64,000 nt of DNA from Asterochloris sp. CNOR1 (lineage: Eukaryota; Chlorophyta; Trebouxiophyceae; Trebouxiales; Trebouxiaceae): assembly GCA_963969365.1 (NCBI GenBank), contig OZ017748.1, positions 2,973,001-3,037,000 of the forward strand, read 5' to 3'. The notes below the pieces were generated by a model. It saw nothing but the letters and a program-made list of their open reading frames with translations, made no database searches and was not told the origin of the DNA. This document shows, in pieces, positions 1 to 64,000 of this stretch; within the stretch, counting starts at the first letter, position 1; each line of letters opens with the position of its first letter. The position numbers and the translations under genes are program-made.

Positions 1-1774
1 ACTCCCTCTGGTGACAGCAGGATGCGGCAGTACAATGCTCCTTGAGGCTCATTCGCTGTTTCAATCTGCCATGTCCCCTACACTCCCCTGACCTACCCCC
101 TTCCTGGTGCTGCAGGATGGTGCGGCTGAATACGCGTGTGGAGACCATTCATGAGCTGCTGGAGAAGCTGCTGGACGACGACAATGACATGAAGGACATG
201 AACCTGTCAGCCAAGCAGCAGGTGGGCACGCCTGGCAAGCTCTGCATATGACAACAGGGATGCTGCAGGGCTTGCGCAGCACTCATGCCATGAGCTGGGC
301 AGCAGACACATAGAGATAAACATAAGTACTTTGTGGCATCCCCTGCCTTGTTCAGCAGCAGGTTGGTGTGCAGTTGCGCTGCAGTAGGCTACCTGCGCCC
401 TGCCAAAACCGCCCTGCACGGCTTGAGCCCTGCATGTTGCCCATTTGTGCAGCCGGGACAAGTCTGCATGATTCCAGCAACAGCTGCATCATCTGGCTGC
501 TCCGCGGTCACCCTCCTGACCACCTCGCAGCCTGCTGTTCTGTGCTGGTGGATCTGTTGCGGCGTCAGCTGTTCCTGAAGCTCAGCCCCTGGTCGGGCCA
601 TGTGCAGTCTGGCCTGTGCAGGGAGGCCACTGGCTGAGACCAGCCAGGAGCAGCGCCACCCAGCTTGCACCTACGCTGCCCCCACAGCCTGCTCCCCATG
701 CCCTGCAGGAGATGCTGCAGCGCCAGCTGTCCCTGCAGCAGAGCCCCAAGTCGGGCAACCCTGGCAGTTCCAGCTCATCCTCCTCTTCGGATTCCTCCAC
801 AGACGAGGATGAGGCGGCTGTGCAGCAGGTGGAGATGGTTCTGGAGGCATACTTCATGCACGTGGACAACACCTACAACAAACTGCAGACGCTGACTGAA
901 TGTAAGTTCTTGGGTCATAGCAGCTGGGTGTGTTTAGACAATGGCAAGCTGCTCTGTTGGACCAGCAGTTGCTGAACCATGCCTTGACCTCAAAGATGCA
1001 GCTGTTGTGATGGATGGCTCAGCCACTCACCTTTCAAGGAGATGACCAGCTTTGCTGCTTTGGTCTCTCAGCGCAGCAGCAGTGAGCGCAACATCCTCTG
1101 AGTGGCAGGTGGCCATCCCCCTGCGCATGAGGGTACCCAACATGGGTCTGAAAGCTTCCAATGCTGCTGCAGACATTGATGATACTGAGGACTACATTAA
1201 CATTGAGCTGGACAACCATCGCAACCAGCTCATCAGGGTAATGTTTCATCAGTTGCCTTGGTTGGGTCTGACAACTTAGCGCAGCTTTTCCGTTCAGTCA
1301 CGCTTGGCCTGGCCGCACAGGGCTGGTGGTGCCCTTATGTTTAGTCTGTGCTCACTGGTGGTCAGCCTTATGTCGTACTGGTGGCCGTGTCTATTACATT
1401 AATACTTGCAGCTGGCCTACAGGTGGAGCTGCTTCTGACTGCGGGGACCTTCTCGGTCGCCCTGATTGGTGTTGTTGCCGGCATCTTCGGAATGAATCTG
1501 AACAGCAGGCACCAAGGCAGCTACACACTGTTCATAGTAGTGAGTCCAAGACCGTATGCAAATTTTCAGCGGTGTTCGTCAATAGTATCACCAGCAGCCT
1601 CTGCCTGCAGGTCTCTGCAGTGTCATCTGCTGGCGCCATCCTAATTTTCATTTTGGTTGTGGCGTGGTGAGCTTACCTGCTGCACACACAACTCTGACGC
1701 ACACACAGATGCATGTCAAGCTGACTTGAATGCTGGTTCTCTGCAGGTGCCGTTACAAGAAGATCATTGGATAA
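1..1774 (+). CDS. MRS2: MRS2/CorA-type magnesium transporter, 5' partial (paralogue A)
   Basis: C-terminal part of a CorA/MRS2 Mg2+ channel, a family that forms membrane pentamers with two C-terminal transmembrane helices. Predicted coding exons are 115-221, 709-901, 1173-1237, 1423-1539, 1611-1665 and 1747-1774 (TAA). Seen: the family block VETIHELLEKLLDDDNDMKDMNL; FMHVDNTYNKLQTL followed by YIDDTEDYINIELDNHRNQL; the diagnostic GMN motif (GIFGMNLN) closing the first membrane helix; then a hydrophobic second helix (AGAILIFILVVAW) and a basic tail CRYKKIIG. A polyserine/acidic insert (SSSSSSSSDSSTDEDE) lies at about 765-812. The exon phases join without a break. The N-terminal two thirds lie left of the window. 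It is convergent with a paralogue starting 131 bp downstream. Target membrane (plasma, chloroplast, mitochondrial or vacuolar) cannot be told. Confidence 0.92.
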
Positions 1775-1904
1775 AAGATGATTGGATGATTTCTATAAGA
1801 AACGCGCCTTGACAACCTCGGCCCCCTTTCCCAATGACTTGAAGCACATCTCAGTCCCCCCCCCCTTCATAAATCATTGCTGTTTCAAGCGCTTTTCGGC
1901 CAAG
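1775..1904. other. Convergent 3' intergenic gap between the two MRS2 genes
   Basis: 130 bp separate the two facing stop codons. The 3' UTRs must be short or overlap. No clear TGTAA polyadenylation signal is seen here. A TTACA (TGTAA on the minus strand) at 1753-1757 lies inside the last exon of the plus-strand gene and could serve the minus-strand gene. Confidence 0.5.
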
Positions 1905-4900
1905 TCAGAGATTGCAGCGACAAGTGGGTTGGGCAGCAGCTTCCTGGAAATGCACCAGGCATAAAAAAGACAAAGTAGTATGCAAGCTATGGCACTTGAC
2001 AGCACAGACACCTGCGTGATAGAGCCACGATTGTGACAGCAATTTCCAATGGGCGCACACGACTAATGCAGGGGTGCAGGCTCACCAGAACAAATCCCAG
2101 GTAGCTGCCCTCAAACTTATAATTTAGGTTCATGCCAAACAGGTTACAAAAGGAAAAGATGAGGGCAGTCGCTCCAGTTGCTGCATTGACACCCATGCGT
2201 GTCTGCAGCAGGGGCTCGCATTAGCGACAGTGCAGCATGTCAGAACGGCAGGCACGCCGTGCACAGCAAGTGACTCACGCTTATGAGATTGTTTCGAAAG
2301 TTGTTTATTTCAAGGTCAATGAATTCCTGCAGGACAGGTAGACAGGGATCTCCAAATCGGCCTCAATGGGGAGCATGCGCAGCAGGCACAAAGCGGCAGG
2401 TATCAGTGTGACAGAGGCAGCAGTGCGCAAGCAAATTTATCTTGCGTTATGGCTGAGGCTCATATCTGCTCAGCAGGCACAGTGCGGCGGCTGTTGAAAG
2501 CCTCAGGTCTTGAAGAAGTGTCACCGTCTGCATAGCTCACCTCCAGGTCATCAATGAATTCATTCATGGTGTTCACTTTGTTGCAGGTGTTGTCCACGTG
2601 GAACATCCAGGGCTCCAGGATTCCCTGGACCTGGGCCACTGAGGGGTCATCATCCTCTGGGTCTGCCTGCTTCATGCTTACCCGCTCAAAGGGACTCTCC
2701 ATTGATGGGCGGTGCAGGCTGGCACGCTGCAGGTCAGCCTGCTGCCTGCACGACGGGGTGACAGGGACTGACTGTGGGGGCCGTGATCCCTCCAGCATGG
2801 TGGCTTATGCTGGCATGCAGCGGGGTCGCCTGCTGCGTGCACGGAGGGGCAGCAGCATGCCACAGCAGCAGCCAGTCAGACAAGCACACCTGCTGAGGAG
2901 GCCACAGGCTCTGAGGACTGGCACGCAAAGTCTCTCTGTTGCATGAGCAACACCTGCTGCTTGCCTTGCAGTGAGGCTCATCTGCTTCATGTCAGCGTCA
3001 TCAGCCAGCAGCTTCTCCAGAATCTCCCTCAACTGCAGCAAAACCTGCCATTTGAGCAAGGAGGGCATGGCCCTCTTCAATGCATACACGGCAGGAAGAT
3101 TCAGCTGCATAAAGCATTCTGTGCGACAGTGGAGCAGCCCCTTCACTTCAGAGCACCTGTCTTGATGGTGTACCAAAGCAGGGTGATGTGAAGAGTCCCA
3201 CTTCTCTGGCAAGCAACATGCCAGCCCACTTCAAGCCATGACAATGCAGCCAGCCAGGCCTCACCCGCTCCACGCGAGTCTTGACTCTGTTCAGCCTATT
3301 CTTGAGCCGCCTCATCTTGTCCAGCAGCAGGGTGGTCACCTGCGCACTAGCACGCAGAAGTCTTGACAGCATATCTCTTTCCGGCTGCCTTTCAGATGCA
3401 GGTGGCACAAAGAGTTCCACAATGGCATTGCCGCATGGAAACCCAGCCCAAACCCGGTGAAGTGTACAGCAGCACCGTTTGCAGGAGGATCTGCTGGTTG
3501 TTTGAGCTGCACATCGATGTCTACCGCGTGCACTCACAAGAGGAGAACTTCGACTGCCTTGCTGCTTGCTCACTGTGTGGGCTGTTGGGCTGCGCAGCAC
3601 TGGCTCCCCTGCCTTCTCCAGCTCCACCACAATCTCCAAAAGGCGGCTGCACACCTGAGGGACAGTGCAGAAACATTGTGAGCCGTCAGCCGCAAGCCTG
3701 TCCATCCATGTGCGGCTTCTGCCACGGAGGACTGTACAGAACAGACACAAATTTATGCCTGCCAAGATCCTGGTGCGTCAAACAGGGTGCAAGCTTTCAG
3801 AGGCATGCATACCCTGGGCATGCGCACACCACCCACTCTGCGCAGGACTTGCTCACAGTGCTGTTCAGGGCCCGTGGCTAGCTCATTGTGGGCACCTAGT
3901 TCAATGCAGCAAGCCTGTACTGTTATGCCATCCCAGGCCAGCAGGCCGGGCAACTGGCTGCCAGGAAAATCCAGAAGGCCTGGCGAACACAAGAGGCTGG
4001 ACCTGTACCCACCACGTCCAGGGCGGTCTCCAGCACCCTGAGCTCAAATGGAGTGTCCTCAGTGGCACGCTGCGGCTGCAGGAGGCTGCCTGCGACAGCA
4101 GCATCATTCCGGCGGTGTAGCAGGCGCCCCAGGTCAGGGTCTGACTGCGTACGCCTGCTCATCAGCATGCCCGCACGCACCTGGGCAGCATGACGCCAAA
4201 CATGAAACTAGATGGTGTCCAAAGCACCAGGAAGTCACCAGAGGTGCAGTGCTCGTGGCTGTGGTCAGCATTGTTGGCAGGCACTGCTGCAGCTGGTTGG
4301 GTGACTGGCAGGTTATGTCTCAAGCCACCCGATCAGAGCCGATGGTACTATGAAGGCCTAGCCTGCCATGCAGCCACTCTTTGGGCTGGACGCATGCTAC
4401 TGCATCAGCGTGCCAGTGCATCAGCATGCCACTGCAGGAGCATGCCACCGCGCACCTGAGCGGCTGCTGCGGCCACCTTGGAGGCCACCAGAGCCGCTGC
4501 AGAGGGGGCCCTGCCGGAAGCTTCCAGAGGGTGCTGCCGCGGATCTGGGGAAGGGGCACCCTCGACCTCGGAGCGCAGCCGCCTCTGCAGCTCCTCTACA
4601 AAGTGCAGCACGCCGTCCTGCAGGCCCACGACAGACATGTATGGGCGCTTGTGCAATGAGGATGACGCTGTGCCTGGAGCTTGAGGGGTGCTCTCTCTGC
4701 AGGTCATTCATGCAGTGCAGCGCGCCGCCCTGCCGGCAAGACTCTAGACTGACATGGGGCCCTGATGCCGTCAACATGAAGCTATGTCAGGAAGTCTGGG
4801 CGCAGTGCAGGAAGCTGCTCTCCAGCCTGAGGAGGTGAGGGTGTCTGGCTCGAGGCACCATGTCTGCAGCATCCCGTCCTGGAGGCTGAAGTGACCTTAA

Positions 4901-6528
4901 CCAGCATCAGTAAGCATGACACCCTCTTCATGACATCTGAGTGCATCCCACGGCATGCCAGCTGCCTCAGCGGCACCGTCACCCTGTCCAGCAGGCCAAT
5001 GTCCTGCAGTGAACTCCCAATGCTCCAGCCGATGGTGCGCTGTCAGCCTCACTCCCTTGACGAGCGACGCATGGTGGCATGAGATCTTTGACACCGCCAG
5101 CAGCCCCACCTGGTCGGCGTTGAGCACCAGCACGTACTGGGAGGTGATGATGCACTTGATGTGCTCCAAGTTGACCAGCAGGGCCTTGTCCCGGCACAGG
5201 ATGGCAGAGGGGTAGCTGGTCGACATGGCAGGGTCCAGGATGCGCAGGTCGCGCACCTGCAGGCACGCCCAGGCTGTGGCAGCGCAGGTGGGGCGAGCAT
5301 GCCCACATGGCATCGTGAAGTGAAGATAGGGAAGACCTTCCTGTACCAACCTGGCGGATTGTATGAGCAAGGGCAATCAGGAAGCGCACAGGAGGGCAAG
5401 GGCAAACAGGCAAGGGCAACAAGAATCTCCCTCCCCTGCAGGCACCAGGCTGAAGCACAACATCATTTCTGGTGTCTCACCTGCACTCCCAGCTCATCTG
5501 TGACTGAGTGCTTGTGGGCATGCACAATGCTGGTCTGGCCTGCAGGCAGCAGAGCAGCTCAGCAGACTACCAGAAAGAGGGGCAAGGCTGCCCTTCCGCA
5601 GGCGTTCCACATGCTGTCACGACAGGACACCCTTTGCTGCTGCCAGCCCGGGTTCAAAGCAGCAGAAGACCTGCGGCAGATGGTGCAGCCGCTGCACATG
5701 ACACACAGTGCCTCAGGCTGTTTGCAAGCGTCAAGCTATGCCTTATCACTGCTATGCATCAAGCTACGGCAGAGCGTCTGATGGTCTGCACTGCCATTTG
5801 CTGCCACATGCCCCACTTGATGAATGCAAGCCAAGCTAGCCAACACAATGCCCACAGCACTGTGCAAAGCAACCCCATGCTGAGCATGACAGAGAAGCAG
5901 GTCGCTTACCTGTGGTGTCCACTTTCAGCCACTGCCGAATTGCAGTGGTGGCCAGCTGCCTCTTGTCGATGACTGCTGGCATGCCCAGGGCTGGCACTGC
6001 ATCTGACACCCCGCTGCTGCCTGAGGGCGTCCTGCCCAGCATGGACAGCCCCTGCACCCTGACATGGTCCGGGCGCACTTCCAGCTCCCCAAACCACGAC
6101 TTGGCCAGAGATGGAGCTTTCCTGTGCCCTTCCTTGCCCTCGACCTGCCCCTTGCTGTACTCTGCCAGTGAGCTGCGGCGCACGCCGGGACCTGCACAGA
6201 CAGGGAGACATAATGTAACTCTGTCACATCACTTGCAGTGTGACTGCATGACAATTAGCTGCAGCAGCTGAGGCCTGTTGAACTCACCACCCGGCACGGT
6301 CTTGCCCCTGGGGCCCAGCGACTTGCTGCCCGAGGGTCTCAGAACGGTGTGTGGCGCCTTCTTACTAGGGCCATGCGGGGTCGCATGCTGAACCTGCAGA
6401 GCCTCTGCCACTTTCCTCACCGTGGCCTCTGCCTCCTCTGCCTGCCTCTCAGCCTGCCTCTCTCTGGGGCCAGGCTTGTGTGCCTTGCCTGCACCGGCCT
6501 TCCCATCGCCTGGTGGGACTGCATTCAT
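1905..6528 (-). CDS. MRS2: MRS2/CorA-type magnesium transporter, complete (paralogue B)
   Basis: Mg2+ channel of the MRS2 family, about 12 exons. Start ATG at 6528 opens a basic, Ala/Glu-rich leader (exon 6288-6528), then exon 6192-5911 (WFGELEVRP...AIRQWLKVD). Family blocks follow in order: RDLRILDPAMSTSYPSAI with LLVNLEHIKCIITSQYVLVLN (about 5270-5112), DGVLHFVEELQRRLR (about 4620-4457), TPFELRVLETALDVV (about 4143-4013), VCSRLLEIVVELEKAGEPVL (from 3662), LLLDKMRRLKNRLNRVKTRVERV, then LREILEKLLADDADMKQMSL. FHVDNTCNKVNTMNEFIDDLE (ending near 2541) and EFIDLEINNFRNNLI come before the GMN exon (NLFGMNLNYKFEGSYLGFVLV, about 2210-2090). The last exon, about 2010-1905, encodes a hydrophobic helix and ends TGA. 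The leader could be an organelle targeting peptide (inference). Its 5' end faces the AGTRAP-like gene. Confidence 0.92.
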
Positions 6529-6645
6529 TTTCCAGATGTGCAGAGGCCATGCAAGTGTTGGAGATCGCTTCCTGCTGGGATCGCTTCCAGCTGGGATGCC
6601 TCAGAAAGAAAGGGAACCAGCCTTGGCGCAAAATTCCTGTGCACA
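6529..6645. promoter_or_regulatory. Short bidirectional promoter region
   Basis: Only 117 bp separate the ATG of the minus-strand MRS2 gene (6528) and the predicted ATG of the plus-strand AGTRAP-like gene (6646). Both 5' UTRs and any shared promoter must fit here, or the promoter overlaps transcribed DNA. No TATA box or named element could be assigned. The call rests on geometry and on the inferred start of the plus-strand gene; if that start is wrong (next ATG 6804) the gap is 275 bp. Confidence 0.4.
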
Positions 6646-7820
6646 ATGAACTACCTCAGCCCCTACCTCGATGGACCACCAGGAGGCAAGCTCAAGCTTG
6701 CCACAGTGACACAGCTGGGGCTGGGCATGGCAGGTGACTGGCACAAGCCAATGCATCACTCATGCTGGCACTGTGCCCGGTGGTGCATCAATCAATCAAT
6801 AAGATGAAGAAGCAGATCACCCATGCCACATCCCGTTCTGCAGTGTCCATCTGGGAGTTTAATGTGGGAGCGGTCATTGCCATTCTGGGTAAGTGCAAGA
6901 CACCTTAGCTTTGTATAGCATTAGTTGCCTGCAGCAAACTTTCCAACTTAGCACCTGAGTATGCATCCTCCTGAGACAACAGACTCAATGCAGGGATCAT
7001 GGCTGTGGTGTCAAGCAATGAGGAGTACCTCAAACTGGTGAGCAGCAGCTGGTTGTTCCCAATGTTCCTGTCTGCCAAAAGTCTGACTGGTCCACTGCCT
7101 CTGTTACCCACTGCATTGCCAGGCTTGTCTGCACAACAATGTCCATCTCCTGGTCCCTGTGGCGCATTGCTTCCCTGGTGTGCTGCAGTACTTCTTCTTC
7201 ACACCGGGTGCCATACTCATCGACATCATCCAGCTGCTGACCTATCCCCGGCAATCGCTATGGGTCATTCTCATGTTTGCCAGCGTGCTGGCCAAATTGG
7301 CAGGTGAGCCTCCTTCTGGTCCCCCTGGACAGCATTGGGCAGTGCTGCTCTGAGGCAGTGTGCTCTGTCAGCCGCCCTGTTGAGGGCAGCATGCCTGGTG
7401 ACTGCCAGCCTGATGGGGCATGTCAGAAGTCATCAATTGGACCACATGGCTTGGGGCCACCTCTGTCTGCACACAGTCTGGGCCACCTGCTGCCACAGCC
7501 CACAAAACCCGTTCTCCCTGGTCACAATGCAGGCATGTACTTCAGCTGGGACCTGATGAACATGTCTGGAGGAGGTGAGCTGCCGCAGTGCTGAGCTCTT
7601 GTTTGAGTGTGCCTTCTTGAAATCTAGACAAGGTGTGGAAACCGGCCATGCTTCTGCAGATGGGTTAGACTATCAGCAGGCCTGGAGCGGTCCAACACCG
7701 GGCCAACAATCACAGCATGTTTCATACAATCCCCCACAGCAGCCACCCCCTTCCCAGCAGCAGCACCCTCCACAGCAGCAGCATGCCCCACCTGCCCAGA
7801 ATGAGGGCGGGCTTGTGTAG
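6646..7820 (+). CDS. Small multi-pass membrane protein resembling AGTRAP
   Basis: Six predicted exons (6646-6733, 6844-6888, 6994-7037, 7189-7303, 7533-7574, 7660-7820) join in frame to a 164-residue protein; the phases all match, which supports the model. Seen: several hydrophobic segments (LATVTQLGLGMAV; WEFNVGAVIAILGIMAVV; FFFTPGAILIDIIQLLTY; SLWVILMFASVLAKLAG) and a hydrophilic Gln/Pro-rich tail of about 50 residues. Order, spacing and motifs such as W-x-FN and the (I/F)LDI(I/V)-x8-YP-like stretch resemble type-1 angiotensin II receptor-associated protein, which is of similar length (about 160 residues) and also carries a polar tail. The match is by eye and the family call is tentative. 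Function in an alga is unknown; a membrane-trafficking adaptor is one possibility. The first exon is the least certain; a shorter start at 6804 exists. Confidence 0.6.
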
Positions 7821-8092
7821 TCCTGCGCTGCTGGGTGTGGCGCAGCTGGCGCCTGAGAGGCCATGTGAATGTATGCTCGCAGTGTGTCCCAGACATTTCA
7901 TGTATGCCGACAAGTTGTCAAGTGTGCCTAAGCCAGTTGGGCTCCAAGTTAAGTTGGGGACAGGGGGAGGTAAGGATCACGTCCAGTGCTGGACGCAGGA
8001 TGGCATTATGCACTCTTGATGATGTAATAGTACTTGGCCGCAGCATGCAGCATTTTTTAGCTGAGCAGGCATTGTCTTCATGCCTGCTGGCT
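7821..8092. other. Convergent 3' region between AGTRAP-like gene and POLD1
   Basis: 272 bp between two facing stop codons. It holds the two 3' UTRs and one TGTAA on the plus strand at 8023-8027, listed separately. No other gene is visible. Confidence 0.5.
8023..8027 (+). terminator. Candidate TGTAA polyadenylation signal
   Basis: TGTAA is the usual nuclear poly(A) signal in chlorophyte algae. This copy lies about 200 bp after the stop of the AGTRAP-like gene. A five-base motif is weak evidence on its own. Confidence 0.3.
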
Positions 8093-11000
8093 TCACCAGT
8101 CCTGGATGCGTGCAAGCAGTGCATGACTTTCTGTGAGATCCTTCTGAACTTTCTTGCGTCGGTAGAAGATGGGACAGTCGCGGGATGTGCACAGAACATC
8201 CTGATGCAGGCTACCCTGGCACCGTTGGCACTGGGTCCAAAGGGCACTGAAGGAGAGCTCAAGGTCATTCACTGCGCTGAGTGTCTTTTGGTACACAGCG
8301 CCTTCCTGCAGCCAGAAACCCTATGCGTTGCAGGGGGGCGCATCCCATAGCGCGGGACATGCCCCTGCCAGCGTGTCCAGCAATACAAGGCTTTGATGTA
8401 AAGAGACACCTGGTTCGGTGGATGTGCAGCAGAAACTAGATGAGCAGCTTGCTGCCACCCTCCGCAAAGCTGCCCAAGTCGTCTTGGGGCAGCCTTCCAT
8501 GATGTCTGACATGTGCTACTGCCATGCTGACATTAGCTGTATGACCAAGCAGTGATGAACTGCAAGCTACAGCACGCAGGCCTTGAATGCAGGATCTGGC
8601 CCCAGCCAGCACTGCCAGCTGTCTAACCCGTCTGGCTCTGTCACAGACAGGCAAGCCACGGCTGTACCCCTCACCATTGCTTTACAGTTTCCACAGAGCG
8701 AGGTCTCCCCGCTTGGCAGGGGGGCCTTGCAGCTCATGCAGCCCAGCTTGACTTTTGCAAACTTCATGATGCCGCCAGATCCAGAGCTGGGGGTGGCCAC
8801 CAAGATACTCCTAGTGTGGTCCCCTGCAGTTGGTCAGCATGACAGGCTTGAGATTCCCAGTGTGCCGACCGCAGGGCAACTAGCACATGATAATATGCCC
8901 CAGCTCATGACCCATCACTGGCATGCTATGCAAGCAGAAGACCGTGTCTCTCGGGTGTGACAAGCATGCTCAAGGCCTGGGAGGTCCCAGCACCACAGGA
9001 CTTTGAGATGCCCACCTGTGAGCAGGGATTTGGGGTGCTGCATGATAGGCTCAAAGATGCGCATCAGGGGTTTGGACAGGTGGTTCTCCAGGTAGTGCTG
9101 GCAGTCAATGGGCAGGTTGTTCTCCAGGGCGTAGATGGGGTCCTCTGCCTTCTCATAGGCCCTGGCGCCCTTTGCAGCCTGCAACACATTCATGCTCAAT
9201 AGCAGGCATTGCACAGCTGACTGAAGATGGCTGCCCTCTCATACATATGCACGCCCCTTGCAGCCTGCGGCATGCCCACAGCGCACTAGCAGATGGTGCC
9301 ATCCGTCCCTTCCAGCAGCAAACACTGTCACGTGAGCATTGCAATGCCTCTGCAATGCTGCTGATCTGCCAGAATGCAGCTTTGCAAGAACTTGTGCTGA
9401 CATTGCAGCACAAGGCTGACATTGCATCTTTCTGGCCGCTGAGCACACGGCGCCAGAGAGGGGCAAAGCATGCTGCCCGCCACGTGGTGGATCCTTCTTG
9501 ACACACCCTAACTGCAGGCCTGCTGAATGTTAGAATGTCCAGGCAGTCAGGGTATTGCCTGTTTGTATCCCACCTTGATCATGACATAGGGTATCCTGTC
9601 CCCAACATTGGGCGCCGTCGCAGGATCCCTGGCCATCATCTTTTTGGCCAGCTCCACATGCGGCCCTGTCACCTTATACTTGTCCACCTCCTGGGTCAGC
9701 CCCTGCACACCATGGGCACACAGCGCTTGCTGAAGGGGACAGCATGATACAGCTCATGCTGCAGCCTGATATACACAGCAGCTTGAGGCATGCAGCTATC
9801 AGCCAGTTCCTGGGTTATATCCTGCAGGCAGGGACACCATGAGGAATCAGCGATGGTCCACAATCCCTGCAGGAGGCACAATTGCGAGGTTCGGCATTGG
9901 CTGAGCAGGGGAGCATGCACTGCTGCTATAGCAGCCTGCAGCAGCAGCAATCAGCCACCGCCTCGAGTCAGCCCTGCTGAGAGAAAGGGATTGCAGTCTT
10001 TTCAACAGAGGCAGCATAGCACAGCGCCTGCCATCCCCTGTCAAGAGGCACCGCAGGGGGCTCCAATCCTCTTGGTCACAAGCAGCAACACATTCCAAGC
10101 AGTCCAAAGGAGCCTGGCCTGGGCTGAGAAGGCAGTAAGCAACCTCCCAGGACATGTGCATAACAGCACAGCTGATGCAGTACTATCACCCACAATCACA
10201 GCATACCAACCAGCCAGATGCATGCTTGGTAAGCGCAGCAGCAGCAGTGAACCACATTATAATCTAGCGTTCTGGGGCGCCGTGACGGAAGTCAGCAGAT
10301 GGGGTCCCAGCCCTTCAGCTGCATCAGCTACATGCTGCCCACCTTGGTGACCACCAGCAGTGACAGGTCCAGGCGGTTCATCAGCAGGTCGCTGATGGTT
10401 GACTTGACATAATCCTTAGCCCCCTCCACGTCCCGCTCCATCAGAATCTTCTCCAGGCTGGTGGTTACCACATTCTTAACCTGAACATTGCACACATGCA
10501 GCGTCAGAACTGCCACACAAGTGGGCTGGCTGCAAGGTCACCTGCATGCCATGTGGGTGTGTCCGGTGGATTGCTTCAGCATTGGTGTGCCTTTACCTTG
10601 GGCCCAGACAAGGTGGCGTCTCTGAACCAAATCAAGCAGTTGGCCAGCAAGCCTATTGCAAGCTCAGCCATCAAATGGTAGGCCCCTTACAAAGCTGAGG
10701 CTTGCGCAGCCAGGCTAAGGACTGGCCTGTTGGTCTATGTGCTTCGTTGCTCACAAGGTACAGCACGGCATCACTGCAGCAGCGCCACCCAAGCTGGTGC
10801 CGACTGGCAGCAGGGGCCGGCCATGGCCAGCCACTGCAAAGACATGAGACCATATGCCATCGCACCAACAGGCAGTTGTCTCGGCGGACTGTCTCAATGC
10901 CTTTGCTGTCCATCTTGTCCCAATTGTCAGGATTGGTCCACAGCAGGCCGGCATAGCGCTTCTTGTTGATGAGAAGGTAAGGGTAGTACACCTGCAGGGC

Positions 11001-14000
11001 ACCCGCTCAGGCATTTGAGGCCATGTGTGGCAACTGGGCAAATACCTGCAGGCCTTCTTGGGCTATGGTCAGCTGCAGGCAGAACAATAGCAGCCTTGTG
11101 AGGTGGATTTCCGGCAGTGGGTCTGCTTGCAGCAGAGCATTCCACTGATGGAGAGCTGTTGCCATGATACCTGCAAGGCGCCAGCTCAGGCATCTGATGC
11201 AGTGCTTGATGGACGGCGCTGCAGTGCGCAAGAAGTAGTGCTCTGCTTGGTTCCCTGCTGCTTTGTCGAGGTCTGTGTCTGACTGCAGCTGTGCTTTATA
11301 CAGGAGCAGTGCCCAGCAAGCTGTGTTGCAATCAGCATCGGTTTTCCTTGCAGGCCGGAAGGTGCTTTCTGGCAAGCTGCTGGGCCGCCAGATTCTAATG
11401 TAGCCTGCTAAATGTTGATGACTGGCCTGACGCTGGGGTGCTGCGCTTGCAAACAGTCTTCAGTGGCAGACTGAAGCCCAGCTGAGGTCCCACACGACCA
11501 GGCCGCCCTGGCATGAAGCAAGCAGCCTGACCTTCTCAAACTCGAGCTTGATGGGCTTGATGAAGGTCTTGGAGACCTCCTCAGCTGCCTGCCTGCCCAG
11601 CTCCATAGCGCGTGCCACATTTGGCACTTTGAAGTTCACCATGACACTGTCTGTGTCTCCATAGACGACATCACAGTCTGCCTCATATCCGCTCTCCTTG
11701 TTGAACATGCGAGTCACCATTGCCCTGCAGGGCAGAGACGTGCTTGTGATGCTCATGCAGCAGACTGGATCTAGCTGGTTGTGAGCTGACTGCAAGGCCA
11801 GCCTGGAGGACAGGAAGGTGCAGGCAACGTGTAGCGCAGTGGAGCCAATTGATAACCACAGTGCATGGCACTTGGCTGGCAACACAGGTTGTTCACATGC
11901 TGCAGAGGCTGCAAGGACTGCTATGCTGGACCAGGGAATCTCAGGTGGACTGCACCGGTGCAGCCCAGGTCGCTCTGCAGGTCAGGGGAGCAGTACAGAG
12001 ATGGAGAGCCGGCCGGTGAGCTCAATGCTCTGCCTAGCCTGCAGGACAGGCCATTGCAGGCTGCAGCGGTGCAGGCTTGCCCAAGAGCCAGCTGGTGAAA
12101 ACAATGTCGCGCCAAGCTGCAGCAGGCATGCACTTCACTGCCCAGCCCTTCAGATGATGCACTGCCTCTGCTGCCATCTAGGCTGCTGAGACCCTGCACG
12201 TCTCACTTGGTGTGCTCAATCATCTGCCGGCCGTAGGAGGTGGTGCTTGATGAGATCTCCAGGCAGGGCATCTTCCCCACTGTTGCCCCAGTGAAGCCAT
12301 ACACACTGTTGGCGCTAACCTGCAGGCAGTGTGTTGGCAAAAGCAAAAGTGGGACAGCATATCCCTGTGCACTCATCAGCCTGGAGCAAATTCTGAAGCG
12401 GCCTCCAGCACACTAGGGCCAGCAGGTGAGACTCCCACGCAAGCACTCAATTGGAGCCTTCATGCAGCAGGGCAGCCCAAAGCAGGGGCCAACTCCCACA
12501 GACCCTGCCTGCAGCCCATGCTGAGCAGGAGAGGAGTGACCCTCAGAACATGTGCTGCACGTTCAGCTCTGCTGCCCAAATAGGGCTCTTTGGTGGTTGC
12601 AGCAGGCACTCCCATGCTCACTGCTCTGCAATTTGGCCTGCAGCAGGAGCCACCATTGACATGCAGCCCAGGCGCTTCATGCCTCAAAGAGGCGGACCTT
12701 GAGGGCAAGCTGCCGCCCATTCATGACAGCTGCCACAAAGGGGTCTGTGGCAGCTGCCAGGTCCTTCTTGGCCCTTTTCCTGGCCCCCAGCAGCTCCTCC
12801 AGGATCTCTGGCAAGATCCCCTTGGCCAGGCTCGCCTTGACAAACATGTCGCCGCTGGGCGTGGTGTTGACCTGATCCTCTGGGACTTCATGCTTCCTGC
12901 ATGGGACACGCTCATGTGAGTTCACATTGTGCAGGCGCTGCAGGCGTGTTATCATGCTCACAACGGGCAGAGCTGTGCTGACTAGCCTCCATTGCATGAG
13001 TCAGGCTGATGTGGTGTAACATGCTGCAGGCGCAGAGACCTTGCTACGATACGAAGGCCTTCTGCTGGCAGCCTGAAAGCCATGTTTGGCAGTTATGAAC
13101 ATCATTAGTTCAAACAACAGTTTGGCGCAGCCAAGGATAGTCAAATGCTGCCTGACAAAGGCTGACAGCGCTCCATCAGCACCGGGGAATTTTTGCAGTG
13201 CAGCAAGCTGATGGATGCAGGGAACACTGGGCATGCTGGGCCAGATGTGGAGTCCTGTTCAGCATAGCAACTGCTGCAGCCTTGTTCCTGCCTCCAGGAT
13301 TGCCCTTCAGGCATCCCAACCTGTGCCGGGGCAGCAGCGTGGAGTAGCACAGGTTGTGCGCCATCATGATGGAAGGGTACAGGGAGGCAAAATCCAGCGT
13401 GGCCACAGGGTCACGGTAGTAGCCCTGCTTTGCCTCCAGCACTGTAGCTCCCTCATAGCCGATGCCGTCTGTACCTCCACCCTGGCAGGCAGAATCATCA
13501 ACTGCTTGGGTAGGGAAGGGGGTGCTGATGGGGGGCATACATCTTGCTCTGCGCTGCATGTATCTTACCCAGGCAGCATTCAGCAGCTGTACAGGCCCCT
13601 TGCATAGCCAACGTTAATTTTCTTCTCTAGCCACTGTGCTGATCAGCACATTGCGCCCCCGGCAATGCGTAAGCCTCAAGGCGCCAGGTAGCCTGCAACT
13701 ATTGTGTGCTGCTGCACAGCATACACTGGCATCTCTTGGAGCGCGCAAGCACAACTGTAGCACCTGGCCATGGCAAACATGGTGAAGCACAGAGTTACTG
13801 GGCTTCACCATGCACATGGCTGCCTCACCTTCATGAAGGGCACCACTAGCTTTTTGGTGCGGGCTTTGCGCAGCACCTGGCTGAACACCTTAATGGACTG
13901 CCCTTTAGTCAGCAGAAAGCTGAGGGGCACTCCTGTCACACGCGCCATCTCAATGTAGTTGTACATATACATCAATTTGTCCAGGAGCCGCTGCGGCAGG

Positions 14001-17000
14001 TAGGCATCCTGCACAGCAGGGCAGGTCAAGCGGAAGTTATGTACGACACAGCTGTTGTTCGCCTAGCATCAGGTGCATCAGCAGCTGGGGCAAGCAGGCA
14101 TCCTGCACAGCATGGCAGGCCTCAGGTGCAATGTTGCCACTTGCAAATGAGAAAACACAGGGAGCACAGGTGCTATCTTGAGGCCATCGCGAAAGCAAGG
14201 CATCCTGAATAGCACCACAGGCAGGCACAGAGATGATGGTTCCGCAGTCAATGCTGAATGTGCAAGAGCTGTCCAGGCAGACTGTCTCACACATTTCAGA
14301 CTGTGCTTCAAACCCTCGGCACAAGTCAGGTGCAGGTTGGAGGTAGATCGCTGATGCTGCTCTGCCCAGCATAGGGCCATTGTGTCCCCCGCACCTTGAG
14401 GCAGCAGCCTGCCTCTTCTTCTGACAATGCTGTTCCACAATTCCACAGCTTGATTCAGGCACAAGGTGACCAATACGCTGCCAGCCCAGCCTGGTGGGAC
14501 CATCCGCACCTTGAGGCAATAGACTGCCAGGCGGCGTCTTGTCTCCGCTGTCCCATTCTGCAGGTCTTTGATGATGGAGTGGTGCACATCCTCCTTCTGC
14601 TCTCCCAGGAAGTGGGCTGAAACTGCGTTGAGGGAGTAGCTGCTAAGCTTGTGGTCACGCTGGATGGCTTGCAGCAGGTCAAACTGAACCCGCCCATCAA
14701 TGGTGATCTCCTTGTACTCGTGGGTGCCATAGGCTTTGCTGCTGAACTGGGCGTCCCTCATGCGCAGCTTGCTGCAGGACAGGCAGACTGCTAAGCCTCA
14801 GTGGCAGGCACTCTTCATGCACAGCTTGCTGCAGGGCAGGGAAGGGCAGGTTTGCAACTGCTTTAGGGTGCCATAGGCTTTGCTGCTGCTCTGATCATCT
14901 CTGATGCACAGCCTGCTGCAGGTCAGGGCAGGCAGGCTATGTAAATCCACTGTGCAGTGTGCGAGGTATGCTCTCCTACTGCTGGACCTTGCTACTTTGC
15001 TGACTAGCTGCAAAGCAAGACCGGCAGCCACTCAAGACTTGCCACTGTGCAGCGCCTCAGTGGCCTTGTGGCAGTTTGGGTGCCTCACTATCAGCTATAA
15101 AGGTGCAAACAGGTCTCTTAGGATGAAGCACACTTTGACCAGCTTCTACGACATGAGCCCGCCTTGACTTTATGTTGCTGATAGTCAGCCTGTCCAGCCT
15201 CAAAGTCGCTCTGGCCTGAGAACACTCTGCTGTGAAATTGCTCCTGCCCAGCCCATGTGGCTCTGTCTTGTTTCAGAGCAGGGTGCCTTGGAGGAAGGGG
15301 GTGCTGATGGCAGTAGGCTCTGCATGCAGCCTGCATGCCGTTGCACAGTGCTCACTTTCTTGTCAGGCGACCCCAGAAGGGGAACTCCTTAATGTCCAGC
15401 GTCTCTGCCCGCTCAATAAGGTAGGGCAAGTCAAAATTGACAATATTGTAGCCAATGATGATGTCTGGGTCTGACTCAATCACCAGGTCGCGCCAGCGCT
15501 GCAGGTTAAGCAGGGAGGTTGCAGTCAATGTTAGTGTCTGATGCAGCTGAAGGGACACGTTGCACAGAGCTGCTATGAGCAGAGCTTCTTGTGTGACTTT
15601 GCAGTAGCCCACCTGACTTTTAAAAAGCATAAGTGGGGCATCTCGGGGCATGCAGGGCTTCTCTGCAATGTGCAGCTGCTGCTGGACTTAGTGTGGGAGT
15701 AGCCGACCTTGAGCAAGTCACGCTCATCCTGGAAGGCCATGACCTCAGACCCAACAATGCCAGCGCAGGTGTTGAGCGTCATGACATTCTTCACCACAGG
15801 CTTGCTCTCGCCCTGCACAGTGATCATGCTGGCGATCTGGATGACCGGATCCCTCTGGGCGCTAGGAAAGCCCTGCACAAGTGGGCAACATTCAAAGTCT
15901 GAGTTGCAGAGACCAGCGTGCTGAGCTCTGCACATAGTACTCTGGGTGCAGCAGCACACCTTGCTGCCTGCGCACTCAATGTCCATGCTCAAAACCCTTA
16001 GGGGCGCCATCTTGCTCCATACACCTGCATATCATCACTGTAACACATGCAGGTCAGCCTTGCTGCTGGCGTCAGGCAGCTACTGGCGCACAAGCTGGTA
16101 TGCCCATAGGATTCCGCAATCAGCAGTTGTTGACACAACTCAAGGCTTTGCCCTTCGTGGCCGGATTTCAGAGCTGGCAGGCCTCCTGAGTGCACCAGGT
16201 TCACACCTTCAGGCTTGTAGCTTTTCAGCTTGGAGTAGTGCACATGGGCTTCCAGCTGGCAGTGGCTCTGCTTGGCATGGTGTCCAGGCGGCTGGTAGAC
16301 ATAGGAGCCTGGCGGCAGCTCCACCCAGCCCCCGCCGGCAATGTCACAGTCAATCATGAAGCGTAGTGCATACAACACATTACTCTCATAGCTGGCAAAG
16401 CTGCGTGATTGGCCCAGGCTGTCAATGTAGATGCCCACCTCCATCAAACCTGCAGGCGCAGGAGGGTGCCCCAGGAGCTATCAGCATAGGCACAACTGGA
16501 CAGCTCAGCTGCTGCGCTTCTTCAAGACGCCCAACATGATGCAGGTGAGCAGCCCTCATGCTGGATCAGTAGCCCAAAACCACGCAGTTCATTGATGGAG
16601 ACTGCTTGACATGCTGCTGGCCAATGCCCACCTTGCACGGCTACTGCTTTGCCTCAAGGTGCCAAGAGCAGTTCAGTCCAACAGACCTAGTGCAAACCTA
16701 GAGAAAGCCCACCTCGTGTTCTGGACACCAGGTTGGGCGTGGCCAGCACAATCCTCAAGAACTGCCTGGACTTTGCAGGCTGGTAGTGCATGATGCTCTG
16801 CTTCTGCTCCATGAAGACCCCCAAACACAGCTTGCCTGGGGTGGGACCCTTCTCCTTAGACCTCAGCACGCTCTGCATGGGGCAATTGATGGTGTGCCAG
16901 CTACCTCAGCATGGCCTACTGCGGAGGTGCTGTGATTGCGATGCCAGCAGCCGCCACATGTGTTCCCTGTTGGCGTACCCTGCTTTGAGGGCAAGATATG

Positions 17001-18228
17001 AGGTGAGCATGCTACCGCTCAACAGATAGCATGCAAATTGAGCAGGCAGCTACTCACATTCAGAGCGTTGCTCAGGGAGACGCAGTCATCTGGTCCAAAC
17101 CCAGTGGGGGCCTCCACATAGAAGTATGGTTCAAAGCCATGCACAAAGACACAAAGGCTGTTGCCTGCGAACAGCACAGGCGAGTCTTGTGCGCGGAATT
17201 TCTGCCTCATGCCCATGCACAGCTTTGGCGCCAGCAGAAGCGGGCAGGCAGGTCACCAAGCTTAGCAGGCACCACTTCAGGGGCTGGACAAAGCACACAA
17301 AGCAACGGTGTGCATTGAGAAGAGCGAATCCAGCAACGGCAGCATAAGCCGGCACCTGACTCTGTGACGCCAAACATGCGGATGATAGGTGCCTGCTTCT
17401 GCTCAGTCCTGTGCACCTGCTTGTTGGGGTTGCCCAAGGTGTAGTCAATCTCCAGCTGCTGGAACACTGCATGTAGGGACCAAGGGCTTCAGAGGCACGC
17501 CCTGTGGCTGGCAAATGCACGCTGCCCCAGCTGTGCAGCGCAGCTGGTGGCACAGCAACACATGTTCACCTAGGCTGTCAGTCGCAGGTATGACTGCTGG
17601 AGCATCTGGGCGCCTCCAGTTCCTCCCAGCCTCGCCCAGATCCAGCTCCACATCCTCCTCTGCCATCACCTGGCCACAGATCAACATTTGATCATGGTAT
17701 GAGCTTGGACAAGGCATGCCCTCCTATCATCAGCCCAAGAGCCGAGGCAGGCCGCGCCTGGGAGCTTGAGCTCATATCATCCCAGCATGCCTGTTGTAGT
17801 CCCTGGACAGCGCAGCGCAGGCTCTATGTGCACACATTGGGCCACATCCAGTCCAGCTGCAAAGACCTTCAGCCCAGCTGCAGACATGAAGCCCACAGCT
17901 GAGCCCAATAGAGAGGACGGCTCATGCTGCACTATCCAGAGCTGTCAGGCACAGGGCCGATTGTTCGATGCAATAGAAGTCATGTTGCTGCTCGAGCCCG
18001 TCAGGCATGCACCTGATCTATATCCTCATCTGCGAGCAGCTCCAGCTGTGTTTCAACATCCATCACTGGGCCTTCCTCATCTGCAGCAGCCTGCTGTGGA
18101 TGTTGTTGAGAGCTGTGCTGACTTGGCTGCAATTTCTTGGCCAGGGGTTGCCAGGCTCCCTTGCCAGCAGGGCGCTTGGCATTGGGACCGCCTGGAGGTT
18201 TGTTCTCCCTGCCTCCCTTCGGTGCCAT
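8093..18228 (-). CDS. POLD1: DNA polymerase delta catalytic subunit, complete
   Basis: B-family replicative polymerase for lagging-strand synthesis and repair, in the nucleus. First exon 18228-18013 encodes a Lys/Gln-rich tail typical of the N-terminus. Exonuclease domain: ExoI SMDIECAG (about 15990), Exo[16 protein letters not shown] (about 15450), ExoIII YCLKDAYLP, split by an intron between 14516 and 14008. Polymerase domain: motif [12 protein letters not shown] (about 13400), motif B region NSVYGFTGA (about 12310), motif [12 protein letters not shown] (about 11670), then KKRYAGLLW (about 10960). C-terminal cysteine modules: CysA CMSC...CGNC (about 8740) and CysB CQRC...CTSRDC (about 8210), the [4Fe-4S] site that binds the POLD2 subunit. 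The stop TGA at 8095-8093 follows LLARIQDW. All catalytic aspartates of motifs A and C and the proofreading DIE are present, so the enzyme should be active. Its promoter is divergent from the PLAC8 gene. Several introns carry decayed exon copies. Confidence 0.97.
9702..9821 (-). repeat. Decayed upstream copy of a POLD1 exon start
   Basis: Reading the minus strand, the real exon begins at 9702 after CAG and encodes [12 protein letters not shown] second CAG followed by a similar start encoding DITQELADS lies 119 bp upstream, beginning at 9821. The copy then runs into intron sequence. The polypyrimidine-poor tract and CAG acceptor are repeated with it. Confidence 0.6.
14002..14207 (-). repeat. 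Three serial copies of a POLD1 acceptor and exon start
   Basis: The functional exon starts at 14008 and encodes [15 protein letters not shown], which carries the ExoIII aspartate. Decayed copies start at 14102 ([13 protein letters not shown]) and 14204 (DALLSRWPQ), each after CAG. Spacing is 94 and 102 bp. The real exon and the nearer copy share 17 identical bases across the splice junction (14002-14018 and 14096-14112). Confidence 0.75.
14385..14530 (-). repeat. Duplicated POLD1 exon end plus splice donor
   Basis: The real exon ends in CTCAAG/GTGCGG near 14509, after coding [10 protein letters not shown] decayed copy of the exon end and donor, also CTCAAG/GTGCGG, sits about 115 bp further into the intron near 14394. 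Here the donor side rather than the acceptor side was duplicated, in the same intron that carries the acceptor copies at 14002-14207. Confidence 0.6.
14722..14918 (-). repeat. Three serial copies of another POLD1 acceptor and exon start
   Basis: The functional exon starts at 14771 and encodes [21 protein letters not shown]. Copies begin at 14828 (short, KLCMKSA) and 14915 ([20 protein letters not shown]), each after CTGCAG. The farther copy shares 22 identical bases with the exon (14722-14743 against 14866-14887). Both copies are out of use because stops or lost homology follow. Confidence 0.8.
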
Positions 18229-18824
18229 TGCTGCAATATGCCAGGTGTCCTGAATTCAGGTCAGCAGTAATGCTGCTGGCTGCAGTGGCTGCTCACTGAC
18301 ACGTCCCTGAACCTTTCAGAGCTGCAGGTGCCTGTCTACTCGGATCGCCATGTCTTGGAGGGAACTGGTTGTGGATTGTCCAGGCACTTTCGAAGTCATG
18401 ATGCAGTAAGAGAGGGTGCAACGGCCGAGATCTGCTATGCTGGCGCTGACCGAGGCGTGTGATGGCACTCGAGTTATCAACAATCTTGTTTTGCGCAGGC
18501 TATGCCGCAACGCCAGCCCTTGAACAGTCAGTTCTGGTCGTCACAGCACTTGCTAGCGTGATTACAGGTGGGCATGTTCTGCGCGTTCCGGCATACAACG
18601 GTGCTGCACGCGATGCCAATCGCCCAGCCGTCCCACGGCAGCCCTCGTTCATCCTGCAATGGCGGACACGCCGTTTGAACCTTGGACTGACTGTTCCCCT
18701 TGACAGCTACCACCTGGCAGTGTACTCTGCCCAAGCAGCAACACTGCATAGCAGCACCCCGCAAATATGCAGCAACACAAAGGGCCACTGAGCACTACAT
18801 GCCTGCTGCAGGTGTTTGACCAGC
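18229..18824. promoter_or_regulatory. Divergent promoter region of POLD1 and the PLAC8 gene
   Basis: 596 bp between two divergent start codons. It should hold both 5' UTRs and promoters. A TTTTGCGC at 18489-18496 is close to an E2F-type site, and S-phase genes such as POLD1 are often E2F targets in plants; a single 8-mer is weak evidence. An open frame of 110 codons (18459-18791) has no recognisable homology and is not called a gene. Confidence 0.35.
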
Positions 18825-20198
18825 ATGTCCAGCAAGGATGTCAGCAACTGGCAGTCAGGCCTCTTCGGCTGCTTTGAGGACTGCAACACGTGAAAAACCA
18901 AGCATTTGCTCAGCTTGAAAAAGTGCATTTCTTGGGCTTCACTCAGCTTCAAGTTTCACTGCTACAAATTTTACTGCTGCAAATTGCACTGCTGTCAATT
19001 GCACTGCAAAGGTCCCACTGCTGCAGGTGTTGCTATGGCTGTTGGTGCCCCTGCTTTATGTATGGCGAGAATGGTGAGCCTGCACTTTCATGCATCAGAG
19101 TATAATGTGAATGGCTGTCTAGCTCAAAGCGCTTGACTGACAGCGACCCCTGGCAATCTGCAGTGCACAAGACGGAGGGGACAGGCTGCTACATCAATTG
19201 CTGCCTGTGGTACTTGCTGGCTGGGTTTGGGTGCCAGTGCCTGGCTGCTGGTCCCAACCGCACGTGAGTCATAATTGTGACAGCAGGTCATGGGAGCGTT
19301 CATCTGCAGCATCCCCTCCTCTCTTCATGCATGCCACCTGACCTCCAGGCTGCGCACTTGCTTGCTGCTGATCTTGATGCTAATGACTGCTTATCATGAG
19401 TGGTGCGCTTGCATTGGACTGCTGGTGCAGGCTCCCTGAGCCATTACAGTGCTGCCCAAGCATCAGAGCAACCTGATCCCTGCTGCTAACCACAAAGCTC
19501 TGGTTGATGCTCACCAGGTCCATGCGCACCAAGTATGGCGGCCTGAGGGAGGAGCCCTGCAATGACTGCTGCACCCACTGGTGCTGCCCACTTTGCGCCA
19601 TCTGCCAGGGTGAGTGCTGCCATTGCTCATGTAGCGAGACTGGCGCGTTGTGCTGACCTCAAAACCATAGCTTGCCATAAGCCCAGTCTGCAGCTGCAAT
19701 GTGCTTTCCGCATCCAAAACGCTACTTACTTGCTTGTATTGTCTGCCATGCAGAGGCTCGCGAGATCAAGGTGAGCCGATGCAACTGAGCTGGCTGTCAT
19801 TGCAGCCTGTGTTCATTGCAACTGCGCTTACCTGCTTGGCTTCAGCCCAGCTTTGGGGGAGCGGGACTTGCGTCGTCCATACATCTTTCAGCAGAGCTAT
19901 GAAAGTGTGCTTACACTGATCCAGTGCTCTGCTGCAGTACCGTGGTGTGGCTGGTGGGCCTGCCATGCAGTTTGCAACCCAGGCTCCTCAGCAGCAGAGC
20001 ATGCCTGCCCAGGTGGGCATTCTTGTTTTGCAACCTCTGCCATGCTCTTACACATAGCCTGCTCACATGTTCCACTGTGCTGTGCAGGGCAACCAGTACC
20101 CGCCAGCTCAGCAGGCGTACCCCCAGGGCAACTACAACCCGCCAGCTCACCAGGCGTACTCCCAAGGCAACCAGGGCTACCCCACAATTCAGCACTGA
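18825..20198 (+). CDS. PLAC8 (cysteine-rich) domain protein
   Basis: Seven predicted exons (18825-18889, 19027-19073, 19164-19263, 19518-19609, 19754-19770, 19938-20012, 20088-20198) join in frame to 168 residues. Seen: W-x-SGLFGCFEDC near the start, then CNTCCYGCWCPCFMYGEN, a hydrophobic cysteine-rich stretch CYINCCLWYLLAGFGCQC, and CNDCCTHWCCPLCAICQEAREIK. This order is diagnostic of PLAC8, the family of plant cadmium-resistance (PCR) and fruit-weight (FW2.2-like) proteins. Those sit in the plasma membrane and are linked to divalent metal efflux or cell-number control; which applies here is not shown. The C-terminal 60 residues are a Gln/Pro/Tyr-rich tail with loose NYPPA-Q-QAYPQG repeats. 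The start was chosen as the first ATG in frame with the conserved Trp. A small upstream exon cannot be excluded. Confidence 0.88.
18950..19026 (+). repeat. Short tandem repeat at a PLAC8-gene acceptor
   Basis: The last 70 bases of intron 1 consist of about four imperfect copies of a 15-base unit containing CACTGCTGCAA. The last copy ends in the functional CTGCTGCAG acceptor at 19026. Confidence 0.55.
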
Positions 20199-21639
20199 TG
20201 ACACATCTGACTGCACACTTGCAATCAGACACGGAAAGCTCTTTTGGACCTGCTGCGCCTTCTACCACTGATAATGTAACGAGACGCAGATCTGGCTGCT
20301 TTTAAAGCTGCTTGGAAAGGGATGACAAAGTACAGAAGCTCCAACGCCAGGCATGTACCCCTGCCAACAGCACATGCCTCAAGAATCTGCCATAAGCATG
20401 TCCAGAGGCGGCCAGTCAACATGACCAGCAAATGCTGTTTACCTGAGGCCGCCACAGCCAATTGGTTTGCAAGGACCCCATGCTGTTGTGATGAAACGCA
20501 GCAGAAGTTGCTATCTGACACTGTCGTTGGTGTACTGTGCAATGAAGCCCTGCAAACCAGCACGCCACCAGCTTCTGCTAGTGCTCCCTGAACACAGGCT
20601 AGTCTCAGCCAATATGCCCTCTTACAGCAAGGCTTTCAGCATGTTCAGCCAGGGGCAGCAAGCTGATGTCTTTCGACCCGAAGTTGCTGGCCTGAGCTAG
20701 TGAGGTGGCTGATCACTTCAGTCTCCCGCTCCCCATGCCGCTTCTAAGCCATCGCTGCCTGCTGAGCATCTGCTTCAGGGGGCAGCTGAGTACTGCTTGC
20801 AGACGCATTGGATGCCTGCATCCCTCAGCAGCAGCGCTGCTTCAATACAGGCCAGGCTTTTCGAGGGCTGCTGTCGCCACCAGCAGCCTTTAGTATGTCT
20901 GGACACAGCTGAGGCTGGCAGTCCGCCTACCCATTAGTTAGAACTTGGCAGTAGTGACACAACAGCAATGCTGGCTGTCGTGATCCATGGCTGCAAACAT
21001 TCTGCTGCTATCAGTGAGCCAGGCCTGATTCTATCGGTAATAGATGTTGTCAGGCCATGGCCAGCAGCACAAGGCCCCTTTCCCCACAGCCGGCAGCCAT
21101 TCTGAGTCGGTCAGGCAACAAAAAGCCCAGCCTGGCAGTTGCCAAGCAGCAGTGTCCTGTGCTGCCATGGGGAGGTGCCCAGCGTCACCTCAAGCTGCTT
21201 GTAGAAGACCACGTTCTGCAGCCCACATAAGCCTGTGCGCAGCAGGGTGCAGCGCTCAAAGGGAGCCTGTGCTGCCGGTGGCTAGGGTGCTGCAGCCTCG
21301 TTGAAGTATCACCACAGCTGCTGTGGGCGCGGCAGATGTGATCAAAGCTGGCCTGGAATTTGGGAGCAGAAGTGAAACCAGCCTGATGTGACCTTGGTCT
21401 TGGCTAAGCTCACGTCCCTGGAAGTATGGATTGCAGCAGGGCTGGGCACATCACGGCTGCCATGTGACCTAAGGATTGTCTGACATTTGTGAGGCCTCGG
21501 ATGCAGATCTGCGCAAAGCAGAGGCTGGAGCATGATCAGCTGAACTGCATGGTGCCAGCTCAAAAGCTTGAGTCGGACCTCAGCTCGCATCACAGCAAGT
21601 GAGCTGTTCTCTGAGGGGACTGAGTGCTGATCAGGCACC
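20199..21639. other. Intergenic region, PLAC8 gene to SF3B3
   Basis: 1.44 kb without a recognisable gene. It should hold the PLAC8 3' UTR (TGTAA at 20275-20279), and the SF3B3 promoter and 5' UTR. Open frames on both strands show no family resemblance. No tRNA or repeat was seen. Confidence 0.5.
20275..20279 (+). terminator. Candidate TGTAA polyadenylation signal
   Basis: TGTAA lies 77 bp after the PLAC8-gene stop, a sensible distance for the chlorophyte poly(A) signal. Confidence 0.4.
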
Positions 21640-24600
21640 ATGTTTTTGTACAATCTGACACTCGGCAGGCCCTCAGGGATCCAGGTGAGCCAGTGTCCAG
21701 CCAAGTCGCCTGGAGCAGCTGCTACTGCTGTGCCCTGTCTGACCTCAACAAGCTCATATAGTCTGCCATCTACGGAGCCTTCTCAGAGCCTGACTCCAAG
21801 CTGCACGAGATTGTGGTTTCACGCGGCAAAGTGCTGGAGCTGCTGCGCCCAGATGAAAGTGGCAGAATGCAGACAATCTACTCCTCTGATGTGTTTGGTG
21901 TCATCAGGTGAGGCTCCTGTGCGCAAGGGCTATCTCCTAGTGGGGTGGGCCTGCCAATCTGCTCCAGGCCCACGTGAGGCCACGTACGGCTGCTTGAGGC
22001 GGGGGGTCTTTTTGCAGTCAGTGTACTGGCAGGCACAGCTACAAGCCAAGCTCTTGGCCCACAGCAGGCCACCTGCGCACACATGCCGCCTGAGACAGCA
22101 GACTGCCGTGCAGGGTGCTGATGCCCTTCAAACTGCCTGGCGACAAGCAGGACCATGTCATCATCGGCTCAGATGCTGGGCGGGTTGTCATTCTTAAGTT
22201 TGACAAGTCTCGGGGGGTTTTCAAGAAGGTGCATCAGGAGACCTTTGGCAAGTCGGGCTGTCGCCGCATTGTGCCAGGGCAGTACCTGGCCACAGACCCC
22301 GCAGGTGAGCCCTGCTGAAGCCAAGACTGGCCCTGAAGCTATGCTGGAACCAGAACAAGCTCACTGTGTGAGCCTGGCTGGGCGGTGGCTGTCCAGTGCT
22401 GTTTTGGGCCTTGCCAAAGCCGTGATGCCCTGTTTCTGAAGCAGGGGCTGGTGGGGCCTGCTGAAGCCATAGCTGGCCCTGCTGCATCAGAGTGCCTGCA
22501 ATTCAAGTGCATCTCTACATGCACCCTGCTGTGCTGGCATGATTGAGCATTGTTGGGCTGGCACGAGTAGTTTTGCTCCTGTGCTGCCTGCAGGACGCGC
22601 CTGTATGGTGGCAGCTGTAGAGAAGCAGAAGTTTGTGTACATCCTCAACAGGGACAGTGCTGCAAATTTGACCATCTCCTCCCCACTCGAGGCGCACAAG
22701 TCTCACAACGTCGTGTTCAGCATGACTGGCATTGACATGGGCTTTGACAACCCTGTGTTTGCCGCCATTGAGCTGGACTATGGGGATGTGGACCAGGTCA
22801 GTCCTCATAGCCATAGCTTGTCAGCTGGCAGCATGTATGGCTTTGACTTGAGCTTATGTTGATGGGGATTGAGCTGAAACAATGAGACATGGTACAGTAC
22901 CAGAAGTGGGCTCAGGCTGCGCCTGCATGTGTTGCAGGCATGAACCGCTTGAGCTGATGTGGGATCTGCTACACTGTTGGTGTTCACGCCTTTGAGCACT
23001 GCTGCGCCCTGCTGTGCAACAGGGCTGGCACACATTTTTTCCCTGACCTCTGCTTGTCAGGCCTTTACAAGATCCAAGGTGGGCTGCACCCTGTTACCAA
23101 ATGCCTGCAGGACCCCACAGGGGAGGCTGCAGCTGAGGCACAGAAGAACCTGGTGCTGTATGAGCTGGACCTGGGGCTGAACCACGTAAAACGGAAGTCG
23201 GCAGAGCCAATCGACAACGGGGCTAACCTTCTAATTCCCGTGCCTGCCACCTCTCCCACACCAAAGCCAACCGACCAGCCGTTCAGCTATGGCCCAGGCA
23301 AGCTGCTGCTTGCAGCCATGCGCATGTTGAGCATGACTGGGCGCAGCAACTACGTGTTGTTTCGGCTGTGGGCTTTGAAGTGGTGTTTTCCAGTTCGGAG
23401 ATCACCAGGGGTGTCCAGCTTGACGCTGAGATGGCCTCCTGCGGAAAGCCTATGCCGCTGACACAGGCCCTGCGGGCCCCAGTGGCCGCAAAGCTCACTC
23501 CCCATGCTGCAGGTGGCGTCCTGGTGTGCGCTGAGAACTTCATCTTCTACAAGAAGGAGGGTTTTGAGCGCAACATCCAGGCAGTCATTCCCCGTCGCAA
23601 CACCCTCAACGAGGACCGCGGCGTCCTCATCACTGCCTGGTCGGTGCACAAGCCCAAGGCCGGCTTCTTCTTCCTGCTCCAGGCAAGTGTACCTGGTGGC
23701 CATGATTGTTGTCATGGCAGCCCGCTCAGCTGAACATGTTTGCCCTTTCTAGTGCAACAGCCTCTGCACAAGGCTGGGTGCTGCTTGCTGCTCCAGGCAA
23801 AATGCCCTCTGCTGAGACACTGTCCTGCTGTCGCTGCAGAGTGAGTATGGTGACATATACAAGGTCACCCTGAGCACATCTCCGGGCAACAAGGCGGATG
23901 TGACTGACTTGGAGATCAAATACTTTGACACGATCGCACCCTGCACCTCCATCTGCGTGCTGCGCTCGGGCTTCCTGTTTGCCGCCTCTGAGTTCAGCAA
24001 CCATGCCCTCTACCAGTTCCAGGTGAGCTTGAGGGGGTACCAGCCTGCACAATTGGCCATGACCAGCATGCACATGGTGCCCATGTGTCCACATCCCACT
24101 CTGCAACTTCATCTGCAAGCTAGCACCTTCACAATGGCCTGCATACTGTGTTAGCACGTGACATGGCTGGCCTGCCTCCCCTGGTCAAGCATCAAGCTGC
24201 GTGCAGCCTTGCCAGCAGCTTGTTCGCTGTGTTGTGGCCAGACTGAGGCAAGGTCATCTCTGCTGCAGTCAACTGGTGAGGAGGACCCCGTGTTGTCACG
24301 AGCTTCAGAGCTGCAGCAGAGCGAGGAGGGGTTTGCTCCTGTCTTCTTCAACCCTCGCCCCTTGACCTGCCTGGTACTGATTGATGAGATGGAGAGCCTC
24401 ATGCCAGTTACACACATGGAGGTGAGCTGCCCGCAAGCAGCAAACCGCCCAGCTGGCTTTCTCCATTGTTGTCATGGGGTACCACAAAGGGAACCCTGCT
24501 GCACTTTCGGGGCTGCAACCTGCTGGGAGCTGCTGCAGACACTGTTTCGACCCTTACTGCTGGGCACAATGCCACGCTGCAGGCTGTCACTGCCAATTGA

Positions 24601-27600
24601 TGCTGCAGCCACTGCTGTGCTACCTGCCTCCGGCTGAGTGCACCCTCATGCAGGTGGCCAACCTCCTAAACGAGGAGATCCCTCAGATCTACGCTGCCTG
24701 CGGGAGGGGGCCGCGCAGCAGTTTGAAGGTGCTGCGCCCAGGCCTTGCTGTCACCGAGATGGCGGTCTCGCCGCTGCCCGGAAATCCCACGGCTGTTTGG
24801 ACAATCAAACGCCACATTGGTGATGATTTTGACGCCTACATCATCGTCTCCTTCACCAATGCCACTTTGGTAAGCTTTGAGGGCCTCCTCCAGTGCTTGG
24901 CTTTGGGTGCCTCTGCCATGCTGCATCCACCTTTGTTGGGGTGGTTGCAGGCTGCCTGCCTCTAAGACACAGCTCAAGCCTTCATCTGCCTGTGCTGTGC
25001 TGCAGCAGAACATAATAATTTGACAAAGTCGCTGCTTCAAGCCTGGGAGCATGAATTAGCTGCCCTGTGCATCAAAGGTGCTGCACTGGCACAGCACTGT
25101 CCTCCACGCTGCAGGTGCTCTCCATTGGTGAGACAGTTGAGGAGGTCAGCGATTCAGGCTTCTTGGCCACATCCCCCACCCTGAGGACGCAGCTGCTGGT
25201 GGATGACTCCATGCTGCAGGTGAGCACAGTTGCTGTCTGTTCTGGCCTGATGAAGGGCAGCACTGCACTGTTTAGTTTCCCTAATCTGGGAAGTGCGCTG
25301 TGCGTGGTGTGCTGCAGCCAGGCATGCCTCAGGCTGCAGGCCTCAGCCTGCCAGCAGCTGGCAGCTGCTCGGGGTGGCCACTGTTGTGCCGAGAGCTAGC
25401 TGCAAGCCTGCATCTGGCGGAGAACCAGTTCTGTCCCTCGGGCTGCAGAAGCTGCTTGTCATGCGTGAAGGCAGTGCGATTGCTTGTGGAGTGTCTGGCC
25501 AGCCTCAGAAAGGTCAGCACACAAGGCCTTGCTGGCAAGGGCATGGGCGCTGCAGGCCCATGCTGGTGACAGCGAGGGTTTGGGCGTGTGGCACCGTTGG
25601 TGTTGCTGGGAGGTTGCAGCAAGCCTGTGGCAGGAGTCAGGCTGATTTACACGTTCTGGGGGAGAGAACCCTTTGCCAGCCGCGCCCATGGATCCTGACC
25701 CGCTCCGCCTGCTGCAGATTCACCCTCAAGGCCTCAGGCACATTGCACCTGGGCGCCGGGTGAATGAGTGGCGAGCGCCTGGCCGCAAGGTCATCACCCA
25801 TGCAGCCAGCAATGAGCGACAGGTGGTCATCGCCCTGTCAGGGGGTGAAATCATCTACTTTGAAATGGAGTTCACCACCAACCAGCTGATGGAGGTCGAG
25901 AAGAAGGACCTCTCTGGTGAGTCTGCCTTCACCGAGTCTGCAGAACAGACCATCTGGAGGTGAGTGAGGGTTTGTTGCCGCTTCCCTGGATCACGAAGCA
26001 GATCAGGCTGGCGCAGGCACTCCTGCCCCAGGTCTGCTGCACCTGCAGGGGCACCCTTGCTTCTGTGGCAGGGCTGCACCCTCAGGTGGACCCTGCTTAT
26101 CTGGCTGGGCTGCTCCTGCAGCCAGACTTTGCTGCTGACTGCGGCTGCAGAATTCAATGCCCAAGTTTGCAGCGTCAAGCAAATGCACCAGTGGTACTTG
26201 CATGTATCAATTCGTGAGAGGCAGTGACTGGCTGCTGTTTGTAGGCACTGCAGCCATTGCCAGCCGGTGTGATGCCTGGCTGCCGTGTGTGCAGGTGATG
26301 TGGCCTGCATGGATCTGGGGCAGGTGCCGACAGGGAGGCAGCGCTCAAGATTCCTGGCCGTCGGCAGCCATGACCAGACGGTAAGGCGACTTGGTGATGA
26401 ACGCTTTGGGGCCTGCCAAACAGTGCTGCTGTGGGTTCCTACTCGCTCTGCTAGCCAGCAGGCTGTCCTGCCGGCAAGGGCCCTTCGGATGCTTGGCAGC
26501 ATGTCAAACTCAATAACATGAGATGCTTGCTGACCTACAGGTCCGCATCCTGAGCCTGGATCCTGACGAGAGCATGAAGGCGCTGGGACTGCAAGCTGTG
26601 CAGGCACAACCTGACAGCCTGCTGCTCCTGGACACGGCTGGGACTGAGGAGGGTGGGGCTGTGGGCGACCTGTTCCTTCACACAGGCAAGCGGGGCAGCA
26701 ACAGGCACAGCCTCTAGGTGGTGCAGCCAGATGCTCAATGACTATTGTGGACCAGGTGCAGACCGCCAGGCACAGCTCAACCCTATTCTGCCTTGAGAAG
26801 CTTGAACCAACCCGAGTTCGCCTCTCGCATGACTGACATGATGTACATCACCTCTGAGGGGACACCTACTGAACTGCCAAGGATCTTGCCCATGCTCAAA
26901 ATTGACCCCCTGGTTGCACTTTGCAGGGCTCAACAACGGAGTGCTGCTTCGGACACAGGTGGACCGCACCACAGGGGCGATGTCAGACACCCGCACCAGA
27001 TTCCTGGGGACCAAGCCGCCCAAGCTGTTTGGGGCCAATGTCAAGGGCCAGCGGGCCATGCTGGCCCTCTCTAAGAGGCCCTGGCTGGGCTACTCTGACA
27101 TGGGCAGATACAACCTGACACCCCTGTCCTATGAGACCCTTGACTTTGCCTCAGGTGGGCTGCCATGCATATAGAGGTGGCTCAGCATGCCCCTGCATCA
27201 TCTGGTTTGCAGATCAACACCTTTTGAGCAGGCAAATCACACTCTGGAAATGCTGATAAGACGCTGCACCATCAGGACTGCAGACTATTGATGCAGACGG
27301 GTGCCAGCGCTCTGAGATGTTGCTTTATGCTCCTTGCTTACACTGCTGCTGCCTTAGACCAGTTCCTAAAGGGCTTTGTAGCTGCTGCAAAGCACACTCT
27401 GCGAAGCTGAGCTGGCCAAGCCACTTTGCAAAGCTGGGCCTTCACTTGCTGCACCCACACCTGTTTCTGCCTGCTCGCTGCACTGCTGCTGCTGTTGTAC
27501 AGGCTCTGCATGAGGACTAGTGCCCAGAGGGCTTAATGGCTGTGGCCAAGGAAATCTCCAGTGATCTGGGTTGTCGTCCGCTGCGCCCAAAGTGCTTCAT

Positions 27601-30600
27601 GGCTGGGGCCAATTGGGCTGTTGCTCTTTGCTGCCACATTTGCTTGCTTACAACAACACTTCTGCCCTTGTACAGGCTTTGCGTCAGATCAGTGCCCAGA
27701 AGGGTTTGTGGCTGTGGCCAAGAACACTCTGCGAATTCTGACTCTAGAGCGCCTAGGGGAGCCCTTCAACCAGCAGCTGTGTCGCCTCAGATATACGCCC
27801 AGAAAGTTTGTCATCCACCAGGAACATAAGGTGCGACAGGTCTGGATGTGCAGAATGCTGCTGCCGGTTGCTGGCCCCTCTCCAGCAGGCCTGCGCGTTG
27901 TAAGGCGTCAGCCACCTTGTTACCAAAGTGTCGACCGTGCCCGCTTGCAGACGTCCAGCAACATCTTTGTGATGCATTGGCCATGCTGGCAGTCCTTGTG
28001 CCTCAGTAAGCTGCATGCAGCAACACACTGTAGGTGCAGCTTCACCATGTTGTTGCAGGTCCTGGTCATTATCGAGTCTGACGCTGCATCAGTCCCCTGG
28101 CAAGAAAGACTTGATCAGCAGCAGGAGGTCAAAAAGGAGGATGGTACTGTGCAGATGACGTCTGCTGAGGTGGGGCTCCTCGCCTTCCTCCATCCTGCAG
28201 CACCTGCTGCCTCTTCTGCCTTTCACGTTTTGTCTGATGCAACTCTGATGGTCGTGTGACAGCCTGCCCATCAGCATCACACTGCACCATGACCTGAAGG
28301 CATGCTGCCTGCTGCACCTCTGCTGCACAGTGATGGGCTGCCTGCTGTTTGTTGCTGGTGTAGTCACTATTGGTGGTTGCTGAAGGGCTGCGTGCAGCAT
28401 CTGTGCCGCCTGCTGTTGCAGTATGCTGCATGGCTCAGAAGCAGCACTCTGCAGCGTTCAGCCAGCTCCCCTTTCTCGATGCATGCTGCAGAGCCCTGAG
28501 CTGAACCTTGCTGCAGTGAGCTTTGTTTGCTGCGTAATCTATGCTGCCACTGGTGAGCTGGTCTCAACAGCCTGCTGAAGCCTTCCTGTCACTGCATGCT
28601 GCCTACCCTGATGTGAATTCAACAGAGGAATAGGCCATTGCCTGCTGCAGCCACCTGCTGCTCGATGGGCATGCTTCTAAGGATAACCTGCCATCTGCAG
28701 CTACAGCTTTGTTCTACATGCTGTCTGCTGCAGGGCGCCGAGCTAGCCACCTGCTGCCCGTCGCGTCTGTAGGGCTCTGAACAGCAATGCGCCCTGGCCT
28801 GCTATTGCAGCCTACATCCAGCTTCTTTCTGTGCGCTGCAGGGTCCTGAGCAGGATGACACTCGTGCAGAGCAGGAGGCCCAGTATGGATACCCAAAGGC
28901 TGATCCTACCAAGTGGGCCTCCTGCGTGCGTGTGGTGGACCCGATCACTCTGGCCACTGCCAGCGTGCTGGAGCTGGACAACAACGAGGCTGCCATCAGC
29001 ATGTGCCTGGTGCGCTTTGCGGGGCAGACTGGTGCCAACAGCCCCATGCTGGCTGTGGGCACAGTCAAGGGGCTGGGCTTCTACCCCAGGGCAGCTGAAG
29101 GTGGGTCGTTGTGCCTCCATGCTTGACCTGTCCTGCAAGCCGACATTGCAGGAAGTGCCTCCTGCTGCAGCAGTGGACAATCTCTGCGCGGACCGCCGGG
29201 CCTCAATGGCCCTTGACGGTTGTGTCAAGCCTGTAAAACGCGTCAGCTCCTCTTGTGCACTAGTTCAGGGGCGCCACGGCCTGCAGAAAGCTGCCAGTGC
29301 CGCCTGCAGATGGGTATGTGCGCCTGTACCGCTTCGTTGACAATGGGCGGCGGCTTGAGATGGTACACATCACGTCAGTGGCTGGCATCCCTGGAGCCAT
29401 GGCAGGCTTCAAGGGCCGCCTGCTTGTGGGAGTCAACTCAATCCTGCGCCTGTACGACCTGGGCAAGAAGAAGCTGCTGCGCAAGGCAGAGTACAGAAGG
29501 TGAGACTGTCTCGCTATGCAGGGCACAGCAGGTCAGGTTGCTGGAGCAGAGCAAAGCCAGCGCAAGTGTGCACAGCAATGCTGGGCATATGTGGCTCCTT
29601 TAACCATCTATGATGCAGTGCAGTCCCTTTGGCTACGGCCACCCACTGGGGAGCATGCTATGCATCAGCAGGGACACCAAGCATGCAGGCTAGCAAGACT
29701 GCTAGCAGCAGGCACATTCACTGGCAGGCTGCATGCTCATGTCTCTGCCCAGAGCGTCATCATCAAGGGTGCCAGAGCCTTTGTTGAGGGTGCAGGAATT
29801 GCAGGGCAGCCAGCCTCAAGTTTGTTGCCTGCAGGCTGCCCACACACATCTCTGCCCTGAGTGTCATGGGCGACAGGATCTATGTGGGGGATGCCCAGGA
29901 GTCCCTGTTTTACATGAAGTACAAGAAAGCAGAAAACCAGCTGTATATCTACGCCGACGACTCCACCTCCCGCCACATCTCCTGCACCTTGCAGCTGGAT
30001 TATGACACAGTCTGCGGCGCTGACAAGTTTGGCAACATCTTCATTGCCAGGCTGCCCTCGGAGATCTCAGCTCAGGTGGGATGCTTGCTTCAAATCACTC
30101 AGCCGTCGCCAAAGCTTTGCTTGGGAGCTGCAGCACCTGGCTTGCCTGGATGATGGCGCAACACCATGCTTCTATATGACAACGGCAGGCAGCATGCTAC
30201 CTCTCTGCCTTACAGATTGCGCAGCTACTGGCGGCCCACTTGCTCATTTTGAAGATGACGCCTTTTGTCCGCCCTGTTGCTTCCTCCAGCCAGGAAGCAA
30301 CCTGCAGATGGAGGCTGAAATCAGGGTTGCAGGCTGATCTTGACAGCTGCTGCCTGCTTCCCTGGTTGCATGACCCTTCAGCCCAGCAAGTGATAGCTGC
30401 AGAGCGAAACGGACCTCATCGGCAGCAGGCTGCTGCTCTGTGACAGGCTGCTGCTCTGTGACAATGGCGGGCTGGCCTGTTCATGAAATCACAAAGTGCT
30501 GTTTTGCAGATTGAGGATGACCCCACTGGCGGCAAGTATGCCGCCGTGTCCAGCATCCTCAACGGCGCCCCCCACAAGCTGGAGAACATCATTCAGTTCC

Positions 30601-31338
30601 ATGTTGGTGACATGGTGACCAGCCTGCAGCGGGCAGTCATGCAGCCTGGTGGACAGGAGAGCATCATCTATGGAACAGTCATGGGAGGCATCGGTGAGCC
30701 CTGCCCAGCATGTCGGCGTTTGCCTGCAACAGGGGGGCTTGATTGTGTCCCTGCTGTCATAGTCAGCTTATTTTGGGTGTGTGCACACTAGAGGGGGCAA
30801 ACCTTTGCTGTGCTGCCTGTGGACTGCATAATTGCAGATTGAACTTGTTTTGTAAGTACGATTGCTGGGGCTGTGAGGCCTGAGGAAGTGGGAGTGAGGG
30901 CAGCTTTGATGGCTGTGAAATTCAGGCGACACGTCTTTGTACCTTGAATTCTGCTGCCTGTGCAGGTGCCCTGTTGCCCCTGACCTCTAGAGAAGACACT
31001 GACTTCTTCTCCCACCTGGAGATGCACCTACGGCAGGAGAACCCCCCACTGGCAGGGCGGGATCATATGGCCTACCGCAGTTACTACTTCCCTGTCAAAG
31101 ATGTGCTTGATGGGGATCTGTGCGAACAGTACACCCAAGTGAGCTGCTTTTGTGCTTGGCACCTGCGCACCTGGAGCTCCTTGGCTTTCCAATCTGGCTA
31201 CCAGCTGTCATGCAAAACTCACGGTGTGTGCTTGCGCAGATCACACCCGACAAGCAAAAGGCGATTGCAGAGGAGTTGGACCGCAACCCTGGCGAGGTGC
31301 TGAAGAAGCTTGAAGACGTCCGGAATCGCATTCTCTGA
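21640..31338 (+). CDS. SF3B3: Splicing factor 3B subunit 3 (SF3b130/SAP130), complete
   Basis: Triple beta-propeller subunit of the SF3b complex in U2 snRNP, needed for branch-site recognition in the nucleus. Starts MFLYNLTL at 21640 (exon 21640-21684), matching the conserved N-terminus. Further blocks in order: [16 protein letters not shown] (exon 21760-21907), [19 protein letters not shown] (about 22240), [78 protein letters not shown] (about 24695), [29 protein letters not shown]-like block (26340), [44 protein letters not shown] (27677 on), [30 protein letters not shown] (29450), [20 protein letters not shown], and [18 protein letters not shown] (31080). Stop TGA 31336-31338 after LEDVRNRIL. 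The whole protein of about 1,200 residues appears intact. The 217-bp gap to the next gene is short. Introns around 27.4 and 28.6 kb carry decayed exon copies. Confidence 0.97.
27357..27740 (+). repeat. Three serial copies of an SF3B3 exon start
   Basis: The real exon follows TACAG near 27676 and encodes [22 protein letters not shown] copy with two in-frame stops starts near 27515, and an older one near 27357. Aligned points lie at 27357, 27515 and 27687, spacings of 158 and 172 bp. The second copy shares 14 identical bases with the exon (27537-27550 and 27709-27722); the first shares ACACTCTGCGAA. Flanking intron sequence is repeated too. Confidence 0.8.
28492..28870 (+). repeat. Serial copies of an SF3B3 acceptor and exon start
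   Basis: The real exon begins at 28842 ([17 protein letters not shown]). Similar starts follow CAG or TAG at 28492, 28734 and 28773. The copy at 28773 is the clearest. The others are weak and could be chance, given how common CTGCAG is here. Confidence 0.45.
30427..30462 (+). repeat. Perfect 18-bp tandem duplication in an SF3B3 intron
   Basis: Two adjacent identical 18-base copies beginning AGGCTGCTGCTC. A recent slippage or duplication event, as the copies are unmutated. Confidence 0.85.
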
Positions 31339-31555
31339 TCGTCCCCACCATAATCACGACATGCACCTGGTCTACATTCATTGAGTGTCATTTTGGGGAC
31401 CAGCATGCCACGGCGTTTGAAGTTGACCTGCAAAACCCTCTCGTAGGGGTGTGAGCTCGATCCTGCTGAGCGATTCTAGCATGCACCAGCGACATGACAA
31501 GATGGAGCAGCGAGTTTGATTGTTGAGTTGTTTGATCTGTCGGCCCAGCTTTCAG
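31339..31555. promoter_or_regulatory. Short gap between SF3B3 and the dynein gene
   Basis: 217 bp between the SF3B3 stop and the predicted dynein ATG, same strand. It must contain the SF3B3 3' UTR end and the dynein promoter. No TGTAA and no known element was seen. Confidence 0.4.
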
Positions 31556-34500
31556 ATGGCATCCGTCCAGACCGCTACTGAAGTGGTGAGGCATTGATGC
31601 ATCAGTCCACATTGGTTTGGTGCATGCAGGGGAGGTCCCATCCGATTGCGCCGCTGACATGTACAGTCTTACACTTCTCTGCGGGGGACACTGTGCTGCA
31701 ATGCCTCATACTTGATGTGCCATCCTATCTGCTGTGTGTTGCAGGCTGGTGCGGCTCCTCAGCCAGCAAGTGGTTGCCTGGAATGGGTAAAGGAAAAGCT
31801 GCAGTTGGTGAGGCACATTGTGACAGACCAGACATGATGCTGCATCAAACTCGCAGTTTCTGGCATACCTGCTGTCATGCTGCTGCCTTGAGGCATCATG
31901 CTCATTGTGATCATCAGCCTGATGCTGCAGCTCACGCCAATGAACCTTGCCGAGGCTCAAGAGCCCTCACAGTGGGTGGCAGAGGTGTGGAGCCCAGCAG
32001 AGCATGAGGGGTCAGTGCAGACCTTCCTCAGCAGCCTCAAGGTATCGCTCCAAGTTGACCTGTCCCACTCTGTGATTGCTGCTGGAAGCTGCGTGTCAGG
32101 CTCACTCCCTGTCAAGGCTGCACTGGTGCTTGCTGCACTGATGGTGCATGAGACAGTCTGCTGTCACGTAGAGGAGCAGAGTTTCCTGTAAGCAACCAAG
32201 CATTCTCCCATGGAGCAATGGCGACAACACCCTCTGGCTCTGGCCTGTACACAGGTCGGCAGGCTATTTGCGACGGTGGAGCGCGGCAGCCCCAGCAAGT
32301 TGGCACTGACCACAGACGTGCCTGCTGGTTTTGACCAGGCCCTCTACTTTGTGCGAGATGTGGAGCAGCTGTGCCTTCCTGAGAACATCCAGGTAAAGTC
32401 CCCATCAGCGCTGCCAGCCATGATGGGCTCTCCGACTTGCTCTCAGTGGTCACTTTGGGCTGCTTACTTATCTGCAGTCCCCTGAGGCATACATGATTCG
32501 GCTGTAGCCAGAGCAACACAGGCTTCGAGTCCTGCAATGCAATGCCCCCAGGGACCACTGACTATGCTGGACATGGGACCACTGAGGCACCTGTGGGTGC
32601 ACAGCACAGCGGTTCCCTGAGGACAGCAATGCCCTGAGGGCTGCTTGGCTGCGCTGCAGAGCGTTGTGCAATTTGGGCTCATCCAGGGCGGCGACAGCAT
32701 GGAGGCCCTGCTGCGCCTCATGTCTGGGCTGTACGTGCCCTCAGTGCTGTCCAGCACCAACTGGCCTGAGAGCGTGAAGAAGGACTTCACGGGGCAGCTG
32801 CACAAGTTCATGGCCAACCTGACAGAGACTGTCTATGGCATGAAAGGCAAGACCGTGCTCTACACCCCTCAGGAGGACCTCCAGGATCCAATGGCTGCTG
32901 CAAAAGACAAGGTAAGCCCCCCGTTATAGAAAGGGATTGCAGCCTGCTGGGACCAAGCCCAGCAGCTGCCCTGAGTTGGAAACAGGCAGGGGTCCTTCTG
33001 AGCCACAGCAATCCCACATTTGAGACCGAGACAACATAGCCAAGGGGTGGTGGTTTTGCTGAAGTACTTGACAAGCCGTCAAGCAGGAGTTTGTAGCTGA
33101 GGCCTGGGCGCTGAGGCACTCAGCTACACAGCTGCGTGCCTAACTGACTGCTTAAGGTTGCTGCCGCCCTGCAGGATCTGGTGCAGCGATTGGAGTCCAC
33201 CATCATCCACTGGACCAGGCAGATCAAGGAGGTGGTCAACCAGCAGGTCAGCCCCAGTGTGCCACGCACCACCTGTCTGGTGCAGGCACTGCCTCATGTG
33301 GAATGAAGATGCTGCCACCATAGACTGGGCTTCGCAATGGCAGGCAGGGCAGCACAGGCAGGGCTGCCAACAGCAGTGCAGCCACAGCCCCTAAGCAAGC
33401 CCAAAGGGAGCGTGCACACTTTCGCCAGGCAGCCTGCAGGCCGGCCTATAGTCACGGGCTCGTGCAGAACGAGGATGCTACCGCCATGGCTTGGGCTTAC
33501 GCGACGGCAGGCAGGACAGCACAGGCAGGCCTGTCAGCAGCAGTGCAGCCACAGCCTCTGATCAAGCTACCAGGAAGGCGTAGGCCGACCTGCTGGCCGC
33601 AGCATCGCACACACTTTCCGGGGGCAGCACTGGGACAGGGGCGGCACATTGGCATGCAGTCAAGCGTCGGCAGGTCTGCTGACAAGCGCACATGTGCTGC
33701 AGGATGACAGTGACCTGGCTGAGCGGGCAGGGCCCCTGGCTGAGATCGAGTTCTGGCATTTGCGCACTGTGGATTTGGGTGGCATCAGGGACCAGCTGGA
33801 TGACAAAGGTCCGTGTCTCTCCTGGCAGCTGGCTGCCCTTCAGCTGCCTGATGAGTGTGTCTGCAGATGCTGTACGCAAAGCTGCCTGCTGGACGGCAAC
33901 TGCCACTCAACTGGCCTCTTTGATCGTCAGCCTCCTGCTGCACCTGGCGCTTCATACAACCTGGGTGCCCAAGCTGCTGCAGATAGCTGCCATTTGCTTG
34001 CTGCAAGGCGGGCATTGCTTGATGCTGTGTGACTGCCTGCTGCAGTTGGAGGTCACAAAGCTGTGGCAGTGCTGGTCCACAGCAAGTCATGATGCCTTGT
34101 GCGCGCTGCTGCAGAAGTCATGCAAATTGTGGCAGTGCTGCACCATGGCAAGTCCTCATACCTGGCCCCCTTTCTGAGCCTGCGGGACATCATCTTGAAG
34201 GAAGCTGCAGTGGCAGAAGATAATCTTAAATTCCTGCACTGCCTTGAGGAGCCCTGCCAGCTGCTGGCGAAGTCCTCCCCACAGGTGAGAGTGCTGGCAC
34301 TGCTCCGTGCTCTGTGCTCCCCTGCAGCTGGCATGCATTATGAATCCCCCCACCGGATGGGGCCAGCGATGGCTTGCATGCCTTACTGGCAGTGCAGTCA
34401 GGGTCTGCTGCGCAGCTGAGCTGCCAGCAGCCTGTCTTCCATTGCTGTGCACCTGGACTGTGCCACACACTTCCAAAACATCAGCTGCCTGCCGGCAGCA

Positions 34501-37500
34501 CCAACTCCTGTGCACTGAGGCCCGTTCATGCTTGCCATGCTGCTAGTCGGTGGCCTGCAGCACCGCTCCTGCAGCTGGGCTTGCAGCCTTCCCACATGCT
34601 GACTGCCTGGGTGCAGGACATCCCTAAGATCCTGCCCACCATCCTGAACTGCATCCGCATGATCTGGGGCATCAGCCACTTCTACAACACTCAGGACCGC
34701 CTCATCGGCCTGCTGCGCAAGCTGAGCAGCGAAATCATGAACAGATGCTGTGCAGTGATCTCGCTCACAGACGTCTTCACAGGCAACGTGGAGACTGTCA
34801 TGGCCGCTCTGGAGCAGGCAAGTGCATGTGGGGGTCAATGGGAGAGCTTTGCTGCAGCAGGCTGCGTGCCAGGCTGCTTGTGAAGGGTGCAGTGATGAGT
34901 GTTGACAAGGGGCTTTGCTGCAGCACGATGTGAACTTTGTGTGTCAGGCTGCCCATGCAGCATGCAGCAACCCATCTGCATAAGTGCATCATGCTGCAGC
35001 TGCACCTGGCAATGACAGCAACTTTTAAATCGCTGCTGAACTTCAGAGCCTGGAGGCTGGTGCCAACTGGAAGCAGGCATACCAGCGCACTGCCAAGGCG
35101 GTGGCCAAGGGGGGAGGCAAGCCCTGGAAGATGGACAGCAACGCTGTGTTTGCGCAGATGGACGCTTTCATGCAGCGGTGCAGGTGTGCTGCTGGTTGCT
35201 TGAGACAGCACAACACTATGCTGAGAAGCAAGCTGCACCTGTCCCCAGTGGGTCCCTGCTGCCAGAACTGTAACTGACAGCTACTGGTGCCTGAGACAGC
35301 ATGCACTGCACATTTCCTCTGCATCTCTTCGTGTGAGCACTGCTCTAGGATGGTTGACACCTGTGTGGCGGCAAGCCGCCGCCGTCACTGATGGCTGACC
35401 TGTGGCGTCTGCAGGGATCTGCAGGAGGTCTGTATGGCGCAGCTCCAGTTTGCGCCAAAGGCAGCTCTTCCCATATTTGGCGGGACCCGGGGTCCTGAGA
35501 TCACTAAGAGCATCACAGACATCCAGGTTCAAGCTCAACACTGGCCTGATGACTTGCCATGCGAACCACAGCTATTAGCCTGGCATGCCTGTTCAGAACA
35601 TCTCAAGAAGGGAGGCCTTGCTGTGCTGTTTCATTTCTTGTCACCCTAATCAGCACTCAAATCCCTTCCAGCACAACAACTGAACCAGCTGGCTGCACTG
35701 CGCACAGCTGACACAGCTGCCTTCATAGCTCCCGCATTGTGACATGATGCACTTCAGGCTGCAGGCTGCTCCCACTGCTGCTTCCACTGCCAGCCCCCAC
35801 TGCGTCAGAGCAGGCATGTACCTGCCCGCCAGCTCAGCACCACACAAGCTGATCACACAGCATGACCCTGCATGCTGCTGTCATACTGCAGGCCTCTTTC
35901 CAGCGTCTGGTTGGCAACTTAAGCTCGCTGCAGTACAACATCCTGGACGTCAAGTCCACCCAGTGGTATGATGACTACAACTCCTTCAAGGCAGGCAGCA
36001 AGGACTTGGAGGTCATGCTGGTCAATGTCATCCAGCTTGCGTTTGACAATGTCAGCTCTCTCATCACCAAGGTTGAGCTTCTGGAGGTGGGTTTGATACG
36101 ACACATGGACTTACCTGCCTCTTGCACTCAGCATGGCACCGTTATGCCCTCTGCAGCACTGCAAGCGCCTGTTGTGGCTCCACTTGTGCATTTGTGGTTG
36201 AGCAGCTGCTTACAACTTTTCCAGCTTTCTTTGTTGTGTTCAGTGGCGTCCAAAAGGTGACTCAGGTGCAGATGCCATGCTCGACGCCAACTGGTATCAG
36301 CTGACGCTGCTCTGCAGGCAGTAGGAACCAGCTGATGGGACTCTCAGTGCTCAGGTATGGCCCTTATTGTGCAGGCCTTTCAGTCGATGGCCAAGCGCGA
36401 GTCCATCCAGCGCACCGTGGAGAGGAAGACCTCAGACTTTTACATCAGCTTCATGGCTGACCTCAACATAGTCAAGAAGCAGCTGGACTTGGTGCGAAGG
36501 TCGCCTCCTAAGGACCCCATGCTGCCTAGGTATGCAGGGCAGGCCATCGCAGCGCTGACGCTGTCCAAACGCATTGAGCGGACATGGGAGGCCGTGCAGG
36601 TGAGCTGCCTGCAGCTCAGCACAAGTGCAGCTCAGCGCACCAGAAGCCCGGAGCATCCTGTCTGACAGCAACTTTGGTACGTCTGCATTGAGGCCAAGCA
36701 GATGACTGGAGGCTTGCACTATGGCACAGATGGCAGGACAAGAGGTGGTGGCCTGCGTGCCTGACATTAGGGCTGCCTGTGTGCATGTCCATCTGCTCAT
36801 GGCGAGCAGCATCCAGCCTCAGCACAAGCTTGCAAGAGCTGCGGCTTGCAGATGATGGCAGATGCTGCTCGCATGCATTGCAGGCATGGTTGTCAGCCAA
36901 CCCTCCAACTGCAGAGGCCTGATGCGGTCTGGCATTTCTGTGGACAGAGCAGCTGGCGCTGGCCTGCACATCTGCCTGCCTCGGCTACACTTCGTGACTG
37001 GAGAAAGTCAATAGGGTTCAAGCCAACTGCTTGCCCTGCAGGAGGTGGTGCATGTGCTGCCAGTGGTGCCAGAGGCACTGGAGGCAGGGCAGGCCTACGA
37101 GCTGGTGCACACATCGCTGCACCAGTTTGTGCAGACAGTGCACAATGACTGGTTCAGCACGATCGATCAAGGGCTCACCAAAAACCTGAATAATAGTCTT
37201 CTCAGCCAGGACAAGGCTGCAGGAGGCGCGCTGACCATGAACTTTGACAAACAGCTGCTGGAGATGTCACAGGAGGTTGGTCAAGCCTTCAATGCTTTCT
37301 AGGGAATGCTCTCTTGACATACTCATGAGCAGCTGAGATGCTTCCCAACTCTATGTCTACTGGGCAGTGATCGAGCTGCCTCATTGTCGGTATCCTGTGC
37401 TGCCCATCCCTCCTGAAATCGGGCAGCACAGCAGCTGATGCCTGCTGCGTGAGTGCACCATCACGTGCACTTCCTGTCACCTCCCGGGCCTTCTTGACTA

Positions 37501-40500
37501 GCCAGCCTGCTCCAGGTGCACTTCTGGGAGCGCATGCGTATGAACATCCCCTACATTGCCATGGAGATCAATGCGCAGCGGGAGCGCTACAGGGTGCTGC
37601 GGGTCAATGTGATCAACATCGTGAGGTTGTACAACAAAGTGAGCCACCAGCCTCTTCTGCCGGCCTTCCCTTGTCACTAGCAGAGCAGCAGAAGGCTGTC
37701 CTGCAGCCTGCTTGCAGCAGCAACGATGATGGAACACTCCAGCGTCCTTGATCAAGGCCGACCATGGACTTGTATCTGATTCTGCCGCGCCTCCCCAGCC
37801 ACTGTCTCCTGGAATGCAAGGCAGCCGATCATCACTTTTGCCATGTATAGCGTTTGTGCCTGGCAAGCGCAGCAGGCACCCTTGCAGAGCAGGTGCTGAA
37901 GCAGAATCGACGCCATCTAGCTCCTGGGAGCGCCAGTAACATGCCGGGCCATCTGCACTGCAGGTGCTGAATGCATTGGACAAGGAGGAGCGCAGGCTGT
38001 TTGCCAACCGGCTGCGCTATCTGGATCGGCGCATCATCCCTGGCGTGAACAAGCTGATGTGGACGTCCCCCAGGCACACCCTGGACTTCTTCCACAAGGA
38101 GGCCTGCCAGTGAGTCTGCAGGTTGCCTGGCACCCAGGACCCTCAACCCACACCGTGGGCCTCTGTCTCAATGAGACCTGCTGCCATAGTGCATCCTGCC
38201 TGGTGAGAGGCACCAGACGCAAAGTCCTTAGCCAAGCGCAGTGGCCAGCCACCCAGGCATCACGACTGGCCCTTGACGCACGAGAATGCTTGTGCTCATC
38301 CCAGAGAAGCATGCACACAACATGCTACGTGTGAGTGCCCACTTCTTGGTGGGTCTGCCCTCTGCAGGTACTGCAAGGAGGCTGACAATACTGTGACAGA
38401 CTTCAAGGCTGCCAACCTGCGCATTGAGGCGAATTGCAAGCTCATCAGCGAAACCATGCTGCTCAACGTGGAGCGCAAGCGCATGTATGATCACCTGGAG
38501 TTTGCCGCACAGCAGGCCCAGCACCATGCTCAGGTGCAGCCATCTGCGCAGTGTTGCTGAGCTCAAGCTCCAGATAGGCAGCCATCAGTGGATGAGTCTT
38601 GTCAACTGTGCTCACCTGCAGCCTGGAGGGGATTGGCATGCATGAGGTGTGTGTCTGTAGGGCTGTAGCCAGCAACTGCTGCTTTTGCACCATATCTGAT
38701 GTTGACCCTTTGGGGATCCTGCCAATCATGTGGAGTCAGCATCTGCGTTTGAATCTGACAAGTATGTCTTTCTATTCAAAGCATGCAGCATCCTAAGCCA
38801 AATGCATGTTTGCTGGTGGGTGGATGTCTTCAAGCGAAGCCTGCTGCCCTTAGCATGTCATAAGAGTTTGTCAGCAGCTCTACAGTTGTAAGCAGCACCC
38901 TGAGACACTAGTCTTTCTGGTGGCAGGTCAAGGAGCGCTTCAAGAAAGCGCATGAGGAGATCAAAGCCAGCATGGCGCAGCTATACACCTTCTTTGCTGC
39001 AGACCCTGAGGAGGTGCAGCGGGAGTGGGTCAAATTCACTCAGAAGGTATAGTGCTTGTCCCTCTGTGCTTGGGACTGCTGCCAGGTGATACCACCTACA
39101 CCCTGCTTTGGCATCACTGTCTACGGCCCCAAGCACCTGCAGGTCATGTCACTCAGATGCTGGCTACCATGTCCCTCTGTGCTGGCAGATGTGTAACTGG
39201 CCCAGTTTGCAGTGTGAGGGTTGTCCTGTATCGCTCTTCAGGCAGACAAAGAACTGGCTCCCGCAGGCTACTGTGGGCACTGTTGAAGGCTGCCTTGTCA
39301 TGTTGCCCAGGTCAGAATGACAATGAGAGGCCTGTTTGATGGCGCTCTGCAGGTGGACAAGAGGCTGGAGGAGGCTCTGCGCCACACTGTCAAGCGCAGC
39401 CTGCAGGAGCTGTCCAGGGTGCTCAACGGTGACAAAAAGACGGAGGTCGTCCCAGTGTTCAACGTGATGCTTGTGCTGGAAAAGACCAACAGGGTGGAGC
39501 TGAAGCCCACGGTGCAGGCGAGTGTTTTGCTGATGCTTGCGTGCTGAGCGCTACACACAACAGCAATACAGCATGCATGTTGACTTGGCTGCTTGTACAG
39601 CACTGCTGGCCTCTGCAAACACGCTTTTAGACAGGCATGCTGCAGAAGCAGGAGCATGCTGGTGCCTGCAGGATCTGTTCAACATGATCCACAGCGTCAG
39701 CAAGGACATGATCACTGTCATCCAGTGCATGCCGCGGCTGGCAGAGCGCACCACCCAGGCCACCCTGGTCCAGCTGAAGGCACGTGCCTGCCTGCTGCTG
39801 CTAAGCCCAGTTGCTGCTCCTGCACAGCTGAGCTGAGCCTGCCGCACCCTCTGGCTCACGTTGCCAGCGAAGACCACTCTGCCTCCACTTCAGGGCCTGC
39901 CTTTCATGATGGCGACATTGACGTGGTTCGTTTTGAAAGGGCTGCATGCTGCTGGAGGTCAGCTAGGTGCTGCCCACGGTCCTTACTCCTGTCACATCCT
40001 GCCTCAAGGGAAAAGAGGAGGGCTGCTAGGTGCAGCCTGGAGCCCTGCAACCTGCAAGGTTCTGCGCTCATGAGTGGCCTGTGTGTCCTTCTCCACTCAG
40101 CAGCAGCTGGTGTGCTGCTGCAGGACACCGGCCAAGTGCTGCCTGCAGCCCTGCCCACCTTCTTCGACATCATTTCCAATGACGAGGACACTACGCTGCG
40201 CAGCATAGTGCAGATCACCAACGGGGTGACCAGCATTGTGGACAAGGTGCAGACGCTGCTGACCTACTGGGAGAAGAAGTACAAGCACATGTGGGACCAG
40301 GACAAGGAGGCCTACATCAGGCAAGTGGCCCTGAGCACCAGCAGGAGCTGCATAGAAGTCAGCATGAGCGATTGCGGGCCCTCAGCAAGTGTAAGCAGGG
40401 CAGTAAGCACTACTTGCATCTGCGCTAAAGCTTGATTGTTGGCTGGCATGTCAAGTGTCTGCAGGATTGAAACACTTTGGCATACTTATCCTATGAGCCT

Positions 40501-43500
40501 CCCCTTAGGCAGTCAAGAGAGTGCACCATATCGCCCTGTACCCTACCCAGCATGCTTTGTTCAGAATGCTTCTGTGGGGACTGCACCCTTGCATATGCTT
40601 GACGAGAGTAGGACCTGAGCTTGACTGCTCTGCGTCTCTGGGCACACTGTGTAAGGCCTTAGGCTGCTGCAGGCGTTATGAGAAGGCACAGAAGCCGCTT
40701 ACAGCCTTTGATGCGGACATCTCAAAGTATGGGGACCTCAGCGATGAGGTGCTGGCTGAGAACGCAGCAGAGAGCATCAAGTTCCTCTATGTGGATTGTG
40801 GCTCCCTCAAGCAGGTTGGCCACCTGTGCTGCCTTATGGTGCTGCCTCGCGCTTTGCACTTGACCAAGCTGAGCTATGCAGTGATCTCTTTCGAGACTAA
40901 TCATCAACATGTTGGGCTGATTCCACTGGCACCTTGTCCTGTTGCATCATGTTTTTGCAAGCTCTTGCACTGTCCTGTGTGGTCAGTGGTTGCCGCTGCA
41001 AGCTTTGGCCGTCCTGTCATGCTGCTTTGTGGCAGCCCACTGTGCCAAGCCAAAACAGTCCAATGTCCTGTGCAGTGAAAGCTGTATGCTCTAAGGCTAC
41101 CTTGTCTGGCATCAAATCTGGCGCATCATGCTCTTTCATGCTCACAATGCACTGCCCTGTGCAGTCCCTGGTGGCCCACTGCGAGGCCTGGCAGAACAAG
41201 TTCACGGGCCTGCTGAATGCAATCGCCCTGAAGGAGCTCCAGACTCTGCACGAGTACTTCCGCTCCAATGGGCAGAACCTCAAGCGCGTTCCCACAGATC
41301 TGGACAAGCTGGCAGGCTTGGTGCAGCTGCACAAGCGCCTGACGCTGGAGAAAGCCTCCATTGAGGCCCGCTTCGAGCCCCTGCACGAGAAGTATAGGAC
41401 GCTTGAGAAATTTGAGGTGAGCTAGAGATTGAGTATCTTGTGTCAGCAAACCTGGACAGCCTTCTGCAGCATGGCCTGGCTGTGGATAATTCAAGGCTGA
41501 AAGCTGCCAGCTGGCTGTCTGCAGCACAGCCAGCTTGTGTGTGAGTGGAAATCCAGGCTGCCGGGTCTCTGCAGCTATTGGGATGTGTGGAAGGCAGGGT
41601 CGCCCATTCTAAGCCATTTTCTACAGTGTTCCCTGGCTTAGAGCGAGTGGCAGCTGCCTGGCTTCGTTTTGCCCCCTGCAGCGTCTCCTGACACATGCGC
41701 AAGATAAGTCTTCCTGGCCCTCTGAAGCTCCGTCATCATGTCTGCTGCTGCTGGACAACACCAACTGTCACCATCCACAAGCTGTCTTCAGCGGCACAGC
41801 AGGCAGAGCCCTGTGCTCAAAGAGCGCAATAGACACAAAGCTGCCATTGACCTTCATGCAGCAGCACACAGGTCCCAGCTGGAGCAATCTGCAGCATTCA
41901 CCATGTTGTCCCCCTGTGCTGCCGCCAGTCGTAGTGCCAGATGCTAAGCTAGCTAGGAGTGGGCTGAGCACAACTATCTGCTTGTTCAGAGTCCATACTG
42001 CCATCACTGCAGGTCAACCTGCCAGATGCTGAGCTGGCACAGCTGGACGCCCTCGAGCCCGAGTGGGCGCGCTTCCTTGCCACCCTGGATGAGGCCTTTG
42101 TGGCGCTGGAGCGGGCCAAGGAGACCTTCCGTGAGAAGCTCACCCGCCTGCTGGACAGCTTTGTTAAAGACATCGGCACCAGCAGGGAGGTGTTCACCCA
42201 GGACGCTCCTTACAGCTTTGAGGTGTGTTGTCGTTAGGCCTGTGCAGATGTGTGGTCGAAAGCGTCACCCTTGCAAGCATGATCTAGTGACCAGCAGGAT
42301 GTATCCACCAGGGATGCCCAATATGGCATCAGGGTGAGGCCCCCAGCGTGCATATGTGGCCTGGAACATGATGGACATCCCTGAGTGTTCTCAGCACGCA
42401 GGCCCCTGCAGCCCTCTGCCTTCCAAGAGCCGGCCAGACTGTACTATATCGGCATTTAACTTTCTCAGCAGTGTGGGATGCAACCCCAGTTCCTACCTGC
42501 AAGACCCCTGCTGTGGGCATGAGCAGGGAGGTAGTCACCCTCAGTACGCCCACGGCCTTCAGTACACAGCGCCATGGCTTTGCTGCCTGAAGGACCTCTC
42601 TTGCATGGCTATTTGGCTCGTCATGTCTAATGCTGCAAGCTGCCAGCACAGACCTTTGCAGACCACTCCCGCATCAAGGGCCACCAGATGCACCAGGGCA
42701 TGTGCACAACCTGTTCGCTGTGCGCAATCTGGAGTGTTAGTGGTCTTTGTGCCCCCTGTGTGCAGACATGGTCTGCCACTGAGGCGCTGCGCTTTATTGA
42801 GGAGGCCAAGGCTGAGATGGCCGGGCAGCGCAAGCGTTCAGCTGATTTGAAGGCAGGCATGGACATCTTCAACATTCCCCAGCCGCACTTGAAGGAGCTG
42901 TCGCAGAATGAAAGGGTGAGCCTGCAACCCTGCCCCTCCTGGCTGACCCAACGCCTCAGCAGCATGCATGTGAGCCAAGCCACACACGCACTGTTATCAT
43001 TACAGATAGGTACGGCTGTACTGCAACATGCTGCTCAATATGCGGTGCATGATCAGTTGGAACCAATGTTCTGCGACCCCAGCAGGTACCAGCTGATCAG
43101 CTCTGGGCAATCTGAATTTGGCAATGTCAGGAATTCACCATGATGCTGCAGGATCTGGAGCTGCTAGAGAAGGTGTGGGGCACAGTGCACGAGTGGCAGC
43201 AGCTGTATACTGGCTGGAAGGACGGCAAGTTCAGAGACCTGAAGGTGGAGGAAATGGAGGAGAGCGCTGGCCGCGTAGGCAAGGCGCTCATGAAGCTGGG
43301 CCGGGACATCAAGCACTGGCCAGTGTGGGCCTGGATCAAGGCAAGCTGTCGGAGTGTTGACATGATCAGTGACCATGCTGAGCTCTGTGGGTCTGGCAAA
43401 GAGTGCTGCCCCGGGACATGGCAGAGAGCTGATGTGCAGCACATCACTCAAACGGGTGGCTCACAGCTTTGCAGGCAGGTCTCTGTGTAGTCGCTCTGGA

Positions 43501-46500
43501 GAGCTTTGCATCGCTCTACAGGACATCGTGGAATCTTTCAAGAAGACGATGCCCCTGATCACAGACCTGCGCAACCCTGCTATGCGCGAGCGCCACTGGG
43601 CCCAGCTGATGGAGCACATTGGCGCCAAGTTTGACCCAGCTGGGGAGGCCTTCACGCTGGAGTCAGTCATCGACCTGCACCTTGACCAGCATGTGGACTT
43701 CATTGCTGAGCTGTCTGGCAATGCCAGTAAGGAGCTAGGCATTGAAACTGCCATTCAGGTGACTGGCTGCATCAACAGATATGCTGCACTATGCACATTC
43801 AAAGCTGATGTTCCTGCTTGCCATTTGCTACCCTGCCATGCAACCACACCTCTGCATCAATTCTACACTGTTGCTCCAGCTCGTCATGCAAGTCAACATC
43901 TGAGCCATGCCTGCAGAACATTGCCACCACCTGGTCAGCTCTTGGACTTGACATGGCTACTTACAAGCAGACATTCAAGCTACGCAGCACTGAGGAGGTG
44001 AGTAACACTACGGTCACCAACTGTGGTGCCCTTGAAAACACATATGAGTCGATCTGGCGGCAAATCTGTTCACTGCTGGCCTCTGTCGGCGCAGGTGTTT
44101 GCAGCGCTGGAGGACAATACAGTGACGCTGTCCACCATGAAGGCCTCCCGCTTCTTTGCCACCTTTGAGAAGGACATCACTCAGTGGGAGCAGACGCTGT
44201 CCATGGTCTCAGAGACCATTGAGATGATTCTGCAGGTCTGACAACCAAGCTGCGGGCCCTGAGTCCAAGAGCTTTGCATGCTGTCGCTGCAATGCCCAGT
44301 CTCCACTGCCATCTCGTCATTAACTGGCAGCGAGACGGCACATCTCAGATTGCCTACGTTGCTGTCATGCTTGTCTTGGATTGTGGACAGCCAGGGCTGC
44401 CTGTGAAGGTGGGGGAAGGGGAAACTCCCACAGCACTGGCGATGCAGTAGGTGCACCTCAGCAATGAGTGTGCTCCTCCTGCTGTGCAGGTGCAGCGCAA
44501 CTGGATGTACCTGGAGAACATCTTCATTGGGTCTGAGGACATTCGCAAGCAGCTGCCCCAGGAGTCTGTGCTGTTTGAGGGGGTGCACGCCACCTTCCAG
44601 CAGAAGATGAAGGAGTTGCAGACAGTCTGCAATGTGGTCCAGGTGAACACTGTGGGAGGCCAGCTTGATGGTAGCCCCACAAACACTGCCAAAACATGAC
44701 AGCAAGCAACTTGTAAAGACAGTGACTCTCCTCAGCCTTCTTCTGCTTTCTGGGCCTTCTCGTGAGCAAGGGTGCAGGCCTGAACAGCACCAAGGCCCTG
44801 GAACATGTTGATTGCATGCTGGCTTGCACATCACAAGTCACGCTCGTCACCTGCATTTGCCCCTGCACAGGCCTGCATAGCTCCCAACATGCCAGATGCT
44901 TTGCCTTTTGGTATGCAGGCCTGAACAGCACCAGGCACGCTATATCATCACTCTGCTTCTGCGCAGGCCTGCGTATCTCCCTGTCCATGCTGAACATCTG
45001 GTGCTGCCCATGTGCAGGCCTGCACAGCGCCAGGCATGCTGGACACATTCAATGACATGGATGCCAAGCTGGAGCGCATCCAGAAGAGCCTGGAAAACTA
45101 TCTGGAGACCAAGCGCCAGCAATTCCCGCGCTTCTACTTCCTGTCCAGCGACGATTTACTTGAGATCCTAGGGCAGGCCAAGGACCCCATGAATGTGCAG
45201 CCCCACCTCAAGAAGTGCTTTGAAGGTGGGCGTTCCCAGTGTGTACGCCTCTTGCAGAGGCAATGGGTAGGTCTCCTCATGGCTGTTGGCCTTGCTGATG
45301 CAGTGAGTTGCTGAACAGATCAGCCTGCTGTTGGGTTTCCAACTCTCTGCAGCGACCATCACCCTCGATGTCGTGCACCAACAGTTCTGCTGTTTGAGCA
45401 TGCGAGAAGAACGCTCTGCTCAGCCTGCTGTTCTCCCAGGCACCACAAGCGTCATGCTCAGCCCTTTGGCATGCAGGCATCAAGAAGCTGGAGATGCATC
45501 CCCCTGGCTCAGAGGGGCGTCATGCTTACGAGAGCACAGGTGTCTTCTCCCCAGATGGGGAGTACCTGCCCTTCGTCAGCCCGGTTGTCACTGAGGGCAG
45601 GCCTGAGGAATGGCTCAATAGGGTGGAAGAAGCCATGTTTGCCTCCACCAAGAAGCATTTGTACAAGGTGAGTGACTGCTAGGCATGCATGCAGAGCTGT
45701 GCAGAGGCATGCATGCAGAGCTGTGCAGCTCAGCTTCCTGCTGAGCAATAACCTGCTGGGTAGACCTCAGGCCGGTCTGCTTTACGCTGCTGCATCCTGG
45801 CTGTGTAGCAGTGTCAGCTAGGGCAGTCCCTGTACAGGTGCTGGAGGACAGCAAGGCTGTCAAGAAGGAGAAGTGGGTCAAGGACAACCAGGGACAGCTG
45901 ATCATCACAGCTGGGCAGATGATCTGGACCCTGGAGTGTGAGAAGGCGCTGTCAGACCCTGATGGCGCCAAGACAGCCCTGCGCCACCTCAAAAAGAAGT
46001 GGATCAGCTACCTCAACAAGCTGACTGCTGTCACGCGCAGCAAGCTCAACAAGATAGAACGCAACAAGGTGCGGTAAGGGTGCCATGCTAAGAGACCCGC
46101 GTAAATCTGCAGTGTGTGTTGTGCGTCAGGCCTACATGGATGCCGCATGGCAATCAATACAAAAGCCTGAGAGTGCAGCAATGTAATCCCTGTCGGTGAT
46201 GGCCATAGTCACCATTGAAGAGCGTGCTGCTGCACAGCAGGCTGCAGCTCATGGTGCTCCTTCGCCGCACTGGCCCTTGGCAGATGGTGTTGCTGGGCAC
46301 CATGGAGGCGCTTGCTGCAGAGGAGCATACTCACAGCTCCCGCTGGTGAACTTAGACGTTTCTCCCCTGCAGGTGGTGTCGCTGATCACCATCGAGGTGC
46401 ATGCACGAGACATGATTGAGAAGCTGGGGAAGGCCAACTGCAGTAGCCCCACTGACTTTGAGTGGGTCAGCCAGCTGCGCTTCTACTGGGACAAGGAGCT

Positions 46501-49500
46501 CAACGATTGCATTGTCAAGCAGGTGGGCCTTGATCAAAACCAAAGTTGCACAAGTGTATTGTTGAGCAGCAAGGCCATGACTCACACAAGAGCTGCTGTG
46601 TGTGCAATTGCTCACAGAGGCAACAAGGCTCATACTTGACTGAGGATCTGCATGCATCAAACTGCTGTGCTGTGCTGTGCAGCAGGCTGCAAGGATTTGG
46701 CCTGGCCACGCAAACACTAGTGTACTGTTGCGTTTGCCTCAGGCAGCTCAGCCTCAGGCTAATCACCCCTGCTCAAGTTCTGAAAGTGGCAATGCCGGCT
46801 GCAACAGCTGGCACAGAGTCTGATCGTGCTGGCACAGAGTCTGATTGTGGCACTTCCTGCCGTGACAGGTGCTCTCTGTGTTCACGTATGGTTACGAGTA
46901 TCAGGGCAACAATGGCCGGCTGGTCATCACGCCCCTGACAGACAGATGCTACATGACGCTGGGTGCGGCGATGTTTACCCGCAGAGGAGGCAACCCCCTG
47001 GGCCCTGCTGGAACTGGCAAGACAGAAACTGTAAAGGTCAGTCAGGGCTTCAGTGGCTTGACATCAGCCTTCGGCTGCTGGTGTACCTGAAGCGTCATGC
47101 CAGCGGTCCCAGCTCAAATTGCAGACGCTGGTCTGCCTGAGGTGTCTGCCTCCTGCGGACCCTTTGGCGCCATGGATTCCTCATGTGACAATCCTTTGTT
47201 GCGAGCAGGGGCGTCGGCGCCTCAGGTGCCCACAGCAGCCCGCCTGCACACCCTCATTGCACATTTCATTGGTGTTCCCTCACATGTGACATCCTTGTAT
47301 CCAACATGCAGCCGCTTGTCTGGCTGGGCTGCCCTGCTGTCCCCAACAAACCCCCTGCCAGTTCAGTGGCTGCCCGCATCTGAGGCTTTGCGCTGCAGGA
47401 CTTTGGCAAAGCGCTGGCTCGCTATGTCATCGTGTTCAACTGCAGCGATGGCGTCGACTTCAAGATGACTGGCAAGATGTTTGCTGGCCTCGCGCAAACA
47501 GGCGCCTGGGCCTGCCTGGATGAGTTCAATCGTATTGAGGTGGAGGTGCTGTCTGTGGTGGCCACCCAGATCGCCACAGTCATGCAGGTGGGGCAAGCCG
47601 TGCACACGAGGATTTTGTGAAGAGACACATTGCTGTGAGCCTTGTAGCCTGTCACAGGGCCTGCAGTTAACCCCATCTTGGCTGCAAATGGCAGCATAAG
47701 CTCCCTAGTTGCGTCATGCTGCACAACATCTCTCCTTCTTGTCCTTGTGAGTTGAGCATGCTAACAGGAAGCGATGCTGACAGATCTAAGAGCCTTTGCT
47801 GCTGGTATGGCTGCCACTTCTAGTCCAAGACCTGGCAGCCACCTATGCATGCTTCTGCACTGCAGGCCATCAAGGAGCGCAAGTCCCGCTTTGTGTTCCT
47901 AGGGCAAGAGATCCGCCTGATCCCCTCCTGCGGCATCTTTGTGACCATGAACCCAGGCTACGCTGGGCGCTCAGAGCTGCCTGACAATCTGAAGGCCATT
48001 GTGCGACCAGTCTCAATGATGGTGCCAGACTTCACCCTTATTGCTGAGATCATGATGTTCTCCGAGGGCTTCTCTGGTGCCAAGGTAGGGTTGCGTGCCC
48101 TTGTGCTGCACTGCCTGGATGGTCCTCAATGGCAGTGTGCTGGTCTGATGGGGTAACCTCTGCCGGCAGCCAGCCGCTACTCAGGGCTGCCTTTGACACC
48201 TCACCCTCTTTTCATCTTCCCGGCCTTGCTGCTACCTTTGAAGACTGGCGGCTACCCCTGACATTCCCCATTCAGATGCTGGGTAGCACCTTGGAACCCC
48301 TCCTGCTTCAGGTACTGGCCAAGAAGATGATTGCCATCATGGAGCTGTCCCAGCAGCAGCTCAGCAAGCAGGACCACTATGACTACAGTCTGCGATCATT
48401 TGTCATCCCCATCGCTAGAGCTGCAGGTGGGCAGCACGGCCAGCACTGTAGTCACTCAACCACTGGCCGGCTCCTGTGAGCCACTGCATACATCTGGTTC
48501 TCCAGGGGGATAATTAGCTCCTGTGAGCTGCAGGCTAGTGTTACCAGATGCCCTGCGCTGCTTGTCACCAGATGCCTTGCCCACAGCAGCACAGCCTCTG
48601 AGAAAAAGGTGCTCCCTGTGGCAGGTGCTCTGCTGCGCGCAGACCCAGATTTGAGCAGCAGTCTCTCTGTCTGCCGCTTCACAGCAGGCCCATAAAACCA
48701 GCTGACTGGCTGCTTGCAGGTGCCGTCAAGTGCTTGTACCCTGAGCAACTGGAGCAGTGCATGAGCCCAGAAGCAGGGGCTCATGCACTGCATCACCACC
48801 GATCGCTGCTGCCTGCTGCAGGTGCCCTGTGAAGCACACAGGCCCGTGATGCTCAATACGCACTCCATCTCTCTATAGGCGTGGCAGCAAGATCCTGTCT
48901 TGTGCTGATGCTTTCAAGCCTGCATGCCTCACCCCTGGTGCTTGCTGTAGGTGCCCTGAAGCGCTTGGACCCCGATTCCAGCGAGGAGCTGATCATGTAC
49001 CGCACCATGCTGGACCTGATCAAGCCCAAGCTGGTGTTCCTGGACCTCCCGCTGTTCATGGCCCTGCTGAGCGACCTGTTCCCAGGAGTGGACATGCCGC
49101 CCGCGCCTGAGGGGTCCCTCAGGAAGGCCATTGAGGCTGAGCTGCAGGAGACCAACCTGCAGGCAAGCAGCAGTTAGGACGCTGCTGCGCTGAATGGTGC
49201 AGCTTGCTGGGCTATCAAGCGATGGCCTGACAATCACAATGTGCGGTGTGTCCCTGCAGTGTTGAATGCTTCAGGCTGCAAGCCGCCCCTTCCTGGCAGG
49301 CAAGCAATTGCCACACAAACAGAGGGCAGCGTCTGCTGTGCAGGTTGTGCCAGACTTTGTCACGAAAATAATCCAGATCTTCGACTGCAAGGTTGCCCGA
49401 CACGGCAACATGATTGTGGGCAAGACAGGCGCAGGCAAAAGCGTTGCCTGGCAGACGCTCCAGAGGGCTCTTGCCAGGCTCAAAAAGGAGGAGCCAGAAA

Positions 49501-52500
49501 ATGAGCAGTATCAGAAGGCAAGACTTCAAAGGCCTTCAACCTGAGGTGCCCTCTGCAAATTTGAGGCAGACGTTGAGTTCTTGCCGAGCACACCACCCAC
49601 ATGGACTGACCTCACAGCTGACGCCTTGGTACTGCAGCATGCAAGGACAGTGACCCTGGCCAGAACATGACTCTGCATGCCATACAAGTGCACACCCCTT
49701 GCAGACTGAGATCAGCAAGGGGTGCCTTGACCTTGGCACAGGCTGTGCTGTGATGGTCAGGCAGCCAAGAGCTTAGACACTATCCTGCTGAACCTGCCTG
49801 GCTGCCGTACAGGTGCATGTCCACGTCATAAACCCCCTCGCGCTCTCAAACAACGAACTGTACGGCTCCTTTGACGAGGGCACGCATGAGTGGCAGGATG
49901 GTGTGCTAGCCCGCATCATGCGCACAGTGTGCAAAGACGACAGCCCTGACCAGAAGTGGATCCTTTTCGATGGCCCTGTGGACACCCTGTGGATTGAGAG
50001 CATGAATACACTGCTCGACGACAACAAGCTGCTCACGCTGCTCAGCGGCGAGCGTATTTCCATGACCCCTCAGGTGATGACCCTGCATAGAGCAAGAAGC
50101 CCGTGGCGTTGCTGAAGCGCTGCATCATTGTGAGGGCTCTGCTGCCAAAGACAGGGTGGCCCTACTGCCAGCTGCCAGTCTGCCTCTCAATTCCTCTGCG
50201 GTGAACGCAGCAGCGTTGGCATTCACCTTCTGAGGGGCTGCTGAGGTGATGCAGACCCTCACACCGCGTGCCCTGAGAGGTAAGGCATGCCCCTACAGAC
50301 TGTATGTGCCAGCTGCTTGGGCCTGCCACTCCAGCTGCAGCATTTGAGCTACCAGGCCTATCTCACTGCTGAACTGCTAAGCCCAGCTGCATCAGCTGAC
50401 TTGAGGTGTCACAGCAGCAGCTGAATGGTTCCTGCAGGTGTCCATCCTATTTGAGGTTGAGGATCTCTCCCAGGCCTCGCCAGCTACAGTCAGCCGAGCT
50501 GGTATGATCTACCTGAACGTGGAGGATCTGGGCTGGCGGCCTTTTGTGCAGAGCTGGCTGGCCACCAAGAAGGATGCAGTTTTAGTGGACAATCTCACGC
50601 ATCTCATTGACCGGTGAGCTTGGGCAGAGAGTCTGCAGCACTCAAACTAGGTGTGAACAGCACACCTGCAGCAATGGGCATGGTAGCACATCTGTGAAGG
50701 TGCAGTGCCAAGAGCTACATGCAGCCTGCTTTTGGTACTTTGTTCAGCGAGTCACACAGGCATTGAGCTGTCTGGACAAATCCAGCACCTGGACTGACCT
50801 GGCGTCTTCATTTTAAGTCTGATGCAGAGGCGCTCATGGTCTGCAGGTACATAGAATCCTGCCTGGAGCACAAGCGCCTGCACTGCCCCGAGCTGGTTCC
50901 CACAGACCGCCTGAGCTGTGTGCGCACCCTGACGCGCCTGTTTGACGCTCTGGCTGTGCCAGAGAATGGAGTCAGCCCCGATGACGCTGAGCACTATCCT
51001 GGCATGATTGAGCTGTGGTTCCAGTTCTCCCTGATTTGGGGCATTGGAGGGCCCCTCACTGAGGAGGGCCGCAAGAAGTGAGCTCAGAGCGCCAGTCCCC
51101 TTGCAAGCAATTGCAGAAGTGCTAATCACAGCCTGGGCATTGGCAGCAGTGCTGGTTGTTAGCCTGAGGGGTTCACAAAGCCGCCCTGCAGCCGGCATCT
51201 GTCTGACAGGCTTGATCATCCTCTGGCTCACGGAAGCGCCCTTCATGTCAAGCGCTGGCTGCACTTCACACTTGGTGCATGCTCTGCAGGTTTGATGCTG
51301 TGCTTCGTGAGGTGGACCCCAGGTTCCCAACTCAGGACACAGTTTTTGAGTACTGTGTGGACCCGACTCAGCACAACTGGATTTCCTGGGAGAATAAGCT
51401 CAGCTCATCTTACAGGTACAGCGCCTGCATCTTCGTGTGACTGGCAGCATCACCAGCATGCTTCAATAGAGTCATCCACCATTGTCCAAGAGCCTCACAA
51501 GTAGCAGCCACCCTGCCCTCCTAGGCTCATCAGCCTGGCCCAGCTTTTTTCTACCCTGCAGGCCGCCAGCTGACAAACCATTCTCACAGGTCTTGGTCCC
51601 TACAGTCGACACAGTGCGCATGAGATTCATCACCTCAGCCCTGGTCAAGAGCAATGTGCACACGCTGGTGGTTGGAGGTGGGCTGCCCTTCCATTCCATC
51701 CACCTGGGCCAGTGCCATACCCATCTGTGGGCAATATGCCTGAATGGCAGTGCTGGGTGCAGCAACTCTTCATCTTTTGCTGGACAACACATCAGACTTG
51801 AATGCTGCCCCTGTCAACAGGTGTTGGCGTGGGGAAGACCATGATGGCTGGAAGCGTGCTGGAGGGCCTGCCCCAGAGCTACAGCAGCATGAACATCAAC
51901 TTCAGCGCCCAGACCAGCAGCAACTCGCTGCAGGACACCATCGAGGGCAAGCTGGAGAAGCGCACCAAGGTCGGCTGATCAAAGCAGTCTGAGGCTACAG
52001 TGCACCTCTTGTTGCCTCTGCCAGAGTACTGCACCCTGTAGCTTGCAGGTGCAGAGTGCCTCCTCCTGCCTGCCTTCATGTGCTGAATCCGTGGAACACT
52101 CAGCATGCTGGTGCTGAGTGACTCTTCCTGCTCCCTGAGTGTTCCAGCATATCTGCACAGAGCCTTACTTCCTCCCTGCCTCATTGACCGATACCTCACC
52201 GTGAGAAGGCTGCTGCAGCACAGCTGCTTGTCCCTGCCTCACAGGGTGGCACCTCAACATGCAGCAGGCTGCTGCGTGGCACCCAATCAGCTTGTTTCAG
52301 AGGGCAGCATCTGTGCTGTGAACCCAGCACCATCGTCTGCTCGGCGTGCAGGGTGTGTTTGCCCCTCCTGGGGGCAAGCGGCTGGTGGCGTTCATTGATG
52401 ATCTCAACATGCCACAGAAGAGCAAGTTTGGGTTCATTCCACCACTGGAGCTGCTCAAGCTGTGGGTGGACTATGGCTTCTGGTAAGTTCTGCTACCGGG

Positions 52501-55500
52501 CGTGTGTGGGTCAATGCAGACTGCTCTGATGCCTGCAGGTGCTGACCGGGAGACTCTGTGCCTGCAGGTATGACAGGCAGCGGTGCGAGCCCAAGCAGAT
52601 CAAGGACATGCAGTTACTGGCGTCCATGGCGCCGCCTGGTGGTGGACGCAACGCCTTTAGTCAGAGGCTGCTGGTGCGCATTCTGCGTACCTCAGCAGTG
52701 ACCCTACCAGCTCATCTGCTGCAGCTTGCAGCACTTAGGCATCTTGTAGTCGATGGCAGTTGCCTGGACTGTGCTGCTTCTTCAGCTCAACATCTCATGC
52801 TTCTGACCGTGTGAGGCTGCGCTAGCGCTCTGACTTCCGCATATGTGTCTTGGGGCAAGTCTTAGCTGCGCTGATGTGCAGTGACTCTTCAGTATCATGC
52901 CTGGTGGCAATTGCAGGGTGCTGTATTGCTTTCATGCTGACAGCTGTCCCTTGCGTGTGTGATGCAGGCCTGCTTCTCCATCATCAATGTCACAGCACCA
53001 AATGATGCCCAGCTCAAACGCATCTTTGGCACGCTGCTCAACTTCAAGCTCACTGACTTTGACGATGCCATTAAGCCCCTGGGTGACCAGATCACCCAGG
53101 GCACCATCGAGATCTACAGGGCAGTGTCGCGGGAGCTGTTGCCCACTCCTTCCAAGAGCCACTACCTGTTCAACACCAGGGATCTGGCCAAAATCATCCA
53201 GGGCGTCATGCAGGCCAGCAAGACATTCTATGACAACCAGGTACATGTTGGAGTTGAGAAGCATCAGTCCTGCTCGGGAGTGCTGGGGGCCTGGGGTGGA
53301 GGAGCGGGGTGGAGGAGCGCGGTGCAGCCGGGATTGGGTGTGCCAAGCTGAAGCTGGGCGTGTCCAATACCTCAGACTGGCTGCATGGTTGAGGCGGCTG
53401 GCAGAGAAGTGAGATGCAAGCAGGCTGAAGGCGCCGGTGCAGAAGCAGGCCCTTATTGAAAGCGGTGCTGATGGTGCCTTGCAAGTGGAGCCAGGGGTCT
53501 GGCTGACTGCAGCTAGTCTGACCGCGCAGTTGCTCCTGCAGGAGTCCATGCTGCAGTTGTGGTGTCACGAGACCTTCAGAATCATTGGTGACCGCATGTG
53601 GGATGCAGCAGACAAAATCTGGCTGCACACCCAGCTGGACAACAGCCTCAAGAATATCTTTGGGACGTCCTGGGATGACACGTTTGGTGCTGGCCAGGAC
53701 TGCCCGCCGTTTGTGTCCTTCATGCGGCCAGTGGAGAACCCTCCTTATGAGCCTGTCACTGACATGAATGCCCTGAAGGTGAGGCAGAAGCTCTGCGGCA
53801 GTCTTGGCTGGAAGCAAACAGCATGGCTTTGCCTGCTGCTTGCACCTGCGAGACTCCTGCCTGTCTGCAGCTCTAAACTTCATGATCCTGCAGGATGTCC
53901 TGACCACCAGGCTTGAGGATTATGCAGCAGAGCCAGGCAAAACGCCCATGGACCTGGTGCTCTTCAGGTGCGCGGCATGCAAGAGGTAGCATGTACTGCA
54001 AGGCGTGAAGCATGCAAATGTGCTTACAGCTGCCTGAAGTACCCCCAACAGTGCAGTCGCAGCAGCAGATGCTCTTTGGGGCTGGCCTCCAAACCCTCAT
54101 GCGTGCCTGCATGCAGGGACGCACTGCTGCATGTCTGCCGCATCCACAGGGTGCTCATGCAGCCCCGCGGCAATGCTTTGCTGGTAGGTGTGGGTGGGAG
54201 CGGACGTAAGAGCCTCAGCCGGCTGGCTGCCTATGTGGCAGAGCAGAGGTGCTTCACCATTGAGATTACCAAGGGGTACAGGCTCGTCGAGTTCAGGGAG
54301 GATCTCAAGAACCTCTACCGGCAGGTTAGCAAGCACACTCTCCATTTGCTTGGTCAGATGCACGTGATCTGCCTAGAATCCTGCGTGCAAGCTCTGGCAA
54401 GTGGGAGGCAGACTCAACGCTGGTCACATGCTGCTACACAGTAGTTGCTGACAAGTTTGCCCTGTGGGCTGCAGGCTGGGTGCCAGGACAAGCCCACTGC
54501 CTTCTTGTTTGATGAGACTCAGATTGTTCAGGAGACCTTCCTTGAGGACGTCAACAACATTCTCACCTCAGGTGTGCCAGGGTAAACCACTTGCAACTGG
54601 CTACATCTTAGTCTGATCCTGCCACAAGTTTTCTCCCAGTAGACTGGAGCCAGCCAAGTGTTTAGTAACGATGGTTGTGCTTGTTCATCTGTTATGCTTT
54701 GTTTCAAATTCTGATCATGCACCCAGTGGCAGCGCAGGACGTGTCTAGTCAGACCCCTGGACATTTGAATTGTTGGCTTCCCTGGGGAGTTCACCATCAA
54801 TGCGAGCTCAGTGGAGCCTGCCTGGGAGCCTGTGTACACAACCTGCAGTCGAGGTCCACAGCCGGTGTCCCTGGCATCAGCTGACGTGGGTGTCAAACAA
54901 GCCTGACTGTCAGATACATTTCTCTGCAGGCCAGGTTTCCTGTCTATCATACAAGGATGAGCTGAATGGGGTATTTTAGACATGGCTGCCAGCAGATGCC
55001 TCACTTTGCACTGCTGGTTGCAGGCCAGCTCTCCAACCTGCGAAATGAGGACAAGCTGAGCGGGGTGACAATATGGTCTTTACTGTCAGCAAAGGCCTCA
55101 CCTTGTACTGCTGTTGCAGGCGAGGTCCCCAACCTGTTCCCCAAGGATGAGCTGACCGGGGTGCTTGATGAAGTTCGCCCAGCTGCCAAGAAGGCCGGCG
55201 CCGGCGAGACAGCTGACCAGCTGTATGCCTTCTTCCTGGAGCGTGTTCGCACCAACCTGCATGTCATTCTGTGCCTGAGCCCCATTGGCTCCACCTTCAG
55301 AGAGCGCTGCAGGATGTTCCCAGGTGGGCTTTGCACCCAGCAGCTGCATATGCTGGCATATGCATGCAAAGGGCATATAGTCTTTCTGTGTGACAGAGTG
55401 AATAGCTGACATGCAGTAGGGAAGAAAGTTGAGCAAGCTGAAGGGTACCACATCTCATGCAGGCCTGGTCAACTGCACCACCATTGACTGGTTCACAGAG

Positions 55501-58500
55501 TGGCCGGCTGACGCGCTGCACGAGGTGGCTGCCAAGCAGCTGGCCGAGGAGAATCTGGGTTCTGAGGAGACCAAGGCCAACATGTGCAAGGTCTTTGTGA
55601 CAGCGCACCAGTCGGTGTCTGACATGAGCAAACAGATGCTGCAGCAGCTCAAGAGGCATAACTATGTGACGCCCACCAACTACCTGGAGACGGTCCGGGG
55701 TTACAGGTTAGCGTGCAGCTGCATGGCAGGGGTTTGTGTAGGCAGCGAATGTGCATCCTTACACCAGCACATCATGAGTCTGCCAAACACAAGAAGATTA
55801 CTGAGCGTGCCGTCTGTGTGGCGCCTCAAGTGCATTAGACGTATGGTGAATGGAAACATATGACTCACTCTTGCAGCACTTGATGTATGAAGGCCACAGG
55901 GGTGCTGGTATGTGTGCTTTGTTGTATTCCTGTCCTGATGTGACTGCAGGGGCCTGCTGCAGCAGAAGCGCCGCCAGGTCGGCGACAAGGCTGGCAAGCT
56001 GAAGGGCGGCCTGCAGAAGCTGGCAGAGACAGGGGTCCAGGTTGGGGAGATGCAGATCGTCTGCCAGGAGAAGAAGGTTGTGGTGGCCCAGGCCAAGATC
56101 AGCTGTGAGGAGCTGTTGGTGGCCATCGTGCAGGACAAGCGGGCAGCTGATGAACAGGAGAAGCAGGTATCCTCTGGCAGCAGCCAGACAGGCTGCATGC
56201 ACTTGCCACTTGCAGGTCTGGGCACAGCATGTTGTCGGCCCTTGAGGTCAGGGGTGTTACCTGGCTCCCTTGGCAGGCAGCAGCAACCCAGCTCCCGCGG
56301 CTGCCAGCATTGCTGCAGAAAGGCAGGCAGCAGAGCATGTAAAGGAGGTCCCTGAGTCTCCTTGCTGCTCAGTCAGCAGCAGCCTGCAGTACTGGCTTGA
56401 AGAGTGCTGGGGGGCTTGCTGCTGGTATGAGGTCTGCCGCAGCAAGCAGCCCTGTAGTCCCATGTGCACTGCTTCAGTCTGGCACGTCCATGCTGCGCAG
56501 GTCAATGCTGAGGCCCAAAAGATTGGCAAGGAGGCTGATGAGGCCAACGCCATCGCAGCTGAGTGCCAAGCTGGGCTGGACAAGGCATTGCCAGCACTGC
56601 AGGCTGCAGAAGACGCCCTCAATGTGCTTACAAAGAAGGACATGTCAGAGCTGAAGGTGCAGTTCCCTGAGAGTTTCCGCCTTGGCATCTGCCACTTGAC
56701 AGCATGTCTGCTGGGCTTTGAAAGGGTTGGCAGCTTGCAGCCCAAGCAGACAGAATTGTCTGCCAGCAGCAGCATCACCTTGCATCTTAGAGTCGTTTAG
56801 AACATAGCATTCTATCTGTGTTGCGGTGCCCTGCAGCTTGGCAGTCGCAGCAGGTCTTGCATGCTTGGCTTCAGCACAGCGCAACCCTCACTGGCAGCAA
56901 GATCCCAGCAGTTGCAGCAATTGCTGGGACGCTGTGTCAAGCACTCCACCCTGGTGAAGCTCAAGCTGTAAGGCTTGGAGACTGCAAGATTGCAGCAGAG
57001 GTCCCAGCAGGTTCAGCACCATCTATGACTGCCGCAGATCGGTGCCAGACCCCCTGTGCTGGTGGAGCTCACGCTGCCTTGCATGGTCACATCCACAATG
57101 CAGCAGCTTCTGGCAGGTGCCCCATTGCATGTGACGGCTGCAGGCCTATGCCAAGCCCCCTGCCCTGGTGGAGCTCACACTGTCTGGCGTGATGACTGTA
57201 CTGCGTCGCACGCCCACCTGGGACGAGGCCAAGAAGGCATTGGGGGACGCCAGCTTCATGGAGAAGCTGCTGCAGTTTGACAAGGACAGGCTGGATGACC
57301 CCCTGCTCAAGAAGCTGCAGAAGTACACCACCAACCCCGAGTTCACGCCTGAGGTGGGCAGAGCCTACCTGCGTCGCAGGTTGTGATCAGTGTCGTCATG
57401 CTGCAAACATGGCACGGATTACTAGCCCAGAGCGCACGCCTGCGCTGTGCTGAGTCTGCCTGCACAAGCCCCTGTGCTTCATACTGATCTGGGCGAGCAC
57501 CTGAGCTGCGCGGAGTCGGCGTGCATCACCCTGGTGCTGATCATTGCCATGCAAGCCACGGCTGGCGAGGGTGTGCTAGCATGGTGCCAAATCCAGTGCA
57601 CAAGCCTTGGCTGCAGTCAATACACAGCAGCAGCCTGCTGAAATGAGATTCATGCGCGGCCCAGCATGCATGGCATGCTGCTCCTGCTTTGCGCCCACAT
57701 CTCAGATCTTCAGGTTGGCAACATGTCCAGGGCCTCACGCTAGGTGCATTACAGAGATAGTTGCGTTGCCACCTACCTCTTGATCCTGCAGTCAGTTGGC
57801 AAGGTGTCTGGGGCAGCACGCGGGCTGTGCCTGTGGGTGCGTGCCATGGAGACATATGGCACTGTGGCCAGGGACGTGGCCCCCAAGCGTGCCAAGCTGA
57901 AGGCGGCGCAAGACAACTTGGCCAAGAAGCAGACAGCCCTGGCAGCTGCGCAGCAGCAGCTGGCAGAGGTGCTGGCCAAGGTCCAGACGCTCAAGGTGGG
58001 GGACTAAGCCCCTGAGGTACTATTGGGGTTGGCCTAGGAGTCGGATCACTGCTGCTCCCCCTGGCAATGCTGCCCCTGGCCTGGAACTGACTCCACAGCT
58101 GCACAGCAGCTGGCAGAGGCCCTAGCCCTGGAGCTCAATGAGAGTCACCAGGGACACTGCTTCCATTGGCAGCATGGATCGCAGCCTGTGCTGAACAGGG
58201 CAGCCACTGCTTTGCGGTGCGACTGTGCGGCCAGTGATGAGCTTGAGCAGGCAATGCCCTGAGGGCTCAGCGAGCAGCTGTGGACGCCTTGGCATGTCTT
58301 TTTCTGTGAGCAGACAGGTGGAGGCCTGCAGCAATTGCTGCCATCTCAATGTCAGCTTTGCTCCAACTGGCTGCCCTAGGCCCACAGCCAGTACCCGCGT
58401 GCAGGAAAACTATGAGGAGAGCACGCTGCGCAAGAAAGCCTTAGAGGATGAGCTGGAGGACCTGGAGGGCAAGCTGCTGCGTGCTGAGAAACTGCTCTCA

Positions 58501-61500
58501 GGTGAACCCAGGCACTTGGACGCTAATGTGACATGCATTACCCACCAGTCGGCCATGCACCTGCCAGGTTGACTTGCCAGAAGAGGTACTGACCGGGCTG
58601 GACGGCTATCATGTAGACAATGCTTCACCTGCCAGGTTGCAGCCCTTGCCTGACTGGCACTCACTTACCCCATTCCTTGCCTGCTGGGTGGCCCTTTCCA
58701 GTCCGAAAGGTGCTGATGTTTGCGCGCCTTTCCTGTCAGGCTCCCTCATATGCAACATGACTCAGAGTGGTGTGATCGCAGGGCTGGCTGGCGAGCGCAC
58801 GCGCTGGGAAGCCAGCATCCTGACTCTGGATGCCCAACTGGCCGCCCTGCCTGGCGATGTGGCCCTGGCTAGCGCGTTCATGAGCTATGCCGGCCCTTTC
58901 CCCAGCGAATACAGGGACGAGCTGTCCAAAAGCACCTGGCAAAAGACAGTGAGCCTGACATTCATGTTCAAGGCTCTGATGTAGCTGCTTCCTGCTGCAC
59001 AGTGACAGCGCTTTTAGCTCCCCTTGATCAAGCTGCAGACGCTGCTTTGCAGCACACAGATGTGGGTCTGCATGTAGAGGGCTGGAAATTGTTGTTGGTA
59101 AGAGCAGATGCTGCAGATCAGGCATTGTAAATTGCCGGGCATCCATTGCCTGCTGGCTGCTGCTTCAGCTGGGGACATTGCCAAAGATTCAGACCCTGTG
59201 CCTGGTGCTGCAGATCAAGGCGCTGAATGTGCCTGCCTCAAATGATTTTGACTTCGCCCTGTTCCTGGCTGACCCCAGCGATGTGCGTGACTGGAACATT
59301 GCTGGCCTACCGGCTGACTCCTTCTCCACAGAGAATGGTGTCATGGTCACCAGGGGCCGTCGCTGGCCCCTTATGATTGATCCACAGGTGAGACATGGTT
59401 GAGTGTCAGCCTAGTAACCCCCTTAGTGCCGCTGCTTCGCTACCAAGCTGCTGCCGTGACACTGCTTAGCAGCATAAAGTGTACGCCTCATCATGTCTCA
59501 TGAATCCGCTGCCCCAACGGGAAGCAGCGCAGCAGCAACATTGTGCAGTTCTGTATGGTGACACCTCCAACTTGCTGCCATGCAGGGTCAGGCCAACAAG
59601 TGGGTCAAGAATCTGGAGGCCAAGAATGGCCTGCGCGTCCTCAACCTGACAATGGCCGACATGCTGAGGCAGATGGAGAATGCCATACAGCTGGGCCAGC
59701 CTGTGCTGCTCCAGGTGAGGATGCGCAGCTGACCGGCACATGTCAACAGGCAGTGGCAAATAGCTGCAGTGATGTGATGAGCTGCACCCTTTTGCACAGG
59801 AGGCTGCCTGGGCCTCCATTTCTTCTTGACATTTGCAATGCTTCTCCAAACACACCCGTAGGCAGACTGGGCTGGCTTCTTCGCACAGCAGGCAGGCATT
59901 GTTTGTGGCCATCATGTCTGCTGAGCACGAACTGCTGTCAGGTCTGGTGCAGGACAATCTCCAGATGCAAACCTGACTGAGGTGCACAAGCTCGGCAATG
60001 TGTGCAGCCACATCAATATGCACTTGTGGGCGGCTGCCAGCAGCAAGCTGGCAGGAGCTGCACTGTACTCACAGCTTCTGCAATGCTTCTCGTCCAGCAG
60101 TGGTCAAAACAGGTCCTTTAGCTTGGCACAGCAGTCAGGTGCATATCCTTTCTGAGCTCAAGTTCCGTTGGGCCCATACAGGATGTGCTTGAGGAGATCG
60201 ACCCCACCCTGGAGCCTGTCCTGGCCAAGTCTTTCATCAAGCGGGGCAATGCCACTCTCATCAAGCTGGGCGACAAGGAGGTGGACTACAATCCAGACTT
60301 CCGTCTCTACGTCACCACAAAGATGGGTGCGCTGCCACCCTGTCAGGCCCTGTGTTGTGCTCTGCAACCCCTGCAGAAGTCGGCGTTGACAGAGGCGGTT
60401 GTGCCTATGCTGTGCCTCATGCTGCAAGCGCCACTGCAGCAGCCAGGCCTGGACGTGCAGTATGCCTTGTGGCCCAGGCAGCAGTCGCTGGTCAGCCTGC
60501 TCAGTCAGCGGCTGCGTCCTCACCGCGCGACATGCCCTGCAGTTCTGCAGCACCAGCCGAGCCAAGGCCCTGCAGCATGCCATCCGGCCTGCGCAGCAGC
60601 AGCAAAGGTCTTCTCGACGCCGGTCCACCAGCAGCTGCAGGCAGCCTCGTGGGTCTGCATGCTCCAGGATCTGTATCGCTGGCTGCTGCTCTGCTGGTCA
60701 CCCAGCAGGGTGGGCATGCACTCACGTGTGGCCCTCACTTGCAGGCAACCCGCACTACACCCCAGAAGTCAGCACCAAGGTCATGATCGTCAACTTTGCC
60801 GTCAAGGAGCAAGGACTGGAGGCCCAGCTGCTCAACACTGTGGTCAAGTGCGAGCGCCCTGACCTGGACAAACAGAAGAACGATCTGGTGGTCACCGTGG
60901 CCCAGGGCAAGCGCACTCAAGTGGGTTCAAGTGTCCGCCCTCGACTGCATGCCAACCCAGATTGCAGCCATGCAGCACTGTACCCTCAGTGCGGATGGTT
61001 GCAAGCAATCGACAGGACAAAGGCAAGTGCAAGCTGGGGAGGCATTGCGCAGCACCTTCTGTCAGTGCAAAGCAAACGCGGCAACAGACTGCACAGACCC
61101 GACCACAAACAAGCCACTCCTCTTGTGGACCTTGGGACCCCCCAGTGCCCCCCCAATATGCCCCTTGCAGAAGAAGCACACTGTGCACGTCTAGCTGTGG
61201 CGTCTGCAGCCCTAAAGTGTCTCTTCATGGCAGAGCACATGCCTGCCTTATGACACACCCCTTTCTGCAGGCTGAGCTTGAGGACAAGATCCTCTTTCTG
61301 CTGTCAACAGCAACAGGCAGCCTGCTAGACAATGTAACGCTGATCAACACTTTGGACGCTTCCAAAACCACCTGGGAGACAGTCAACAAGTCGCTGCAGG
61401 CAAGTCTTCCTGCCCTCTAAGCTCAAGTCTCCCTTTTCACAGTTTGCTCATCAGTTGCCAGTCAGCTCACACATACTGCATGCTTGCCTCAACAGGCTTT

Positions 61501-64000
61501 GCGCTCTGCACAGCAGATGCCTGCTAGCTTGCACCCTGGGTGCCTGTCAATGCTAGATCCCGATGTGCAGGTAGCAGAGGAGACAGCCAAGAAGATTGAG
61601 GCGGCTGCTGCAGCGTACAAGGCCTGCAGTCTGCGTGCTGCCATCCTCTACTTTGTGCTGAATGACTTGTCTAACACGGACCCGATGTACCAGTTCTCGC
61701 TGGATGCCTATGTGGACCTCTTCCTGATCAGCATCCAAAAATCTGCCAAGAATGACAAGGTGGAGGACCGCATCAAGAATCTGAACGAGTACCACACATA
61801 TGCAGTCTACAAGTACACTGCCAGGTGGGGGCTTTGGTCTGTGCCTGACCTGCCCTGTGCGCATCCCAGGATGCGGGGAGTGCCCTGAGCCACCTTGCCT
61901 CAGCAGCAATGGCAGTCTCAGTACGTGCTCAGCTATGCTGGAGGAGGACACCCTGTGTCTTCGAAAGAGTACCTCACCAGAAACCAGTGCTGTAAGTACA
62001 TTGTTGAGCAGCATCAGAAGCCGCCTTGACCACAGACGTGCTTGATTGCAAACCTGCGCTGCAGGGGCCTCTTTGAGCGGCACAAGCTGCTGCTGTCGCT
62101 CCAGATGTGTGTGCGTATACTCCAGAGTGCCTCCCAGATCAACAATGAGGAGTGGCAGTTCTTCCTCAAGGGCGGCATGGTCTTGGACCGCTCCCAGCAG
62201 GCCAAGAACCCTGCCCCCGCCTGGCTGTCAGAGCTGGCCTGGGACAACATCACAGAGCTGGATAGCCTGGCCAGCTTCAAGGTGGGCCTGTGCTTGGCTG
62301 CACAGCTGAGAACAGCAAGAGGCTCTCTCTCAAACTGTCTGGTAGGGCTTAGCATACATGCATGCAAACTGCTGCATATTCAAAGGGATGCCACGTCATT
62401 GCTGCCTCTCTGCAGGGCGTTGTGGCCAGCTTTGAGGGTAGCACAGGGCAGTGGGAGGCGTGGTACAGGTCCAAGCAGCCCGAGTCTGCAGAGCTGCCTG
62501 GGGAGTGGGAGACGAAGTGCAGCGAGCTCCAGCGTATGATCCTCGTGCGCTGCATCAGGTGCGTGCGGGCCTTACAGTTTGCACAGGTTTAGCAATCAGC
62601 TGCGGCCATGTTGGAGGCCACAGCATGTGCAAGCACCCTGCCCACCATGTGTTGAGCAGTCCTTAAGCCAGTGTTTGCTGCAGGCCACATGCATGACCAG
62701 ATGCGGACAGTAGCCGCCACATTGCTGCAGCCCTGACCACGGCTGCTTTGCTGGCTGGTTAGCCCCATGATCTGCACCTACAAGTGCATTCACTGCTGTG
62801 GCTGCAGGCCCGACAGAGTCATCTTCGCCGCAACCACCTACGTGGCCAACGCACTCGGCCGCAAGTTTGTGGAGCCCCCCGTGCTGGACCTGGGGGAGAC
62901 TCTGGCAGACTCCACGCCCCTGTCCCCGCTCATCTTTGTTTTGTCCGCAGGAGTGGACCCCACAGAGATCCTGCGCAAGCTGGCCCAGGAGAAGGGCATG
63001 GGGGACAACTTCTTCACTGTTGCGCTGGGGCAGGGGCAGGTGGGTGCTGTGTGGGGCTGACTGGGAGGCAGGGGCCTGTGGTTGCCCTCAGAGGCATGGC
63101 AGACAGCCCCTTCGCCACTGCACCTATGACAGCAGCAGGTGAGCGCCATTGACGCTGGCTGGAATTCAGCACAGACACGGAGCCGCCTGCTGCCTGCTGG
63201 TTGCGGAGCAGAGGCACGTACGTGCGTGGGCCGCAGGCTTATGGTGTTCAGCACAGAAACGTCAACAATCGGTGCCCGTCTGACTTTGCAGGCGCCCATT
63301 GCGACCAAGCTGATCACTCAGGGGATCAAGGAGGGCAACTGGGTCTTCCTGGCTAACTGCCACCTGATGACCAGCTGGCTGCCTGCGCTGCAAAAGATCA
63401 TCGAGGGCTTTGAGGTCCAGAAGCCACATGCCAATTTCCGCCTCTGGCTCAGCAGCAGCCCCAGCGAGCAGTTCCCCATTGCCATCCTGCAGCGTGGCAT
63501 CAAGATGACCACAGAGCCTCCCAAGGTGCTGGCATGCTGTGTGCAGCTTGCTGGCTGTAATGAGGGGAAGTATCTGGGTGGCCTTTGCAGTGATCACGAC
63601 GCTGTGTGTGCTGCAAGCTCCCTTCAAAGTCCAGGACGTGTAGGCTGCCTCAATGTGCTGTTTATTTACATGTTGTCGTGAGCTGCAGCGCATGCTGGCA
63701 GGCTCACAGAGTGGTTAAGTTGTCTGCAGGGGCTGCGTGCTAACCTCTTACGGCTGCTCAACACCATCAGCGATGAGAGCTTCAATGAGTGCAAGAAGCA
63801 CGTTGAGTACGCAAAGCTGCTGTTCTCGCTGACCTACTTCCACTCGGTGCTGCTGGAGCGCAGGAAATTCAGGGCATTGGGCCTGAACATTCCCTACGAT
63901 TTCAATGACACTGACTATAAGGTGAGGGCACACACCTCATTAAGTATAAGAAGAAACCTTGCTCCAGCCTGTCTTGGGGGCCCCTGGGTGGCTCTCAAAG
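31556..64000 (+). CDS. DNAH2: Axonemal inner-arm dynein heavy chain, DNAH2 / I1 1-beta type, 3' partial
   Basis: ATP-driven motor of the ciliary axoneme. By overall resemblance it is the 1-beta heavy chain of two-headed inner arm I1/f (DNAH2; Chlamydomonas DHC10). The predicted start [10 protein letters not shown] (31556) splices in phase to [21 protein letters not shown] and [12 protein letters not shown]. Order: tail (SWPE-like [53 protein letters not shown]), linker ([40 protein letters not shown]), six AAA modules with P-loops 1-4 at 47001, 49419, 51821 and 54187, coiled-coil stalk, AAA5-6 and the start of the C-terminal region ([14 protein letters not shown] at 63890). Several dozen exons; no break in frame was found. 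The DNAH2 assignment is from remembered family blocks such as [23 protein letters not shown] and [19 protein letters not shown]; a tree would settle it. The last few hundred codons lie outside the window. Confidence 0.93.
33300..33600 (+). repeat. Intronic tandem repeat of about 165 bp, two copies
   Basis: Copies start near 33300 and 33465. Both contain GAxGATGCTxCC..., GGGCTT.CGC..., a GGCAGG-CAGCACAGGCAG run and CAGTGCAGCCACAGCC. They sit just before the dynein exon at about 33704 and may be older copies of its start. Confidence 0.75.
33983..34170 (+). repeat. Three serial copies of a dynein acceptor and exon start
   Basis: The functional exon starts at 34115 ([15 protein letters not shown]). 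Decayed copies after CTGCAG begin at 34046 and, more weakly, 33983; spacings 69 and 63 bp. The real exon and the nearer copy share TGTGGCAGTGCTG (34128-34140 and 34062-34074). Confidence 0.75.
40987..41200 (+). repeat. Three serial copies of a dynein acceptor at exact 89-bp spacing
   Basis: The functional exon starts at 41165 ([13 protein letters not shown]). Similar acceptors and starts follow at 41076 and 40987, both 89 bp apart. The bases before the junction (TGTCCTGTG or TGCCCTGTGCAG) are better kept than the exon part. Confidence 0.6.
44773..45060 (+). repeat. Five serial copies of a dynein acceptor and exon start
   Basis: The functional exon begins at 45018 ([14 protein letters not shown]). 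Copies beginning GCCTG after CAG start at 44778, 44871, 44919 and 44967; spacings 93, 48, 48 and 51 bp. Copies one and three share 20 identical bases (44773-44792 and 44914-44933). Confidence 0.8.
45681..45728 (+). repeat. Perfect 24-bp tandem duplication
   Basis: Two adjacent identical 24-base copies beginning AGGCATGCATGC, just after a dynein splice donor. No mismatch, so probably recent. Confidence 0.9.
46866..49174 (+). other. Dynein AAA1 module (main ATPase)
   Basis: Walker A GPAGTGKT at 47001-47024. Walker B appears as [21 protein letters not shown] (about 47515), with Leu where most dyneins have Phe before DEFNR. Sensor block [21 protein letters not shown] (about 47930) is intact. The main hydrolytic site is therefore expected to work. 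Confidence 0.88.
48625..49000 (+). repeat. Four serial copies of a dynein acceptor and exon start
   Basis: The functional exon starts at 48951 after CTGTAG ([16 protein letters not shown]). Copies starting GTGC after CAG lie at 48625, 48720 and 48822; spacings 95, 102 and 129 bp. The functional acceptor uses TAG while the dead copies have CAG. Confidence 0.65.
49344..51080 (+). other. Dynein AAA2 module
   Basis: Walker A GKTGAGKS at 49419-49442, followed by [17 protein letters not shown] and [25 protein letters not shown] (about 49960), SGERISM, and [23 protein letters not shown] (50450). The last block has RAG where RCG is usual. Confidence 0.85.
51821..53780 (+). other. Dynein AAA3 module
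   Basis: Walker A GVGVGKT is completed across a splice junction (51821-51840). [27 protein letters not shown] follows, then the Walker B block [25 protein letters not shown] (about 52395), MAPPGGGRN (52625), and [23 protein letters not shown] (53140). Confidence 0.85.
53293..53318 (+). repeat. 13-bp perfect tandem duplication in a dynein intron
   Basis: GGGGTGGAGGAGC occurs twice in a row. Confidence 0.85.
53890..55700 (+). other. Dynein AAA4 module
   Basis: Walker [10 protein letters not shown] at 54187-54213, with Lys where Gln (GRQS) is common. Also [30 protein letters not shown] across a 548-bp intron, [34 protein letters not shown], and [14 protein letters not shown] before the stalk. 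Confidence 0.85.
54849..55170 (+). repeat. Four serial copies of a dynein acceptor and exon start (AAA4)
   Basis: The functional exon starts at 55120 and encodes [18 protein letters not shown]. Copies after CAG start at 54849 (most decayed), 54930 ([15 protein letters not shown], then stop) and 55024 ([14 protein letters not shown]). Spacings are 81, 94 and 96 bp. The copy at 54930 and the exon share 14 identical bases (54952-54965 and 55142-55155). The intron-like tail between copies is repeated as well. Confidence 0.85.
55950..58505 (+). other. Dynein stalk and microtubule-binding domain
   Basis: Coiled coil 1 ([16 protein letters not shown]... to [13 protein letters not shown], 55950-56655) and coiled coil 2 ([48 protein letters not shown], 57890-58500) flank the microtubule-binding domain ([20 protein letters not shown] from 57144, [30 protein letters not shown]). 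The domain has the usual DNAH2-like length with no extra loop. Confidence 0.85.
56931..57200 (+). repeat. Three serial copies of a dynein exon start (microtubule-binding domain)
   Basis: The functional exon begins at 57144 ([19 protein letters not shown]). Copies align from 57038 and 56931, spacings 106 and 107 bp. The nearer copy shares CTGGTGGAGCTCAC (57059-57072 and 57165-57178). The farther one keeps CCACCCTGGTGAAGCTCA and then reaches an in-frame TAA. Confidence 0.85.
58770..64000 (+). other. Dynein AAA5, AAA6 and start of C-terminal region
   Basis: AAA5 begins [14 protein letters not shown] after the stalk, with [33 protein letters not shown] (59290). Then [14 protein letters not shown] (60790), [15 protein letters not shown] (61690), [26 protein letters not shown] (62070), [26 protein letters not shown], and [16 protein letters not shown] (63340). 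Final exons seen are [23 protein letters not shown] and [19 protein letters not shown]; the gene continues past the edge. Confidence 0.85.

What the first reader, a model, noticed from the sequence alone, without database searches (positions are those of the whole stretch)
9702..57200. Recurrent serial duplication of intron/exon boundaries across three unrelated genes
Ten or more introns in POLD1, SF3B3 and the dynein contain two to five decayed tandem copies of the next exon's acceptor and first 20-60 coding bases. They are always on the upstream side with the intact copy last. Spacing is near-constant within a locus (89/89, 106/107, 94/96, 48/48/51 bp) but differs between loci. Stretches of 12-22 identical bases make chance unlikely. 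This suggests a genome-wide process that lengthens introns by repeated boundary duplication and leaves strings of alternative acceptors. Possible causes are replication slippage at CTGCAG-rich tracts, or selection for the last acceptor so that earlier copies decay freely. I do not know of a description of this as a systematic feature of an algal genome, but cannot search.
Basis: partly seen in the sequence, partly recalled or inferred. Interest (0 to 1): 0.8.

Follow-up and report, generated by a model that had tools for sequence, protein, structure and literature searches.

The report
Tandem duplications leave exon-edge relics
In this lichen alga's genome, short stretches of DNA have often been copied head-to-tail, and where a copy overlapped the edge of an exon its broken twin was left behind in the neighbouring intron at either end; this looks like ordinary mutation plus selection, not a machine that copies exon edges.

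Summary
The copies are real and genome-wide, but not confined to acceptors, and need no boundary-specific process. The genome is Asterochloris glomerata or nearly so. In 109 introns of POLD1, SF3B3 and a DNAH2-type dynein, the next exon's first 60 bp recurs in the preceding intron in 13 (0.53 expected from mispaired exons), and the preceding exon's last 60 bp recurs in the following intron in 6 (0.60 expected). In 28 stretches on 10 contigs the sides are equal: 15 of 266 acceptors (0.49 expected), 16 of 257 donors (0.30); wrong-side introns give 0 of 221 and 1 of 230. Duplications inside introns are as common as random placement predicts; same-exon ones are depleted. Where codons differ, the exon copy matches outgroups in 235 comparisons, the intron copy in 5. 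Best explanation: pervasive short tandem duplication, nearly neutral in introns and across splice sites, after which only the intron-side copy decays. The process is known; the exon-edge relics are its by-product.

The parts
14866..14921 (-). POLD1: decayed copy of acceptor + first 50 bp of the exon starting at 14771 (144 bp away); a second, shorter copy at 14815-14834 (57 bp away). All coordinates of copies in this list are worked out from the distances and are good to a few bases
   Evidence: scores 76 and 36; 83% identity; exon model
14052..14108 (-). POLD1: decayed copy of acceptor + first 51 bp of the exon starting at 14008 (94 bp away)
   Evidence: score 46
9231..9268 (-). POLD1: weaker copy of acceptor + first 34 bp of the exon starting at 9178 (86 bp away); not among the 13
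   Evidence: score 36 with six intron bases included; 28 on exon part alone
27350..27614 (+). SF3B3: three decayed copies of the start of the exon at 27676 (107, 173 and 330 bp upstream)
   Evidence: scores 31, 66, 60
29724..29787 (+). SF3B3: decayed copy of acceptor + first 60 bp of the exon at 29835 (107 bp upstream)
   Evidence: score 45
34049..34098 (+). Dynein: decayed copy of the start of the exon at 34115 (65 bp upstream)
   Evidence: score 48
40016..40054 (+). Dynein: decayed copy of the start of the exon at 40124 (106 bp upstream)
   Evidence: score 35
41935..41953 (+). Dynein: short copy of the start of the exon at 42013 (85 bp upstream); weakest of the 13
   Evidence: score 30
44772..44994 (+). 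Dynein: five-copy array of acceptor + exon start for the exon at 45018 (51, 99, 147, 196, 240 bp upstream; unit about 48 bp)
   Evidence: scores 29-44; CAGGCCTG kept in 4 of 5 copies, TGCAG in 2 of 5
46190..46315 (+). Dynein: two copies of acceptor + exon start for the exon at 46373 (89 and 177 bp upstream)
   Evidence: scores 44 and 28
48623..48833 (+). Dynein: three copies for the exon at 48951 (129, 231, 326 bp upstream)
   Evidence: scores 25, 38, 33
54844..55067 (+). Dynein: three copies for the exon at 55120 (96, 190, 271 bp upstream)
   Evidence: scores 48, 44, 50; TRF 96-bp row
56932..57090 (+). Dynein: two copies for the exon at 57144 (106 and 214 bp upstream)
   Evidence: scores 58 and 50
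57710..57739 (+). Dynein: copy of the start of the exon at 57792 (82 bp upstream)
   Evidence: score 31
23766..23800 (+). SF3B3: DONOR-side copy; end of the exon ending at 23682 plus its GC donor, 114 bp downstream in the intron
   Evidence: score 46
12538..12600 (-). POLD1: DONOR-side copy of the end of the exon ending at 12698 (157 bp downstream in gene direction)
   Evidence: score 38
12017..12046 (-). POLD1: DONOR-side copy of the end of the exon ending at 12207 (192 bp downstream in gene direction)
   Evidence: score 30
38137..38183 (+). Dynein: DONOR-side copy of the end of the exon ending at 38109 (76 bp downstream)
   Evidence: score 35
42516..42563 (+). Dynein: DONOR-side copy of the end of the exon ending at 42222 (341 bp downstream)
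   Evidence: score 39
58096..58130 (+). Dynein: DONOR-side copy of the end of the exon ending at 57995 (153 bp downstream)
   Evidence: score 40
33284..33567 (.). Intron-internal duplication with no exon part (two copies 166 bp apart, 80.5% identical)
45681..45728 (.). Intron-internal tandem duplication, 24 bp x 2, identical
30426..30463 (.). Intron-internal tandem duplication, 18 bp x 2.1, identical

Best explanation
Short head-to-tail tandem duplications, mostly 15 to about 250 bp, arise throughout this genome without regard to exon boundaries. Inside an exon they are mostly purged. Inside an intron, or across either splice site, they are nearly neutral, because splicing at the exon-proximal site (last acceptor, or first donor) leaves the mRNA unchanged. 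The exon copy is then held by protein constraint while the intron-side copy decays, which makes it look as if the exon edge itself had been copied. Arrays then gain or lose units, giving near-constant spacing within a locus. Shown here: existence, genome-wide spread, two-sidedness, size range, location classes and which copy decays. Inferred: that the exon-proximal site is the one used in cells, near-neutrality, array turnover, and birth by patch repair of nearby nicks rather than slippage (about 0.5 of my belief on the origin; I had 0.55 before recounting the junctions).
For: Independent sample, score 34 or more: 15 of 266 acceptors and 16 of 257 donors carry copies, against 0.49 and 0.30 expected; wrong-side introns give 0 of 221 and 1 of 230 (2 and 4 at score 30 or more, where own pairs give 23 and 24). 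Repeat offsets are flat from 15 to about 130 bp, fall after that and are rare beyond 400. Classes observed v random placement at score 16 or more, without two array-rich loci: acceptor 65 v 42.4, donor 48 v 41.9, same intron 82 v 84.1, same exon 12 v 29.0. Neutral simulation predicts acceptor/intron 0.62-0.63 and donor/intron 0.57-0.68; observed 0.67 and 0.66 in the sample, 0.79 and 0.59 overall. A simulation with random breakpoints and a frozen exon copy gives acceptor-side matches that stop near the splice site if most events are old. In 19 window copies, exon residue equals outgroup in 235 comparisons, intron copy in 5, neither in 54. Some young events are complete two-copy tandems: L025 72 bp x 2 at 100%, L014 83 bp x 2.2 at 98%, window 24 bp x 2. 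In rice, tandem duplications dominate insertions up to about 125 bp, drop by 200 bp and are attributed to patch repair (PMC7971508, section 7 read).
Against: Acceptor-spanning pairs run above random placement overall at each threshold (65 v 42.4, 50 v 28.4, 26 v 14.7) and exceed donor-spanning ones at score 18 or more (50 v 28, p=0.017); the window drives this, but sample acceptors are also above random placement (39 v 27.6), as are sample donors (38 v 26.9). The class simulation was run at score 16 only and sorts events by where the unit lies, not by the matched part, so it is only roughly comparable. The shape simulation fails with ages spread evenly (39% of matches reach more than 14 bp into the intron; observed 3 of 37 acceptor and 0 of 30 donor copies) and fits only if most events are old; in line with that, only 3 of 67 copies reach 90% identity, fewer than a steady rate suggests. 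Introns with two or more copies exceed independence (10 of 239 when 33 of 239 have at least one). No related genome, population or RNA data; sample gene models are ab initio.
Confidence: 0.8

Rival explanations
1. One reading: a process targeted at intron/exon boundaries, mainly acceptors, repeatedly duplicates the acceptor and exon start.
For: Acceptor excess in the window, 26 v 10, 19 v 4 and 13 v 1 pairs at three thresholds; serial acceptor copies in 13 of 109 introns against 3 on the donor side, and in 10 against 5 of 239 in the sample; matches end near the splice site.
Against: Sample near-symmetric: 39 v 38, 31 v 24, 13 v 13 pairs and 23 of 266 v 24 of 257 introns; intron-internal duplications are as common as random placement gives; boundary-limited matches arise with random breakpoints when events are old.
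Confidence: 0.07
2. Replication slippage between short repeats such as CTGCAG or TGCAG creates the duplications.
For: CTGCAG is denser in introns (4.79/kb) than exons (2.18/kb); 5 of 12 near-complete high-identity tandems have 9-49 bp of extra match beyond one unit, as slippage or later unit gain would leave; serial excess over independence.
Against: The other 7 of 12 have 5 bp or less; the perfect 72-bp duplication has no CTGCAG at its joint; TGCAG is kept in only 2 of 5 copies of the array before 45018.
Confidence: 0.2
3. The upstream copies are functional alternative acceptors kept for regulated splicing.
For: 12 of 33 copies score at or above the 10th percentile of real acceptors, and 3 of 33 score above their own real site; in local alignments 26 of 28 covered acceptor copies keep AG.
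Against: With copies placed by exon sequence alone, AG is kept in 20 of 32 and the donor dinucleotide in 10 of 21, close to what neutral decay at the observed 73-75% identity gives; use of the copy would keep frame without a stop in only 3 of 33.
Confidence: 0.05
4. The introns themselves were born by tandem duplication of exon segments (Rogers/Hellsten model).
For: Same kind of mutation; tandem duplication can make introns (PMC4974935 and PMC2891723, passages).
Against: That model puts the exon-start copy just after the donor, at a distance equal to intron length; none of the acceptor-side copies listed for 26 window introns lies within 10 bp of that (nearest 247 bp in a 265-bp intron).
Confidence: 0.02
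5. Chance matches, low complexity or assembly error.
For: Splice motifs and CTGCAG are common, giving weak matches (mean 0.098 hits per mismatched pair at score 24).
Against: Mispaired exons, distant offsets and wrong-side introns all give near zero at the higher scores; copies differ by roughly 20%, so they are not assembly duplicates.
Confidence: 0.01

Closest known systems
Short tandem duplications attributed to patch repair of adjacent nicks in rice (PMC7971508, passages and section 7; Vaughn and Bennetzen 2014 and Schiml et al. 2016 seen only as citations)
   Same: Head-to-tail duplications of tens to about 200 bp, spread over the genome.
   Different: There seen as recent differences between varieties; here mostly old and decayed, recognised through the constrained exon copy. 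Junctions here do not settle the repair route.
Boundary-spanning tandem duplication in potato RdRp (PMC4974935, passages)
   Same: One duplication crosses the 3' end of an intron and the 5' part of the next exon; the paper also reports an 83-bp tandem duplication within the first intron.
   Different: There a single recent event that created a new intron; here many events that only lengthen existing introns, on both sides.
Intron gain by tandem exon duplication in Drosophila (PMC2891723, passages)
   Same: Tandem duplication within genes combined with splice-site choice.
   Different: That model needs a duplicated AG/GY proto-splice site within an exon and gives a new intron; not the geometry here.
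Messer and Arndt 2007, recent short insertions in human are mostly tandem duplications (title seen as a citation)
   Same: Tandem duplication as the main source of short insertions.
   Different: Paper not read; nothing on exon edges in the title.

Membership tests
Short tandem duplication (patch-repair type) | Young events are complete head-to-tail copies (match length about equal to unit) | tested here: inconclusive
   clear cases: L025 72/72, L019 35/34, window 24/24 and 20/18, L014 102/83; but only 12 of 49 listed high-identity pairs outside L009 and L020 have match/unit of 0.9 or more
Short tandem duplication (patch-repair type) | Size spectrum concentrated below about 125-200 bp | tested here: met
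   flat to about 130 bp, falling, rare beyond 400 (all loci, copies within arrays included)
Short tandem duplication (patch-repair type) | No dependence on flanking microhomology | tested here: inconclusive
   extra junction match 5 bp or less in 7 of 12, 9-49 bp in 5 of 12, two of these being arrays of more than three units
Short tandem duplication (patch-repair type) | Appears as insertion relative to an outgroup | not testable with these tools
   no related genomic DNA at hand (one search states no relatives are held)
   donor side equal in the sample; 6 of 109 in the window
   sample ratios 0.67 and 0.66 against simulated 0.62-0.63 and 0.57-0.68; with the window included the acceptor ratio is 0.79
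Intron gain by tandem exon duplication | Copy distance equals intron length | tested here: not met
   none of the listed acceptor-side copies within 10 bp of intron length; nearest 247 in a 265-bp intron
Mutually exclusive or alternative exons | Whole exon copied, open frame, both splice sites kept | tested here: not met
   copies hold about 40 bp of exon; AG 20 of 32, donor dinucleotide 10 of 21 kept

The most novel reading that the evidence does not exclude
In a gene-dense genome with introns of about 275 bp, nearly half of the tandem duplications that lengthen introns cross a splice site (46% of simulated placements with units of 40-260 bp; 113 of 195 observed pairs), and they survive about as often as intron-internal ones. 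Introns would thus grow largely by absorbing decaying copies of their own flanking exon edges, and each event hands the gene a spare splice site. That would make boundary duplication a standing, near-neutral source of intron length and of cryptic splice sites.
Probability: 0.35. Interest if true: 0.6.

Novelty: new member of a known kind. Interest (0 to 1): 0.4.

Why it matters
The constrained exon copy acts as a reference, so old tandem duplications that would otherwise be unreadable in introns can be recognised and roughly dated. That gives a way to gauge, from a single genome, how often a common class of mutation occurs and what it costs at splice sites. It also warns annotators of this and similar algae that introns hold partial exon look-alikes with plausible splice sites. 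My ten literature searches listed no title or abstract start describing such relics genome-wide, but two returned no papers, the lists held at most 15 rows, and the library lacks most subscription papers.

Tried and rejected
(self-BLAST at huge E-value) timed out and was replaced by an ungapped diagonal scan; unsupervised gene-finder training drifted to many tiny exons and was dropped; the finder was retrained on homology-based models. Its intron cost was picked from five values on the same three genes; at that value, trained on some genes and tested on the others, it gave 17 of 21, 13 of 19 and 65 of 69 introns exactly. extension rows fell on the self-diagonal and were discarded; only its flank scores were kept (intron flanks of the copies resemble each other more than mispaired flanks: acceptor z 4.4, donor z 2.7). 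One search banded alignment was too permissive and was discarded. I first suspected that matches ending at the splice site meant copying starts exactly there; (acceptor side only, distances typed in from observed ones) showed that asymmetric decay gives the same shape if events are mostly old. In one search, 26 of 28 covered acceptor copies keep AG, which looked like selection, but a local alignment reaches AG only if it matches; placing copies by exon sequence alone gave 20 of 32. Loci L009 and L020 hold dense arrays and were left out of the class counts, the simulation and one version; they were kept. POLD1 introns before the exon at 17570-17669 were left out because the outgroups disagreed on the first exons. 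One of the 109 introns probably has a wrong donor (SF3B3 23245). One search printed 11 predicted proteins from 7 sample loci; I checked 5 of the 11 with Pfam and all 5 passed a family cut-off. On recounting I corrected my earlier reading of junctions, and moved slippage from 0.15 to 0.2.


Full report
What was checked. The window lies on contig 3 of a 56.4 Mb, 21-contig genome. A rough SF3B3 model matched a protein labelled jgi/Astpho2; spliced alignment of that protein to the window gave 1209 identical residues of 1209 aligned. Astpho2 is the JGI portal name of Asterochloris sp. Cgr/DA1pho, cited in the Asterochloris glomerata genome paper (PMC6652019, passages), which gives 56 Mb, 10,025 genes and 9 introns per gene (passages). 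The genome is therefore A. glomerata or nearly so. SF3B3 was also modelled with an unnamed relative and Myrmecia, POLD1 with Trebouxia, Myrmecia and Coccomyxa, and the dynein (DNAH2 / dynein-1-beta type by hit names) with Trebouxia and Myrmecia. Together they give 109 introns.

The observation. Each intron was aligned with the first 60 bp of its own next exon and with those of all other exons. At score 30 or more the own pair hits in 13 of 109, and 0.53 are expected from mispaired exons. An exon-independent control agrees: 45 local direct repeats at offsets below 620 bp against 1, 0, 0 and 0 at far offsets.

The missing half. The mirror test, the last 60 bp of the previous exon against the intron after it, also succeeds: 6 of 109 against 0.60. 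To see whether the window is typical I fetched 240 kb in 28 stretches from ten contigs and predicted genes with a finder trained on the three homology-based genes (cross-gene tests). At score 34 or more, acceptor copies appear in 15 of 266 introns (0.49 expected) and donor copies in 16 of 257 (0.30 expected). The strongest control compares exon edges with the intron on the far side of the same exon: 0 of 221 and 1 of 230 (2 and 4 at score 30 or more, against 23 and 24 own hits). The signal is thus genome-wide and two-sided. The acceptor excess is strong in the window (26 v 10, 19 v 4, 13 v 1 pairs at three thresholds) and not significant in the sample (39 v 38, 31 v 24, 13 v 13); pooled it reaches p=0.017 at the middle threshold only. 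Since the window was picked for this very feature, I give the sample more weight.

What the duplications look like. Offsets are evenly spread from 15 to about 130 bp, then fall, and are rare beyond 400 bp. By position, at score 16 or more and without two array-rich loci, 212 pairs fall as follows against random placement: acceptor-spanning 65 v 42.4, donor-spanning 48 v 41.9, within one intron 82 v 84.1, within one exon 12 v 29.0, different exons 3 v 4.8, different introns 2 v 9.9. So exons are protected and boundaries are not avoided. Boundary pairs stay recognisable longer because one copy is constrained; a rough simulation of neutral duplication and decay with that asymmetry predicts acceptor/intron 0.62-0.63 and donor/intron 0.57-0.68. 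I observe 0.67 and 0.66 in the sample and 0.79 and 0.59 overall. Recognisable copies cover 7.1% of intron bases and 5.5% of exon bases, against 0.3% and 0.2% at control offsets.

Why it looks like copying of exon edges. Matches extend a median of about 40 bp into the exon but 5 bp (acceptor) or none (donor) into the intron, which tempted me to think copying starts at the splice site. Simulated random tandem duplications with a frozen exon copy and two decaying intron copies give much the same picture at about 25-30% decay, though the simulated exon extent (about 52 bp) is longer than observed and an even spread of ages does not fit. Gapped comparison of the intron flanks still finds more likeness than mispaired flanks (z 4.4 and 2.7), as a true tandem requires. 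Protein outgroups show which copy decays: over 230 aligned codons and three outgroups per gene, where the copies differ the exon residue equals the outgroup 235 times, the intron copy 5 times, neither 54 times. Splice dinucleotides in the copies decay much like their surroundings (AG 20 of 32, donor 10 of 21). Twelve of 33 acceptor copies still score like real acceptors, and use of the copy would keep frame without a stop in only 3 of 33. Introns with a boundary copy are longer (median 521 v 276 bp, 43 v 354 introns), partly because longer introns offer more room for a match.

How it arises. Some high-identity examples are complete head-to-tail copies: 72 bp twice at 100% in L025, 83 bp 2.2 times at 98% in L014, 24 bp twice at 100% in the window. 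Of 12 such near-complete pairs outside the two array loci, 7 have 5 bp or less of match beyond one unit and 5 have 9 to 49 bp. In rice, the share of tandem duplications among insertions starts at 70%, declines above 125 bp, falls to 5% by 200 bp, and is attributed to repair of adjacent nicks rather than slippage (PMC7971508, section 7 read). The size range here is similar. I favour that origin at about 0.5; the data here cannot decide it. Serial copies exceed independence (10 of 239 introns with two or more on the acceptor side when 33 have at least one; 5 and 31 on the donor side), which fits later gain of units within an array.

Limits. No related genomic DNA, population or RNA data were available, and no second eukaryotic genome to say whether this one is unusual. 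Sample gene models are ab initio, though the five proteins checked of eleven printed all have clear Pfam families. Very young boundary copies are scarce (3 of 67 at 90% or more); loss of perfect repeats by recombination, removal of mis-spliced alleles or an old burst could explain it, and I cannot tell which.

Verdict. It is best explained by a known mutation type acting everywhere, filtered by selection and splicing. What is new is the systematic record it leaves at both edges of exons.

Noticed in passing
window, donors after 23682, 26685, 34817, 39517, 39779, 40320, 43340, 49162, 49517, 61399: GC-AG introns are common: 11 of 109 window introns (10 convincing) and 31 of 288 predicted sample introns; about 1% is usual elsewhere (recalled, not checked).
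   Followed up: partly
L009 6288-6690 (C2:100001-110000): Array of about five 79-bp units, neighbouring copies 92-97% identical with the last more diverged, whose edge overlaps a predicted acceptor at 6298 of a metallo-beta-lactamase-fold gene on the minus strand (Pfam): a young version of the same pattern, with an ab initio gene model.
   Followed up: partly
G000:C2:3413206-3416168 (L001, L004): DNA polymerase B matches in long frames with one TAG and one TGA inside; may belong to the viral remnant region described in PMC6652019 (passages). Not printed or translated.
   Followed up: no
introns throughout: CTGCAG is about twice as dense in introns (4.79/kb) as in exons (2.18/kb); 86 of 109 window acceptors end in TGCAG.
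   Followed up: no
67 boundary copies in window and sample: Scarcity of very young boundary-spanning copies (3 of 67 at 90% identity or more) is unexplained.
   Followed up: partly
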